Source: Polynucleobacter necessarius
GTDB taxonomy: Bacteria > Pseudomonadota > Gammaproteobacteria > Burkholderiales > Burkholderiaceae
Assembly (NCBI RefSeq): GCF_900095215.1
Contig: NZ_LT606949.1
Location: forward strand, 62,001-126,000
Direction: 5' to 3'
Length of the DNA stretch: 64,000 bases
In this document: piece after piece, positions 1 through 64,000 of the stretch
Position numbering within the stretch: the first letter of the stretch is position 1
Layout of the letters: the number at the start of each line of letters is the position of its first letter
The notes under the pieces: model-generated
Databases searched by the model: none
The model's input: the letters and a program-made list of their open reading frames with translations, nothing else
What the model was told of the DNA's origin: nothing
Made by a program: the position numbers and the translations under genes

Positions 1-506
1 TGGCTTTTTCTGGCTTACCCGATTCCAAAAATAAGGCGTCTTGATTGCTGAGAGTCTCGGCATAGTTTGGTCGCAGGGTAATGGCAGTTTCATAGGCCTC
101 GTTAGCCTCAATATTTCTCTCGAGGCTTTTTAAGGCGTTCCACCGATTATTGTGAGCCTCTGGAAATATTGGGATCGTACTCAATGGCCAGATCAAAAAA
201 ATGAAGTGCTTCTGAAAATTCGCAGAGTGCGTTATGCGTCAATCCTAAATTACTTAATGTGTGTGGAGAATTGCGGTGAATCAGATTTGCTTGGTTTAAA
301 AAATCCAATGCACTTTTGTAATCTTGTTTTTGATATGAGCGAATGCCCAAAAGATTAAGCGCATCCACATTTTTTGAATCTAGTGCGTAGGCATCTAAAA
401 AAAGTTTATCCGTTTCTTCGAGCTTGCCTTGTTGAAGCAATCTCAAGCCATTTTGAAAAATGAGTTGAGATTGCGTCTGTGTTGCTTGGGCAATATTTGA
501 GGACAA
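1..506 (-). pseudogene. TPR-repeat protein, frameshifted, 3' end outside window
   Basis: Tetratricopeptide-repeat protein, function unknown; TPRs are helical protein-binding scaffolds. The readable N-terminal part (506 down to 147) has about three degenerate TPR units, with helix pairs such as NVDALNLLGIRSYQKQDYKSA and SPHTLSNLGLTHNALCEFSEA. The frame then closes at a stop, while a neighbouring frame continues the repeats (..RPNYAETLSNQDALFLESG..) to the window edge, so a one-base indel lies near 150-165. The only in-frame start at the 5' end is TTG at 506, one base after the mscL stop, so the true start may also be lost. The repeats resemble those of the SPINDLY-type gene at 5205. Seen: repeats and frame change. 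Inferred: decaying gene. Confidence 0.7.
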
Positions 507-507
507 A

Positions 508-931
508 TTATTTTTTTAAGCTGTCACGCATCTCACGAAGTAAGACCACATCCTCCGGAACTGGTGGGGGAGGGGGTGCATCCATTGGTCGAACTTTGTT
601 GACCACCTTGACCATTTGGAAAATAACGAAAGCCAACAGGATGAAATTAATCGAGATGGTAATGAAATTGCCATAGTCAAAAATCGGCACTCCTGTCTTT
701 TTGAGAGCGTCAAATGTTCTCGGCACCCCTTCTGGGACATGTCCGAGGACGATAAAAAGGTTCGTAAAGTCGATATGGCCCCCTAAAAAGGTGGACATTA
801 CCGGCATAACGATGTCATTTACTAGAGAATCGACGATTTTTCCGAAGGCGCCGCCAATAATGACGCCGACTGCCAAAGCAATCACATTACCCTTGACGGC
901 AAAGTCCCGAAACTCCTTTAAAACGCTCCAT
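508..931 (-). pseudogene. mscL: MscL large-conductance mechanosensitive channel, frameshift at codon 2
   Basis: MscL is an inner-membrane homopentameric channel that releases solutes on hypo-osmotic shock. The body from residue ~14 on is intact: TM1 motif [20 protein letters not shown], periplasmic loop, TM2 and a C-terminal helix. Family members start with roughly [27 protein letters not shown]. Here the ATG at 931, preceded by AAGGAAGG, is followed by an extra G. Reading from that ATG gives M-E-R-F-K and stops after 14 codons, whereas the +1 frame gives [16 protein letters not shown]. The only in-frame start downstream is GTG at 885, which would remove the amphipathic N-terminal helix. Loss of an osmotic safety valve fits an intracellular lifestyle. 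The lesion is seen; non-function is inferred. Confidence 0.8.
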
Positions 932-977
932 AAATGCCTTCCTTTGAATTTAGATCCAGATTAACCCCATAACTTTC

Positions 978-1005
978 TTGCTTACCCCACTTTTTACTTT
1001 AAAAT
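978..1005 (+). promoter_or_regulatory. Candidate sigma-70 promoter for petABC
   Basis: TTGCTT (978-983) and TAAAAT (1000-1005) are separated by 16 bp and lie 55 bp upstream of petA. Both hexamers are close to consensus. No transcription data; prediction from sequence only. Confidence 0.5.
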
Positions 1006-1060
1006 CCTACCTTTAAGCAATTTCCACCCATAAATACCCTTTTCTAGGAATTTTGTAAAA

Positions 1061-1663
1061 ATGAGTGACAAGCCCTGTATGGACAAGGATCGCCGCAACT
1101 GGTTGATCGCCACTGCGGCGGTTGGAGGCGTAGGCGCAGCCGCTGCCCTCTACCCTTTTGTGGAGAGTTTTGAGCCTTCTGAGCGCGCGAAAGCCGCTGG
1201 AGTCGCTGTTGAAATCGATATCGCTGGTATGCAGCCAGATGAGATGAGAATGGTTGAATGGCGCGGCAAGCCTGTTTGGGTGGTTCGTCGTACTCCTGAG
1301 CAAGTTGCTGAGTTATCCAAGATCGATAGCGAATTGGCTGACCCAGATTCATTGCGTGATCCAGCTCAATTTACGCCTCCATATGCCCAGAATCAGTGGC
1401 GCTCTATCAAGCCAGAATACCTTGTAGTTGTTGGTATTTGCACCCATTTAGGCTGCTCCCCAACGCCAAAATTCGAGGCGGGCGCTCAACCATCCTTGCC
1501 AAATACTTGGCCAGGTGGCTTCCTTTGCCCATGTCATGGCTCCATATTTGATATGGCAGGCCGTGTATTTAAAAACAAACCAGCCCCAGATAACCTTGAA
1601 GTGCCGCCACATATGTATTTGAGCGACACCAAGATTCTGATTGGCGACGATAAGAAGGCCTAA
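1061..1663 (+). CDS. petA: Ubiquinol-cytochrome c reductase, Rieske iron-sulfur subunit
   Basis: Rieske [2Fe-2S] protein of the cytochrome bc1 complex; it takes an electron from ubiquinol at the Qo site and passes it to cytochrome c1. 200 aa. An N-terminal D-R-R-N-W-L (twin arginine, residues 10-15) precedes a hydrophobic anchor at ~16-35, as expected for a Tat-exported, membrane-anchored Rieske protein. The two cluster-binding loops are CTHLGC (~127-132) and CPCHGS (~156-161), giving the 2 Cys/2 His ligands plus the disulfide pair. It is first in petABC, with a good promoter at 978-1005 and 10 bp before petB. Intact, with normal family length. Confidence 0.97.
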   Translation: MSDKPCMDKDRRNWLIATAAVGGVGAAAALYPFVESFEPSERAKAAGVAVEIDIAGMQPDEMRMVEWRGKPVWVVRRTPEQVAELSKIDSELADPDSLRDPAQFTPPYAQNQWRSIKPEYLVVVGICTHLGCSPTPKFEAGAQPSLPNTWPGGFLCPCHGSIFDMAGRVFKNKPAPDNLEVPPHMYLSDTKILIGDDKKA

Positions 1664-1673
1664 GGAGAGATAA

Positions 1674-3074
1674 ATGGCATTCCACGAAAAAGAAGTCCCA
1701 GCGGACGCTCCAGTTGCACAGAAGGTCTTAGCTTGGGTTGATTCCCGTTTTCCTTTGACCTCCTCGATTAAGGCTCACTTAACCGAGTATTACGCACCTA
1801 AAAACCTCAATTTTTGGTACTTTTTTGGTTCTTTAGCGATCGTTGTATTGGCTTTGCAAATCATCACCGGCATTTTCTTGGTGATGAACTACAAGCCTGA
1901 TGCAGCCAAGGCGTTTGAATCCGTCGAATACATCATGCGTGAAGTTCCATGGGGCTGGATGATTCGTTATCTGCACTCCACTGGCGCATCTATGTTCTTC
2001 GTGGTGGTGTATCTGCACATATTCCGTGGTTTGATCTACGGCTCATATCACAAGCCACGTGAATTGATCTGGATTTTTGGCTGCGCAATTTTCTTGTGCT
2101 TAATGGGTGAGGCATTCTTCGGTTACTTGCTCCCATGGGGTCAAATGTCCTATTGGGGCGCCCAGGTTATCGTGAACTTGTTCTCCGCGATTCCATTTAT
2201 TGGTCCAGACCTTTCATTGTGGTTGCGTGGCGACTACGTTGTGGGTGATGCAACCCTCAACCGCTTCTTTGCATTCCACGTTATTGCTATTCCATTGGTC
2301 TTGATTGGCTTGGTTGCAGCTCACATCATTGCTTTGCATGAAGTTGGCTCTAACAATCCAGATGGCGTGGAAATCAAAGAGAACTTGGATGCGAATGGCC
2401 ACCCGGTTGACGGCATTCTTTTCCATCCTTATTACACCGTGCATGATGTATTTGGTCTTGGCGTATTCTTGATGGTATTTGCTTGCATCGTGTTCTTCGC
2501 TCCAGAGATGGGCGGTTATTTCCTTGAAGCAAATAACTTCATTCCCGCAAACCCATTGCAAACGCCTCCGCACATTGCGCCAGTTTGGTATTTCACGCCG
2601 TTCTACTCCATGCTGCGTGCGACTACAACAAACTTCTTGTTGCCTTTGTGGATCTTCTTGGCAGTTATTCTGGGAATTTTTGCTACATCTTCTGAAGACA
2701 GACGAGTCAAGGTTGTTTGCGTAGCAATCGCGGTAATTTTGGCTGGCGGCTTCTATTTATTTGATGCGAAGTTCTGGGGTGTCGTGATCATGGGCGGTTC
2801 AGTTGTGATCATGTTCTTCTTGCCTTGGCTCGATAGATCACCAGTGAAATCAATTCGCTATCGTCCTCAGTTCCATAAATATATTTATGGCGTGTTCGTA
2901 GTGAGTTTCGTGATTTTGGGTTACTTAGGTATTCAACCACCATCACCAGTATTTGAAAAGATTTCTCAGGTATGCACTATTTATTATCTGGGCTTCTTCT
3001 TGGCAATGCCGTTCTGGAGCACGCTTGGTAAATTCAAGTCAGTTCCTACACGCGTTACTTTTAAGCCCCATTAA
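1674..3074 (+). CDS. petB: Cytochrome b of the bc1 complex
   Basis: Core membrane subunit of ubiquinol:cytochrome c oxidoreductase; carries hemes bL and bH and the Qo and Qi quinone sites. 466 aa with 8-9 hydrophobic segments. Heme-ligand histidines are visible as pairs H101/H115 (RYLHSTGAS, YLHIFRG) and H202/H217 (FFAFHVIAIP, VAAHIIALHE). The Qo motif, PEWY in mitochondria, is PVWY here (IAPVWYFTPFY), a variant I recall from beta- and gammaproteobacteria. RBS GGAGA lies upstream of the ATG. Second gene of petABC; the C-terminal extension (~residues 370-466) carries extra transmembrane helices beyond the eight-helix core. Intact. Confidence 0.97.
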   Translation: MAFHEKEVPADAPVAQKVLAWVDSRFPLTSSIKAHLTEYYAPKNLNFWYFFGSLAIVVLALQIITGIFLVMNYKPDAAKAFESVEYIMREVPWGWMIRYLHSTGASMFFVVVYLHIFRGLIYGSYHKPRELIWIFGCAIFLCLMGEAFFGYLLPWGQMSYWGAQVIVNLFSAIPFIGPDLSLWLRGDYVVGDATLNRFFAFHVIAIPLVLIGLVAAHIIALHEVGSNNPDGVEIKENLDANGHPVDGILFHPYYTVHDVFGLGVFLMVFACIVFFAPEMGGYFLEANNFIPANPLQTPPHIAPVWYFTPFYSMLRATTTNFLLPLWIFLAVILGIFATSSEDRRVKVVCVAIAVILAGGFYLFDAKFWGVVIMGGSVVIMFFLPWLDRSPVKSIRYRPQFHKYIYGVFVVSFVILGYLGIQPPSPVFEKISQVCTIYYLGFFLAMPFWSTLGKFKSVPTRVTFKPH

Positions 3075-3106
3075 TTTAGACACCAAAAGAGAAACTAGGA
3101 ACTAGT

Positions 3107-3880
3107 ATGAAACGAATTTTGCAAACCTTGATGGGCGTCTGCCAAGCAACAGTATTGGTCGCGGCCCTTGGTGTTGGTGTTAGCGCCAATGCAAACGAAG
3201 GTGGCTTTCCACTGGATAAAGCGCCTGATCGCGTAAGTAGTAACGCATCATTGCAAAATGGCGCAAAGTTGTTTGTGAACTATTGCTTGAACTGCCACGC
3301 GGCTTCAAGCATGCGCTACAACCGTTTACGCGACATTGGTTTGACTGATCAGCAAATTAAGGACAACCTCATTTTGACTGACGCCAAAGTGGGTGATTTG
3401 ATGACCATCGCCATGACGCCAGAAGAAGGCAAGGCTCTCTTTGGTAAGAACCCTCCAGATTTATCAGTTGAGGCTCGTGCTCGTGGGACGGATTGGCTCT
3501 ACACCTACTTCCGCACTTTCTACAAAGACGACACCACTCAAACGGGTTGGAATAACTTGGTTTACCCAAGCGTTGGTATGCCACATATGCTTTGGCAGAT
3601 GCAGGGTGAGCGTGCCGCGAAGTTTGAAGAGCACAAAGACCCGCATGACGAAAGCAGGACAGAGAAAGTATTTGTTGGCTTTGAGCAGTTGACCCCTGGC
3701 ACTATGAAGCCACAAGAGTACGACGACAACATTGCTGACTTGGTTGCTTTTATGTCATGGATGGCTGAGCCAGTTCAGTTAGAGCGCAAGCGTCTTGGTG
3801 TAATAGTGCTCTTGTTCTTGGCAATTTTCACCATCTTGGCTTGGCGCTTGAACAAAGCCTATTGGAAAGACATTCATTAA
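3107..3880 (+). CDS. petC: Cytochrome c1 of the bc1 complex
   Basis: Heme c subunit of the bc1 complex; receives electrons from the Rieske protein and reduces soluble or membrane cytochrome c. 257 aa. A signal peptide spans residues 1-30 (ending ..VSANANEGG), the heme c attachment site is CLNCH (residues 60-64), a likely axial Met lies in the PSVGMPHMLWQ region, and a C-terminal membrane anchor (~225-248) is followed by a basic tail. Third gene of petABC, 32 bp after petB. Unlike some alphaproteobacteria, b and c1 are separate genes. Intact. Confidence 0.96.
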   Translation: MKRILQTLMGVCQATVLVAALGVGVSANANEGGFPLDKAPDRVSSNASLQNGAKLFVNYCLNCHAASSMRYNRLRDIGLTDQQIKDNLILTDAKVGDLMTIAMTPEEGKALFGKNPPDLSVEARARGTDWLYTYFRTFYKDDTTQTGWNNLVYPSVGMPHMLWQMQGERAAKFEEHKDPHDESRTEKVFVGFEQLTPGTMKPQEYDDNIADLVAFMSWMAEPVQLERKRLGVIVLLFLAIFTILAWRLNKAYWKDIH

Positions 3881-3979
3881 TTGAGTTTGGTGAGCCCTGT
3901 GTCTGGGGCCCATTGGTAAGAAGATTTAACGCTGCTGTGCGTTTGTTGTATTGAAGTAGAAATTTAAGGAAATAAATTT

Positions 3980-4591
3980 ATGATGGTGTTGTACTCGGGT
4001 ACTAACTGTCCATTCTCGCAACGCTGCCGTTTGGTGCTTTTTGAAAAAGGCATGGATTTTGAAATCCGCGATGTTGACTTGTTTAATAAGCCAGAAGACA
4101 TCTCTGTAATGAATCCGTACGGCCAAGTTCCTATCTTGGTTGAGCGTGACCTCATTTTGTATGAATCAAACATCATCAATGAATATATTGATGAGCGTTT
4201 TCCTCATCCGCAATTGATGTCGCCTGATCCGGTTGCTCGTGCACGTGCGCGTCTCTTCCTCTTCAATTTTGAAAAAGAGTTATTTGTACACGTTGCCGCT
4301 TTAGAAAATGAAAAGGGTCAGGCTGCTGAACAGGTTCATGAAAAAGCGCGTTTAGCGATTCGTGATCGCTTGACTCAACTGGCGCCTATTTTTGTAAAAA
4401 ATAAGTACATGTTGGGTGATGAGTTCTCTATGTTAGACGTTGCGATTGCGCCGTTGTTATGGCGTCTTGAGCACTACGGCATTGATCTTTCACGTAATGC
4501 GGCTGCTCTCCTCAAATACGCTGAGCGTATTTTTAGCAGACCTGCCTATATTGAAGCTTTGACACCTTCTGAGAAGGTAATGCGCCGCTAA
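3980..4591 (+). CDS. sspA: Stringent starvation protein A (GST-fold)
   Basis: SspA has a glutathione-S-transferase fold and binds RNA polymerase in Enterobacteria, modulating stationary-phase and acid-stress transcription. 203 aa. The N-terminal thioredoxin-like domain (~1-85) contains TNCPFSQRCR and the cis-proline stretch NPYGQVPILVERD, followed by YESNIINEYIDERFP. The alpha-helical C domain carries SMLDVAIAPLLWRLEHYGI. It follows petABC and precedes sspB, an order common in Beta- and Gammaproteobacteria. AAGGAAA lies just upstream; the first of two adjacent ATG codons is used here. Intact. Confidence 0.93.
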   Translation: MMVLYSGTNCPFSQRCRLVLFEKGMDFEIRDVDLFNKPEDISVMNPYGQVPILVERDLILYESNIINEYIDERFPHPQLMSPDPVARARARLFLFNFEKELFVHVAALENEKGQAAEQVHEKARLAIRDRLTQLAPIFVKNKYMLGDEFSMLDVAIAPLLWRLEHYGIDLSRNAAALLKYAERIFSRPAYIEALTPSEKVMRR

Positions 4592-4620
4592 GTTTTCCTA
4601 GCGGCTCACGACGAGTCAGT

Positions 4621-5028
4621 ATGTCTGGCATCCAAAGCAACAAACCCTACCTAATCCGTGCTCTTCATCAGTGGTGCACGGATTTTGGTTTTACGCCCTT
4701 CATTGCTGTATTTGTAGACGCCAGGGTGGAAGTGCCCATGGAGTTTGTTACAAACGATGAGATCGTGCTCAATCTCTCTCTGGAAGCGTGCCATCAGCTG
4801 CAGATGGAAAATTACTGGATTAGCTTTCAGGCCAGATTTGGTGGAATTCCACGAAAAATTATGGTGCCCGTCACTCATGTTCTGGCTATTTACGCCCGGG
4901 AGAATGGTCAAGGCATGTCCTTTCCATTCGATCCGGCCCAGGCTCGAGATATTCACATGGCCGATTCTGAGGACAATGCCCCAGAAAAGCCTAAAACTGC
5001 AAGACCGTCCTTGAAGATTGTGAAATAG
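4621..5028 (+). CDS. sspB: ClpXP protease specificity-enhancing factor SspB
   Basis: SspB is a dimeric adaptor that tethers ssrA-tagged proteins to ClpXP. 135 aa. The folded N-terminal domain (~1-115) includes KPYLIRALHQWCTDFGFTP and the PMEFV..EIVLNLS strand pair typical of the family. A flexible, charged tail ends in SLKIVK, resembling the short ClpX-docking peptide at the SspB C-terminus. 29 bp after sspA. The gene end overlaps the likely promoter of the downstream tRNA. Intact. Confidence 0.92.
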   Translation: MSGIQSNKPYLIRALHQWCTDFGFTPFIAVFVDARVEVPMEFVTNDEIVLNLSLEACHQLQMENYWISFQARFGGIPRKIMVPVTHVLAIYARENGQGMSFPFDPAQARDIHMADSEDNAPEKPKTARPSLKIVK

Positions 5029-5036
5029 GCTAAAAT
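5014..5036 (+). promoter_or_regulatory. Candidate promoter of tRNA-Thr
   Basis: TAAAAT at 5031-5036 ends 10 bp before the mature 5' end of the tRNA. The hexamer that would be the -35 falls inside sspB and is poor by either spacing. Only the -10 is convincing. Confidence 0.35.
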
Positions 5037-5046
5037 ATCAACCGTT

Positions 5047-5122
5047 GCCCCTTTAGCTCATCTGGTAGAGCAACTGATTTGTAATCAGTAGGTGGTCTGT
5101 TCGAGTCGGACAAGGGGCACCA
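5047..5122 (+). tRNA. tRNA-Thr (anticodon TGT)
   Basis: Cloverleaf read by eye: acceptor GCCCCTT pairs with AAGGGGC (5112-5118). The D-arm contains AGCTCATCTGGTAGAGC. Anticodon stem ACTGA/TCAGT encloses loop TTTGTAA, with TGT as anticodon. The T-arm stem GTCTG/CGGAC encloses TTCGAGT. The discriminator A and CCA are encoded (5119-5122). 76 nt, reading ACN threonine codons. A strong intrinsic terminator follows directly. Confidence 0.95.
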
Positions 5123-5128
5123 AATTCT

Positions 5129-5163
5129 AAAAGCTTCTAGGTAATCACTTAGAAGCTTTTTCA
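5129..5163 (+). terminator. Rho-independent terminator after tRNA-Thr
   Basis: An 11-bp stem, AAAAGCTTCTA (5129-5139) with TAGAAGCTTTT (5150-5160), has a 10-nt loop and runs into T residues. Confidence 0.85.
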
Positions 5164-5204
5164 TTTTCAGCGGGCCTTGCTAATTAATAAATTAGAATTT
5201 TCAT

Positions 5205-7028
5205 ATGCACGTACTTATTAATAATCTAATAACACTGGCAGTAGGCAATCTCCAAAATGGAGATTTGGAAAGTGCAGAGCGATTACTCAAGCAGTCATTG
5301 ACTTTGGCCAAAAAGAATTCAGAGGTGTTGCGTTTATTGTGCGTTACATATGCCTTTAAAAAGGATTTGCAGGCGTCATGAAAGGCGCTAGATAAAGCAA
5401 TTAAAGTTGATGCGAATAATTGGCTGGCCCATAGTAATATCGGCAATGTGCTTAAAGACTTCAAGCAATTCGATGCGGCGTTAAAGGCTTATCAAAAGAC
5501 AATAGCCTTGCAACCAAATTATGCAGAGGCTGATAACAACATAGGCAATCTACATCAGGATTTAAATCGTTATGAGGATGCGGTAAAAAGCTATGATCGC
5601 GCCATTGCATTGCAGCCAAATTATGCAGAGGCTTATGGCAATGCGGGTAATGCGCTTAAGAAATTCAATTTACTTGAGCTTGCCCTGGCGGCATATGAAA
5701 AGGCTATGGCATTGGGTTGGGACAATGAGTTTGCTTTAGCCGCCTATCTAAGCTGCAAGATGCAGTTGTGTGACTGGGGTGGAAGTAAGGGGCGACTTCA
5801 GAAGATAGAGCGGGGTGATATTGCCCGCAAAGACTTGTTTTATCCTTTTCACATCCTTTCTATTTGCAATTCACCTGAAATAATTAGGGATGTGACTCAA
5901 AGCTATATGAGTGCAGAGTACCCCGCGAAAAGTGATTTAGGTGGACTTGGTAAAACCATTAGAAATGAAAAAATTCGTCTGGGTTATTTTGCTCCAGACT
6001 TTAGAAATCAGGCTGTTTCATTTTTAATTGCTGGATTAATTGAAGCGCATGACAAAGATCGCTTTGAAGTAATCACCTTTTTTATGGGCTCAGATAGGTC
6101 TGATGAAATGCATGAGCGTCTAAAAGCCAGTTTTGACCAATTTATAGATGTGTCATCTAAAAGTGATCTTGAAGTTGCCAAGTTAGCAATGGAGATGAAG
6201 ATAGATATTGCCATTGATCTTGGTGGAATTACTCAGAATTCTCGCCCGAGTATTTTTGCTTATCGCGCGGCTCCAATTCAGATTGGTTATATCGGTTATT
6301 TGGGGACGATGGCTGCTTTCTATTTCGATTACATCATTGCTGATGAGATAATTATTCCGCCTGACTGTAGGGATGCGTATTCAGAGAAAATTATCTATTT
6401 ACCTAGTTATCAGGCTAACGATCCTAAGCGCAAAATTTCAGAAAGAATTTTTACTCGTGAGGAGTTTGGTATACTCAAGGATTTATTTGTCTATTGTTGC
6501 TTTAACAATAATTACAAATTCACTCCAAGTATTTTGGATAGTTTGGTAAAAATATTGTTGTGGGTTGATAAAAGCATAATGCTTCTTCATGCGGAAGATG
6601 ATACGGTAAAGAGCAATTTGCTACTGGAATTTGGTGATCGTGGAATTGATGCATCCAGAATATTTTTTGCAGAACGTTTGCCGAGGGCGGAATATTTATC
6701 TCGTTACCGTATAGCAGATTTATTTTTAGATACTTCGCCATACAATGCAGGCACTACAGCTAGTGATGCGATCTGGGCTGGATTGCCGGTTCTCACATTC
6801 CTGGGAAAACCATTTTCGTCTAGGATGGGTGGAAGCCTACTAAAGGCCGTTGGTTTGCCTGAACTGGTTTGCAGTTCTCAAGATGAGTATGAAGAGTTGG
6901 CACTTGCGCTTGGATTGGATTTGCCTCGAATTGTTGCCCTTAAAGAGAAGTTGGCTGCCAATCGGTTGAGAGCGCCTTTGTTTGATATAGAGTCATGTAA
7001 CAGAAGCTTGGAAGATGCCTTTGAGTAG
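5205..7028 (+). pseudogene. TPR / SPINDLY-type O-GlcNAc transferase-like protein, in-frame TGA
   Basis: Glycosyltransferase-41/SPINDLY architecture: N-terminal TPRs, including two near-identical units ending LQPNYAEA, followed by a catalytic-type domain. That domain contains IRLGYFAPDFRNQAVSFLI, IDLGGITQNSRP, QIGYIGYLGTM and the near-C-terminal LFLDTSPYNAGTTASDAIWAGLPVLTF (quoted with gaps), matching the family's UDP-sugar-binding half. Homologues are cytosolic and glycosylate proteins; the substrate here is unknown. From ATG 5205 the frame is interrupted at codon 59 by TGA (5379-5381), after which the same frame continues TPRs without further breaks to 7028. A GTG at 5448 could restart a 526-aa protein lacking the first TPR. 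Seen: nonsense codon. Inferred: recent pseudogene. Confidence 0.8.
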
Positions 7029-7134
7029 GCTTATAGACTGTATATAAATGGATTGCCCGCAGAAAATATTTTTATTCAATAATGTTCTGTGGTCTTAAAA
7101 AATTTCTCTTTCGCCAATAAATTAATTCAACTTG

Positions 7135-8454
7135 TTAAGTTTTCTCTATTTGTGTTTCTGGTAGATACTTAATGGCGATTGTCGCGCTAATTGCTAGAAA
7201 AATAGTTGGATACCACAGACCCGCAACACTACTGTCCCAATGTTGATTTATCCACGTCACAATCAATGGAAGTAGTCCACCAATCCAGCCCGCGGCTAGG
7301 TTATGCGGAAGTGTTGCCGCACTATTTCTGGATCTAGCTGGCAATAACTCGGCAAGTAAGGCAGTTTGTGGGTCTACCACTAAGGCCAGTATTGCCGATA
7401 AGCCAATTAGAATGATTCCAAGCAAGATTACGGATAAGTTGTTTCCATCTTTTGCATTTACTCCAATCTTCTCCAGCAAATCAAAGGCTGGAAGAGTAAG
7501 TAGCGCACCGAATATCAATCCACTAATTACAACTGGTTTCCTGCCAAGCTTGTCAGATAGCCAGCCCGCCGAAATAGTGAGCGGTAGGAGGGCAAGCGTA
7601 GCGTAGATGCTGAGTTGATCTGCAAGTGCTGTTGAAATCTGCACTGTTGTTTTTAAAAATATGGATGCATAAACTTGAACGCAGAAAAATAAAATGACGC
7701 CGCTTGACGAAACGCAAAGAAAAAGTAAGAACATTCTTTTTCTGATTTCAGCATCCCTAAAGTTATTGAGCAGTTGCGATTCAGTTTTTTTTTGACCTTG
7801 CTCTGTTAGTTCTAAAAATACATGCGTCTCCTCTAATGCCATTCGGACTTTAAATGCAATCATCAGTAACAAGATCGAAATCCAAAATGGCACACGCCAG
7901 CCCCAGGCCTGAAATTCTTCTTGTGATAGGTAGTGTCTAAGCAAGGCAATTTGCAAGGTGGAGACTAGGATTCCTAGTGGCCTCATGAGCTGGAGGAAGC
8001 TGGTTTAAATCCTCTGTATTCATTGCCGGTATGCTAGGTGAGGTGACTTGCGCTTCCACCGATTGCGCCGCCTGCATAAAGCCATTGGAGAAGGCGTAGG
8101 CTGACAAGCAAGATGGGTGCCCATATTCCAACTTGTGAATAGGTGAGTAAAAATCCTACGCTTACCGCCGTAATCCCCATTAAGGCAATGGTGATCATAA
8201 ATACAGGCTTTCGGCCGATATGATCGCCCATGGAGCCAAATAGAGCTGCTCCAATGTGTCTGACCACCATACCAACCCCAAAGGTTGCCAGGCTTGCCAA
8301 AATGGCTGTATTCGGGTCGCTGACTGGAAAGAAGAGGGGCGCAAAAACCACCGCCAGACTGGCAAAGGTCAGAAAGTCATACCACTCTAAAAAGGTGCCA
8401 AAGCAGGCTGCAATAGCCACTTTTCGATAGGAATGAGAATCCTTTTTTTATCAT
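7135..8454 (-). pseudogene. MFS transporter (metabolite:H+ symporter type), multiple lesions
   Basis: Major facilitator of the metabolite:H+ symporter type. The N-terminal part reads AACFGTFLEWYDFLTF, then FGVGMVVRHIGAALFGSMGDHIGRKPVF, the conserved loop-2/3 motif of this family (quoted with a break). The C-terminal half (7986-7135) has about eight hydrophobic segments with the mirrored GWLSDKLGRKPVV motif. Lesions: the ATG at 8454 leads into an A7 run after which the frame must change to reach the protein; TAG at 8036-8034 closes the first half; a further frame change near 7990-8000 is needed to join the second half. The transported substrate cannot be told; relatives carry dicarboxylates, proline, betaine or shikimate. 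Convergent with the SPINDLY pseudogene. Confidence 0.88.
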
Positions 8455-8482
8455 TAGCTATTGATTATTTAGCATAAATTTG

Positions 8483-8548
8483 TTGCAAAGCAGCAAAAAT
8501 TTCTTGATTTGTCACATTTCATCGGTTACAGTTTCATGGTGCAGTGCA
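8483..8548 (+). promoter_or_regulatory. TGC/GCA repeats upstream of phasin gene (possible PhaR sites)
   Basis: Two TGC...GCA elements, TTGCAAAGCAGCAA (8483-8496) and TGCAGTGCA (8540-8548), lie in the phasin leader. PhaR repressors of polyhydroxyalkanoate genes bind TGC/GCA-rich repeats in several proteobacteria. The link here is inference from pattern and position. Confidence 0.25.
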
Positions 8549-8625
8549 ATATTTAAGGCGTCTGAAATTTTCCACAAATCGTGCGCTTAATAGATATTTG
8601 TACCACTTAATTGCTGGAGAAATAC

Positions 8626-9205
8626 ATGAACCAAGACCAAATTACCGCTAAATTGTCCCAAATTAGCAACAAAGGCCTAGAGGCTACATTTTCTTTGAGC
8701 GAAGCTGCTTTGGAAAATGCTCAAAAATTGGCTGAGTTGCACTACGCAGCTTCTAAAGATGTATTGATAAATGCTCAAGCTGGTATTCAACAAGTGTTGA
8801 CTGCTAAAGATCCAAAGCAAGTTACTGAGATTGTTACTGTCGATTCTTTTCAAGCCTCTGGTAACCAAGCTGTTGCTTATCAAAAGAAACAAAGTATTGC
8901 GTGATAGCAATAAAGAATTTGTAAACGTAGTTGATGCCAGCATCGACCAATTGCAAGACGGTTTCCAAGATTGGATCAACACTGTAGCCGCTAACGCGCC
9001 TGCAGGCTCTGATGCTTTCTTGTCTTCATTCAAGACTGTATACGGTAGCGCATTGCAAGGTTTCGAGCAGTTCCGTGCCGCTAGTACAGAAGCATTAGCA
9101 GCTGCAGAGAAAACTGCTGAGCAAGCCATTGAGTCTGTACAAGGTCAAATCGCTCAAGTGCAGAAAGCCGCTACACCTGCATCATGTAGCCGTAAAGCTG
9201 CTTAA
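8626..9205 (+). pseudogene. phaP: Phasin (PHA granule-associated protein), frameshifted
   Basis: Phasins coat polyhydroxybutyrate granules. ATG 8626 follows GGAGA. The first frame gives the phasin_2-type helix with TFSLSEAALENAQKLAELH and a stop after ..YQKKQSIA near 8904. The second frame resumes at NKEFVNVVDASIDQLQDGF and ends ..VQKAATPA-x-SRKAA at 9205, rich in Ala, Gln and Glu as in family C-termini. A one-base indel near 8885-8910 separates them. The combined length (~190 aa) matches burkholderial phasins. A terminator follows. Neither phaC nor phaR is in the window, so granule formation itself cannot be judged. Confidence 0.85.
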
Positions 9206-9245
9206 TTGATCGTTGATTAAGAGTAAATTCAGCAGTCAGTTTTAA

Positions 9246-9284
9246 ATAAAAACCCCGCTTATTGTGAACTAGGCGGGATTTTTG
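9246..9284 (+). terminator. Intrinsic terminator after phasin gene
   Basis: AAAAACCCCGC pairs with GCGGGATTTTT around a ~14-nt loop and ends in a T run. The near-symmetric A/T flanks allow function on both strands, so it could also serve the convergent rmuC transcript. Confidence 0.7.
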
Positions 9285-9324
9285 TTTGCTTATTTTTGTA
9301 ATATTCTTACGTTTTAGATGTTAG

Positions 9325-10599
9325 CTACTCAAAGTTCGATGAGGATTCAAGTAACGGCGCAGCTAGATTTTTACTGGGCTTGACACCGAGGTCTCTGACT
9401 CTTTCAGCAGAGCGGATGAGATTGCCTTTACCCGTTTTGAGTTTATTAAACGCGTCGTGATAACTGGTTTGCGCTTGATCTAGGCGTTGACCGAGTGTCT
9501 CTAGATCATCAACAAAACCAACAAACTTATCGTAGAGATTGCCACACTGTTTTGCGATCTCTAGAGCATTGCGATTTTGATGATCCTGTCGCCACAGATG
9601 AGCAACCGTTCTAAGCGTGGCCATTAAAGTGCTTGGGCAAACTAAAACAATGTTTTTCGCAAGCGCTTCTTGGTATAGATTCGGCGCAGTCTTCAGTGCA
9701 AGCAAGAATGCAGGCTCAATTGGCACAAACATCAACACAAAATCAACTGAGCCCACGCCATAGAGTGAGCTATAGTTTTTTCCAGAAAGCCCTTGGATGT
9801 GCTGGCGTAGCGATTGAATATGTGCCGCCAGCTCTTGTTCAGCGGTGGCGGGATCGGTAGTTTCGGTATGCCGGGCGTAAGCGGTGATCGAGACTTTGCT
9901 ATCTACCACCAAGCTTCTACCTTCGGGCAACTTAATCACAACGTCAGGCTGGAGGCGTGAACCATCGCTTTGCGTATGGCTGTCCTGGACCACATACTCT
10001 TCACCTTTACGCAAGCCAGAGGACTCCAAAATAGACTCCAGTACTAGCTCACCCCAATTACCCTGAACTTTGGAGTCGCCTTTTAAGGCCTGCGTTAGAG
10101 AGCGTGTCTCATCTGACATTCTCAGATTGAGATTGGCTAAGCGCTCAATTTCACTTTTGAGGGCGTGGCGTTCGCGAGCTTCATTGCCATACGAGGTGCT
10201 GACTTGCTCTTTAAATTCAGTAAGCTTAGTTTGTAAAGGCTTTAGTAGGGCATCTAAGCTAGCTGCGTTTTGTTCTGTAAAACGCTTGGACTTATCCTCC
10301 AAGATTTCATTGGCTAAATTTTTAAACTGATTTGTTAAGGCTTCTTTCGCTTCATTGAGCGACTCAATTCTCCCCAATCCTTGTTTGCGTTCTGAATCCA
10401 ATTCAGTCTCTAGGCGGATTGCGTTTTGCAGTGCCTGATCGCGCTCGGTGCGCAAGCTAAGAGCTAGAGCTTGCTCTGTTTGGACTTGTAACTCCGCGCG
10501 ATTGAGGGCGGAGCGTAGATTCAAGGCATAAACTAAAAGGCCTGCGCAGACTCCAAAAGACAGGCCAAACAACAGAAGGGAGCTTAGGTCAAACGTCAC
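9325..10599 (-). CDS. rmuC: DNA recombination protein RmuC homologue
   Basis: RmuC-family protein; E. coli rmuC limits recombination at inverted repeats, and the fold contains a restriction-endonuclease-like core. 424 aa. One N-terminal transmembrane segment (~7-25) is followed by a long coiled coil (~28-180, Glu/Gln/Arg/Leu-rich). The RmuC domain contains QGNWGELVLESILESSGLRKG, LPEGRSLVVDSKVS and VDFVLMFVPIEPAFL. The D-S-K triad fits the predicted nuclease motif. Intact; transcribed toward the phasin terminator. The biochemical role is not settled for the family. Confidence 0.9.
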   Translation of the reverse strand: MTFDLSSLLLFGLSFGVCAGLLVYALNLRSALNRAELQVQTEQALALSLRTERDQALQNAIRLETELDSERKQGLGRIESLNEAKEALTNQFKNLANEILEDKSKRFTEQNAASLDALLKPLQTKLTEFKEQVSTSYGNEARERHALKSEIERLANLNLRMSDETRSLTQALKGDSKVQGNWGELVLESILESSGLRKGEEYVVQDSHTQSDGSRLQPDVVIKLPEGRSLVVDSKVSITAYARHTETTDPATAEQELAAHIQSLRQHIQGLSGKNYSSLYGVGSVDFVLMFVPIEPAFLLALKTAPNLYQEALAKNIVLVCPSTLMATLRTVAHLWRQDHQNRNALEIAKQCGNLYDKFVGFVDDLETLGQRLDQAQTSYHDAFNKLKTGKGNLIRSAERVRDLGVKPSKNLAAPLLESSSNFE

Positions 10600-10628
10600 A
10601 GCATCAACAGTCTCAGTGAAAAGATCAA

Positions 10629-10937
10629 TTACGCTTTAACGAGTTTTTGCAGTTCACCAGACTGAAACATTTCAGTCATGATGTCAGAGCCGCCAATAAA
10701 TTCACCATTGATATAGAGCTGAGGAATGGTTGGCCAATTGGTATATTCTTTAATGCCTTGACGAATTTCGGCGTCTTCTAATACGTTTACGGTGTGAAGG
10801 TTCTCAACACCACTAGCACGCAAGATATTCACGGCATTGCCAGAAAAGCCGCACTGAGGAAACTGCGCAGTTCCCTTCATAAATAGAACAACGGGATGGC
10901 TAGTAACGATTTCTTTAATTTGAGCTTGTGTGTCCAT
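10629..10937 (-). CDS. grxD: Monothiol glutaredoxin (CGFS type)
   Basis: Grx4/GrxD-type glutaredoxin; binds and transfers [2Fe-2S] clusters, often with BolA. 102 aa, one thioredoxin fold. The active-site C-G-F-S is at ~29-32 in [12 protein letters not shown]. The TVP-like substrate loop is [19 protein letters not shown], with glutathione-binding GGSD. The spacing from prmC (105 bp) suggests its own transcription unit. Intact and of standard length. Confidence 0.95.
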
Positions 10938-11042
10938 AAATTCTCTCTATCTATATTCGGTAAGGCGATCTTATTGCTAAGATGGTTTGCAATTCGGGCT
11001 TATTTGATTTTAAGACTTAATGCGAAAAAAGGTTATTTCGCC

Positions 11043-11885
11043 TTATTTTCTGCCTGAGGCAACACGGTAATGGCCGCCTAAATCCAAATGGGTTTGAATG
11101 TCATGAAGGCCTGTCTGCTTCATTAGATTAACAACGGCTTCGGATTGATCAAAACCATGCTCCACTGCAATCAAGCCATTGGGAGAGAGGTGCGGCTTGG
11201 CTCCAGAAATAATCGTTTCCAGGCAGCTCAATCCATGTTGGTGGTCGGTAAGCGCTGAGAGTGGCTCAAAGCGTAGGTCGCCTTGACTCAGATGCATGTC
11301 TTGGGAGTCTATGTATGGCGGATTGCTGAGGATGATGTCGAAAAAGTAATGCGGTTCTAGGGCTTGGTACCAACTACCCTGAAGAAATATTACTCTTGCG
11401 CCTACATTTAATAGTTGCGCATTGTGTTTAGCAATCTCTAGAGCTGCAATCGATTGATCCGTTGCGGTGAACAGGGATTGGGAGGCCTCATGCGCAATCG
11501 CCAAGGCAATTGCCCCTGAACCTGTGCCAAGATCCAGAATACTTGCGGGTTTGCCCAAGCATTTTATTTCTTGTAAGCCAATTTCAACCAGAAGTTCAGT
11601 TTCAGGACGTGGAATAAGAACGCCGGGAGCAACACGGAGCTCAATATTATAAAAACCTCTTTTACCTACTAGGTAAGCGATAGGCTCTCCATTTGCTCTT
11701 CTGGTTTCAAGATCCTTCCAGTGCGCTAAGGCTTCCGCATGAAGTTGCATATCATCGCGCGAGAGTAGTGCAGAGCGCGGTAGTTGGTAATGCTTTTCCA
11801 GAATGTAAGCCATCAGAATTTTTGCTTCAGCAGGAGCAATTGCCGAGGAGCTCAATAGTGAGCGTAGGCTTAAATCGGCATTCAC
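11043..11885 (-). CDS. prmC: Release factor glutamine methyltransferase PrmC
   Basis: PrmC (HemK) methylates the glutamine of the GGQ motif in RF1 and RF2, raising termination efficiency. 280 aa. A helical N domain (1-~85) contacts the release factor. The Rossmann methyltransferase domain has SAM motif ILDLGTGSGAIAL and catalytic SNPPYI. It sits directly downstream of its substrate gene prfA (26 bp), in the order hemA-prfA-prmC common in proteobacteria, so enzyme and substrate are probably co-transcribed. Intact. Confidence 0.95.
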   Translation of the reverse strand: MNADLSLRSLLSSSAIAPAEAKILMAYILEKHYQLPRSALLSRDDMQLHAEALAHWKDLETRRANGEPIAYLVGKRGFYNIELRVAPGVLIPRPETELLVEIGLQEIKCLGKPASILDLGTGSGAIALAIAHEASQSLFTATDQSIAALEIAKHNAQLLNVGARVIFLQGSWYQALEPHYFFDIILSNPPYIDSQDMHLSQGDLRFEPLSALTDHQHGLSCLETIISGAKPHLSPNGLIAVEHGFDQSEAVVNLMKQTGLHDIQTHLDLGGHYRVASGRK

Positions 11886-11911
11886 AGATTTAGTGATCGT
11901 TTAGATATGAC

Positions 11912-12991
11912 TTAGTTATCGCCAAAAGCGGCAAGCAATGCCGCTTGATGTTCAGAGGCGAGCGCATTGCAAAGATCATCAATATCACCATCCATCATGG
12001 CATCAATCCTGTAGAGGGTGAGGTTGATGCGGTGGTCGGTAATGCGACCTTGCGGGAAGTTATAGGTACGAATACGATCGCTACGATCGCCTGAGCCGAT
12101 AAGGGATTTACGGGTCTGCGCCTCGAGCTGATGTTGTTCGCGTTCACGCGCATCCATGATGCGAGAAACTAAAACTTTCATCGCTTGCTCGCGATTGCGG
12201 TGCTGGCTTCGATCATCCTGGCACTCTACTACTGTGCGAGTGGGCAAATGAGTAATGCGAACCGCGGAATCGGTTTTATTAATGTGCTGACCGCCAGCGC
12301 CGGAGGCGCGGAAGGTATCAATACGCAATTCAGCAGGATTAATTTTGACCGCTTCAAGCTCATCTGCTTCAGGCATAACAGCTACAGTACAGGCGGAGGT
12401 ATGAATGCGTCCCTGAGTTTCGGTTTGGGGAACGCGTTGCACGCGATGACCACCAGATTCAAATTTGAGGCGCGAGTAGACGGATTGACCCACTATGCGC
12501 AAGACCACCTCTTGATATCCACCTAAATCCGATTCGGCGGCGCTTACTACTTCCACTTTCCAACCTTGGCGTTCGGCAAAGCGGGTATACATGCGCAGCA
12601 GATCGCCAGCAAATAACGCGCTCTCATCTCCGCCAGTACCCGCCCGGATTTCTAGGAAGACGTTGCGTTCGTCATTCTCGTCTTTGGGGAGCAAGAGCTT
12701 TTGTAAGGCACCCTCAAGCACCTCCATCGTAGCAAGAGCCTGCTTTTGCTCTTCGTCCGCAAAGTCCTTCATTTCCGGGTCTTTGCGCATTTCTTCTGCC
12801 GCTTGAGCATCAGCCTCGGCTTGCTTGTACAGGCAAAATTGCTCAACCACAGTAGCAATATCGGAATGTTCGCGCGTGAGCTTTCGATAAGCATCCATAT
12901 CTTTGGTTGCTTCTTCAGAAGTTAAAAGGGAGTTGAGTTCGGCTAAGCGCGTGTCTAGGTGGTCTAGCTTAGCCCGTATGCTGGGCTTCAT
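11912..12991 (-). CDS. prfA: Peptide chain release factor 1
   Basis: RF1 recognises UAA and UAG and triggers peptide release. 359 aa. The GGQ hydrolysis motif is in [17 protein letters not shown], and the codon-reading P-x-T tripeptide is PQT in [18 protein letters not shown]. Its ATG abuts the hemA stop (12992), implying translational coupling. An intact RF1 matters for reading the many TAG interruptions nearby: these should act as real stops. Confidence 0.97.
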
Positions 12992-14308
12992 CTAATGGTC
13001 TTCTGACTTGGAATGCGAGGCGAATAATTTAGGTAACAACTTAATCAAGGCGTCACGCTCAGCGCCATTCGAGTGTTGCAGCGCATGGAGTGAACCATGT
13101 AAGAATTTGTTGGTAAGACCTTGCGCCATGGCATTGAGGACTTCTTGTGGATCATCGCCGCGCATTAAACGCTTCATCGCGCGTTCGAGTTCCAGTTGGC
13201 GCAGTCGCTCACCTTGTTGCTGAATATCCTGAATCAGTGGCACAGCGTTGCGGCCTTGCATCCAATGCATGAAGTTGCCAACGCGATCTTCGATAATCGC
13301 CTCTGCTTGACTAACGGCTGCTTGACGCAAGTTGGCGCCCGTCTGAATCATGACTCCCAAGTCATCCACTGTATAACGATAGATGTCATCGAGACCGGAA
13401 ATTTCTGGTTCAAAGTCGCGAGGCACCGCTAAGTCAATCATGACCATCGGCTTATGGCGCCGTTGTTTGAGAGCGCTTTCCACCATGCCAAGGCCAATAA
13501 TGGGTAGAGAGGATGCGGTACTAGAAACAATGATGTCGAATTCATGCAGTCGCCCCGGTAGCTCTGAGAGCTTGAGGGATTCGGCTTTGACATCTTGCGC
13601 GGCAATGGAGTCTGCTAATTCTTGACCACGTTCAATGGTGCGATTCGCGATCGCGACATTTTTAGGTTTTCGCGCGACAAAATGCGTCGCGCATAGAGTG
13701 ATCATGTCACCAGCGCCAATAAACAAAATCTTTTGATCTGAAATTTTTTCAAAGATACGCTCAGAGAGGCGAACCGATGCTGCTGCCATTGAAATGGAGT
13801 GAGCGCCGATTTCTGTTGAGACGCGCACCTCTTTGGCTACCGCAAAAGTTTTCTGAAAGAGTTGGTTGAGGTAAGTTCCCAAAACACCAGCATCATTCGC
13901 GGTGCGAACCGCATCTTTCATTTGACCCAAAATTTGAGTTTCGCCAATCACCATGGAATCTAATCCGCAGGCGACTCTGAAAGCGTGTCGTACCGTATCG
14001 GATTGCGGGAAAGAATAAAGGTGGGGCTCCAGACTACTAGGAGCGAGTTGCTGAGTTTTAGCGAGCCAATCAAAAGTCGCTTCATGCAAGATTCCAGCTG
14101 CATTGTCATCGTTGGCGGCGCAATAGACCTCGGTGCGGTTGCAGGTCGACAAAATAGTGGCTTCGGGCAGCCCAGCATGATTCGCGCCAACTAAATGTTG
14201 GCGAAGATCGTGCAATGCTTCTTGAAGAAATTCAGGGTCAAAGGCGACTTTTTCCCGAATGGCGACCGGCGCTGTGTGATGATTGATGCCGAGTGTCAAC
14301 AACTTCAT
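12992..14308 (-). CDS. hemA: Glutamyl-tRNA reductase
   Basis: First enzyme of C5-pathway tetrapyrrole synthesis; reduces Glu-tRNA(Glu) to glutamate-1-semialdehyde with NADPH. 438 aa. Start [20 protein letters not shown]; catalytic cysteine in [15 protein letters not shown] domain with [10 protein letters not shown]-terminal dimerisation helix with [14 protein letters not shown]. It heads the hemA-prfA-prmC unit. Its ATG is only 1 bp from a divergent ATG at 14310, so any promoter must lie inside that small reading frame. Intact. Confidence 0.96.
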
Positions 14309-14309
14309 A

Positions 14310-14666
14310 ATGGCGATTATAGATTTGATGGCAGCATTAATTGGGGTATCAATGGGGTTTTTGGCTTTTCTGGTGATTGGGGGTATTTCTGGGGTGTCAG
14401 CCTGGATTGTTTATCCCAGACCTTCCTTCGGGTTTAAACCTCTAAAAATCTTGATTGCCTTCTGAATTGGATTTATTTCAGCTACCGCAAGCTCGTATTT
14501 GGGGCAATACTGTGGCTTTTTCCAGTCTGCGCAAATTCTGGAGTGGGGCACTGCTATTTTTGCTTCTTGTGCACTGGCCCGTGTATTTACAGCCCTAGAT
14601 AAAGAAGTCCGTCTGAGCGCCCTTTACCAGTCTATAGGGCGGCTTTTGTGTTCCGTAAGCCATTGA
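14310..14666 (+). pseudogene. Small hypothetical membrane protein with in-frame TGA
   Basis: Not recognised. From ATG 14310 it encodes a strongly hydrophobic N-terminus ([20 protein letters not shown]), then KPLKILIAF and TGA at 14463-14465. The same frame continues with more membrane-like sequence (IGFISATASSYLGQYCGFF, then AIFASCALARVFTAL) to 14666, overlapping the 3' end of ung. This looks like a 3-TM protein of ~110 aa cut by a nonsense codon. The divergent position beside hemA and the protein-like hydrophobicity on both sides of the stop support a former gene; the 3' limit is uncertain. Confidence 0.45.
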
Positions 14667-15355
14667 TTGGCTATTGTGAAGTGATTGCAGCTTGCTTTGG
14701 CACCGGGTTCTAAAAAAGGCTTATCTGTTTTGTATACGCCCAAGCCTGAAGGGTGGGAGGATTGCAATACAAATTGGTCTTGGCCATTTTCAATGAGAGG
14801 TAGTTTGGATTGGGCATGACCACCCCATAGCATCCACACTAAATGTGGTCTAGCTTTAGATAGCCCGCTGATTAAATGATCAATGAGGCTTTTCCAGCCA
14901 AGGTTGGTGTGGCTACCAGCTTCACCAAGTTTGACGCTCAGGGCAGTATTTAGAAGGAGTACTCCTTGTTTAGCCCATTCGTGCAGATCACCATTGGGCA
15001 AATGACCAAAACCCTCCAACGCAAGCGCTTTGCTGATATTGCGTAGCGAACTGGGAAATTCTCGAGAGTGCACTGCAATCTCGGCAGGAATAGAAAAAGC
15101 CAATCCTTGCGCCAAGCCTGCTGAATGATAAGGGTCTTGTCCCAAAATAACTACTTTTACAGAATCTACGGGAGTAAGTTTGAGTGCTTTAAAAAAGTGT
15201 TGGGGCTCAGGTCTCACCATACTCGGATCAAGATTCAGAGCGGTGTGCAAATTCTTTTCGAGAGATTGCCAATCCGATGATTCGAAATAGTTTCCGAGCA
15301 ATTCTTGCCAATCACTTGGGCTATCGTCTTTTGAAAATAAGGCTTTCAATTTCAA
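14624..15355 (-). CDS. ung: Uracil-DNA glycosylase
   Basis: Family 1 UDG; excises uracil from DNA to start base-excision repair. 243 aa. Motif GQDPYHSAGLAQGLAFS carries the catalytic Asp and uracil-stacking residues. WMLWGGHAQSK corresponds to the central motif, and SSHPSGLGVYK to the minor-groove Leu loop. Directly downstream of the M61 peptidase remnant with no gap. Intact, so cytosine deamination repair is apparently kept despite the erosion around it. Confidence 0.95.
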   Translation of the reverse strand: MKLKALFSKDDSPSDWQELLGNYFESSDWQSLEKNLHTALNLDPSMVRPEPQHFFKALKLTPVDSVKVVILGQDPYHSAGLAQGLAFSIPAEIAVHSREFPSSLRNISKALALEGFGHLPNGDLHEWAKQGVLLLNTALSVKLGEAGSHTNLGWKSLIDHLISGLSKARPHLVWMLWGGHAQSKLPLIENGQDQFVLQSSHPSGLGVYKTDKPFLEPGAKASCNHFTIANQWLTEHKSRPIDW

Positions 15356-17135
15356 TCAAGCATCTTTCTTTAGCGTTAATTCATATTGTGTGGGTGCTTG
15401 ATAGGCTTGCAAGGAAACCATGCGCTCATGCTCAATATCGTCTCGATAAAAAGTGATGCGAGCATGGGCATTTTCAGAGAGGCTACCCAATACTTTGTCC
15501 GAGCGCGGGCTGGTAACTCGCTGTCCGTCAACGCTCGAGAGCAAGTCCCATGCTGCTAGGCCTGGGGCTTGAGCAATCCCATCATCCAGTACATGGGCGA
15601 TCTTCAGCCAGCCATTTGCATCTGTATGGCGCATACCAAATTGCAACTTCAATTTTTCGAGGGTTTATAGGGTTTTTGATTTTACCACAACCCGGTTTGA
15701 GCCAATCCATTTTTGTAGCGGAATATCTTCAACGCCAAATACATAACGGGTTTGTATCCCATTCCAAAGTTTGCTAAAGCCGGCTCCTAGCAATTCAAGA
15801 ATGGCTTCATCTAGGCCACCTTCCGAAATGCCATCTAAAGTGATGCCGTGCTTGCGCCAAATGAGCCGCATGAGATCATCAAGTGATTGTTTATTTTGAG
15901 TGAACGCGCGAATTTGCAAAGCAAGGCCGAGCGCTAGTAAAGCCCCCTGGCCGTAATAACTCACGACTGCATTGGGGGTGTTTTCATCGCTCTGGTAATA
16001 CTTAGTCCATGCGTCAAATGAGCTGTCCAAGGCTTTGTTTCTGACGGTCATGACCGCGCAAGATGCCATTCCAATTGCCTGCAATAAGCTTTAAAGAAGT
16101 CTTGATATCAATTCGTTTACTGCGCAATAGTTGCAGATCATCGTAGTAGCTAGTAAAGCCCTCAAACAGCCAGAGTAAGCGTGTGTGATTGCGCTTTGCT
16201 AGAGCATAGGGCTGAAAAGCTTTTGGTTGAATGCGCTTAACCAACCATGCATGAAAGTACTCGTGACTGCATAAACCCAAAAACTCCCTGTAGGCAGACT
16301 CTTCAAAGAGGATATTTTCCTGCGGGATTTAATCTCGTCGACAGAGTAACGCGGTGCTATTACGATGTTCAAGGCCGCCATAGCCATTTAGTACTGCATT
16401 GACTAAGAAGAGATACTCTCCAAATGGGGCGCGCTTAGATTTGGGTTCGAAGAGATTAATAGTGGAGGTGCAAATAGCCTCAAGATCGTCCGCGCGGCGT
16501 TTAGCATAAACGATGTGATTACATCCCTGAATAGCCATGCGATGAGCAACCCCATTTGATTTCCAGTGAACCATTTGAAGCTCACCCATCGCGACAGGGT
16601 GATCAAGTAGGTCATCATAATTTTGTGCCAAATAAAAACCAAAGCCACGATCATCAGTTTTGACTGCTCTTAAGGTGGTTTGAATCATCCAATGGTCGGC
16701 AAAGGCAACTTTAGGCTCGGCAATGGCAAGAGAACAAGGTAAATGCTCTTGTCCTTTGACCGCAAGACAGAGGCTGCTTGCGTTAAAGAAGGCGCGCTCA
16801 GTATCTAGATAGGCTGCACGTACTGATGAGTCGAATGTATAAACGGTAGAGAGTACTTCTATAGGGCCATTGACTGGTGGCAAGCGCCAATGATCGTTAT
16901 CAATCCGTTCGCGCGGAACTTTTTTCCTAGTGCTGTCCGCTGAAAAAGCCTCAATTGACTCTATATGCTTGCTAAAGTCCTGAATGAGATAACTGCCTGG
17001 TATCCAGGCTGGCATTTGTAAACCCCGACCCTAAGGGTCGGGGTTGGCAATATGCAGTTTGACGCGAAAGTGATGACCATGAAGGTCGACCGGCCAGACC
17101 GTATATTGAATTACAGGTAAGGCGGCAGAGTTCAT
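15356..17135 (-). pseudogene. M61 family glycyl-aminopeptidase-like protease with PDZ domain, heavily disrupted
   Basis: M61 peptidases are zinc metalloproteases with a C-terminal PDZ domain. ATG 17135 lies 6 bp past the dsbC stop. The frame stops at TAG 17033-17031 and continues in phase with MPAWIPGSYLIQDFSKHIES (17015 on). It is then broken by at least three frame changes, near 16330, 16270-16200 and 16050-16080. The zinc site HEYFHAW is legible in one fragment (~16260-16240), and the PDZ-like segment WLKIAHVLDDGIAQAPGLAAWDLL lies in the last (15652-15356). Complete family members are ~590-620 aa, matching the 1780-bp span. Clearly non-functional: at least four lesions. Confidence 0.9.
17021..17045. 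repeat. 25-bp near-perfect palindrome in M61 pseudogene
   Basis: AACCCCGACCCT (17021-17032), one central A, then AGGGTCGGGGTT (17034-17045): 12 complementary pairs with one centre base. It contains the TAG that interrupts the M61 frame. There is no T run beyond it, so it is not a classic terminator. Confidence 0.85.
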
Positions 17136-17140
17136 GATGA

Positions 17141-17863
17141 TTATTTCAGTGAGCTGAATTTCTTTTCGATATCAGTGATTTGTACCGCGCCAGGGAAGCG
17201 ACTACCGTCAGTAAAAAATAAAGTTGGTGTACCTGTAATGCCATGGGTTTTGGCGAAAGCCATATTTTTAGCGAGGGGTGTGCTGCATTCACCTTTGCCG
17301 CTCGGTGCAATTCCATTAATCATCCAGTCAATATACGCTTTGTATTGATCAGATGAGCACCAAATTTGCTTTGATTTTTGCGCGGAATCTGGAGACAGAA
17401 TCGGAATTAGGTATGTATAGATGGTGACATTGTCTAATTGCTGCAGGGATTTTTCTAGGCGCTTGCAGTAACCGCAATTGGGGTCTGAGAACACGGCTAA
17501 TTGACGGCTGCCATTGCCACGGACATTTTTAATCGGATTGGCAGGGCTTAAGTCGCTCCATTTGAGGCGGTTTAAGTCTGCTTGCCTTTGTTCGGTAATA
17601 TTTTTACCGCTCGTGAGTTCAATAATTTCACCTTGAATGAGGTATTTTCCAGAAGCATCGGTATAAAAAATATCGTTACCGACTAATACTTCATATAGGC
17701 CAGAAACCGGTGCTGGAGAAACACTTTTTACTTTGGCATTGGAGCCTAGCTTTTTTTGGATTTCAGTTTTTATTTGTTGCTCTGGTTGGGCGTGAGCTGG
17801 TTTGACGCAAAGCAGTGCGGCACCAATAAAAGCCATCGTGGATAAAAATTTATTCAAAATCAA
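17141..17863 (-). CDS. dsbC: Thiol:disulfide interchange protein DsbC
   Basis: Periplasmic disulfide isomerase, kept reduced by DsbD. 240 aa. A signal peptide (1-25) ends at KPAHA. The N-terminal dimerisation domain (~26-90) precedes a thioredoxin domain with active site C-G-Y-C in FSDPNCGYCKRLEKSL and a cis-Pro loop GITGTPTLFF. Its start lies within the 3' end of the upstream hydroxylase gene (14-bp overlap), so the two are co-translated. Intact. Confidence 0.93.
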   Translation of the reverse strand: MILNKFLSTMAFIGAALLCVKPAHAQPEQQIKTEIQKKLGSNAKVKSVSPAPVSGLYEVLVGNDIFYTDASGKYLIQGEIIELTSGKNITEQRQADLNRLKWSDLSPANPIKNVRGNGSRQLAVFSDPNCGYCKRLEKSLQQLDNVTIYTYLIPILSPDSAQKSKQIWCSSDQYKAYIDWMINGIAPSGKGECSTPLAKNMAFAKTHGITGTPTLFFTDGSRFPGAVQITDIEKKFSSLK

Positions 17864-19124
17864 TTTCTCCTAAAGCGCGTTCAATTAAGCGCTGTTTAAT
17901 AAAGTGGCTTCTATTCACGAGGCCTAATCCCCAGTTACGAAGTTGTCGTTCAGTGTTGCTGCTCGCGGAAAATAATTTCTTGAGTTTATCGGTGACCCAT
18001 AAAAGCGCGCTAGTGTCACCCTGCCGTTGTCGTTCATAGCGACGCAGTAAGACGAGATCGCTTGGTGAGCGGAAGGATTCTCGTTTGCCAAAAATATTCA
18101 GTAAGACTGCAACATCGCGTAGCCCTAAATTAAGCCCTTGGCCAGCCAGCGGGTGCATGACATGGGCTGCGTCGCCAATGAGAGCCGCCTTTGGATGGGT
18201 ATCTGGACCTATAAATCGTTTGGCCTGAATTTTGCACAATGGGAAGGCAGCCGGTGTTGAGTTGAGAGTCAGCTCACCCAATTGTTTTGCAACCGTACCG
18301 TTAGCAATGGATGAGAATTGGTCGAGCCATTGCGTTTGGTCGAGCTTTAATAAATCCGCTGCACGCTCAGGGGATGTAGACCAAACCATGGAGACTTGTT
18401 TTCCTGGCAATGGCAGCATGGCGACAATATCACCGCCTGGCAAGAACCACTGGAATGCAGTTTCTAAATGCGGGTAGGTGCAAAGCCAATTGGCGACGAC
18501 TGCGCTTTGTGAATAGCTTTCTTTGCTGGCACGAATACCAAGCGCATTGCGAATGGGTGAGTTTGCGCCATCAGCAGCGATGACTAGTTGTGCCCGAATA
18601 CTGTCGCCATTCTTTAAATGCAGTGTGCTTCCTTCGGCATCTACATTGATCTTTTCTACGACATCGCTAATGCACTCTAATTTATTTTGAAAGCGAGAGG
18701 CTTGGTCAATCGTGTGCTCAATTAAATTCGATTCTCCTATCCAAGCAAGTTGTGGCGTTCCCGCCTCAAATGCGGAAAGGTGGAGTTGATCATTTTTTTC
18801 ACCACGATCACCATAAATCCGCATATCCCGGACCGGTTGTAGGCGGCTGTGATCAAGAGCGTCCCAAATTTGTAAATGGGCTAGTAATTTTTGGGTGCTT
18901 GGGGAAAAAGCGTAAATTCGTTGACCCCATTGACTGCCCTGTGGGCTGGGGATGTTTTGGCCTAAATCGGGGGCGATTTCTACGGTTTGCAGACCAAGTT
19001 GGGCTAGACCTAGGGCGCAAGCCTTACCAGTAATGCCTCCGCCAACCACCACAACGTCTGCTGTGCGCATTTGGGCGGTATGGCCTGTAGATTTGGGCAA
19101 GTGATTTGCGTGAACTTCTGACAT
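17850..19124 (-). CDS. FAD-dependent ubiquinone-biosynthesis hydroxylase (UbiH/UbiF/UbiM family)
   Basis: Flavin monooxygenase of the UbiH/Coq6 family, hydroxylating the polyprenylphenol ring in ubiquinone synthesis. 424 aa. The N-terminal Rossmann motif is VVVGGGITGKACALGLAQLG; the middle NAD(P)H-contact region is VIAADGANSPIRNALG; the second FAD motif is GDAAHVMHPLAGQGLNLGLRD. Which ring position it hydroxylates cannot be read from the sequence. coq7 (34068) provides another hydroxylation step. It overlaps dsbC and is divergent from ychF. Intact. Confidence 0.87.
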   Translation of the reverse strand: MSEVHANHLPKSTGHTAQMRTADVVVVGGGITGKACALGLAQLGLQTVEIAPDLGQNIPSPQGSQWGQRIYAFSPSTQKLLAHLQIWDALDHSRLQPVRDMRIYGDRGEKNDQLHLSAFEAGTPQLAWIGESNLIEHTIDQASRFQNKLECISDVVEKINVDAEGSTLHLKNGDSIRAQLVIAADGANSPIRNALGIRASKESYSQSAVVANWLCTYPHLETAFQWFLPGGDIVAMLPLPGKQVSMVWSTSPERAADLLKLDQTQWLDQFSSIANGTVAKQLGELTLNSTPAAFPLCKIQAKRFIGPDTHPKAALIGDAAHVMHPLAGQGLNLGLRDVAVLLNIFGKRESFRSPSDLVLLRRYERQRQGDTSALLWVTDKLKKLFSASSNTERQLRNWGLGLVNRSHFIKQRLIERALGEIDFE

Positions 19125-19164
19125 AACTCGATGATATCGAAACCAGCCCCTTTACAATAACGCT

Positions 19165-20259
19165 ATGTCTTTGAAATGTGGCATCGTCGGCCTGCCTAAC
19201 GTCGGCAAATCTACCCTCTTTAATGCGCTTACCAAGGCTGGGATCGCAGCGGAAAACTATCCTTTCTGCACGATTGAGCCCAATGTAGGCGTAGTTGAGG
19301 TTCCTGATCCCCGTCTAGCCGCCTTGGCTGAGATCGTCAAGCCGGAGCGTATCCTGCCAGCAGCCGTCGAATTTGTCGATATCGCTGGCTTGGTGGCTGG
19401 CGCCTCTAAAGGTGAAGGTCTTGGCAATCAGTTCTTGGCCAATATTCGTGAAACGGACGCCATTACCCATGTGGTGCGGTGTTTTGAGGATCCAAACGTG
19501 ATTCACGTCGCGGGAAAAATCGATCCTATTGCTGATATCGGCGTGATCGATACCGAATTGGCGTTATCTGATTTGGCAACGGTTGAAAAAACCTTAAAGC
19601 GCTCAAGCAAGGCTGCAAAGTCTGGCAATGACAAAGAGGCTGCTGCTCTGGTCGCAGTTCTGACTAAGGTGCAAGCGCATTTGGATTCTGCGCAGCCAGT
19701 GCGTAGCCTAGATTTAAGTGACGATGAAAAATTATTGATTAAGCCTTTGTGTTTGATTACCGCTAAACCGGCGACGTATGTTGCGAATGTGAAGGAAGAT
19801 GGCTTCTCAAGCAATCCGCATCTCGAGGCGGTGAAGCAGCATGCCGCAAAAGAAAATGCTCCGGTTGTGGCCGTATGTGCTGCGATTGAGGCGGAAATCG
19901 CCGCCTTGGATGAGGCCGATAAGAGCGAGTTCCTAGCCGACTTTGGTATGGAAGAGCCCGGTTTAGATCGCGTGATTCGTGCAGGGTATGCATTGCTCGG
20001 CCTGCAAACTTATTTCACTGCCGGTGTTAAAGAGGTGCGTGCGTGGACCATTCATCAAGGTGATACAGCTCCTCAAGCCGCTGGTGTAATTCATACTGAC
20101 TTTGAGCGTGGCTTTATTCGCGCGCAGACAATTGCTTATGATGACTTTGTTCAGTTTAAGGGTGAATCGGGTGCCAAAGAAGCGGGCAAGATGCGCGCTG
20201 AAGGTAAAGAGTACGTTGTTAAAGACGGGGATGTGCTGAACTTCTTGTTCAACGTCTAA
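19165..20259 (+). CDS. ychF: Redox-regulated ATPase YchF (Obg family)
   Basis: YchF/OLA1 P-loop protein; despite Obg-like architecture it prefers ATP, binds ribosomes and affects the oxidative-stress response. 364 aa. P-loop GLPNVGKST (~8-16), G3-like [20 protein letters not shown], a coiled-coil insertion (~130-200) and a C-terminal TGS domain ([20 protein letters not shown]). Divergent from the Ubi hydroxylase with a 40-bp shared upstream region. Followed by a strong terminator. Intact. Confidence 0.96.
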
Positions 20260-20277
20260 GAATTCCGTCTGAAGCAA

Positions 20278-20305
20278 ATAAAAAAGCCCTGAACAGGGCT
20301 TTTTG
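20278..20305 (+). terminator. Terminator after ychF
   Basis: AAAAAGCCCTG (20281-20291), AA loop, CAGGGCTTTTT (20294-20304): a perfect 11-bp stem with T tail. Symmetric A/T ends make it bidirectional for ychF and the convergent small gene. Confidence 0.9.
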
Positions 20306-20332
20306 CTTATGCGCTTGAAGGCAATTGTTTTT

Positions 20333-20683
20333 TTAAATGGCTTTGGCGGCCTTTTCTAGGCGCTTAGACATTTCTTCATAGCGTTTTACAGCCATCTTGG
20401 TAGGAAGCACCTCTTTTTTGCGGCCACCTCCATTAGCTGCCATTTTGATGTAGCCCATCGCGCTGAGATTTTTTAAGCGACCATGTAAGGTGGCTTGTGA
20501 TCCTAAGCCGGCGATAGAAATAATGTCACCAACCAAAATAGCTTGTTTTGCATGGGCACACACAACAATCTTATCGAGCAAACTTTCTTCTATGGAGTCT
20601 AGCTTCTTCCCCGGGTTGATGCGATCTATGGCATCAATCAGGTTCAGAAACTTGATGTAAGACGCAGTTTTTACAGTGGATAT
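20333..20683 (-). pseudogene. Winged-helix-like small DNA-binding protein, start codon apparently lost (ATA)
   Basis: 116 codons of open frame resembling a small MarR/winged-helix regulator: helix-turn-helix-like AILVGDIISIAGLGSQATLHGRLKNL, a wing with AANGGGRKKEVLPTKM, then a basic C-terminal helix YEEMSKRLEKAAKAI. The protein-like frame extends upstream through ESLLDKIVV, INPGKKLDSIE and TASYIKFLNLIDAIDRI to the codons ATA-TCC-ACT-GTA (from 20683). No ATG or GTG exists between this point and a TAG further upstream. An ATG-to-ATA change at 20683-20681 is the simplest explanation. A TTG at 20581 could give an 82-aa product. The function as regulator is unknown. Confidence 0.5.
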
Positions 20684-20795
20684 ATCTCTGACGTTTGTTG
20701 AGTGCTAGCTACAGGGTTAATATAACTGTATTCCCTAGGCACGATTTTAGCAATTGACCCATATCAATTAAAACAATTAATCCATACTGATAGTA

Positions 20796-21365
20796 ATGTC
20801 TCAATTATTCGCAATGTCTACAGAATGGCTTATTGAGTGTGCTATCAGTGCGGTGGCGTATGCTTTTCTGTTTTATTTCAATGGCTGGATAACAAGCAGT
20901 CTAGTTTTTGGTCTGGGTTTTAGTGGGATTTATCTTCCTGCTGGATTGCGCTTATTTCTGACATCGATTTTCGGTTTGCCGGGAGCTCTTGGAATTGTCT
21001 TTGCTTCATGCTTGATTAGCTATTACGGCGACTTTCCGCATGAATTCACTACCTGTATCGGTGTTGGGTTGATTTCCGGATTTACACCTTATTTAGCTCG
21101 ATTTTTTGTCTTTAGCAATCTTCGTCTTGAGTCCGATTTAAGTAATCTGCATTTCCCAAAACTGATTGCTTGTATTTTGATTTATTCCTTGCTTTCTGCT
21201 GGGCTACATCAATGGTGGTTTTCTGCTATGTCTCTAGAGGATGCCGGCAGCGTCAATCATTTCCTGGTGATGTTTGCGGGGGATGTGCTGGGTTCCTTGC
21301 TTTTGATCTCTTTGATCAAATACTGCTTAGATCTTTTGAGGAAAGTTAGAAGAACAGCTCACTAA
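20796..21365 (+). CDS. Hypothetical multi-pass membrane protein (MASE1-like?)
   Basis: Not confidently recognised. 189 aa with about five hydrophobic segments (~10-35, 40-60, 62-82, 85-105, 122-140, 155-178) and a basic C-terminus LRKVRRTAH. The segment [24 protein letters not shown] recalls the WPPAGI-type first helices of MASE1 sensory membrane domains, but no output domain follows. Its 3' end overlaps the convergent trpC end by 20 bp. Intact frame. An ATG at 20814 is an alternative start ([11 protein letters not shown]). Confidence 0.6.
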
Positions 21366-22149
21366 GGGCTACGCCTGGATCGGCCGCGCGCATAAAGGCT
21401 TCACCCACCAAGAAGGCGTTTACCTGGTTGTCACGCATCAACTGAACATCAGCCCGACCGAGTATTCCCGATTCAGTTACCAAAGTCTTATCCTTTGGGA
21501 CCATTGATAGGAGCGAGAGGGTGATTTGCAGTGTTACTTCAAATGTCTTGAGATTGCGATTATTGATTCCAAGCAATGGCGTCTTTAGTTCGAGCGCTTG
21601 TTCTAATCCTGGTGCGTTATGAACTTCGACTAAGACGTCCAAACCAAGCTCATGCGCGCAAGCCTCTAGCTCTTTCATTTGATTGAGCTCTAAACAAGCT
21701 ACGATCAATAGGATTGCGTCTGCTCCAATCGCACGGGCTTCATAAACTTGGTACGGGTCTATGGTGAAATCTTTGCGTAGCACTGGAATATTGCAGGCAG
21801 ATCGAGCCTGCTGAAGAAAGTCATTGCTGCCTTGAAAGTATTCAACATCCGTTAGGACGGATAAACAGGCGGCGCCGTGATGTTCGTAAGATCGAGCAAT
21901 CTCTGCGGGTATGAAGTTCTCACGCAACATCCCTTTGCTTGGACTTGCTTTCTTGATTTCGGTAATGACTCCTGCCTTGCCAGTGGAAATCTTGTTTTGA
22001 ATGGCTTGGATAAAGCCTCTTGGCTTTAGAAGAACATCCTTATTGTTTGCATCCGCTTGCTCACGCTGATTGGCAAGCGATATTTTCTGCAGGCAATGCG
22101 CAACTTCAATCTTTTTGGTGGCAACAATTTTGTCGAGAATATCGCTCAT
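21346..22149 (-). CDS. trpC: Indole-3-glycerol-phosphate synthase
   Basis: Fourth step of the tryptophan branch; cyclises CdRP to indole-3-glycerol phosphate. 267 aa TIM barrel. Motifs: [18 protein letters not shown] (phosphate and catalytic Lys), [37 protein letters not shown] (quoted with gaps), [18 protein letters not shown]. Last gene of rpe-trpEGDC, 9 bp after trpD. Not fused to trpF. Intact. Confidence 0.96.
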
Positions 22150-22158
22150 GGATGTAAT

Positions 22159-23184
22159 TTACTTTGACTGGGTTGCTGCAACAAATGCATCTAGTTTTTG
22201 ACGAGCAGCGCCTGAAGCAATGGCTGCTTTTGCTAATGAAATACCGTCGGCAATATCTTTAGCTACTCCGGCGACATGGAGCGTAGCGCCTGCATTAAGA
22301 CAAACAATATCACTTGCAGGGCTTGGGTTGCCATCAATCACATCTAGGACAATTTTTTTAGACTCTTCAGCCTTGGCTACCTTAAAACTATTGGTGGGCG
22401 CTGCACTTAAACCAAAGTCTTTTGGGTGAATTTCATATTCGCGCACAATGCCATCTTTGAATTCACCAACTAAGGTAGGTCCTTCTAGGGAAATCTCATC
22501 AAGTCCATCACGCCCATAAACCACTAGGGCATGTTCCATGCCGATGGCCTGCAATACGCGAGCCTGAATGCCTACAAGGTCGGGATGAAAGACGCCCATC
22601 AAAATACGTTTGGCGTCAGCGGGGTTGGTGAGCGGCCCTAAAATATTAAAGATGGTCCGTACGCCCAGTTGCTTGCGAATAGGCACTACGTTTTTCATCG
22701 CGGGATTATGATTTGGGGCAAACATAAATCCTGCGCCTACCGTTGAAATGCATTTGGCGACTTGATCGGCGGATAGCGCTAGATTGACGCCAAGCGCTTC
22801 CAGCACATCAGCGCTGCCAGATTTGCTACTGACGCTGCGATTGCCGTGTTTGGCAATTTTTGCCCCCGCAGCTGCTGCGACAAACATTGCCGCGGTAGAG
22901 ATATTAAAGGTGTGCGCTCCATCGCCGCCGGTTCCGACTACGTCTACTAAATGGCTGCGGTCATCGACTTGAACCGCGGTAGCAAACTCACGCATCACTT
23001 GTGCAGCCGCAGCGATTTCACCAACAGTCTCTTTTTTGGTGCGCAGGGCGACCAATAATCCGGCAACCAGCTCGGGCGGCATTTCACCACTCATGATGAG
23101 CCGCATCATATCTGTCATTTCATCATGAAAGAGTTCGCGATGTTCAATGCAGCGTTGTAAGGCTTCTTGCGGAGTGATTGGCAT
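22159..23184 (-). CDS. trpD: Anthranilate phosphoribosyltransferase
   Basis: Transfers phosphoribose from PRPP to anthranilate. 341 aa. Contains the PRPP loop [38 protein letters not shown] and [14 protein letters not shown]. Follows trpG by 20 bp and precedes trpC. Intact, with standard length. Confidence 0.97.
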
Positions 23185-23204
23185 AGCGCTGTAATTAAGG
23201 TGAA

Positions 23205-23774
23205 TTACTTATTTAGTAGGAAATTCTTGAGCAAAGCATGGCCACGCTCGGAAAGAATGGACTCAGGATGAAATTGCACGCCTTCGACAGCGAGTTCTTT
23301 ATGGCGCACACCCATAATTTCTCCGTCGGAGGAGGTTGCCGTCACTTCTAATGCTGCAGGCAAAGAGCTTTTCTCGATGGCTAGGGAGTGATAGCGGGTT
23401 ACTTTAAATGGATCGGGTAAATTTTTAAATACGCCAACACCCGTGTGATGGATGCTATCGGTTTTGCCGTGCATGACCTTTTGAGCACGAATGATTTTGC
23501 CGCCAAATGCTTCGCCAATCGCCTGGTGTCCCAGGCAAACCCCCAGAATGGGAACTTGGCCTGCATAGCGTTGAATGGTTTCAACGGAGATGCCTGCCTC
23601 AGCTGGGCTGCATGGTCCTGGTGAGATGCAGATGCGCGCAGGGTTGAGCTTGGCAATATCGTCAACGGTAATTGCATCATTACGCAATACTTTTACCTCT
23701 TCACCCAGTTCTGCAAAATACTGAACGAGGTTGTAAGTAAATGAATCGTAGTTATCAATCATTAGGAGCATCAA
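23205..23774 (-). CDS. trpG: Anthranilate synthase component II (glutamine amidotransferase)
   Basis: Class I amidotransferase supplying ammonia to TrpE; the same subunit often also serves aminodeoxychorismate synthase (PabA). 189 aa. Oxyanion region [16 protein letters not shown], nucleophile Cys in [10 protein letters not shown], His/Glu pair in [13 protein letters not shown]. The start overlaps the trpE 3' end by 20 bp (translational coupling); a second ATG one codon later is equally plausible. Intact. Confidence 0.95.
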
Positions 23775-25260
23775 GTCCTCCTTGTACTAGATCTGCCGCA
23801 GTAAGTGCCGCGCGTGCTTTAGCTTCAGTTTCTTTCCATTCGGCAGTCGGGTCAGAGTCGGCGACCACGCCAGCCCCAGATTGTGAATGCAATATGCCAT
23901 CACGGATAACGCCGGTACGAATAGCGATAGCCACGTCCATATCGCCAGAGAAGGAGAGGTAGCCAACCGCACCACCATAAACACCCCGTTTCACAATTTC
24001 CATCTCATCAATGATTTCCATCGCGCGAATTTTTGGAGCGCCAGATAAAGTGCCCGCAGGGAAAGTGGCTCGCAATACGTCCATATTGCTCATATTGTCT
24101 AAAAGATCGCCTTCTACTGAGCTGACAATGTGTTGAACGTGGGAATACTTTTCAATAGACATTGAATCAGTTACTTTCACTGATCCTGTTTTAGCAATGC
24201 GACCCACATCATTGCGCGCTAAATCAATCAGCATGACGTGTTCAGCGATTTCCTTGGGATCCGCTAAGAGTTCTTTAGCCAGGCGCTCATCTTCCTCAGG
24301 GTTCGCTCCACGCGGGCGAGTGCCCGCCAGCGGGCGTATCGTGACAATTTTCTCAGCAGCGCGTTTTTCCTGGCGCACCAGAATTTCAGGGGATGAGCCC
24401 ACGATTTGCATATCGCCAAAGTCATAGAAGTACATGTATGGCGATGGATTGAGAGAGCGCAGGGCTCTGTAGAGCGACAGCGGAGAATCAGTAAACGGTT
24501 TGCTAATACGTTGACCAATCACCACCTGCATGCAATCACCCGCCAAAATATATTCTTTGGTTTTCAGAACGGCGGTTTCAAAATCGGCAGCTTTAAATTT
24601 GCGAATCAGATCTGTTTTAACGCTTGGTAAAGATGCGGGCATATTCGCTGGATTACCAAGGCAAGTCATTAATTCTTTTAAGCGTGCTTGCGCTTTTTCA
24701 AAGCTGTCACTAACGCTAGGATCTGCGTAAACAATGAAGTAAATTTTTCTAGCCACGTTATCAAGCACCGCCAACTCTTCAGTTAACATCAATTGAATAT
24801 CTGGGACGCCCAATTCATCGGGTAGTTGATGTTTCTCTAAACGGGATTCGATATAACGAACAGTGTCATAACCAAAGTAACCGGCGAGACCACCACAAAA
24901 ACGCGGCATATCTGGTTGCAAAGCAACTTTAAAGCGTTTGAAATAAGCGTCTACAAAATCTAATGGATTGTCGGTGTTACTTTCAACTACGTTTCCATCG
25001 GTGACGACTTCGTTGATGGGTGAGCTGGGTGTGCCTACGGTTCTGACGATCGTCTTGGCAGGCAGGCCAATAAAGGAGAAGCGGCCAAAACGTTCACCAC
25101 CCAATACAGACTCGAGTAGGTAGGTATTTTTCTTTCCAAAGGCTTGACTGAGTTTGACGTAAAGCGAAAGCGGAGTGTCAAGATCTGCTAATACCTCTTT
25201 TACAAGGGGAATGCGATTGAAACCCTCTTTAGCTATGGTATTGAATTCTTCGGGTTGCAT
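23755..25260 (-). CDS. trpE: Anthranilate synthase component I
   Basis: Converts chorismate and ammonia to anthranilate. 501 aa. N-terminal domain with the [18 protein letters not shown] stretch that contributes to tryptophan feedback binding. Catalytic domain with [39 protein letters not shown] and [17 protein letters not shown] (quoted in pieces). Its ATG overlaps the last base of the rpe stop (TAATG). No leader peptide or attenuator was seen upstream. Intact. Confidence 0.97.
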
Positions 25261-25985
25261 TAGGATTTTCCTGGCTTTCCTAATTCAGTGCGCATCGCGT
25301 CAATCACTTGCTTGTAATTATCGTTTCCGTAAATGGCGGAGCCCGCAACAAAAGTATCGGCGCCGGCCTGGGCTACTTCTGCAATATTGTCGACTTTGAT
25401 TCCACCATCCACTTCAAGGCGAACGTATCTACCGGTCTCAGCGTGATAGCGATCCAGGCGCGCACGCACTTGAGCGATCTTATTCAGGGTGCTTGGGATA
25501 AATGATTGACCGCCAAACCCTGGATTCACTGACATGAGTAAGACGAGATCAATTAATTCCAAGGTGCGATCCAGATGATCCAGTGGAGTTGCTGGATTGA
25601 ATACCAGTCCTGTTTGGCATCCTTGATCGCGAATTAAATTCAATGTGCGATTGACATGAGGACTCGCCTCAGGATGAAAGCTAATTAAATTGGCGCCAGC
25701 TTTGGCAAAATCAGGAACGATGCGATCAACTGGTTCTATCATGAGATGCACATCAATTACTGCCGGTTTGCCATCTTTATGGGCATAAGGGCGAATGGCC
25801 TCACACACTAAAGGGCCAATAGTGAAATTGGGTACATAGTGGTTGTCCATTACATCAAAGTGAATCCAGTCGGCGCCCGCCACTAAAACGTCCTGCACTT
25901 CCTTGCCTAGACAGGCAAAGTCAGCGGACAAAATCGATGGGGCGATCACAAATTGACTGTTTGAGGATGATTTTTGGCTTTCCAT
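25260..25985 (-). CDS. rpe: Ribulose-phosphate 3-epimerase
   Basis: Interconverts ribulose-5-phosphate and xylulose-5-phosphate in the pentose phosphate pathway. 241 aa TIM barrel: [63 protein letters not shown] with the metal-binding His/Asp residues. It heads the rpe-trpEGDC unit. Many betaproteobacteria carry gph (phosphoglycolate phosphatase) between rpe and trpE; here the two genes touch directly. Divergent from apaG. Intact. Confidence 0.96.
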
Positions 25986-26034
25986 CCCTAGATTCTAGCT
26001 TGCAGTTGGCCTTAGGATGGAGCAGAATTGGACC

Positions 26035-26409
26035 ATGAATCCCCATGAAATGAGCATTACGGTCAAAGCCCAGTACCTTCCTGAGCAATCTGACCCCGAT
26101 AATCGCCAATTTGCCTTTGCGTATACCGTCACCATCCGCAATACCGGGATGGCCAGTATTCAGCTGATTGGCCGCCGTTGGTTCATCACCGACGGGGACA
26201 ACGATGTCCAAGGGGTTCGGGGTTTAGGGGTTGTGGGGCAGCAGCCGCTGCTACGTTCTGGAGAGCATTTTGAGTACACCAGTTTGGCTACTCTGCCCAC
26301 CCCTGCTGGAACTATGCGCGGGGAATACTTCTGTGTCACTGAAGATGCGAAATTCTTTCAAGTTCCCATTCCAGAATTTGCTTTAGTAATGCCGCGCACT
26401 TTGCATTAA
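26035..26409 (+). CDS. apaG: ApaG protein (FN3-like, DUF525)
   Basis: ApaG has a fibronectin-III-like fold of unclear function, linked in Enterobacteria to Co2+ and Mg2+ effects. 124 aa from ATG 26035 (MNPHEMSITVKAQYL); an in-frame ATG at 26017 would add six residues. Family signature FAYTVTIRNTG, LIGRRWFITDGDN, VRGLGVVGQQPLLRSGE, GTMRGEYFCVTEDAKFFQVPIPEF (in pieces). Divergent from rpe with 31-49 bp between. Intact. Confidence 0.92.
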   Translation: MNPHEMSITVKAQYLPEQSDPDNRQFAFAYTVTIRNTGMASIQLIGRRWFITDGDNDVQGVRGLGVVGQQPLLRSGEHFEYTSLATLPTPAGTMRGEYFCVTEDAKFFQVPIPEFALVMPRTLH

Positions 26410-26427
26410 CGCAGGGCGGTAACAATG

Positions 26428-26541
26428 CTATTTTTTGCCTTTGCCTGTCCAGAGAACAATAAACAACAAAAGTCCCAAGGCAACAATGCCTTCGAAGGCA
26501 AACAGTAGCATTGGGTATTCATCGAGTAAATTGGCGATCAT
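26428..26541 (-). CDS. Possible 37-aa single-TM small protein divergent from mltA
   Basis: Open frame of 37 codons starting at the CATG shared with mltA (26539-26542). It encodes MIANLLDEYPML, a ~20-residue hydrophobic helix (FAFEGIVALGLLLFIVLW) and a basic tail TGKGKK. The organisation (amphipathic start, one TM, positive C-end) is protein-like, and the stop lies just before apaG's end region. Shine-Dalgarno support is weak. No known family recognised. Confidence 0.4.
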   Translation of the reverse strand: MIANLLDEYPMLLFAFEGIVALGLLLFIVLWTGKGKK

Positions 26542-27670
26542 GATTTCTAAATTTAAATTTGTTTCATTAAGTGTATTCGCATTCGTGCTAGCTAGTTTAA
26601 TTATTGGATGCTCTACACCGCCTACTCGTGGCACTGGATATCGCTCAAGTGGCTCCGGTGCCTCACCATCAGGCTACAGTTCTTCGATTGCCAGTTTTAG
26701 CGCCGTCTCTTGGCAAGCGTTGCCTGGCTGGCAAGAGGATGATTTAACTCAGGCTTGGCCTGCGTGGTTGAAAAGTTGTGATGGTTTGCGTAAGAAAAGT
26801 GGTGAGCTTAATTGGCGTCAGGTGTGCGCACAAGTGAGTAATGTTTCAGGCTCCGACACCCAATCTATTCGTAAATATTTTGAGAGCAACTTTCAAGTGT
26901 ATGAAATTCGCACTAGCTCTGGAAGTGATATGGGCTTCATGACTGGCTATTACGAGCCAGTAATGAATGGCTCACTCACCCGCACCAGTATTTATAACGT
27001 GCCGCTCTATGGCTATCCGAATGCTTGGCGTAAATCGCAACCCAATCCAGGCCCAAGCCGCGCTGACTTGATGAGTTCTGGTATTTTGCAGGGCTCTGAA
27101 ATTGCCTGGGTGGAACACCCTGTGGCTGCGGCATTTATGCAAATTCAAGGCTCTGGAAAAATTCGCCTTGATGACGGGCGTATTTTGCGTCTTGGTTTTT
27201 CGGGAACAAATGATCAACCATTTAAGTCATTTGCCCAATGGTTGTTAGATCGAAAAGAAATTACGCGTAGTGAAGCGACGATGCAAGGTATCTCGCAATG
27301 GGCCAAACGCAATCCCGATCGCGTGAATGAAATGTTGAATGCCAATCCCCGCTTTGTTTTCTTCAAAGAGTTACCTGGTAATGTGGCTGCAGATTTGGGG
27401 CCGAATGGGGCTTTAGGAGTTCCGCTTACTAGCGAGCGCAGTATCGCAGTAGATTTGCAAGCTTTACCTCTAGGGGCTCCGGTATTTTTGGCGACGACCA
27501 AGCCCTTAAGTACGCAACCATTGCAGAAACTGGTGATGGCGCAGGATACCGGCAAAGCGATTGTGGGAGGCGTTAGAGCCGACTATTATTGGGGGTCAGG
27601 GGATGCTGCTGGAGAGATGGCAGGTCGCATGAAACAAAATGGCAGGATGTGGTTGTTGCTGCCACGTTAA
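26540..27670 (+). CDS. mltA: Membrane-bound lytic murein transglycosylase A
   Basis: MltA cleaves peptidoglycan to 1,6-anhydromuropeptides; outer-membrane lipoprotein. 376 aa from ATG 26540 (MISKFKFVSLSVFAF). The lipobox is L-I-I-G-C. The MltA domain contains GFMTGYYEPVMNGSLTRT, HPVAAAFMQIQGSGKIRL, and a C-terminal 3D domain with VMAQDTGKAIVGGVRADYYWG and the catalytic Asp in DYYWGSGDAAG (pieces). An upstream in-frame start at 26435 would bury the signal peptide, so 26540 is preferred. Intact. Confidence 0.92.
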   Translation: MISKFKFVSLSVFAFVLASLIIGCSTPPTRGTGYRSSGSGASPSGYSSSIASFSAVSWQALPGWQEDDLTQAWPAWLKSCDGLRKKSGELNWRQVCAQVSNVSGSDTQSIRKYFESNFQVYEIRTSSGSDMGFMTGYYEPVMNGSLTRTSIYNVPLYGYPNAWRKSQPNPGPSRADLMSSGILQGSEIAWVEHPVAAAFMQIQGSGKIRLDDGRILRLGFSGTNDQPFKSFAQWLLDRKEITRSEATMQGISQWAKRNPDRVNEMLNANPRFVFFKELPGNVAADLGPNGALGVPLTSERSIAVDLQALPLGAPVFLATTKPLSTQPLQKLVMAQDTGKAIVGGVRADYYWGSGDAAGEMAGRMKQNGRMWLLLPR

Positions 27671-27685
27671 TTCAATATCTAACCG

Positions 27686-27723
27686 AAAGAGAGTCATGAG
27701 CTACAAAGAGAGTCATGAGCTAC
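27686..27723 (+). repeat. 19-bp exact tandem duplication spanning RBS and start codon
   Basis: AAAGAGAGTCATGAGCTAC occurs twice head-to-tail (27686-27704, 27705-27723). Each copy carries a GAGAG ribosome site and ATG. The first ATG (27696) is out of frame with the gene and ends after 14 codons at TGA. Confidence 0.95.
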
Positions 27724-28490
27724 AAAACAATTTTGACTGAAGTCGATGGCAAGGTTGCCACCATTACTTTGAATCGCCCTGAAGTATTGAATGCGCTGAA
27801 CGATCAACTAATGGAAGAGCTGGGCGCAGCGCTATTGGCTTTTGATGCGGATGACAATATTGGCTGCATGATTACACTGGTAGTGAAAAAGCATTTGCTG
27901 CGGGCGCGGATATCGCTTCCATGGCGAAATATGGCCTAAAGGATGGCTATCGAGGTGACTTGATTACCCGCAATTGGGAAGAAATTAAAAAAAGTACGTA
28001 AGCCAGTGATTGCTGCTGTTTCTGGATACGCTCTTGGCGGTGGTTGCGAGTTGGCCATGATGTGCGACACCATCATGGCGGCAGACAATGCGAAGTTTGC
28101 TCAACCTGAAGTAAAGCTTGGCATCATTTCTGGTGCTGGCGGTACACAACGTTTACCGCGCGCAGTTTCTAAAGCAAAGGCAATGGATTTAGCTTTGACG
28201 GGTCGGATGATGGATGCGGCTGAAGCTGAGCGCTCTGGTTTGGTTGCGAGAATCTTTCCTCAAGCGGATTTATTGAAAGAGGTAAAAGCAATTGCAAAAG
28301 GGATTGCTGATATGCCTTTATTGACCGCGATGATGGTGAAGGAAAGCATCAATACGGCGTATGAAACTACTTTATCTGAAGGCATTCATTTTGAGCGCCG
28401 CCTCTTTTATGCTTATTTGGTATGCATGATCAGAAAGAGGGTATGGCTGCGTTTATGGAAAAACGTCCAGCCAAATTTACGAATTCTTAA
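27715..28490 (+). pseudogene. Enoyl-CoA hydratase, three frameshifts
   Basis: Crotonase-family enoyl-CoA hydratase (fatty-acid beta-oxidation type). The start is at the second ATG of a 19-bp tandem duplication: MSYKTILTEVDGKVATITLNRP. Frame changes occur near 27870, in an A7 run at 27987-27993, and near 28410. The last legible C-terminal piece reads [10 protein letters not shown] to TAA at 28488-28490. In between lie [18 protein letters not shown] (oxyanion-hole GGG) and [19 protein letters not shown], with the conserved Glu-containing active-site segments. Reassembled length ~258 aa, normal. Convergent with the M20 remnant, 20 bp apart. Confidence 0.92.
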
Positions 28491-28510
28491 AAACGGCTAT
28501 TTAAAAGAAT

Positions 28511-29559
28511 TTAGTTTTTTTCCAGCAAGCGTTGAGCTAGTTTGACCCAATAGCTCGCGCCTACTGGAATCAAAGAATCATTAAAGCCATACGAGGGATT
28601 GTGGAGATGGCATGGCCTAATGCCATGACCTACTGAGCGATGATCGCCATCGCCATTACTCAGGAATACGTAGCAGCCTGGTTTTTCCAGCAACATAAAC
28701 GCAAAGTCTTCTGCTCCCATCGTTGGGTCTATGGTGCTATTGACATTCTGCTTGCCAACTAATTCGCTCATAACCTCAGTGGCGCATTCCACTTCATTGG
28801 CGTGCTTAATGAAGGGTGGTAGTTACTGGTTTCACCCGCATGAAATTGGGTGATAGATAAAACGGCGGCGTCTACTGGGCGTTTATTGCGCGTGATGATG
28901 CTTTGTAAAGCAAGTACCACTTGGGCGCCAGCAAACACGGGGTCAGCGCTGTTGTGAGGTAGGGCTGCTGCCCACCTTTCCCTGTGAGGGTGATTTCAAA
29001 GATATTGCTTGAAGCTATCATTGGGCCAGGGTTAACGCCAAAATGACATTCTGTCAAACCGGGCCAATTGTGTAAGCCAAATATCGCGTCACATGGAAAC
29101 TCTTTGAAGAGTCCAGCTTTAATCATTTCGTTAGCGCCAGCGCCACATTCTTCTGCCGGTTGGAAAATAACAATCACCGTGCCTTTAAAGTCGGGATGAT
29201 TGGATCAATACTGCGCGGCACCGAGCAGCATGACAGTGTGACCATCATGGCCGCAAGCATGCATTTTTCCTGGATTTTTCGAAGCATGCGCGAAGTTGTT
29301 GTGTTCTTGCAGTGGCAATGCATCCATATCGGCACGCAGGCCAATCATCTTGCCTGGCCCCCAAGTCGCCATCTAAGCGACCAACAACCCCTGTTTTTCC
29401 CATACCGCGGTAAACCGTAATTCCCCAGCTGGAAAGCGCTTCCGCTACCAGGTCGGCTGTGCGATTTTCTTCGAAGCGTAACTCAGGGTGCGCATGAATA
29501 TTGCGGCGAATTTCTTGAATGGCTTCTGCTGATTCGGTAATTTCTGGGATTAAATGCAT
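28511..29559 (-). pseudogene. M20 amidohydrolase (hippurate hydrolase / N-acyl-aminoacid type), disrupted
   Basis: M20D metallopeptidase-like amidohydrolase. The N-terminus is legible as EIRRNIHAHPELRFEENRTA, metal ligands in [17 protein letters not shown] (alternate frame, ~29290-29215), IFQPAEECGAGANEMI, and the C-terminal DPTMGAEDFAFMLLEKPG. Lesions: a frame change near 29360-29365, TGA at 29207-29205, a base missing near 28960 (GKGG followed by QQPY instead of HAALPHN), and another near 28815. Full-length members are ~390-400 aa. The native substrate cannot be assigned. Confidence 0.9.
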
Positions 29560-29615
29560 TCCTTCATCTTATCCGACAGTCTTTTGAAATGCCCTCCAAT
29601 TCAAATGAGTGTGGA

Positions 29616-30332
29616 TTATTTCTGCGGTAATTGAATGTGCTTTGCAGCAAAAGTAAGTGCCTCAATGGAATAGGGGCTATTAATGGCTTTTGCAAGCGCT
29701 TTTGGAAGCGTAGGAATAAGCCCTAGAAAAGGAATATCCATTCTGAGTTTCAGAGTCTGCAAATTTTCTTGAAGACGTGGCATTTCTTCTGAAAGAGTAT
29801 TGGCTACCCATCCTGCAATTTGAAGATTACGCGTTTTGATTGCTTCGAGCGTTAAAAGGGCGTGATTGATGCAGCCTAATTTCATGCCTACAACCAGGAT
29901 AATCGGTAAATCAATTGCTTTTGTGAATTCACCCAAGTCTTCCGTTTCATTTAGGGGAACGAGCAAACCGCCCGCCCCTTTAGCCACAACGCAATCTGCG
30001 CACGTTTGAATAGTTTGAAAAGCCTCCGTCATCACAAATTGAAGCCCAACTTCTTGAGCCTGTGCCACAAGATGGAGGGCTGCTGCTTGATTAAGTACAT
30101 AAGGGCACAAACTCACTTCGTTGGAGCTGAAGTGTGAGGCAATGCGCAAAGTTTCTAGATCTTCATTCTGGGTTTCGCCATGCGCATTTTGATAAGTTCC
30201 TGCGACTACAGGCTTAAAACCAATCGTTTTAATTCCTTGTTCGCGCAATTTCAAAATCAGTGCGCCACTCACTAAAGTTTTGCCAACTTCGGTGTCGGTG
30301 CCAGTGATAAAGAAACCATTAGCCTTACTCAT
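29616..30332 (-). CDS. bioD: Dethiobiotin synthetase
   Basis: ATP-dependent carboxylation and ring closure of DAPA to dethiobiotin. 238 aa from ATG 30332 (MSKANGFFITGTDTEVGKT). P-loop-like GTDTEVGKTLVSGAL; VAKGAGGLLVPLNETEDL; ILVVGMKLGCINHALLTLEAI. The start overlaps the bioF stop by 8 bp, giving an overlapped bioA-bioF-bioD operon. It is the only biotin gene in the window without a disabling lesion, although its upstream operon partners are broken, so translation coupled to bioF would be impaired. Confidence 0.88.
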   Translation of the reverse strand: MSKANGFFITGTDTEVGKTLVSGALILKLREQGIKTIGFKPVVAGTYQNAHGETQNEDLETLRIASHFSSNEVSLCPYVLNQAAALHLVAQAQEVGLQFVMTEAFQTIQTCADCVVAKGAGGLLVPLNETEDLGEFTKAIDLPIILVVGMKLGCINHALLTLEAIKTRNLQIAGWVANTLSEEMPRLQENLQTLKLRMDIPFLGLIPTLPKALAKAINSPYSIEALTFAAKHIQLPQK

Positions 30333-31567
30333 GAGTAGCCTCAATGACAGTCTGCTCAATTTTTTGTAAAGTCGTGATGAGCCGACGTAAATCTGACTCA
30401 CGGTGATTAGCAGAACAAGTGATGCGTAATCTCGCACTTCCATTGGGTACGGTGGGCGGACGCATGGCTGGGATCCAATAACCAGCCTCATCTAGTAATT
30501 TGGCTGCCAGCAAGGCATTAGCGTTGCTACAAAAAATAACAGGCTGAATAGCGGTGCAAGAAGGCACTTTTTCCCATCGGGAAAAATGCATTTCATCTTG
30601 TCAGATGCGAATGAGTCGATTAAGTTGAGTGCGACGACTGCTTCCCTCGGCTCCCTCGATGATTTCTAAGCTTTTACAAAGAGCATTGGCTATCGCTGGT
30701 GGCGTTGCTGTGCTGTAAATAAAAGGACGACCCTTTTGAATCAGCCATTCAATCAAGGTTTGATCTGCACAAACAAAAGCGCCGCTGACACCGGCAGCCT
30801 TACCAAGGGTGCCGATATACACGATACGATTGGAACAGATATTTTCTTGCTACAAAATGCCATGCCCATGTTTACCTAAAACTCCGCAGCCATGCGCATC
30901 ATCCACCAAGAGAAATGCATCGTATTTCTCCGAAAGATTTAATAATTCTTTAATAGGAGCTTGATCGCCATCCATGCTAAATACGCCATCGGTCACGATG
31001 CTCTTTAGGGGATTTTTATCAATCTGAAGTGATTCGTTTAAAGAATTGACTTGTGTGTGATCGAACAAGGTAACGCTTGCTTGAGTTTGCGCGGCCGCTA
31101 AACGCATGCCATCAATGAGAGATGTGTGATTGAGTTTTGCAGAATAAATGCTCGTGGAGTTTTGTGGCGCAAGTCTTGCTAGTGCTGTAATGGCTGTCAT
31201 ATTGGCGAGATAACCCGTACTAAAAAAACAGGATGCGCGCATTTGGTATGTGTTGCTCTTGAAAAGCGGTTAATTTTTTTTCAAGCAGCTCATGAGCCAC
31301 ACTGTGACCGCTAATCAGATGGGAAGCTCCGCTACCAACCCCATACTTTTGGCCGCCTGACGCCAGTGCTGCGACTAAATCGGGATAGTTTGCTAATCCC
31401 AGATAGGCGTTTCTGCAAAATGCTTTTAGCTCTCGCCCCTCAAGAAATGCTTTGGTATCGCAGGGAGATTCAATGGCCTTGAGTTTGCGTTTCAGTAACT
31501 GCGCATCAAGATCCGCAATTTGTTCTTGCGCTAAATGCAGTGCCTTAAATGGGTTTGCAGAGCTCAT
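30325..31567 (-). pseudogene. bioF: 8-amino-7-oxononanoate synthase, one frameshift and two in-frame stops
   Basis: PLP enzyme condensing pimeloyl-ACP/CoA with alanine. Readable pieces: MSSANPFKALHLAQEQ.. with NAYLGLANYPDLVAALASGG and YGVGSGASHLISG. A frame change near 31225-31240 leads to FFSTGYLANMTAITALA, LLVDDAHGCGVLGKHGHG, then TAG (30852-30850) and, in phase, IGTLGKAAGVSGAFVC, with the PLP lysine in the TLGKA stretch. TGA (30603-30601) follows, then the C-terminal WIPAMRPPTVPNGSARLRIT. The ATG overlaps the bioA stop (ATGA). Non-functional by three independent lesions. Confidence 0.93.
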
Positions 31568-32917
31568 GATGCCAAGGTCTTCTCAAGGGCGAGCTGTACA
31601 GCGGAACCTAACTGTACGGTTTCTTCTGACGACAAAATATAGGGGGCATGACATAAATCGTATTACCGATAGGTCTAATCAAGGTCTAATCAATACTCTC
31701 TTTTCTAAACTATTAGCAAACATCGTACGCGCAAATGTTTTGGAGTCTTTCAGGCAGTCATCTTTAACGTCGAAAGCCAAGATCATGCCTTGTTGTCGCC
31801 AGTGCTCAATGCGAGCATCAGTTTTCGCCAAAGCAAATGCCTTGGCTAAATCTTTTGAGCGCGCAATATTTTTTTTCTAGCACCTGTTCAGTCTCGAAAC
31901 TTTCAAGACAAGCTAAAGCTGCCGCGCAAGCAAGTGGGTTGCCAGTATATGAATGAGAGTGTAAAAACCCTTGCTGAGTTTGATCGCCATAAAAGGCTTG
32001 ATAAATGTTATCAGTGGTAAGGCAAAGCGATAGCGGTAGATAGCCGCCACTGATGCCTTTTGATAGCGTTAAGAAGTCTGGATGCCCGCATATTCGCAGG
32101 CAAAGAACTTACCGCCGCCCGCAACCAACTGCGATTTCATCGGCTATCAGATGTACTTCATAGCGATTGCATAGCTCTCTTACTAGACGCAGGTATTCGG
32201 GAGAGTACATGGCCATTTGTCCAGCGCATTGCACCAAGGGCTCCATAATCACAGCAGAAATATTGTGATGTTCTCTTGCCAATAATTCTTCTAGTTTTTT
32301 AGCGGCATACTTTGCTACATCTTCCGCATTCTCTCCGGTTTTTGCTGTGCCTGCGTCTGGCGAGGTAATCGTGAATACATCTTGTAAGAGTGACCCATAA
32401 GCTTCCCGAAAGATTGCTACGTCAGTTACCGATAAGACGCCAAGTGTTTCGCCGTGGTAGCCATTTTCTAAGCAGAAAAATTTTTTCTTTTGTGGCTGTC
32501 CATGGAGTTGCCAATAGTGATGACTCATTTTTAGCGCAATCTCTACAGCGGATACGCCATCAGATGCATAGAAAACATGCCCTAAATGATGATCGGTTAA
32601 TGCGGAGAATTTTTCAGACAACTCCACTACTGGTGGATGAGTAAATCCCGCGATCATGACATGCTCAATTTTTTCTAGTTGTTCTGTAATTGCGTGATTG
32701 ATGCGTGGGTTGGAGTGACCAAAGAAATTGGTCCACCAGGAGCTAATCGCGTCCAACAAGGCATTGCCGTTTTCGTCATATAACCAAGCCACTTTACCTT
32801 TGGTAATAGCAACTAGCGGAAAAGACTCATGGTGCTTCATCTGAGTGCAGGGATGCCAAACAGCGGCGAGGCTGCGATCAACGAGGGGGCTTGATTTAAA
32901 TCAGAAATAACCTTCAT
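31564..32917 (-). pseudogene. bioA: Adenosylmethionine-8-amino-7-oxononanoate aminotransferase, frameshifted
   Basis: PLP aminotransferase making DAPA from KAPA with SAM as amino donor. ATG 32917 opens MKVISDLNQAPSL, then a missing base (~32870) separates it from DRSLAAVWHPCTQMKHHESFP. The longest piece (32840-32109) has DAISSWWTNFFGHSNPRIN, FYASDGVSAVEIALKMS and LIADEIAVGCGR. A frame break follows at ~32109-32120, and [16 protein letters not shown] (PLP lysine) is in another frame. Further breaks lie at 31560-31900, where the C-terminus ..VQLALEKTLAS ends at TGA 31566-31564. First gene of bioAFD, divergent from bioB. Confidence 0.92.
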
Positions 32918-33006
32918 GTTTGATATTTGACCACTAGTTTTTCCAATTTCAGACCTGTATCTGTTATGTTTATGCCCTGAATCCACCTAATTTCTGGAAT
33001 TTACCC

Positions 33007-34056
33007 ATGCAGGATGCTCAAACCGTTGAAAAACCCTTAACCCAATTCAAATCGAAGGCTGATTTGCATTAGGGCGCAAATGCGGAGACAGGAGCTGCTG
33101 GAGAGTGGTCGGTAGCCCAGATTGAAGCTTTATTTGCGCTGCCTTTCAATGAGTTAATGCTCAGGGCCCAAGAAACCCATAAGGCATATTTCCCAGAAGG
33201 GGATGTGGAATTGGCTACCTTGCTATCCATTAAGACGGGTGGCTGTCCCGAAGATTGCGGTTATTGTCCTCAATCGGCACGTTATGACACGGATGTTAAG
33301 GCTGAGAAGTTAATGGGCCTGGAAGAGGTTTTAGAGGCTGCTAACGCAGCTAAAGCAGCCGGTTCGAATCGTTTCTGTATGGGTGCTGCTTGGCGCGAAC
33401 CTAAAGACCGCGATATTGAAAAAGTCACCGCCATGATCAAAGGCGTTAAGGCTTTGGGTCTGGAAACTTGCGCGACCTTAGGCATGCTGGAGGCTGATCA
33501 AGCCCAGGCTTTACAGGAAGCCGGCTTAGACTGTTATAACGATAATTTAGATACCAGTGAAGATTTTTACCGCTCTGTGATTTCCACCCGAGGTTACCAA
33601 GACCGCTTGGATACGATTTCTAATGTCCGCGCCGCAGGCATGTCGGTTTGTTGCGGTGGAATTGTCGGTATGGGTGAGTCCAGAGAGCAGCGGGCCGCAT
33701 TCTTGGCGCGTTTGGCCAATTTGAGTCCTTATCCAGAGTCTGTGCCCATTAATCATTTGGTGCCAGTTTCAGGTACACCATTAGCCGAGCAAAAACCTTT
33801 GGATCCATTGGAGTTTGTCAGAACCATCGCGGTTGCTAGGATCACCATGCCCAAGGCTCGCGTGCGCTTATCAGCTGGTCGCCAAGAGCTGGGGAGAGCT
33901 GTTCAGGCCATGTGTTTCTTGGCTGGTGCCAACTCCATCTTCTATGGTGAGCAACTACTCACTACCGGTAATCCAGAGGCAGCACAAGACCGCGCACTCT
34001 TGGCGGAGTTGGGTTTAAAGACCAAGCAAAGCTGTAAAGCAGAGGTTCTGGTTTAG
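33007..34056 (+). pseudogene. bioB: Biotin synthase with in-frame TAG at codon 22
   Basis: Radical-SAM enzyme inserting sulfur into dethiobiotin. ATG 33007 reads MQDAQTVEKPLTQFKSKADLH, then TAG (33070-33072). The same frame then continues [22 protein letters not shown]... to 34056 without further damage. The radical-SAM cluster site C-PED-C-GY-C is in [17 protein letters not shown], with the [2Fe-2S] ligand region [12 protein letters not shown] and FCMGAAW present. Translation could re-initiate at ATG 33157 (300 aa), which keeps the barrel and clusters but drops the N-terminal helix. With bioA and bioF dead it is probably not under selection. Called a pseudogene with that caveat. Confidence 0.8.
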
Positions 34057-34067
34057 TGTGTCCTGCA

Positions 34068-34697
34068 ATGTCTCCGATAGATCGTTTTATTCTGGAGTTT
34101 GATACCGCCCTTCGATCGGTAGTCGGGGGCGCTAATGCTCAAAGACCTACTCCGGGATCTGAGTTTGCGAATCATTCTGGCCTAGATGCCGCTGAACGAA
34201 AATATGCGGCAGGTCTTATGCGAGTCAATCATGTTGGTGAGGTTTGTGCGCAAGCGCTTTATCAATCACAAAAGTTAGTCGCGCGTAATCCAGAAATTCA
34301 AGAGATGTTGGATCACTCCGGTCAAGAAGAAATGGATCATCTTGCATGGTGTGAAATTCGATTGCAAGAGCTTGGTTCACACACGAGTTATCTCAATCCA
34401 CTTTGGTACGCCGGATCCTTTGCAATCGGCTTGGCAGCAGGCTTGGCGGGTGATAAGTGGAGTCTAGGTTTTGTTGCTGAAACAGAAAAACAAGTTGAGA
34501 ATCATCTGGAAAGTCATCTAGAAAAATTGCCAAAAGAGGACCAACGGTCTCGCGCAATTGTTCATCAAATGCGCATCGATGAAATTGCCCATGGGCAAGC
34601 GGCGAAAAATTTAGGTGGTATGAATTTGCCGGAGCCTGTTCAAAAAATGATGCAGGCGATTTCTAAAGTAATGACGACTACTGCTTACAACATTTAG
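34068..34697 (+). CDS. coq7: 2-polyprenyl-3-methyl-6-methoxy-1,4-benzoquinone monooxygenase (Coq7)
   Basis: Di-iron hydroxylase of ubiquinone synthesis (C6 hydroxylation to the last methylation substrate). 209 aa from ATG 34068; a GTG at 34056 overlapping the bioB stop would add four residues. Iron ligands: E-x..-E-x2-H in [14 protein letters not shown] and [10 protein letters not shown], repeated by [15 protein letters not shown] and [12 protein letters not shown]. Hydrophobic [16 protein letters not shown] for interfacial membrane binding. Intact immediately next to the disabled bioB, and consistent with a retained bc1/ubiquinone chain. Confidence 0.95.
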
Positions 34698-34761
34698 AAT
34701 TGAAATGGGATTTAATTCGTTAAATCTATTTCTGATTAATGTAGATATTTTTGTAGCATAT

Positions 34762-34781
34762 TACTGTTTTTAAATACAGCA
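34762..34781. promoter_or_regulatory. LexA (SOS) box-like palindrome upstream of the dcw cluster
   Basis: CTGT (34764-34767), eight A/T bases, ACAG (34776-34779), with flanking TA and CA. 16 of 20 positions match the enterobacterial LexA consensus built on CTGT-N8-ACAG. It lies between coq7 (ends 34697) and mraZ (~35.0 kb); no plus-strand ORF intervenes. A binding role is inferred. Confidence 0.45.
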
Positions 34782-34892
34782 TATTTAGGGGTAATCTAGC
34801 CAAACAGCTAAGATCTGTTCTTAAGTATATTTTCCAAGCCATTGTTTCCATTAGCTATTTTATTAACACCATTTTCTGAACACACGACGCTA

Positions 34893-34908
34893 AGTGTTTG
34901 TAAACACT
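34893..34908. repeat. 16-bp perfect palindrome upstream of mraZ
   Basis: AGTGTTT-GT-AAACACT (7-bp arms, 2-bp centre) in the 290-bp AT-rich region between coq7 and mraZ. It looks like an operator; the cognate regulator is unknown. The rest of 34698-34987 is AT-rich. A TTGACC at 34941-34946 could be a -35 element; no reading frame is visible there. Confidence 0.4.
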
Positions 34909-34968
34909 AGAGAAATTCCTAAAAAAACTCCTAAAAACACTTGACCCTCTTAGGGTGACCCTCTAAAG

Positions 34969-34993
34969 TGGGAGGAAGTGTGAAAAAGTGGGG
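34969..34993 (+). promoter_or_regulatory. MraZ operator repeats (TGGGN, 10-bp period)
   Basis: TGGGA (34969-34973), TGTGA (34979-34983, degenerate) and TGGGG (34989-34993) are each separated by 5 bp. This matches the MraZ recognition pattern of TGGGN direct repeats with 5-bp spacers known from E. coli mraZ autoregulation. They run right up to the mraZ start. Confidence 0.7.
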
Positions 34994-35428
34994 TCAATGG
35001 TGTTTCAAGGTGCGTCAGCTCTCAATTTAGATTCAAAAGGCCGCATGTCTGTGCCGGCTAAGCATCGTGACGCCTTGTTGGTACAAGGTGAGGGCCCAAT
35101 CACACTCACAAAACACCCCGATGGCTGCCTCCTTCTCTTCCCTAGGCCTGAATGGGAAACCTTTATGGCGAGAGTTGCAAAGCTTCCAATGGATGCCCAT
35201 TGGTGGCGTCGCATCTTTTTGGGTAATGCTGCGGAAATGGATTTGGATAGTGCTGGTCGTGTACTGGTGAGTCCAGAATTACGCGCAGCGGCGGGACTTG
35301 AAAAAGAAGTGATTTTGCTTGGTATGGGAAGCCATTTGGAATTGTGGGATGCGGCAACATACGCCGCAAAAGAACAGACTGCAATTGCGCAGGGCATGCT
35401 TGAAGTACTCAAGCAATTTAATTTTTGA
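34988..35428 (+). CDS. mraZ: Transcriptional regulator MraZ
   Basis: AbrB-like double-SpoVT domain protein; an oligomeric repressor of the dcw cluster. ~143-146 aa. First repeat: [23 protein letters not shown]; second: [23 protein letters not shown] (each with the D-x-x-G-R core). GTG 34988 has GGAGGAAG 9 bp upstream; ATG 34997 (MVFQG) is the alternative and is closer to typical family N-termini. First gene of the 17-kb cluster. TGGGN repeats overlap its start, so autoregulation is likely. Intact. Confidence 0.92.
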
Positions 35429-35440
35429 TGACAGGGTGCC

Positions 35441-36391
35441 ATGAACATAACTCATCGCCCAGTGTTACTGGCCGAGGCGGTGACGGCGCTAGTTGGCGGT
35501 CCGCTGATTCAAAATCAAAATGCAGCAAAGCCTATTTTGGTAATCGATGGAACCTTTGGTCGCGGCGGTCACACACAAGCGCTACTCAACGAGTTGAATC
35601 CATCCGCTCGCATGATCTCGTTCGACAAGGACTTAGATGCGATTGCGGTAGCGCAGAAAATCAACGATCCACGCTTGAAGATTGTGCACGACAGTTTTGC
35701 GCAGATGGATCAGTACGCAGAGGCGGAATCAGTCGATGGAATTTTGTTGGACTTGGGCATCAGCTCGCCTCAAGTGGACGAGGCGCATCGGGGATTTTCT
35801 TTTCGTCGCGCGGGTCCGCTCGACATGCGCATGAATACCAATTATGGTCTAACTGCTGCAGAGTGGTTGGAGCAAGCGTCGCCGGAGGAAATCACACACG
35901 TGATTAAGACTTACGGAGAGGAACGTTTTGCATATCAGATCGCGAAGGCTATTGTGGCCAAGCGCGAAGAGGGACTGTCTCCCAAAACCACAACAGAGTT
36001 AGCTAGTTTGGTGGCAAGCGTTGTGCGTACACGTGCAGCAGGTCAAGATCCCGCAACCAGAACTTTTCAAGCCTTGCGTATTTTTATTAATCGCGAGTTG
36101 GAAGATTTAGAGCTTGGCTTAAAAGCGGCTTTGAAATTATTAAAACCTGGCGCAAGACTTGCGGTGATTAGTTTTCATTCGCTTGAAGATCGTATTGTCA
36201 AACAGTTTTTACAGGCTCACGCAAAAGTAGAGGTGCCACGTGGTTTGCCTGTGCGTGCGAAAGATTTGCGGCAAAGCGCATTAGAAATTATTGCTCGCGT
36301 TAAACCAAGTGATGCTGAGGTCTCTGAGAATCCTCGGGCACGTTCAGCCATTATGCGTGTCGCCGAAAAACGCATGGGATCGTTTGCATGA
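35441..36391 (+). CDS. rsmH: 16S rRNA m4C1402 methyltransferase RsmH (MraW)
   Basis: SAM-dependent N4-methylation of C1402 in the 16S rRNA decoding centre. 316 aa. [10 protein letters not shown] start; SAM site [46 protein letters not shown]-terminal [17 protein letters not shown]. 12 bp after mraZ; its TGA overlaps the ftsL ATG. Intact. Confidence 0.97.
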
Positions 36392-36654
36392 ATCGTGCGA
36401 CATTAACCTTGCTCGCTTTGCTATTGATCTGCGCTTTATCGCTGGTGGCAGCGCAGCAACGTGCGCGTAAGTTATTTATTTTGCAAGAGCGCGCGCAGAT
36501 TGAAGAGCGCAAGTTGAATCAAGAATGGTTGCGTCTTGAGTATGAGCAACGCAATCTTTCGCAGTCCGCGCGCATTCGTGATGTTGCGCGCAATCAATTG
36601 CACATGTCTCCTATTAGCCCAGAGCGTACTTTGTACCTGAAGGCGACTAAATGA
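36388..36654 (+). CDS. ftsL: Cell division protein FtsL
   Basis: Bitopic divisome protein that pairs with FtsB through a periplasmic coiled coil and recruits FtsI/FtsW. 88 aa: TM segment ~5-22 ([17 protein letters not shown]), then a leucine-rich coiled coil ([19 protein letters not shown]) and a short C-terminus. Overlaps both neighbours by 4 bp (ATGA-type). Low sequence conservation, but position, size and topology are decisive. Intact. Confidence 0.9.
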
Positions 36655-38423
36655 GGCCGGTCGGTTTTTCCACTACGCCAAATTTAGTGCTGCGTCTGCC
36701 CATGTGGCGGTCGCGCTTAATGCTATTTCTCTTATTCTTTGTTTTCATGATGCTATTGCTGCGCGCGTTTTGGATTCAGGGTCCAGGAAACGCGTTCTAC
36801 GAAGCAAAGGGTGTGCGCGGTACGCAACGTGAATTGGAGTTGCCTGCTAGTCGTGGAAAAATTTTGGATCGCAATGGTCAAGTTATCGCAACTAGCTTAG
36901 AGGCGAAATCGGTTATCGCTTATAACGATACGGTGCCTGATGATTTGGCTGCTGACAAAGTACAAAAGCTAGCAAGCCTGCTGCAAATTAGTGAAGCAGA
37001 GTTGCGTAAAAAATTAAAAGAAGAACGTAAGCAAATCTTCTTAAAACGCCAAGTCGATCCAGCTGTTGCGCAGCAAATTAAACAGCTAGAAATTCCGGGT
37101 ATTGGCCTGAACAATGAGTATCGCCGCTTCTACCCAGAGGGCGAGGCGATGGCCCATGTGGTTGGTTTCACTAATGTGAACGACAAAGGGCAGGAAGGTA
37201 TGGAGCTTTCTCGTGAGAATGAGCTTGCCGGTCATCCTGGACAAAGACGTGTAGTGGTGGATCGTTTGGGTCGTGTTGTTGAGGATGTCGCGATCTTGCA
37301 GTTGCCACAAAATGGAAAAGACTTAAATCTGTCTATTGATAGCAAGATTCAGTTCTTAGCGTATAACGCGGTTAAGGACGCGGTTGCAAAACATCACGCT
37401 AAAGCGGGTGGCGCTGTCGTATTGGATACGCAAACCGGCGAAATCTTGGCTTTAGCCAATTACCCAGGCTACAACCCAAATGATCGACGATTTTTAACTG
37501 GCGAACAATTACGTAATCGCGTATTGACTGATACTTTTGAGCCTGGCTCAACCATGAAGCCTTTAACAATTGCGATTGCATTGGAAAAGGGCGCGGTTAA
37601 GCCAGATACCAATATGGTGATTGGCGCGAAATACTTAGTTGGACCAAAGCCAATTACGGATACGCATCCCTATGGAAATTTAACGGTTGCCCAAATTATT
37701 CAAAAGTCCAGCAATATTGGTATCGCCAAGATCGCAATGAATAATCTCTCTGCTGAAGAGATGTGGGATTTCTATACGGCAGTTGGCTTAGGCCAGACGC
37801 CGAAGATCGGATTTCCTGGCGCTGTAGCCGGAACCGTGCATCCTTATAAAAAGTGGATGCCTACCGATCAAGCGCGTATCGCATTTGGTTACGGTATTTC
37901 TGCATCGTTGTTTCAAGTAGCGCGTGCTTATACCGTTTTTGCCCGTGATGGCGAATTAGTGCCTTTGACGATTGAGCGTAGTCCAGAGTTCAAGCCAGGC
38001 ACAAAAGTTCTCTCTCCAAAAACCGCGATTGAAATACGCAACATGATGGAGGCGGTTACTGAGCCTGGTGGCACCGCGATTAAAGCGCAGGCTGAAGGAT
38101 TCCGCGTGGGTGGAAAGACTGGAACAGCGCATAAGTTGGTTGGCAAAGGGTATGGCAATAAATACCGCGCCTACTTTGCTGGGTTAGCCCCAATTAGTGC
38201 GCCACGGATTGTTGTTGCGGTAATGATTGATGAGCCTACTGGCGGAAGTCACTACGGTGGAGATGTGGCTGCGCCAGTGTTTTCAACCATTGTGAGTGAA
38301 ACGCTGCATACCTTGAATGTATTACCTGATAGCAAAGTCAAGCAAATGGTATTGCAGGACAAGAGCCCGGCGGAGATTCAGGCTGCCAATGCGCAAGCGC
38401 AACATGTGGTTTTGAAAAGATGA
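36651..38423 (+). CDS. ftsI: Peptidoglycan transpeptidase FtsI (PBP3)
   Basis: Septal DD-transpeptidase. 590 aa. N-terminal TM (~20-42), PBP dimerisation domain (~60-220), transpeptidase domain with serine motif S-T-M-K in FEPGSTMKPLT, S-S-N in IIQKSSNIGIAK, and K-T-G-T in GGKTGTAHK. Downstream gene murE overlaps by 4 bp. Intact. Confidence 0.97.
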   Translation: MRPVGFSTTPNLVLRLPMWRSRLMLFLLFFVFMMLLLRAFWIQGPGNAFYEAKGVRGTQRELELPASRGKILDRNGQVIATSLEAKSVIAYNDTVPDDLAADKVQKLASLLQISEAELRKKLKEERKQIFLKRQVDPAVAQQIKQLEIPGIGLNNEYRRFYPEGEAMAHVVGFTNVNDKGQEGMELSRENELAGHPGQRRVVVDRLGRVVEDVAILQLPQNGKDLNLSIDSKIQFLAYNAVKDAVAKHHAKAGGAVVLDTQTGEILALANYPGYNPNDRRFLTGEQLRNRVLTDTFEPGSTMKPLTIAIALEKGAVKPDTNMVIGAKYLVGPKPITDTHPYGNLTVAQIIQKSSNIGIAKIAMNNLSAEEMWDFYTAVGLGQTPKIGFPGAVAGTVHPYKKWMPTDQARIAFGYGISASLFQVARAYTVFARDGELVPLTIERSPEFKPGTKVLSPKTAIEIRNMMEAVTEPGGTAIKAQAEGFRVGGKTGTAHKLVGKGYGNKYRAYFAGLAPISAPRIVVAVMIDEPTGGSHYGGDVAAPVFSTIVSETLHTLNVLPDSKVKQMVLQDKSPAEIQAANAQAQHVVLKR

Positions 38424-39970
38424 GGGTGGCATTGAAAATAGACACCAATCATTTGATTGACCACCTACATACTTTGGCGAATGCTTCCGCTAAAGTATGT
38501 GGGGATAGTCGCCAGATTCAGTCTGGCGATATCTTTTTTGCATACCCAGTAGGTCATGGCAATGTGTTGCGTGACGGTCGCCAATTTATTGAAGCCGCTC
38601 TTAACAATGGGGCTGCTGCTGTGGTATTTGATCCGGCGGGTATGGGTAATCAATTTACTGAACATCCACAATGCTTTGCGATTGAAAATCTTGCAGGCAA
38701 AGCTGGTCAATTATGTTCGGAATGGTATGGGCATCCTAGTAAAGCATTAAATATCATTGGTGTGACAGGTACTAATGGAAAAACAAGCATCACGCAGTGG
38801 TTGGCTCAAGCTTTGGATGCTAGTAATCATCCCACTGCGGTGTTGGGTACTTTAGGCACTGGGTTCCCTGGGGCATTGGTTCAGACTGGCTATACCACGC
38901 CAGACGCCCCCAAGTTGCAAACTCAACTAGCAGAATTGCGAAGCGTTGGTGCAAAGCAAGTAGCCATGGAGGTATCTTCACACGCATTGCATCAAGAGCG
39001 AATTACTGGAACGGAAATTGCTTGTGCAGTGTTTACCAATTTGACACAAGATCATTTGGATTACCACGGTAATATGGCCGATTACGCCGAAGCTAAGGCT
39101 AAGTTGTTTCAACAGGCTGGCCTCAAGCATGCGGTGATTAATTTAGACGATGCTTTTGGCCGTGAATTAGCTATGAATCTCTTGGCTAAAGAAGGCTTAA
39201 AGGTTTGGGCGTACGCATTATCACAATCAGCGTTTGATGGCTTTGAAAAATTTGGTGATCGCCTGCAGCGTAGCTATGCAAAAGATGCTGTTCTGAGTGG
39301 CGCAGACTATAACGCAAAATTTATTTGCAATGGCGCAGACAGTGTTGATTTGCATATTCCATTATTAGGCGAATTTAATTTAAGTAATGCGCTTGCGGTA
39401 TGGACGGTATTGCTTTCTCAAGGAATGAGTGGCGACCTAGCTGCCCAAAAGGTGAGTCAATTAAATCCAGTTGTCGGTCGCATGGAGTTGATTCGCTGCG
39501 GCAAATCGCAAAAAATGGATGGTTTGTTGGCGGTTGTGGATTATGCGCATACTCCAGATGCGTTAGAAAAGACACTGCAGGCATTGCGTCCAATTGCGGA
39601 GCAGCGTGGCGGGAAAATTTGGTGTGTATTTGGTTGTGGTGGTGATCGCGACGCGGGTAAGCGACCGCTTATGGGGGCTGTTGCTGAACGCAATGCCGAT
39701 CACATCTTGATTACCAGTGACAATCCTCGCTCCGAAGATCCGCAGGTCATTATGCAAATGATTCGCGACGGCATTAAGAGCGATGGGAAAAGTATTCAAG
39801 TGATCGCTGATCGTGCGGCCGCAATTATGGCCGCCGTTCGCCATGCGAGCACGCGGGATATTGTTTTGGTTGCGGGCAAGGGGCATGAAACCACACAAGA
39901 AATCAATGGCAAGAAATTTGATTTCTCTGACCAAGAACATATTCGCTTGGCTGCTGTAGGCGGGGTCTAA
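38420..39970 (+). CDS. murE: UDP-MurNAc-L-Ala-D-Glu:meso-DAP ligase
   Basis: Adds meso-diaminopimelate to the stem peptide. 516 aa. ATP site GVTGTNGKTSITQWLA; FTNLTQDHLDYHGNM; DYAHTPDALEKTLQAL; the DAP-specificity tetrapeptide D-N-P-R in ITSDNPRSEDP. ATG overlaps the ftsI stop by 4 bp; the stop overlaps the murF start by one base. Intact; indicates DAP-type peptidoglycan. Confidence 0.97.
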   Translation: MRVALKIDTNHLIDHLHTLANASAKVCGDSRQIQSGDIFFAYPVGHGNVLRDGRQFIEAALNNGAAAVVFDPAGMGNQFTEHPQCFAIENLAGKAGQLCSEWYGHPSKALNIIGVTGTNGKTSITQWLAQALDASNHPTAVLGTLGTGFPGALVQTGYTTPDAPKLQTQLAELRSVGAKQVAMEVSSHALHQERITGTEIACAVFTNLTQDHLDYHGNMADYAEAKAKLFQQAGLKHAVINLDDAFGRELAMNLLAKEGLKVWAYALSQSAFDGFEKFGDRLQRSYAKDAVLSGADYNAKFICNGADSVDLHIPLLGEFNLSNALAVWTVLLSQGMSGDLAAQKVSQLNPVVGRMELIRCGKSQKMDGLLAVVDYAHTPDALEKTLQALRPIAEQRGGKIWCVFGCGGDRDAGKRPLMGAVAERNADHILITSDNPRSEDPQVIMQMIRDGIKSDGKSIQVIADRAAAIMAAVRHASTRDIVLVAGKGHETTQEINGKKFDFSDQEHIRLAAVGGV

Positions 39971-41418
39971 TGTCTGTTATGACAACCCTTGCGCAAGCAC
40001 AGGCTATGTTGCCTGGAAGCACATTGCTCAACACTTCTACAGAAGCCGCGCGGGAAGTATCTATTTCTCGGGTGGGAAGCGATAGTCGTCAGATTGAGCG
40101 CAATGAATTATTTGTGGCGTTGGTTGGCGAACGCTTTGATGCGCATGATTTCTTGGTTGATGTTGCTAAAGCTGGCGCAGGCGCTGCTCTTATTAGCGAA
40201 CAAAATAAATGCCTGGCAGATTTGCCAGCCATTTGCGTGTCCAATACCCGCGTTGGCTTAGGAAATTTGGCAAAAGCATGGCGTGCTAATCACCCCATTC
40301 CTTTAGCGTTGGTTACAGGTAGCAATGGCAAGACCACGGTTAAGGAAATGATTGCTTCGATTTTTAAGGCCGCAGTTGGCGAGCAACATACCTTGGTAAC
40401 TAAAGGCAACCTCAATAACGATATCGGATTGCCATTAACTTTGTTGAAATTGCGATCAAGCGATCGCCTTGCCGTTGTTGAGCTTGGTATGAATCACCCT
40501 GGTGAGACAGCCCAGTTAGCTGCAATAGCGCAAGCCAATATCACATTAATCAATAATGCTCAGCGCGAGCATCAAGAATTTATGGCTACCGTCGCAGCAG
40601 TGGCGGAAGAGCATTCTGATGCGATTCGGGCTTTGCCAAGCGATGGTATTGCTGTATTCCCGGCGGACTCCCAATTTGGGGATGTGTGGCGCAAGGCTGC
40701 TAGTGGACGCAAGGTCATCGATTTTGTATTGTCATCAGGGCAAACTCAAGTATCGGCCGCAGCGACAGGAAGTGTATTAAGTAATGGTCATGTGCGAATT
40801 GAAACTGAGCAGGGCGTCATTGAAGTTCAGTTGAATACTTTAGGTAGCCACAATGTTCGCAATGCTCTAGCGGCAAGCGCTGTAGGCATTGCTGCTGGTG
40901 TAAGTCTTGAAAAAATTCAGCAGGGTCTCGAATCTTTCTCGCCAGTTAATGGTCGCATGCAATCCAAAGTGATGGATGCAAAGCACACCTTAATTGATGA
41001 TAGTTATAACGCTAACCCAGATTCAGTAAGAGCTGCGATTGATGCTTTAAAGCAATCAGGTAATTTATCTTGGGTGATTTTGGGTGATATGGGCGAAGTT
41101 GGTAATCAGGGGCCAGAATTTCATCGAGAAGTCGGCGCTTATGCGGCTGAGCAAGGTGTCTCAAAGTTATTTGCTTTGGGTGCGCAATGTCAATTTGCTC
41201 TTCAGGGCTTTAATGAGGCCGCAAAAAAAGATGTCACTCTCTCTAAGGCGCAACATTTTGTGGACATAGATAGTTTGATTGCGCACTTGAGAAATGCATT
41301 ACATGCGCAGTCCGGTGGTAGTAATGAACATTTAAATATTTTGGTCAAGGGTTCACGATTTATGCGTATGGAGCGTGTAGTGCAGGCCTTGTTAGAGGAG
41401 ACTAAAACATGCTCTTAA
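39970..41418 (+). CDS. murF: UDP-MurNAc-tripeptide:D-Ala-D-Ala ligase
   Basis: Adds D-Ala-D-Ala to complete the pentapeptide. 482 aa. P-loop [40 protein letters not shown] (Mur-family HxE-type segment); [14 protein letters not shown]. Starts on the murE stop codon; the 3' end overlaps mraY by 10 bp. Intact. Confidence 0.96.
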
Positions 41419-42578
41419 TGTTGGCGCAATGGTTGCAGGACGACTTTGGCTTCTTCCGGGTATTTAACTACATCACGTTTAGGGCGGTGATGGCGACAGT
41501 GACTGCCTTGTTAATTGGCTTATCTGCGGGACCATGGGTTATTCGTAAGTTGGCCACTTTGAAGATGGGTCAAGCGGTTCGCACTGATGGACCGAAAACC
41601 CATTTAGTGAAATCAGACACCCCAACCATGGGTGGGGTTTTGATTTTGATCGGCATCTTTATCTCATCCATATTGTGGGCTGATCTGAGCAATCGATTTA
41701 TTTGGATTGTGATGATTGTGACTTTCGGTTTTGGTTTGGTGGGTTGGGTAGATGACTACCGCAAAGTGGTCTACAAAGATCCAAAGGGCATGGCCTCGAG
41801 AGCGAAATTCTTTTGGCAAACTTTAATTGGCTTGTTTGCCGCTATCTATCTTGCGTTCTCTGTTTCTGAGGTCAACAACCTCAAAGTGTTGCAATTGTTT
41901 TATGAGTGGCTCAGAAGTGGCTTTGCTTTAGATCTACCGGCAAAAACCCATTTGCTGATTCCTTTTATGAAAGAGATCAGTTATCCGCTGGGCATCATGG
42001 GTTTCATTATTTTGAGCTACCTAGTCATCGTGGGCAGCAGTAATGCCGTCAATCTAACGGATGGACTTGATGGCTTAGTCATCATGCCAGTAATTTTGGT
42101 AGGCGCCGCTTTGGGTGCTTTTGCTTATGTGATGGGTAACTCTATCTACGCAAAGTACCTTCTCTTTCCTTACATTCCGGGTGCTGGTGAGCTTATGATT
42201 TTCTGTGGTGCTATGGGCGGTGCTGGGCTGGCATTTCTTTGGTACAACACTCATCCAGCGCAAGTCTTTATGGGTGATGTGGGCGCGCTGGCCTTGGGTG
42301 GCGCACTCGGCACCATCGCCGTGATTGTTCGTCAAGAAATTGTGTTGTTTGTGATGGGCGGCATCTTTGTTGCTGAGACAGCATCAGTGATGCTGCAAGT
42401 ATTTTGGTTCAAGTTAACCAAAAAACATTTTGGCGAGGGTCGTCGTATTTTTCGTATGGCGCCGCTGCACCATCATTTTGAATTGGGTGGTTGGAAAGAG
42501 ACGCAGGTAGTTGCGCGTTTCTGGATCATCACTATTCTCCTGGTCTTAATTGGCTTATCTAGCTTGAAATTACGGTGA
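41409..42578 (+). CDS. mraY: Phospho-MurNAc-pentapeptide translocase MraY
   Basis: Integral membrane transferase making lipid I from UDP-MurNAc-pentapeptide and undecaprenyl phosphate. 389 aa, ~10 TM helices. Conserved [29 protein letters not shown] (Asp pair), [28 protein letters not shown] and [14 protein letters not shown]. Overlaps murF. Intact. Confidence 0.97.
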
Positions 42579-42588
42579 TCCAAAAGTA

Positions 42589-44211
42589 ATGTTGATTTTA
42601 GCAAACACCTTTGCGAATTCAGCCTTCATGAGTGATGAAGGCTATCAAGCGCCTAGCCGATTCCTAATCTTGGGTGTAGGTGAGACCGGCGTAGCAATGG
42701 CGAAGTGGTGTTTACGTAATGGTGCAGAGGTGCGATTAGCAGATACACGTGATCAATCCACTTTTACAGAGCGTCAACATGCTTGGCTGGAAGAGCTTCG
42801 TATTGCTGGTTTAAAAGATGTTTGTTTTGGTCCTCTGGAAGATGACTTGCTCAAAGAGATTGATGTGATTGGCATCAGCCCGGGCTTATCGCCAGTGCAA
42901 GACCCACCATACTCTTTCTTGGTAAAGGCTGAGGAAGCTGAAATCCATGTGTGGAGCGAGATTGAATTTTTTGCTCGTGCAATTGCAGCATTGAGCCGTA
43001 TGGCGCAAGCGCAAGAGTCAGCTTATGAGACTGCAGTATTGGCTATTACTGGTACTAATGGCAAAACAACCACCACAGCATTAACTGGCCAACTCTGTGA
43101 GCGCGCCGGTAAAAAGGTTGCTGTCGCAGGAAATATTAGCCCTGCCGCTCTGGATAAGTTAATGAACTGCTTGGAGTTGGCGGATCAAATTACTGACATG
43201 CCAGATGTTTGGGTATTAGAGCTCTCGAGCTTCCAATTGGTTTATACCCACACGCTGAATGCTACTGCGGCAACCGTCCTAAACATTACCCAGAATCACT
43301 TGGATTGGCATGGCGATATGCACGCTTATGCAGAGGCTAAAGCGAGAATATTTGGGGTTGATACGGTCTGCGTTCTTAATCGTGATGATGCTCTTGTAAT
43401 GGGATTGCTTTCCGAGGAACAAAAGTCAGAGAAATCAATTGTGACTTTTGGCTCTAATCGCCCGGATGAGCAGGGTGCTTTTGGTATTGAGCATGATTTG
43501 CGCGCTGGTGGAATTGATTGGTTGGTATTGGCTGAAGTAGATGAGGATGTTGATCCTAAGCCAAAACGCCGTCGCAAGTCCGCAGTGGTCGAAGATGATG
43601 AACCATTAAGGCTCAAGCGTTTGATTCCGGCGGATGCCTTAAGAATTCGCGGCAGACACAATGCATTAAATGCCTTGGCTGCGCTTGCTTTGGCCCGCGC
43701 TGCTAATTTACCAATGAATGTTCTGTTGCATGGCTTACGTGATTACCATGGCGAGCCGCATCGCGTGCAAAGCATCGCAATTGTTAAAGATGTCGAGTAT
43801 GTGAATGACAGCAAAGGCACCAATGTGGGCGCGACTGTTGCCGCATTAAATAGTTTAGGCAGCAATGAGTCCGGAAAGCGCATTTGGTTAATTGCTGGTG
43901 GCGAGGGTAAGGGGCAGGATTTCAGTCCGCTACGTGAACCAGCATTGCGCTTTGTGAAGGGCGCTTTCTTGATCGGCAAAGATGGAGTTGCGATAGGTGA
44001 GGCTCTTGGTGCTGGAATTCAAAGTACCAATTGTGGTGACTTGAAATCTGCCGTTCAGGCTGCCGCTGCGCAAGCAGTATCGGGGGATTTGGTATTGCTC
44101 TCACCAGCTTGCGCAAGCTTGGATCAGTTCCGAGACTACATTGAGCGAGCCCAGATGTTCGTCGCGGAAGTGGAAGAGCTGGGAATGCAATTTGAAGGAG
44201 TTCAGGCATGA
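42589..44211 (+). CDS. murD: UDP-MurNAc-L-Ala:D-Glu ligase, with basic insertion
   Basis: Adds D-glutamate. 540 aa, about 100 longer than the E. coli enzyme. LILGVGETGVAMAKW (Rossmann domain 1), ITGTNGKTTTTALTG (P-loop), NITQNHLDWHGDMHAYAEAK, VNDSKGTNVGATVAAL. The extra length includes ~20-30 residues at the N-terminus and an insertion (~315-345) rich in Lys/Arg and acidic residues (DPKPKRRRKSAVVEDDEP). Insertions here occur in other burkholderial MurD proteins as far as I recall. Stop overlaps the ftsW start by 4 bp. Intact. Confidence 0.95.
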   Translation: MLILANTFANSAFMSDEGYQAPSRFLILGVGETGVAMAKWCLRNGAEVRLADTRDQSTFTERQHAWLEELRIAGLKDVCFGPLEDDLLKEIDVIGISPGLSPVQDPPYSFLVKAEEAEIHVWSEIEFFARAIAALSRMAQAQESAYETAVLAITGTNGKTTTTALTGQLCERAGKKVAVAGNISPAALDKLMNCLELADQITDMPDVWVLELSSFQLVYTHTLNATAATVLNITQNHLDWHGDMHAYAEAKARIFGVDTVCVLNRDDALVMGLLSEEQKSEKSIVTFGSNRPDEQGAFGIEHDLRAGGIDWLVLAEVDEDVDPKPKRRRKSAVVEDDEPLRLKRLIPADALRIRGRHNALNALAALALARAANLPMNVLLHGLRDYHGEPHRVQSIAIVKDVEYVNDSKGTNVGATVAALNSLGSNESGKRIWLIAGGEGKGQDFSPLREPALRFVKGAFLIGKDGVAIGEALGAGIQSTNCGDLKSAVQAAAAQAVSGDLVLLSPACASLDQFRDYIERAQMFVAEVEELGMQFEGVQA

Positions 44212-45479
44212 ACTTAAAAGAGAAATTTTTTCCTGAAAATCGTCTTGGGCTAACTCGCTTCTGGAATTTTTCTCGAGGCGGAATTGATAATTTCCGTACG
44301 GGTTTACGTGATGCGGTATCAGGCGTAAAGCAGACGCGTTCACGCATGATGGAGTATGACCAGTTGCTTGTCTGGGCAGTTTTATCTCTGATGCTCATTG
44401 GTCTAGTGATGGTGTACTCCGCATCTATTACTTTGGCTGATGGCCCTAAGTACGCAAACTACAGCAGCAATTTTTTCCTTATTCGCCATTTGATTTCTTT
44501 AGCAATCGCAATTGGTGTTGGAATTTGGGCATTTAAGATTCCGACAAAGATATGGGACCGGTATTCGCCAGTCATTTTTGGATTTACTGTTTTATTGCTG
44601 ATTGCCGTTTTAATTCCTGGCATAGGTAAGGGTGTTAACGGGGCTAAGCGCTGGACTCCCTTGGGTCTGATGAATTTCCAGCCTTCCGAATTGATGAAGT
44701 TCGCTGCCGTGATCTTTGCCGCCAGTTATACTGTTCAACGTCAAGAATATCTTCATTCATTTGTTAAGGGCATGCTCCCCATTGGTATTGCGGTTGCCTT
44801 GGTTGGCTGCTTGCTCATGGCTGAACCTGATATGGGCGCATTCGTAGTGGTCGCCTTAATTGCATTTGGCATTCTCTTTTTAGGCGGTATTAACGCTAAA
44901 TTATTTGGTGGTTTGATTGCAGTTGGTTTGATGAGTGGCGCAACAATGATTGCGCTCTCACCATTCCGTCGTGGACGCATGTTAGCTTTTATGGATCCTT
45001 GGCAGGTCGATAACGCAGCCAACAAGGGTTACCAGCTAACGCATTCGCTCATGGCATTCGGACGTGGCGAATGGTTTGGTTTGGGACTCGGCGGTAGCGT
45101 AGAAAAATTACATTATTTGCCTGAAGCGCATACCGATTTCATTATGGCGGTGATTGGTGAAGAGCTTGGGTTTGTTGGTGTGGCGGTCATGATCTTCTTG
45201 TTCTACTGGATCGTGCGGCGCGCTTTCTTGATTGGCCGTACCGCTTTGCAATTGGATCGTAGTTTTGCCGGGCTTGCTGCTAAGGGTGTGGCCATTTGGA
45301 TTGGTTGGCAGGCCTTCATCAATATGGGCGTGAATCTTGGTTTGTTACCAACCAAAGGCTTAACCTTGCCATTGGTGAGTTATGGCGGCTCTGGAATCTT
45401 GATGAATGCCGTTGCCATAGCAATGTTGCTACGGATTGATTACGAAAATCGCATTCTCATGCGCGGAGGGAAGCTTTGA
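44208..45479 (+). CDS. ftsW: Septal peptidoglycan polymerase FtsW
   Basis: SEDS-family glycosyltransferase partnered with FtsI. 423 aa. An unusually long cytoplasmic N-terminus (~1-55) precedes 10 TM helices. SEDS motifs: GAKRWTPLGLMNFQPSELMK (quoted as found), the MAEPDMGAFVV stretch, KLHYLPEAHTDFIMAVIGEE, and GLTLPLVSYGGSGIL. Overlaps both murD and murG by 4 bp. Intact. Confidence 0.96.
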   Translation: MNLKEKFFPENRLGLTRFWNFSRGGIDNFRTGLRDAVSGVKQTRSRMMEYDQLLVWAVLSLMLIGLVMVYSASITLADGPKYANYSSNFFLIRHLISLAIAIGVGIWAFKIPTKIWDRYSPVIFGFTVLLLIAVLIPGIGKGVNGAKRWTPLGLMNFQPSELMKFAAVIFAASYTVQRQEYLHSFVKGMLPIGIAVALVGCLLMAEPDMGAFVVVALIAFGILFLGGINAKLFGGLIAVGLMSGATMIALSPFRRGRMLAFMDPWQVDNAANKGYQLTHSLMAFGRGEWFGLGLGGSVEKLHYLPEAHTDFIMAVIGEELGFVGVAVMIFLFYWIVRRAFLIGRTALQLDRSFAGLAAKGVAIWIGWQAFINMGVNLGLLPTKGLTLPLVSYGGSGILMNAVAIAMLLRIDYENRILMRGGKL

Positions 45480-46549
45480 CGAAACCCTCAATCTTAGTGA
45501 TGGCTGGCGGTACTGGCGGGCATATTTTCCCAGGCCTTGCTGTCGCTGAATATTTACGGATTTGCGGCTGGAATGTTTCTTGGTTGGGAAATCAAGCTGG
45601 CATGGAATATCGCCTCGTGAAGTCTTGCGATTTTCCATTTGAATCTGTGGAGTTTGGCGGCCTGCGTGGCAAGGGCTTAAAAGCCAAATTAATGCTTCCC
45701 ATTAATTTGATGCGCGCTTGTATTCAAAGCTGGAAGATTGTGCGTCGCGTAAAGCCTAATGTCGTTTTAGGTATGGGTGGATACATCACCTTCCCTGGTG
45801 GTTTGGTCTCGAAATTTTTGAAGCGCCCCTTAGTCCTCCATGAGTCAAATTCTGTAGCTGGAAGCGCCAATCGTGTCTTGAGCAAAATCGCCATGCGCAC
45901 TCTCACTGGATTTCCTGGCACGATGGAAAAGGCGGAGTGGGTTGGCAATCCGATTCGTGAAGAGTGTGACCATATGCTGGCACCAGCAGCTCGTTATGAA
46001 CAGCGCCAAGGAGTCCTGTCGATCTTGGTAGTGGGTGGCAGCTTGGGAGCCGCCGCTTTAAATGACAATATTCCCGCTGCTTTGGCATTGATTCCAGCGG
46101 AATCACGTCCAAAAGTAATTCATCAAGCTGGCGACAAGCATTTGGCAGATCTACAAAAACGTTATGCGGATCTAGGCGTCGCTGCAGACATTCGTCCTTT
46201 TATCGACGATATGCCAGCTGCCTATTCGCAGGCGGACTTAGTGATTTGTCGCGCCGGCGCTATGACTGTCTCTGAAATCGCGGCCTGTGGTGTTGCTTCT
46301 TACTTAATTCCATTCCCATTTGCAATTGATGACCATCAAACCGCGAATGCGCAGTTTTTATCAAATGCAGATGCAGCGGTTTTACTGCCGCAGCCATTAC
46401 TGAATCCACAAGATTTAGCAATGATGTTGCAAAACCTCAATCGGAGAGATTTAAAAGAGATGGCGCTACGTGCTCATGCCTTAGCGAAGCCACATGCAAC
46501 TCAGCGGGTGGCTGAAGTTTGTGCGGGTTGTGCGGGAGTGGGTATATGA
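45476..46549 (+). CDS. murG: Lipid II synthase MurG
   Basis: GT28 enzyme adding GlcNAc to lipid I at the inner leaflet. 357 aa; begins TTG/ATG-ambiguous at 45476 with [61 protein letters not shown], and the UDP-GlcNAc site [17 protein letters not shown]. Overlaps ftsW and murC (ATGA). Intact. Confidence 0.95.
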
Positions 46550-47982
46550 AGCATATCGTTCAGCAAATTCACTTCATCGGTATCGGTGGTGCTGGCATGA
46601 GCGGCATTGCCGAAGTGCTTTTGCACTTAGGTTATCAAGTATCGGGCTCAGATCTTGCCGAAGGCGCAGTGACTAAGCGCCTCAAAGAATTGGGTGCAGT
46701 CATTCATATTGGGCATGATCCTAAAAATATTGATACCGCCGAAGCTGTCGTGATCTCCACAGCGGTTGCAGGCAACAACCCAGAAGTATTGGCGGCGCGC
46801 GCCGCAAAGATTCCAGTCATCCAACGTGCCGTGATGTTGGGTGAGTTAATGCGCTTAAAACAAGGCATTGCCATCGCCGGTACCCATGGCAAAACTACTA
46901 CTACCAGTCTAGTTGCATCGGTTTTGGCTGAGGGTGGCCTGGATCCAACATTTGTGATCGGCGGCAAACTCAATTCAGCTGGCGCTAACGCGCGTTTGGG
47001 GCGTGGCGATTTCATTGTGGTTGAGGCAGATGAATCCGATGCATCTTTCTTGCAATTATTTCCCGCAATGGAAGTGGTAACCAATATTGATGCTGATCAT
47101 ATGGATACCTATCAGCATGATATGGCCAGCTTAAAGCAGGCTTTTGTGCAGTTCATCCAGCGTATGCCGTTCTATGGTGTGGCGGTGCTCTGTATTGATG
47201 ATGCTAATGTGCGCGACATCATTCCTTTTGTTTCACAGCCAGTATTGCGCTATGGCCTGTCGGATGATGCGGATATTCGCGCAAGCAATGTGCGTGCAGA
47301 TGGCACACAGATGGATTTCACTGTTGATCGCCGGACAGTGCGCAGGCACGGCAATAAGCCTGGCCCACTTCATGTCACACTGAACTTGCCTGGATTACAC
47401 AACGTACGTAATGCCTTAGCTGCAATTGGTATTGCAACCGAGTTGGGTGTGGGTGATGAAGCGATTATCAAAGCGCTCTCAGAGTTTGGTGGAGTGGGTC
47501 GTCGCTTCCAGCGCTATGGAGAGATTCCATTGGCATCGGGCGGTAGCTTTACTTTGATCGATGACTATGGGCATCATCCAGTAGAAATGGCGGCAACTTT
47601 AGCTGCGGCTAGGGGTGCATATCCAGGCCGTCGCTTGGTCCTGGCATTTCAACCACATCGCTTCACTAGAACTCGTGATTGCTTTGGTGAATTTGTGCAG
47701 GTGCTCAGAAATTTTGATGCTTTGGTGCTCACGGATGTATATCCGGCAGGCGAGGCCAAAATTCCGGGGGCAGATGGTAAGAGTCTGATGAAGGCTGCTA
47801 TTGCTGAAGAGAAAAATTCGAAAGCTTTATTGGATTCAAGCGCGGTTGCCTATGCCGCAAGTATTGCAGAGATGTCAGAAAAACTAAGTCAGGTTTTAAA
47901 AGATGGAGATGTATTAATCACCATGGGCTCAGGATCAATTTCCGCGTTGCCGCATACCTTATCGGAGGCAAAGCATGTCTAA
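46546..47982 (+). CDS. murC: UDP-MurNAc:L-alanine ligase
   Basis: First amino-acid addition to UDP-MurNAc. 478 aa from ATG 46546 ([20 protein letters not shown]), which overlaps the murG TGA; an upstream in-frame start at 46519 would lie inside murG and is less likely. P-loop [46 protein letters not shown]. Overlaps ddl by 8 bp. Intact. Confidence 0.96.
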
Positions 47983-48988
47983 GGTAGGTGCTAATTTGAG
48001 CTCTTTTGGTGATCGCGTTAAGTCTAGCTTGGCCGAATTAGACATGAAGTCTTTGGGACGTGTTGGGGTATTACTAGGCGGTAAATCGGGCGAGAGAGAA
48101 ATTTCTCTGATGTCGGGTAATGGCGTTTTAGAGGCTCTCCGCTCCAAAGGTATCGATGCTCATGCCTTTGATACAGGCTTGCGTTGTCCGACTGAGTTAG
48201 CTAACGAAAATTTTGACCGTATCTTTATCTCTCTGCATGGTCGCTTTGGTGAGGATGGAACTATTCAAGGTCTTCTGGAGTTGCTAGGTCTACCTTACAC
48301 CGGTAGTGGCGTATTGGCCTCAGCTTTGGCAATCGACAAAATTGTCACTAAGCAAGTTTGGATTAGTAATGGACTCGCTACTCCTGAACATGAGGAGTTG
48401 ACAGCCGATAGCGACTGGAATGCGGTTGTAAATCATCTAGGCTTGCCTCTCATTGTGAAGCCTGCGAACGAAGGTTCTTCTTTGGGTCTGACTAAAGTTC
48501 AGTCGGTTGAAGAATTGCCTGCGGCATACAAACTTGCTGCTGGATTAGATAAAAAGGTCATCGCAGAGATTTGCATCATTGGGGATGAATTAACTTGTCC
48601 ATTGGTTGGACAAGGGAAAACTGCCGAGGCTTTGCCGGTAATTAAAATTATTCCGCCGCAAGCAAATTACGATTTTCACAACAAGTATTTCTCTGATGAG
48701 ACTCAGTATTTATGTCCAACAGGACTTGCTCCCGAGGTAAATGCTGCCGTTCAAGAATTAGCCTTGGCAGCGTATACAGCCTTGGGTTGCCGTACATGGG
48801 GTCGTGCCGATGTGATGCTTGATCAGAAGACTGGGAAACCTTATTTGCTGGAAATGAATACTTCTCCTGGCATGACTTCCCATTCTTTAGTGCCAATGGC
48901 TGCAAAAGCGGCTGGTATTGAGTATGCGGACTTGGTGCTTTGGTTGTTGAGCCAAGCGCTAGAGCAAAAAGAAGGTCTTCCTGCATGA
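47975..48988 (+). CDS. ddlB: D-alanine--D-alanine ligase
   Basis: ATP-grasp enzyme producing D-Ala-D-Ala. 337 aa. Core starts at [20 protein letters not shown] (residue ~30), so an N-terminal extension of ~28 residues is predicted; an ATG at 48044 ([13 protein letters not shown]) may be the real start. [52 protein letters not shown]. Overlaps ftsQ (ATGA). Intact. Confidence 0.94.
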
Positions 48989-49842
48989 GTAACTTCATAG
49001 ACCGCTTCGGTGAAATTTTCTCTATGTTAATGACTCCACTTCGGAATCATTCTGGCCGTATGGAGAAGTTGAGTCGGTTCTTGATGCGTTGTTTCGTGGT
49101 GATATTAGTAATTGGTATTTTGGTCTGGTTGAGTCAGCGCCCAGTATTTGCTTTAAAGCAAATTCAAATTGAGCCAGTTGCCGGACAAACGCTGAAGCAT
49201 ATTAATAAACCCATTGTGAAACAGCAGGTCCTTGAAACGGTGCAGGGCAATTTTTTTAGCGTGCGTTTAGAGGATGTGAAACGTGGCTTTGAGAGCATGC
49301 CCTGGGTAAGACATGTAAATGTTCGCCGCGTTTGGCCAAATGGGTTGGTAGTGAGTATTGAAGAGCAGAAGCCTTTTGGCACTTGGGGTGGGGTGGATAG
49401 TCACACTCTGATGAATACCCATGGGGAGCTTTTCGCAGGATGCGTTTCTGAGGTAGGTGACGATATTCATTTAGTGGATTTCTCCGGTCCTGCGGATGCT
49501 GGCAAAGAGGTGATGAGTCTTTATGAAAAAGCCAACAATTGGTTTAAGCCGTGGGGTGCTGAAGTAACTAGCCTTGTCTTGACGGAGCGCTATGCATGGC
49601 ACGTCAGACTTTCCAACGGTATGAAGGTGGAATTTGGGCGTGATGAAGAAAGCTCCAATAAAAATTTGATTGAAGAGCGCGTTGCTCGTTTATTGAAATA
49701 TTGGCCGCAAGTGCAAGAGAAATGGGCAAATCGAATTGATGCGGTTGATTTGCGATATGCAAATGGGTTTGCGGTTCATCTTGCCTCTGCAAGTGTGAAA
49801 AAGAATGAAGTAGATAGTAAAAAAAGCGTGCTGAAGCAATGA
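48985..49842 (+). CDS. ftsQ: Cell division protein FtsQ
   Basis: Bitopic divisome protein linking FtsBL to the ring. 285 aa from ATG 48985 ([16 protein letters not shown]), overlapping the ddl stop. Cytoplasmic ~1-37, TM ~38-55 ([20 protein letters not shown]), POTRA domain ([19 protein letters not shown] .. [27 protein letters not shown] in pieces), FtsQ/DivIB beta domain to the end. Intact. Confidence 0.94.
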
Positions 49843-49851
49843 GGAATGGTA

Positions 49852-51120
49852 ATGAGTAAAGACAATCGCGATATTTTGGTTGGTTTGGATATTGGAACTT
49901 CCAAGGTGGTTGCCTTGGTTGCTGAATTAGCTCCCGATGGTCAATTTAACGTTGTTGGCGTTGGTCAAACTGCGTCCAAGGGTTTGAAGAAGGGCGTTGT
50001 AGTCAATATTGAGGCTACCGTTCAATCGATTCAAAAGGCGCTTGAAGAGGCTGAGGTAATGGCCGATCGCCAGATTGTCCAAGTGTTTACTGGGATTGCT
50101 GGTAATCATATTGTGAGTTTTAACTCAAGCGGCATGGTTGCTATACGCGATAAAGAGGTTAGTGCCGGAGATGTGGAGCGTGTTTTAGAAACCACTAAGG
50201 CAATCAATATTCCAACAGATCAGCAGATTTTGCACATCCTAGTTCAAGAATTCATTATTGATGGACAGGAAGATGTGCGCGAGCCAATCGGTATGAGTGG
50301 CTTGCGCCTAGAAGTGAAGGTGCATATTGTTACTGGCGCTGTCAGTGCCGCGCAAAATATTGTGAAGTGCGTACGCCGTTGCGGGCTGGAAGTAAACGAT
50401 CTTATTTTGCAACCTTTGGCCTCAGGTTTGGCAGTGCTAACCGAAGATGAGAAAGAGCTTGGTGTCGTATTGGTGGATATTGGTGGCGGCACTACTGATA
50501 TAGCAATTTATTGCCAAGGTTCTATTCGTCACACCGTAGTAATTCCAATCGCAGGCGATCAAATTACAAATGACATTGCGATGGCATTACGCACGCCAAC
50601 AATCGATGCTGAAGATTTAAAGATTGCACATGGTATTGCGCGTCAAGAAATGGCTGATCCTACTGCAATGATTGATGTGCCTGGTGTAGGTGATCGTGAG
50701 CCTCGCCCAATGTCTAAGCAAGCATTGGCCGCAGTAATCGAACCTCGTGTTGAAGAGTTATTTACGCTCGTGCGAGGCGTGGTGCGTGATTCTGGTTATG
50801 AGGATATGGTTTCTTCGGGAATTGTTTTGACGGGTGGCACTGCGCTTATGCCTGGCATGGTGGAGTTGGCCGAACAAGTCTTCTTAAGGCCGGCCCGTAT
50901 TGGTACACCTGAATACCGTGGCCATTTGCATGAAGTGTTACGTAGCCCCAGATATGCCACCAGCATTGGTTTGTTAATGGAAGGCCAGGCGCAGTTATTG
51001 CGTGGTCGTCGAGTTTCTCAGTCAGGCGCGTTACAAGCTGTTATCTCGCGCATGAAAGAATGGTTCGCAGGAAATTTTAAGTTTTTTCGTCGTCGTCAAT
51101 GTAGTACGTTTTTTACCTAG
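49852..51120 (+). CDS. ftsA: Cell division protein FtsA
   Basis: Actin-like ATPase that anchors FtsZ to the membrane. ~422 aa from ATG 49852 (MSKDNRDILVGLDIGTSKV), placed 7 bp after GAGG; ATG 49846 two codons earlier is the alternative. LVDIGGGTTDIAIY (phosphate 2), GIVLTGGTALMPGMVELAE (adenosine), 1C subdomain inserted at ~90-165, C-terminal amphipathic helix SRMKEWFAGNFKFFRRR as membrane anchor. Intact. Confidence 0.96.
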   Translation: MSKDNRDILVGLDIGTSKVVALVAELAPDGQFNVVGVGQTASKGLKKGVVVNIEATVQSIQKALEEAEVMADRQIVQVFTGIAGNHIVSFNSSGMVAIRDKEVSAGDVERVLETTKAINIPTDQQILHILVQEFIIDGQEDVREPIGMSGLRLEVKVHIVTGAVSAAQNIVKCVRRCGLEVNDLILQPLASGLAVLTEDEKELGVVLVDIGGGTTDIAIYCQGSIRHTVVIPIAGDQITNDIAMALRTPTIDAEDLKIAHGIARQEMADPTAMIDVPGVGDREPRPMSKQALAAVIEPRVEELFTLVRGVVRDSGYEDMVSSGIVLTGGTALMPGMVELAEQVFLRPARIGTPEYRGHLHEVLRSPRYATSIGLLMEGQAQLLRGRRVSQSGALQAVISRMKEWFAGNFKFFRRRQCSTFFT

Positions 51121-51128
51121 GAGGGTAT

Positions 51129-52469
51129 ATGGCATTTGAAATGTTAGATCAAGAAACAGCTGGCAAAACCATTATTAAAGTGGTTGGAGTCGGTGGCGCC
51201 GGTGGTAATGCTGTCCAGCACATGATCCGTCGTGGTGTTAACGGCGTAGAGTTTATTTGCATGAACACCGATGCTGGCGCGTTACAGCGTTCTGAGGCAT
51301 CTGTGAATTTGCAACTGGGCTCTAGCGGATTAGGTGCGGGCGCTAAACCAGAAATCGGCGCAGCTTCTGCTGAAGAAGCGCGTGCACGTATTGCGGATAC
51401 ATTGCAAGGTGCGCATATGGTATTCATCACTGCGGGTATGGGTGGCGGCACTGGAACTGGTGCGGCTCCCATCGTGGCTCAAGTGGCTAAGGAAATGGGC
51501 ATTTTGACTGTTGGCGTAATCAGCAAGCCATTTGACTTCGAGGGTGTGAAGCGCTTGAAGGTTGCTGAAAATGGTGCGGCAGAGCTCGAGTCTTATGTGG
51601 ATTCATTGATTGTGGTTCTCAATGAAAAACTCTTTGAGGTAATGGGTGAAGACGCTGAGTTCGATAAGGCATTTGCTTGTGCTGATGACGTATTGCACAA
51701 CGCTGTTTCTGGTATTGCAGAAATCATTAACGTTCAAGGTTTGATTAACGTCGATTTTGAAGACGTGAAGACAGTCATGGGGGAGCAAGGTAAAGCGATG
51801 ATGGGAACAGCAACAGTTTCCGGCATGGATCGCGCACGCTTGGCTGCCGAAGCTGCAGTTGCATCTCCATTGCTCGAAGGTGTTGATCTCTCTGGTGCAC
51901 GTGGAGTGTTGGTAAATATTACTGCTAGCCGTTCACTGAAGTTATCTGAGACTCGTGAAGTAATGGCTGCGATTCGTGGCTATGCTGCGGATGATGCAAC
52001 CGTGATTTTCGGTACTGTATATGACGAGAGCTTAGGCGATGCCTTGCGTGTGACTGTTGTTGCTACTGGTTTGAATAATCCCCAAGCTCGTAAAAACAAC
52101 CAGCCTGAAGTAGTTTGGAGACAAGCTACTGGTACGCATGATGCAATGCCAACAATGGCCGATCTCAATAGCTTTGCTCCTGATAGCCCATCAGCAGCTA
52201 TCAGTAAGGTGAGCTTAGATGCTGCTTTAAGTACTAGTGCAGGCATGACTTTAACTGGCACTGGTAGCGCTCCAGCAATGGCAGCTCAGCCAGCAAGCTC
52301 TGGTGTTGACTACAGTCAATATGATTTGCCGCGGGTTTTTCGTAGCTCTCGTGAAGCGACTCCTGCGCCTACATTAGGTTCGGATAGTTCTCCGCAAGCT
52401 AAATCCATGTTGGATAAAGGGGCTGATTACTATGAAATCCCGGCCTTTTTGCGTAAGCAAGCAGATTAA
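51129..52469 (+). CDS. ftsZ: Cell division GTPase FtsZ
   Basis: Tubulin-like GTPase forming the Z ring. 446 aa. [16 protein letters not shown], tubulin signature [11 protein letters not shown]7 loop [17 protein letters not shown], disordered linker ~330-425, C-terminal FtsA/ZipA-binding peptide [14 protein letters not shown]. Strong RBS AGGAGGG 6 bp upstream of ATG. Last gene of dcw. Intact. Confidence 0.98.
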
Positions 52470-52500
52470 TTAACTGCTTAATACAATAGGTAATTGCAGA

Positions 52501-52560
52501 ATGCCAGCGCCGCGCCCCTCCGGACGACGAATCCCGCGCTTTCGTTGGTATGCTTACTAA
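52501..52560 (+). CDS. Possible 19-codon arginine-rich small ORF
   Basis: ATG 52501 to TAA 52560 encodes MPAPRPSGRRIPRFRWYAY (five Arg, two Trp/Phe-type aromatics near the end). It lies in the 112-bp gap between ftsZ and the peroxiredoxin. Its bases are clearly more GC-rich than the AT-rich flanks (CCGCGCCCC, CCCGCGC), unusual for an intergenic spacer here. AGG occurs ~12 bp upstream. It could be a leader or regulatory peptide, a small protein, or a structured RNA element; no family recognised. Confidence 0.35.
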   Translation: MPAPRPSGRRIPRFRWYAY

Positions 52561-52581
52561 CAATTATTTATTGGAGACGTC

Positions 52582-53082
52582 ATGATTGCTGTTGGACAAA
52601 AATTACCGAACGCTACCCTTTACGAATTGTTTGATGAAGAGAGTGAAGGCTGCTCTTTAGGGCCAAATGCCTTTGAAGTTGAGAAGCTAGCGGCAGGAAA
52701 AAAGATTGTGCTTTTCGCATTGCCTGGTGCATTTACACCCACTTGTTCTGCTAAGCATGTGCCTGGCTATGTTGAGCACTACGATGCGATTAAGGCTAAA
52801 GGCGTTGATGAAATTTGGTGCGTTTCTGTAAATGATCCATTTGTGATGGGCGCATGGGGCCGCGATCAGAAGGCTGGTAAAAAGATTCGCATGCTAGGTG
52901 ATGGTAGCGCCGAGTTCACCAAAAAGCTCGGTTTTGGGTTGGATTTAACCGCTCGTGGTTTCGGTGTTCGTTCTGATCGTTACGCAATGATTATCGAAGA
53001 TGGCATTGTGAAGTCACTGGATCGCGAAGCTCCTGGCAAGTTCGAAGTGAGTGATGCGGCCTCTATTTTGAAAAAGCTGTAA
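52582..53082 (+). CDS. Peroxiredoxin (Prx5/AhpE-like, thiol peroxidase)
   Basis: Prx5-type peroxiredoxin reducing H2O2 and organic peroxides. 166 aa. Peroxidatic cysteine in PGAFTPTCSAKHVPGY; WCVSVNDPFVMGAWG; C-terminal extension ends ..ASILKKL. RBS GGAG upstream. The position between ftsZ and lpxC is frequent in Burkholderiales. Intact; retained antioxidant defence fits an aerobic bc1-based respirer. Confidence 0.93.
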   Translation: MIAVGQKLPNATLYELFDEESEGCSLGPNAFEVEKLAAGKKIVLFALPGAFTPTCSAKHVPGYVEHYDAIKAKGVDEIWCVSVNDPFVMGAWGRDQKAGKKIRMLGDGSAEFTKKLGFGLDLTARGFGVRSDRYAMIIEDGIVKSLDREAPGKFEVSDAASILKKL

Positions 53083-53133
53083 TTCGAATGTATTTAATAA
53101 CCCATATCCCCTGAATTTAGATATCTCAATATG

Positions 53134-54045
53134 ATGAAGCAACGCACTATCGCTACTCCGGTCAAGACCGTGGGGATTGGCTTGCATTCTGGGCGCAAGG
53201 TCACGATTGCAATTAAGCCTGCGCCAATCAATTCAGGGGTTCAGTTTGTTAGGGTGGATACGCCTGAGCAGGCTATTGTTCCCGCAACTGCTCTAGCGGT
53301 ATGCGACACCAGACTGGCTTCCGTGATTCAGAAAGACGGCGTACGTGTTTCCACGGTAGAGCATTTGTTATCGGCTTGTGCTGGTCTAGGTCTCGATAAT
53401 TTATTGATTGAATTGGATGGGGAAGAAGTGCCCATCATGGATGGCAGTGCTGCTTCATTTTTATTTCTAATTGAATCAGCAGGCATCGCCGAACAAGAAG
53501 CGCCACGACAATTTCTGGTAATTAAAAAACCAGTAGAGGTTCGTGAGGGCGATAAGCTTGCGCGTTTAGAGCCATTATTTGGATTTAAATTGGATTTCAC
53601 GATTGACTTTAAGCATCCGGCGGTAGATAAAACAGGCCAGCGTTTTGTAGTCGATTTTGCAGAACATGCTTATCGCAGTGCGATTGGGCGCGCACGTACT
53701 TTTGGATTCGCTCATGAAGTTGAAGCGTTGCGCGAAATGGGTTTAGCGCGCGGCGGCAGTTTAGATAACGTAATTGTTTTGGATGAACACCGCATTTTGA
53801 ATAACGAAGAACTTCGTTATGAAGATGAATTTGTGCGTCACAAGATCTTGGATGCGATTGGTGATCTCTATCTCATCGGGCATCCTATTGTGGGTGCTTA
53901 CGTTGCCGAGAAGTCGGGTCATGCTCTGAATAACGCGCTTTTGCGTAAATTATTGGAAGACCAGAGTTCTTATGAAATCAGCACTTTTGCTGAAAATAAA
54001 GCTCCGGGAGCTTACTCTCACGAAAGTCAGCCCCTCTTTTTCTAA
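53134..54045 (+). CDS. lpxC: UDP-3-O-acyl-N-acetylglucosamine deacetylase
   Basis: Zn-dependent committed step of lipid A synthesis. ~303 aa (ATG 53131 or 53134; the second starts [20 protein letters not shown]). Zinc ligands in [13 protein letters not shown] and [29 protein letters not shown]; general-acid [18 protein letters not shown]. Convergent with the DUF721 gene. Intact; outer-membrane LPS synthesis is kept. Confidence 0.96.
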
Positions 54046-54066
54046 AGAGATACGGACTACTGTTGG

Positions 54067-54564
54067 TTACTTTGGCTTGTTTTTGAGTAGCTTCTCAATA
54101 GAGGAGCGTAAGCCCGAGTCTGGCCCTAATTTTTCTAAAAGAGACTCCCAGGACTTTTTCGCCACATCATTTAGTCCCGTGGGCTTTTCGCGTTGATCTA
54201 GGCGCGGCTTCACTTCCCACGCGGGTGGGGCGGGTTTTACCCGCACTTTCACTGCGCTACACTGCAGGCCATATTTCCATAACTCATTGATTAGGCTGGG
54301 TAAAATTTGCTGTAGGCGGCTGGCAATACTAGCGCTACTGACTAGTAAAACAAGCTCATTTTGCGAGCCAGAGCGCCATCCAGTCTCAATTTTCGAACTC
54401 AGATGCTCTAAATCAAGATTTGCGAGTGCCAAGTTAATGCTTGTCTTGAGTTTGGCTAGATCCTCGGTTTTGGCCAAAATACCCCCTAGACCATGGGACT
54501 CTCGTAGGTAATCCATCCAGTCGTGTGCTGTGTGCTTGCGGGATGATTTTGGGGTAAGGTTCAT
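54067..54564 (-). CDS. DUF721 (DciA-like) protein
   Basis: 165 aa. DUF721 proteins include DciA, which helps load or operate DnaB helicase in bacteria lacking DnaC. The KH-like core is visible at ~45-112 (ALANLDLEHLSSKIE, NELVLLVSSASIASRLQQILPSLINEL, in pieces), followed by V-K-V-R-V-K-P-A and a basic Pro-rich tail. Genomic position lpxC-DUF721-secA is conserved in many beta/gammaproteobacteria. Divergent from secA. Function by family only. Intact. Confidence 0.75.
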   Translation of the reverse strand: MNLTPKSSRKHTAHDWMDYLRESHGLGGILAKTEDLAKLKTSINLALANLDLEHLSSKIETGWRSGSQNELVLLVSSASIASRLQQILPSLINELWKYGLQCSAVKVRVKPAPPAWEVKPRLDQREKPTGLNDVAKKSWESLLEKLGPDSGLRSSIEKLLKNKPK

Positions 54565-54575
54565 AAAACATGGGG

Positions 54576-54604
54576 TTGCGGGTGATAAACTGAATGACTT
54601 AATT
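54576..54604 (+). promoter_or_regulatory. Candidate secA promoter
   Basis: TTGCGG (54576-54581), 17-bp spacer, TTAATT (54599-54604); 14 bp upstream of the secA ATG, implying a very short leader. No secM-like arrest gene is present. Confidence 0.4.
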
Positions 54605-54618
54605 TTCTTCGATATCCC

Positions 54619-57384
54619 ATGGTAATCGGTCTTCTTAAAACCCTGGTCGGCAGCCGTAACGACCGCCTCTTAAAACAGTATCGCACAGTCGTTGCCAAGG
54701 TCGGCGCTTTTGAGGCGTCCCTGCAATCTTTGGATGATGCTGCGCTTACGGCTAAAACTGCGGAATTTAAGTCCCGTCTGGCTGCTGGAGAGTCGTTAGA
54801 CGATATCGCAGCCGAAGCTTTTGCGGTCGTGCGTGAGGCAAGTGTGCGCGTCATGAAGATGCGTCATTTTGATGCCCAAATTCTGGGTGGCTTGGCTTTA
54901 CATCAAGGCAAGATTGCTGAGATGGGTACTGGCGAAGGAAAGACCCTTACCGCTACTCTCCCAGTCTATTTAAATGCGTTGACTGGTAAAGGTGTCCATG
55001 TTGTAACGGTCAATGACTATTTGGCGCAACGCGATGCAGAGTGGATGTCTAAGTTGTACAACTTCTTAGGTATGAAGGTGGGTGTGAATTTATCCCAAAT
55101 GGATCACACCACCAAGCAAGAAGCCTACACGGCGGATATTACCTACGGCACGAATAACGAATTTGGTTTTGATTATTTGCGCGACAACATGGTTCAGGAT
55201 TTGAATCAGCGAGTTCAGCGCGGATTAGCTTACGCGATTGTTGACGAAGTCGACTCTATTTTGATTGATGAGGCTCGCACTCCATTAATCATCTCTGGAC
55301 AGGCCGAAGACCACACTGATCTCTATATCAAAATTAATGCGCTGCCATCCCATTTGGAACGCCAGATTGGTGAAGAAAAAGTGGATGGCACTGGTGTTGA
55401 GAAGCCGGGTGACTATTGGGTAGATGAGAAGTCTCAGCAGGTTTACTTAACAGAGCAAGGTCACGATAAAGCCGAGGCTGTATTGGTGCAGCTAGGCGCG
55501 CTCAATGATGGCGATTCTTTATACGCGCCACAAAATATTACTTTGATGCACCACGTGTACGCCGCTCTGCGCGCACATTCTTTGTATCACCGTGATCAAC
55601 ATTACGTTGTTCAGAATGGCGAAGTGATCATCGTAGATGAATTCACTGGCCGTTTGATGCAAGGTCGTCGTTGGTCTGATGGATTGCATCAGGCCGTGGA
55701 AGCTAAGGAAGGTGTGCAGATTCAGAATGAGAATCAAACCTTAGCTACGATCACATTCCAAAATTATTTCCGCATATACGGCAAGTTGGCCGGCATGACG
55801 GGTACTGCCGATACTGAGGCGTATGAATTTAAGGAAATTTACAACTTAGAAACTGTTGTGATTCCTCCAAACCGTATGAGCCAAAGAAAAGACAAACAAG
55901 ATCAAATCTACAAGTCTTCTCGTGAGCGTTATGACGCGGTCATTAAAGATATTCAAGATTGCTATGAACGTGGTCAGCCAGTATTGGTGGGTACCACTTC
56001 AATTGAGAACTCAGAGTTGATTGCGAATTTATTGGATCAGCGTAAATTACCGCATCAAGTCTTGAACGCTAAGCAGCATGCGCGTGAAGCAGAAATTATT
56101 GCTCAAGCAGGCCGTCCAAAGATGATCACCATCGCTACTAATATGGCGGGTCGTGGTACTGACATTATTTTGGGCGGTAATGTGGGCAAGCAGTCTGCAT
56201 TGATTGAGCTTGATGACGCACTGTCCGATCCTGAAAAAGCGGCCAAGATTAAGCAATTGCAAGATGAGTGGCAGGGTATTCATGATCAAGTTCTGGCATC
56301 AGGTGGCTTGCATATTATTGGTACCGAGCGCCATGAAAGCCGTCGTATTGACAATCAGTTGAGAGGTCGTTCGGGTCGTCAAGGTGATCCTGGATCTTCT
56401 CGTTTCTATCTTTCATTGGATGATCCGCTCTTACGTATTTTTGCTGGTGATCGTCTGCGCGCCGTTATGGAGCGCCTCAAGATGCCAGATGGAGAGCTGA
56501 TTGAGGCAGGCATGGTGACTCGTTCGATTGAGTCTGCGCAGCGCAAAGTAGAGGGACGTAACTTTGATATTCGCAAGCAATTGCTAGAGTATGACAACGT
56601 CGCGAATGATCAGCGTAAAGAAACTTATCGTCTCCGCAACGAAGTTCTTGAAAGTGGCGATATTGGTGAATTAATCGCTAACTTACGTGAAGATGTATTA
56701 CGTTCCGTTTGCTCAGTGTATGTTCCGCTTGAGTCTATGGAAGAGCAGTGGGATCTTACTGGGCTCGAGAATGTTTTAGCTAGCGAGTGGGGTCTCTCAG
56801 TTGATCTGAAAGCTTGGGTTGAGGGCGCAGATACTGTAGATGATGCTGAGATAGTTAATCGAGTCTTGCGGGCTGCCAAAGAAGCTTACGATGCAAAAGT
56901 AGATCTCTCTGGTCGCGAATCCTTTGCTAGCTTTGAGCGCTCAGTTCTTCTATATAGCCTAGATAGCCATTGGCGCGAGCATTTGGCTGCCTTAGATCAT
57001 TTGCGCCAAGGCATTCATTTGCGTGGTTACGCCCAAAAAGATCCAAAACAAGAATATCGTCGCGAAGCATTTGAGCTATATGGCGAATTGCTCAACGTTA
57101 TTAAGAATGATGTTGTCAAAAGCATCATGACTGTTCAGATTCGTAGTGCCAGTGAGCTAGACCAGGCTTCTGAATCTATGAATGATGATTTAGCTAAGCT
57201 TTCTGATATTCAGTATCAACACGCTGATCCAGAGAGAGAGGTAGCGGGTTCAACGGGGGATCGCGGCGCTCCAATTGATATTCAGCCAGTCCCGCTTCGC
57301 ACCGGACCCAAGGTAGGTCGAAACGATCCTTGCACCTGCGGTAGTTGGAAGAAGTATAAGAACTGCTGCGGCGCACTAGCCTAA
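54619..57384 (+). CDS. secA: Preprotein translocase ATPase SecA
   Basis: Motor ATPase of the Sec pathway. 921 aa. Walker [12 protein letters not shown], Walker B region [16 protein letters not shown], preprotein cross-linking domain, [33 protein letters not shown], helical wing/scaffold, and a zinc-binding SEC-C tail [17 protein letters not shown] (C-x-C-x8-C-C). Start GTG/ATG at 54619 gives [21 protein letters not shown]. Followed by a terminator. Intact. Confidence 0.97.
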
Positions 57385-57409
57385 ATTAGATTGTTTGTCG
57401 CATTCATCA

Positions 57410-57435
57410 CTGGGGGTCTTGTACCCCCATTTTTC
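57410..57435 (+). terminator. Terminator after secA
   Basis: TGGGGGT (57411-57417), 5-nt loop, ACCCCCA (57423-57429), then TTTTT. Clear intrinsic terminator separating secA from the aldehyde oxidoreductase cluster. Confidence 0.92.
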
Positions 57436-57468
57436 TTATGGCAGTAAACAATCGATTTCAGGGCTTTC

Positions 57469-57529
57469 CCTAGCTATCTAGGTATATCAATTTCGAAGAT
57501 TATGAGTCCTTATATGCAAAACATTGCAT
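57469..57529. promoter_or_regulatory. Two inverted repeats upstream of the AOR operon
   Basis: CCTAG-CTAT-CTAGG (57469-57482) and ATGCAA-AACA-TTGCAT (57514-57529) lie in the 166-bp gap between secA and the AOR ferredoxin gene. They are operator-like, but no regulator gene is adjacent. Inference only. Confidence 0.3.
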
Positions 57530-57550
57530 TTATTGGCAAAAGGAATCGAC

Positions 57551-58026
57551 ATGCAAAAGTCACTGCTCATCAACGCAGACAAATGTACTGGGTGTCTTCA
57601 ATGTGAGATGGCCTGTAGTTATGAGAACTACGGGGTTTTAATACCTCTAAATCGCGCATTAAGGTATTTGAATTTCATAAAACCGGCAAAAAGGTGCCAT
57701 ACACCTGCACCCAATGTGATGAAGCATGGTGCTTGCAAGCTTGCCCTGTTGACGCAATTCGAGTGGACTTGGTTACAGGCGCTAAAGTGGTTTCTGAAGA
57801 TACTTGTGTTGGGTGCAAGGTCTGTACGATTTCTTGCCCTTTTGGAACTATTAATTATGTTCAGAATACCGGTCAAGTACAAAAGTGCGACTTGTGTGGT
57901 GGCGATCCAGCATGCGCCACAGCATGTCCAACCGAGGCGATTACCTATGTGGATGCGGATTGGACTGGCTTAGACAGAATGCGTGAGTGGGCCGATAAGC
58001 TTGGCAACCAAGATAACGCTAACTAA
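57551..58026 (+). pseudogene. aorA: AOR-associated polyferredoxin subunit (AorA-like), frameshifted
   Basis: Small multi-[4Fe-4S] electron-transfer subunit paired with tungsten aldehyde:ferredoxin oxidoreductases in betaproteobacteria. ATG 57551 reads MQKSLLINADKCTGCLQCEMACSYENYG, quoted here only for its first Cys motif (C-x2-C-x2-C-x3-C style). A base appears missing in the TTTT run (57636-57639). One frame ends early, the other gives KVFEFHKTGKKVPYTCTQCDEAW and C-rich motifs VGCKVCTISCPFG and KCDLCGGDPACATACP to 58026. Combined length ~158 aa with four cluster motifs. First gene of the decayed cluster. Confidence 0.85.
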
Positions 58027-58046
58027 AAAAGTATAGGAAAAATATC

Positions 58047-59894
58047 ATGTCATGGGCTGGAAAATTACTCCGCGTTAACTGACGCAAGGGCACTTGCCAA
58101 TCTGAACCTTTGAATATGAAGTGGGCCAAGGAATATTTGGGTTCACGTGGCTTGGCTTCAAAGTATTTTATTGAAGAGGTGGATCCTAAGGTAGACCCTC
58201 TTTCTCCAGAAAATAAAATTATTTGGGCTACTGGCCCTTTAACTGGAACCACAGCATCTACAGCTGGTCGCTACACTGTTGTTACTAAGGGCCCTCTAAC
58301 ATGAGCCATTGCTTGCTCTAACTCTGGTGGTTATTGGGGTGCGGAATTAAAGATGGCTGGCTGGGATATGGTGATATTGCAGGGCAAGTCGGCTAAGCCC
58401 GTATATCTTTATATCGAAAACGATAAGGCAGAACTCATTGATGCTTCTGACTTATGGGGCCGATCTGTTTGGGAAACGGAGCCCACAATCAAAATCAAAT
58501 ATCAGGACCCGCAGATACGAGTTTCTTGTATTGGGCGTGCCGGTGAAAGCCAAGTGCTATATGCGGCGATTGTGAATGACTTGCACCGTGCGGCAGGGCG
58601 TTCAGGGGTTGGCGCGGTGGTGGGCAGTAAGCATTTAAAGGCTGTCGCAGTTCGCGATACCAAAGGGGTTGGCAATCTAAAAAATCCAAAAGCATTTATG
58701 GAAGCAGTGGCGGCAGGTAAGGCGGTGTTGGCTGGTTATGCTGTTACTGGGCAAGGTCTACCTACGTATGGCACGCAAGTATTAATGAATGTCATTAATG
58801 AAGTAGGCGCACCTCCAACTCGCAACCACCAAGATGTTCAGGTTGAGGGTGCCAAAGATATTTCCGCCGAAGCCATGGCGACCCCTCGTGAAAGTGATGG
58901 CAAAGCGCACTCGGTAACCAATCAAGATTTCTTTGCTTGTACCATCGCGTGCGGTCGTATCTCAAAAATCGACGACACCCATTTTTCAATCGAGAATAAG
59001 CCTCAACATATGCACGCTTCTGGTGGGCTTGAATATGAAGCGGCTTGGGCACTTGGTGCGGCGAATGGTGTCAATGATTTGGAAGCTTTGCAATACGCCA
59101 ATCAGCTGTGTAATGAACAAGGTTTAGATCCCATTTCTTTTGGAGCCACCATTGGCGCTGTGATGGAGCGTTATGAAATGGGTGTTTTAACCAAAGAGCA
59201 AATTGGTATTGAGTCTCCATTTGGATCCGCGAAAGCGCTTTGCTATTTGGCTGACATTCCAACTGAGGGCACCGGTTTTGGCAAAGAGATTGGTCTTGGC
59301 TCTGCGCGCTTGACGAAAAAATATGGATATCCAGATCTTTCTATGAGTGTGAAAGGGCAAGAGTTTCCTGCTTACAATGGGCGCGTGATTCAGGGTATTG
59401 GTTTAGCTTATGCCACCTCAAATCGGGGTGCTTGCCATCTTCGCGGCTACACCATTGCATCAGAAGTGCTGGGCATTCCTGTAAAGACTGAGTCAACTGA
59501 AACTCAAGGAAAGCCAGAATTGGTTAAAGCATTTCAAGATGCTACTGCTGCCTTTTATTCGGCGGGCATTTGTATCTTTACGAGTTTTGCATGGACCTTG
59601 GCGGATGTGGCGCCACAACTGCAAGCAGCGTGTGGAGATGAATTCACAGTAGAAAATTTAACGACTATTGGTGAACGCATCTGGAATATGGAGCGAGACT
59701 TTAATAATCGTTCTGGCTTTACAAATAAAGACGATAAGTTGCCTAAGCGTTTGATGGAAGAGGCTGCTAAAACTGGCCCAGGCAAAGGCGTGGTGAGTGG
59801 TTTGGATAAGATGCTTCCTGAGTACTACCAGGTTCGTTGTTGGGATGCTGAGGGTCGTCCAAGCGCCGAAACATTGAAGCGCTTAGGTCTTTGA
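58047..59894 (+). pseudogene. aorB: Tungsten-containing aldehyde:ferredoxin oxidoreductase (AorB-like), two in-frame TGA
   Basis: AOR-family catalytic subunit, oxidising aldehydes (or reducing acids) with a W-bis-pyranopterin and [4Fe-4S]. ATG 58047: MSWAGKLLRVN, then TGA (58080-58082), then in phase [22 protein letters not shown] and [26 protein letters not shown] (58302-58304), then AIACSNSGGYWGAELKMAG and 513 further codons to 59894. The second TGA sits where homologues have Gly (GPLTGAIACSNSGG). FYDH-like pterin regions, RVSCIGRAGES and HLRGYTIASEVLG remain. Full span 615 codons, normal. Two nonsense codons within 86 codons make expression unlikely. Confidence 0.9.
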
Positions 59895-59904
59895 GTCAGC
59901 ATCA

Positions 59905-61168
59905 ATGAAGCATGTCATTTTGGGCAATGGCCCAGCTGGCGTCATCGCCGCGGAAATCATTCGTAAGCGCTCTCCTCATGATCAGATCGTCATGATTGGA
60001 TCTGAGGACGCGTCGCCGTATTTTCGAATGGTAATTCTATTTGCTGATGGGTAATATTCAAGAATCGGGCACTTATTTGCGTAAGGATCCCGATCATTAC
60101 CAAAAACTGCAAATTGAGCAGATAAGCGGGCAAGCTGTTGCTGTTGATCATAAGACAAAGAGGCTAGAGCTCACGGATGGTCAATCTATTCAATTTGACA
60201 AGTTGTTAATTGCCACAGGTTCTGTTCCTGTCCGGCCGCCGATTCCTGGGATTGATTTGCCAGGAGTTCATCCTTGCTGGACTTTGGAGGATGCGCGCGC
60301 AATTGCCAAGTTGGCTAAGCCCGGTTCACGTGTTTTACAAATGGGCGCAGGCTTTATTGGCTGCATTATTTTGGAGGCACTTGCTAGCAGAAAGCTGGAG
60401 CTCACTGTAGTCGAGATGGGTGATCGAATGGTGCCCCGTATGATGACTGCGGTTGCTGGCGGCATGATAAAAAAATGGGTTGAGGGAAAAGGTGTTCAGG
60501 TCTATACCGACACAAAGGTTGAAGGAATTTCCCAATCCGCTAATGGATTGAGCGTCAAACTTTCGAAGGGAAAATCACTGGAGGTCGCTTGAGTAATTTC
60601 AGCCACAGGCGTGCGTCCCAACATTGCCTACCTTCAAGATTCCGGTCTGGAGATAAAGACGGGGATTTTGGTGAATGAGCGGATGCGAACTTCTCATTCT
60701 GATATTTATGCCGCTGGAGATGTGACCGAGAGCATTGATTTTTCAACGGGTCAGCGCATCGTCAATGCAATTCAGCCCAATGCTGCTGAGCAGGCTCGTA
60801 TCGCCGCTATTGCCATGACTGGTGGGAATGCCAACAACCTGGTGGCGCTACAGATAAATGTTTTGGATACATTGGGACTTATCTCTTGCTCATTTGGTTT
60901 TTGGTCCGGTGCCGCAGGAGGAGACCATGTGGAAATCGTTGAGCCGCAGCTGTTCAAATACATGCGACTTGAATTCTTAGGAGATGTTTTGGTGGGGGCT
61001 ACTTGTGTTGGAAGTACCGCCCATATTGGAGTGCTCAGGGGTTTGATCCAAGGCAAGATTGCGCTCGGAGAGCGGGAAGAGACTTTAATGGGTGATCCTA
61101 CTAAAGCGATGGACGCGTATTTGGCGTCAAGACAAGCACAATCTGCGTGGATGAATGCAGCTCTAAGG
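59905..61168 (+). pseudogene. aorC: NAD(P)/FAD-dependent oxidoreductase subunit (AorC-like), frameshift and in-frame TGA
   Basis: Flavoprotein that would couple AOR/ferredoxin to NAD. ATG 59905: MKHVILGNGPAGVIAAEIIR (FAD Rossmann). A base missing at ~60035 changes frame, after which MGNIQESGTYLRKDPDHY, LIATGSVPVRPPIPGI and VLQMGAGFIGCIILEALASR (NAD motif) are legible. TGA at 60590-60592 interrupts SLEVA..VISATGVRPN, then DIYAAGDVTES and ..SAWMNAALR follow. The frame runs without a stop into the MoaD-like segment. 10 bp after aorB. Non-functional. Confidence 0.85.
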
Positions 61169-61423
61169 ATGCAGATTACCTTGAAGTTGTTTGCCAGCTT
61201 GGCAAGCTATTTACCATCCAATAAAAAAAGCAATGTCGCGACGGACATTGACTTGGCCGATGGTAGCACTATTGGTGACGTGATCATTCTTTATAAAATT
61301 CCCAGTAAATCAGCGCACTTAGTCATGGTAAATGGGGTTTATATTCAGCCTGAGGAACGTGATCAATATGCCCTCAAGTCGAATGACGCTCTGGCCATTT
61401 GCCCTCCGGTAGCTGGTCGCTAA
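61169..61423 (+). CDS. MoaD/ThiS-like small protein, C-terminus AGR instead of GG
   Basis: 84-residue beta-grasp protein: MQITLKLFASLASYLP, then ADGSTIGDVIILYKIP, HLVMVNGVYIQPEERDQYAL and SNDALAICPPVAGR. MoaD family members in molybdo-/tungstopterin synthesis carry sulfur on a C-terminal Gly-Gly; AOR-linked copies end PPVAGG as I recall, and here the last residue is Arg (CGC). AGG precedes the ATG, but the upstream aorC frame reads straight through into it. The frame is open, so listed as a CDS, but the loss of the terminal Gly would abolish thiocarboxylation. Possibly a remnant. Confidence 0.6.
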   Translation: MQITLKLFASLASYLPSNKKSNVATDIDLADGSTIGDVIILYKIPSKSAHLVMVNGVYIQPEERDQYALKSNDALAICPPVAGR

Positions 61424-61442
61424 TTCCATTCTGTTTTGCTGA

Positions 61443-61739
61443 ATGCCGCAATTTGAGCGAAAGATGGGCTGCACCCCCGTGGATTTACTGCGCTGGTTGC
61501 CTCAAGCTCTTGGCAGCCTTTATTCCAATACGAGTTTAGTGATAGACGGTAAGACTTGAATAGAGAGCGATGAACCTGAGTTAAGAATTTTTGGGTTTAG
61601 TCAGCAGGTCAGAAAAATTGCGCTTCTGGAGATACCGGTTTTGCTGGTGAGACTCCAGTTCTCTGAAAATTGGACGCAGAGCGATTGCGAGAATGCCCTC
61701 AATCGATTTGATCTTTATACTCGTAGAGGTGGTGGCTAA
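61443..61739 (+). pseudogene. Small AOR-cluster protein of unknown function, in-frame TGA, C-terminal GGG
   Basis: 98 codons from ATG 61443: MPQFERKMGCTPVDLLRWLP, GSLYSNTSLVIDGKT, TGA (61557-61559), then in phase ESDEPELRIFGFSQQVRKIAL, LEIPVLLVRLQFSENW, LNRFDLYTRRGGG and TAA at 61737-61739. It resembles an uncharacterised small protein I associate with AOR operons in betaproteobacteria; not certain. The C-terminal Gly-Gly-Gly is notable beside a MoaD-like gene. Probably a dead gene of the same operon. Confidence 0.5.
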
Positions 61740-61778
61740 ATTGAAGACCCACTTTAAATCTATTTATTGAGTTTTTAT

Positions 61779-63014
61779 ATGACCGTTAATTTACCTCTAC
61801 CCCAAAAAGCCGAACTCAAACCTGTCACAGGTTTCCAGATGGGCATTGCCGCAGCTGGCATTAAAAAGGCAAATCGCAAAGATTTACTTGTAATGACCTT
61901 GGCTCCCGGTTCGCAAGTAGCTGGCGTTTTTACCTTGAATCGCTTTTGCGCCGCCCCTGTCCAGGTTTGTCGTGAACATTTGGCGCAAGAGGGTCGTCAT
62001 GGCGAGATCAGGGCTTTGGTGGTAAATACCGGCAATGCCAATGCTGGAACGGGCGAGTCAGGCATGAAACATGCTTTGGAAACTTGCTCGGCCTTGGCCA
62101 AGGATCTTCAGATTAATCCAGAGCAAATTCTGCCATTTTCAACGGGCGTGATTTTAGAGCCACTGCCAATAGAAAAAATTATTTCCGCTCTCCCAAGGGC
62201 GGTAGCCGACTTGGGTGAGGACAATTGGTTTGATGCTGCTGAAGCCATCATGACAACAGACACTCAGCCCAAGGCTACTTCAGTGACTGTGCAAACGCCT
62301 GATGGTGCAGTAACCATCACTGGTATCTGTAAGGGTGCTGGCATGATTCATCCCAATATGGCAACAATGCTCGGATTTATCGCAACTGATGTAGGATTCG
62401 CGCCAGGTCTCTTGAGTAGTCTCACTCGCGAGATTGCCGACCTTTCATTTAATGCCATCACGATTGATGGCGATACATCCACCAATGATTCTTTCATCAT
62501 CATGGCAACAGGACAGTCTGCGGTGCAGATTAAATCCGTTACGGCTCCTAGTTATGCCATTTTGCGTGACGCATTAATTGCCTTGACTAGAAAGCTGGCT
62601 CAAATGATTGTGCGTGATGGTGAGGGCGCGACCAAGTTTATGACAATTGAGGTTGTTGGTGGCAAAACTGCCGAAGAATGTCGCCTTGTTGCGAAAGCGG
62701 TCGCGCATTCTCCTTTGGTTAAAACAGCATTCTTTGCTAGCGATCCGAATTTGGGTCGTATCCTTGCGGCCGTTGGCTATGCGGGCATTGCAGACTTGGA
62801 TGTCAATCGCGTGCAAATGTGGTTAGGGGATGTTTTGGTTGCTAAAGATGGTGGCCGTAATCCTGACTATCAAGAATCGGATGGTCAGCGAGTGATGCAA
62901 GCTTCAGAAATCACCGTCAAGATTGATCTGGGTCGTGGCGAGGCGACACAAACCATGTGGACATGCGACTTATCGCATGATTATGTATCTATTAATGCAG
63001 ACTATCGCTCATAA
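61779..63014 (+). CDS. argJ: Bifunctional glutamate N-acetyltransferase / amino-acid acetyltransferase
   Basis: ArgJ transfers acetyl from N-acetylornithine to glutamate in the cyclic arginine pathway. 411 aa from ATG 61779 ([20 protein letters not shown]); an in-frame TTG at 61767 would add four residues. [17 protein letters not shown]; autoprocessing [16 protein letters not shown] (cleavage before the Thr); [29 protein letters not shown]. Located after secA (the AOR cluster lies between). Intact: arginine synthesis step retained. Confidence 0.96.
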
Positions 63015-63035
63015 AAGAAAATGATTGTTTGAAAA

Positions 63036-63892
63036 ATGCATGAAAAATTAGATCGCCTTTTAGATCATCTCGATATTTTTTTGCCAAAGCCATTGACTGA
63101 AGAGCAGTGGAAGTCTTCTACTGCCTTTAGATGGCATCGTCGTGACAGTATCTTTGGAAGTATTGGATGTTTACAGCCAGTCAAGTATGTAGCGGATATT
63201 ACTTTCGAGGATCTGCAAAATATTGATCGCCAACGTGACGCGATACGTGATAACACCAAAAACTTTATCCAAAAAAGCCTGCGAACAATATTTTGTTGAC
63301 GGGTGCACGAGGAACAGGAAAGTCCTCTCTGATTAAGGCGAGCTTGCATGAGTTTGCTAGCCAAGGTTTGCGCCTAGTCGAGGTTGAAAAAGAGCATCTA
63401 GCCGATTTCGCCGACATTACCGAACGTTTGGCGGCGCGTCCTGAGTGCTTCATTATTTTTTGCGATGACCTGTCGTTTGAGGACGGCGAATCTGGCTATG
63501 AGGCCATGAAATCAGCCCTAGACGGCTCGGTTTCTGCTCAAGTCGATAACATCTTGATTTACGCCATATCGAATCGTCGCCATTTATTGCCTGAGTATAT
63601 GAAAGATAACGAAGGGTATATGAATAGCGATGATGGTGAAATTCATCCTGGTGAAGTGGTTGAGGAGAAGAGTTCCTTGTCGGAGTGCTTTGGGCTTTGG
63701 CTGTCTTCTTATCCACCAAAACAAGATGAGTATTTGGCGATCGTGTCGCATTGGTTGCAGCATTTTGGTTTGAGTGCTCCGCAAATCGAGGCTGCTCGTG
63801 CCGAGGCTTTGGTTTTGGCTTTAGAGCGTGGCTCACGTTCAGGCCGGGTTGCTTGGCAATTCGCGAAGCACTGGGCTGGCTCAAAGTCTTAA
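63036..63892 (+). pseudogene. DUF815-family AAA+ ATPase, frameshift before P-loop
   Basis: DUF815 ATPases are RarA/AAA-like proteins of unknown role. ATG 63036: MHEKLDRLLDHLDIFLPKPL .. WHRRDSIFGSIGCLQPVKYV, DLQNIDRQRDAIRDNTKNFI. An A6 run (63271-63276) needs one more A to continue as KPANNILLTGARGTGKSSLI (Walker A), then FCDDLSFEDGESGYEAMKSALDG (Walker B region) and SNRRHLLPEYMKDN, to TAA ~63892. The position after argJ and before a NUDIX gene is typical for Burkholderiales. Only one lesion seen; a recent pseudogene, or a sequencing error here cannot be excluded. Confidence 0.7.
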
Positions 63893-63906
63893 GATGATTT
63901 TTCTGA

Positions 63907-64000
63907 ATGAGTGAAATCAATCGACCCATCACTGAAGTGGCGGCGGGAATATTGCTTGATGCTGAAGGCCGCTATCTTTTAGGACAAAGACCAGAGGGAA
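63907..64000 (+). CDS. NUDIX hydrolase (MutT-like), truncated by window end
   Basis: ATG 63907 gives MSEINRPITEVAAGILLDAE and then GRYLLGQRPEG at the window edge: the N-terminal strand pattern of MutT/8-oxo-dGTP diphosphatase type NUDIX proteins, with the QRP-G stretch leading to the NUDIX box (outside). In relatives the order argJ-ATPase-mutT is conserved. Only ~31 residues visible. Confidence 0.7.
   Translation, partial: MSEINRPITEVAAGILLDAEGRYLLGQRPEG

Follow-up and report, generated by a model that had tools for sequence, protein, structure and literature searches.

Gene content and lesions of the window

The window analysed here is a stretch of 64,000 nucleotides (G000:C1:62001-126000) from a single-contig Polynucleobacter genome of 1,703,354 bp (assembly completeness 99.94%, contamination 0). 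The colinear relative G096 served as reference, and 66 of its ORFs were mapped onto the window by an alignment that permits stops and frameshifts; six doubtful or hypervariable ORFs were removed and one was restored, leading to a set of 61 genes. Against G096, 16 of the 61 are broken by 32 lesions, namely 12 stops, 18 internal frameshifts and 2 start losses. An earlier note on this DNA had claimed about 18 damaged genes, in most cases without coordinates, which were paired with ORFs by order and family. That number is reached when the 16 are joined by a single doubtful ORF and by a TPR gene cut by the start of the window, and a lesion is present in each of the 18, for some with caveats. Homopolymers of at least five bases contain six of the 19 indel sites, compared with 10% of random sites, an enrichment expected of polymerase slippage and of some sequencing errors alike.

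At the window edge the N-terminal part of the TPR-type gene, so classed in the earlier note (1..506, minus strand; the rest lies upstream of the window), has a broken frame, and the tblastn pieces of the 743-aa G096 ORF switch frame near 156-172. In mscL (508..928, minus strand; MscL family match) only the start codon is affected, being in a different frame from the remainder of the gene. A hypervariable TPR/glycosyltransferase-41 gene (5207..7082, plus strand; SPINDLY in the earlier note) contains a single early stop, an in-frame TGA at 5379, and is followed by an MFS/sugar transporter (7130..8445, minus strand) with a stop at 8036 and frameshifts near 8002 and near the C-terminus, and by a phasin gene (8628..9202, plus strand) with a frameshift near 8890. 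The so-called 14310 ORF (14285..14603, plus strand; TGA at 14463) is considered doubtful because it is interrupted in two of seven undamaged relatives (G002 and G024) as well. The uracil-DNA glycosylase gene (14598..15347, minus strand), absent from the earlier list, carries a frameshift near 14625 that affects the last 4% only. The M61 peptidase gene (15359..17133, minus strand) has three stops and one frameshift, and a small protein gene (20336..20687, minus strand), taken as the earlier note's winged-helix gene, has lost its start codon and matched no family in a Pfam search. Three frameshifts are found in the enoyl-CoA hydratase gene (27717..28487, plus strand), and one stop and three frameshifts in the M20 peptidase gene (28514..29557, minus strand), where 49 reference residues are unaligned.

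The biotin-synthesis genes follow. While the reading frame of bioD (29619..30345, minus strand) is still open, bioF (30328..31568, minus strand) is interrupted by stops at 30603 and 30852 and a frameshift near 31225, and bioA (31570..32915, minus strand) by five internal frameshifts and a further one close to its start. The gene bioB (32979..34053, plus strand; 95% identity overall) has a stop at 33070 (residue 32), preceding the BioB domain (residues 43-348), and is open in the rest. At the other end of the window lies an aldehyde ferredoxin oxidoreductase (AOR) cluster on the plus strand, consisting of a 4Fe-4S ferredoxin gene (57508..58023; frameshift near 57636), the oxidoreductase itself (58049..59891; stops at 58080 and 58302), a pyridine nucleotide-disulphide oxidoreductase (59895..61156; frameshift near 60037, stop at 60590), a ThiS-like small protein with an open frame (61171..61420) and a last small gene (61445..61736; stop at 61557), for which a Pfam search gave no match. 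A DUF815 ATPase gene (63038..63889, plus strand) has a single lesion, a frameshift within the A tract around 63277.

Between these loci the mraZ-mur/fts-secA run (34999..57381, plus strand except for 54070-54610 on the minus strand) comprises 19 genes, whose names are presumed or follow the earlier note. The unbroken stretch of about 22 kb claimed there was confirmed, with no lesion in 19 genes and 22,179 coding nt; the probability of this is 5e-7 per lesion and 8e-4 at the gene level given 16 broken of 61, where the run was chosen post hoc and lesions in one gene are not independent. Equal damage in core and accessory genes, named in the note as an observation that would speak against decay, was thus not seen. 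Its statement that damage is confined to dispensable genes holds inside the window and is not absolute beyond it: thiL, mtgA, mpl and rsmE are damaged in the adjoining flank, and other decaying genomes carry damage in three genes of the core run, presumably mraZ, ftsI and ftsZ from the gene order. Since 12 of 54 genes are broken in the following 60 kb, the decay is not local to the window. The flank ORFs were picked by their match to G038, which is therefore no independent control there.

Comparison with undamaged and decaying relatives

Comparison with relatives' genomes, the check proposed in the earlier note, bears out its reading: in seven undamaged relatives 0-1 of the 60 genes compared are broken, with 54-59 of the 60 located. 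The genome of G000 (1.70 Mb) is smaller than those of G096, G038, G099, G002, G074, G024 and G091 (1.90-2.23 Mb); a small genome is not enough to cause decay, however, since G016, one of the seven undamaged relatives compared, has a genome of 1.71 Mb and no broken gene among the 54 located. Six genomes matching strain records (G035, G039, G080, G007, G071 and G113) encode full-length, stop-free bioF, M61 and bioA; for genomes other than those with strain records a free-living status is presumed.

Each of the 15 window-broken genes tested is damaged as well in one or more of six further Polynucleobacter genomes in decay (P 2.5e-8; P 1e-5 without the bio and AOR genes), and 36 window genes are broken in none of the decaying genomes. 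Among the seven decaying genomes bioA and bioF are hit in seven, bioB in five, and the M61, MFS, enoyl-CoA hydratase and M20 genes in four each; for overall repeatability P is 0.08 when weighted by length and 0.0007 unweighted. The lesions themselves are mostly private: in these 15 genes, of 137 lesion sites of the six other genomes, 128 are separated from the nearest window lesion by over 3 residues and 9 by no more than 3. Tracts struck in common are found in bioA and bioF (window and G129) and in DUF815 (window and G023), and have the look of hot spots for slippage. In G023 only two genes are broken, DUF815 and a DsbC-like gene.

Part of this sample (G107, G116, G129 and G130) was discovered through a bioF scan, and G107 is known through bioF and bioA alone. 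Scans with M61 and the Y-family polymerase (PF00817), which do not involve bioF, point among the matches listed to G000, G017, G103, G129, G116 and perhaps G130, and bioA and bioF are broken in every genome so indicated. For the polymerase itself no hit was obtained in G000 among the matches listed, fragments are present in G017, G103 and G116, the frame is short in G129, and G130 has a stop. Loss of a translesion polymerase in endosymbiotic Polynucleobacter was reportedly described by Boscaro et al. in 2013. Among the matches listed PF00817 is also missing in the complete, distant genome G032, so its loss alone is no marker of symbionts.

Phylogeny and selection

The placement of the window in Polynucleobacter by the earlier note is supported; G000 is nested among undamaged species. 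In two trees (protein and codon) decaying genomes are scattered among undamaged ones: G129 groups with the undamaged G002 (support 1.0 in either tree), G017 groups with a named strain and G023 (support 1.0), and G116 with three named strains (support 0.96 and 0.998). As the decaying genomes fail to group together, one ancestral symbiont as the source of decay was rejected, and their branching among undamaged genomes implies that decay arose several times; independent symbiotic lineages of the genus are said to have been described by Boscaro et al. in 2013 and 2017. The window and G103 may not be separate origins, because support for their split is low in the protein tree (0.40-0.57), though higher in the codon tree (0.80 and 0.95).

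For the core genes dN/dS is 0.042-0.048 on the G000 branch versus 0.033-0.037 in undamaged relatives, values that are rough because the pairwise synonymous distances are high (1.1-1.2, core genes); the intervals are separate with the sister G099 and overlapping with G096 and G038. For G129 and G103, which are decaying too, the intervals do not overlap. For the broken genes the values are 0.076-0.092 (G000) versus 0.048-0.079 (undamaged), with overlapping intervals and no significant rise. The expectation that dN/dS rises only in broken genes was not borne out. Gene by gene, dN/dS is too saturated to be informative.

Both classes are far from neutral, from which it follows that gene loss is recent. 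The broken-gene values fit relaxed selection along about 2% (0-6%) of the branch, under which about 5 stops would be expected across seven broken genes; 7 are observed. GC at fourfold sites is 0.463 on the G000 branch versus 0.351-0.418 in seven close undamaged relatives, opposite to the usual AT drift, and this counts against an endosymbiont, although the larger share of the G000 branch is probably older than the decay. A contribution of the damaged uracil-DNA glycosylase to AT drift was considered and rejected, as GC at silent sites goes up and the lesion affects no more than the final residues.

Loss of biotin synthesis

G000 retains an intact accB, which encodes the biotin carrier, and an intact gene of the biotin/lipoate ligase family; biotin is therefore still needed and must come from outside. 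BioY, sought as a transport route, was found in none of 16 genomes. The count of seven in seven decaying genomes, part of which were located via bioF, becomes 7/8 if G023, which keeps bioA and bioF intact, is ranked as decaying. In G130 the bioF stop is late (residue 382 of 415) and bioA stops at residue 62. G011 shows one frameshift in a bioA T tract and is otherwise undamaged over the 47 ORFs located in the stretch compared, one of which runs off the edge of that stretch. In undamaged genomes seven bioF hits were flagged for a stop, but none is interrupted internally: four stop only at residues 413-415 and three have no stop. Tentatively, with somewhat more doubt than conviction, loss of biotin synthesis might be seen as the most repeatable early step toward obligate symbiosis with Euplotes, in which the ciliate, or its food, would supply the bacterium with biotin via a putative uptake route; this reading draws on the broken bioA and bioF of seven decaying Polynucleobacter genomes from several lineages and on the bioF pseudogene of the unrelated 'Ca. 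Nebulobacter'. If true, biotin dependence would help lock in the symbiosis and would be a concrete, testable nutrient dependence in this partnership.

Origin of the decay

The damage pattern is the one known from Polynucleobacter endosymbionts of ciliates. From the sequence we infer residence in a host cell, and the lineage has very probably become host-dependent recently, most likely living as an endosymbiont in the cytoplasm of a Euplotes-type ciliate. In such a host, osmotic stability, food supplied by the host and small population size would lift selection from mscL, phasin storage, peptidases, transport, aldehyde oxidation, pili and biotin synthesis, and drift may then fix stops and polymerase slips.

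An origin of the stops and indels in faulty reads or a faulty consensus is most improbable. Such errors could account for the six homopolymer indels and for DUF815, whose sole lesion lies in an A tract, but not readily for 22 kb of lesion-free core coding DNA, in-frame stops as 12 of the 32 lesions, several genes with at least two lesions, the breakage of 15 of 15 tested genes in other genomes and an assembly of such completeness without contamination. The intact core run, the undamaged relatives and this recurrence support the earlier note's view that the decay is genuine and that selection has filtered it. It is also very unlikely, if slightly less so, that the strain lives freely, streamlining or adapting to the laboratory, and sheds unused genes without a host: the loss appears recent, and the undecayed small genome of G016 means that size is no proof of a host, yet the pseudogene level is abnormal for relatives with 0-1 of 60 genes broken, and biotin synthesis, the Y-family polymerase and pilus-type genes are lost jointly. 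A streamlined free-living genome would be small with intact genes, whereas more than a quarter of the window genes are broken in G000 (16/61).

Within the preferred reading of host-dependent decay there may be fewer dead genes than counted, if single-lesion genes (DUF815, bioB, mscL, the TPR glycosyltransferase and uracil-DNA glycosylase) are partly still protein-producing by A-tract slippage or internal starts, a possibility that we consider real but doubtful. It would suit bioB, which is open beyond residue 32, highly conserved and has a branch dN/dS of 0.014, the uracil-DNA glycosylase with its lesion confined to the final residues, and DUF815, where the same A tract is damaged in G023; however, breaks in DUF815 occur in G023 and also in G116 (there towards the end of the gene), and bioA, bioF, M61, M20, enoyl-CoA hydratase, MFS and two AOR-cluster genes have multiple lesions each.

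Comparison with known systems

G000 represents a genome early in decay that retains most genes and the gene order, so that lesions are legible singly against a colinear relative; with several decaying lineages in one genus, gene loss becomes a replicated experiment. In the literature, symbiotic Polynucleobacter are described as having smaller genomes (1.7-1.8 Mb) and a larger number of pseudogenes than free-living ones (PMC11253213, PMC5632650), in agreement with the earlier note's statement that such strains differ by pseudogenization. P. necessarius STIR1, the endosymbiont of Euplotes aediculatus (1.56 Mb, 45.6% GC, CP001010; PMC5018217), resembles G000 in genus, reduced genome and many pseudogenes (269 reported for P. 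necessarius; PMC5632650), while G000 is larger at 1.70 Mb. In 'Ca. Nebulobacter yamunensis', a Euplotes endosymbiont of another genus, bioF is likewise pseudogenised compared with the free-living sister, which itself has 129 predicted pseudogenes, although the authors deem the differences between symbiont and free-living form minor (PMC9837558). The independent symbiotic Polynucleobacter lineages match the present case in their several origins, their drift-attributed reduction and their genome size of 1.7-1.8 Mb (PMC11253213).

Lesions in the window and its flank

The window lies in a one-contig genome of 1,703,354 bp (completeness 99.94%, contamination 0), which is placed in Polynucleobacter by gene order and by SecA; the best named SecA matches come from Polynucleobacter strains and share 94-95% identity with it. 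The reference relative G096 is colinear with 63.5 of the 64 kb in four blocks (81.3% nucleotide identity), the biggest difference being about 3 kb of G096 (two ORFs) absent from the window near 7 kb. Lesions were identified by aligning 66 G096 ORFs to the window, frameshifts and stops being permitted. Six were left out of the counts, namely one antisense to the TPR gene, a tiny one, three near 5-7 kb that are patchy or variable (of which one was restored for the lesion counts) and one also interrupted in relatives.

Against these ORFs, 32 lesions break 16 of 61 window genes, while all 19 genes of the run from mraZ to secA are unbroken (gene-level P 8e-4). The identical alignment was run on seven undamaged relatives, in which 54-59 of 60 genes were found; five have no broken gene and two have one each, the ferredoxin of the aldehyde ferredoxin oxidoreductase (AOR) cluster in G002 and ORF 57 in G024. 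G096 is intact by construction, and the 1.71-Mb relative G016 has no broken gene. For the window, the earlier note's reading of broken dispensable genes beside an intact core is borne out. Every one of the 18 genes it named as broken has some lesion, but in mscL and the presumed 'winged-helix' gene only the start codon is affected, the sole lesion of bioB lies upstream of its domain, and evidence of decay in the 14285 ORF is weak. The uracil-DNA glycosylase gene (14598-15347) carries a frameshift within its last residues.

In the next 60 kb (126001-186000 of the contig) 12 of 54 genes are broken. Ten of the 12 were scanned for family and comprise three pilus-type genes (type IV leader peptidase, T2SSF and T2SSE), a sodium:solute symporter, ketopantoate reductase-like and FAA hydrolase-like genes, mpl, mtgA, thiL and rsmE.

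In the relative G023, DUF815 and a DsbC-like gene are both frameshifted; this genome may represent a symbiont at a still earlier stage, or just a variant. The relative G011 shows a lone frameshift, located in a T tract of bioA, and the surrounding stretch is otherwise undamaged.

Recurrence in other decaying genomes

When 186 genomes of the genus were scanned for bioF, the M61 peptidase gene, bioA and the Y-family polymerase gene, the matches listed pointed to seven decaying genomes, in which 54-60 of 60 genes were found. Broken among these 60 are 13 in the window genome (15 counting two lost starts), 13 in G017, 17 in G103, 4 in G107, 5 in G116, 11 in G129 and 8 in G130. In two FastTree phylogenies, one built from nine core proteins and the other from codon positions 1+2 of the same genes, decaying genomes are interspersed with undamaged ones; most separations have high support, that of the window genome from G103 weak to moderate support.

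Of the 60 genes, 15 are broken in the window, and each of these is also broken in one or more of the six other decaying genomes; 9 further genes are broken only in those six, and 36 are unbroken throughout (Fisher P 2.5e-8; 1e-5 with bio and AOR genes removed). Of the others' lesions in the 15 genes, 128 of 137 lie more than 3 residues away from any window lesion. Such breakage of the same genes at mostly different sites strongly disfavours random error and shows that the set of genes released to decay is largely shared. The ftsZ copy of the 1.55-Mb decaying genome G017, the only copy examined, is interrupted by a stop at residue 8 and shifts frame at residue 107 (near 7361-7662 of the G017 segment analysed), with 97% and 90% identity around the lesions.

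Age and mutational origin of the decay

For 35 core genes, branch dN/dS reaches 0.042-0.048 in the window genome versus 0.033-0.037 in undamaged relatives, a rise that is clear with one of the three sisters used for comparison; it is also clear for G129 and G103. For seven broken genes the values are 0.076-0.092 versus 0.048-0.079; this rise is clear in G103 (0.125 versus 0.048) and not significant in G129 or the window genome, so that the history of the broken genes in the latter was mostly constrained. Read as neutral time, the excess corresponds to some 2% (0-6%) of branch length and to a neutral distance near 0.016, with about 5 stops expected in the seven genes and 7 observed; high dS makes this estimate rough.

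Silent-site GC of 35 never-broken window genes is 0.463 versus 0.351-0.418 in seven close undamaged relatives, and polarised changes on the window branch show an excess of AT to GC, opposite to the usual symbiont drift toward AT. Since most of the branch seems older than the decay, the raised GC is not tied to symbiosis.

The damage is accounted for by stops and short indels fixed in the absence of selection. Slippage contributes, as 6 of 19 indel sites fall in runs of at least five equal bases (10% of random sites) and tracts at 31871 (bioA) and 31225 (bioF) are also hit in G129, and that at 63277 (DUF815) in G023, which suggests that these three are slippage hot spots. The Y-family polymerase gene has no match in the window genome, is fragmented in G017, G103 and G116, short in G129, interrupted by a stop in G130 and intact in G107; among the matches listed, none came from G032, a distant single-contig 1.79-Mb Polynucleobacter. 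This damage resembles the translesion polymerase loss that Boscaro et al. 2013 reportedly name in their abstract.

Biotin genes and comparison with known systems

Among the seven decaying genomes bioA and bioF, identified like bioB and bioD from curated models, are broken in all, bioB in five and bioD in three; the bioF lesion of G130 lies late in the gene. When breakage was permuted over the 18 dispensable genes that all seven possess, having two genes broken throughout gave P 0.007 (length-weighted) or 0.0001 (unweighted), values softened by the discovery of four of the genomes through bioF itself and by gene adjacency. AccB and the single biotin/lipoate-ligase-family gene are intact in all 16 genomes searched, and BioY was found in none of these 16. 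With bioA and bioF broken, the intact genes make it seem that the need for biotin persists though its synthesis is gone, in which case supply would have to be external. The biotin pattern is a lead worth pursuing.

The endosymbiont-type lifestyle proposed in the earlier note is very probably correct. This kind of system is already known, and the strain with its lesion set adds a new member to it. Published accounts describe symbiotic Polynucleobacter genomes as reduced, pseudogene-rich, separately originated and drift-shaped (PMC11253213), give 269 pseudogenes for P. necessarius (PMC5632650) and list bioI among genes of ciliate-associated bacteria generally (PMC11127453). No statement on biotin loss in Polynucleobacter was found in the accessible literature searched, whose coverage excluded Boscaro et al. 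2013 and 2017, and novelty is not claimed. A parallel is found in Ca. Nebulobacter, an unrelated Euplotes symbiont, where bioF, pseudogenised as in the decaying Polynucleobacter, is one of two named examples of pseudogenisation relative to a free-living sister (PMC9837558).
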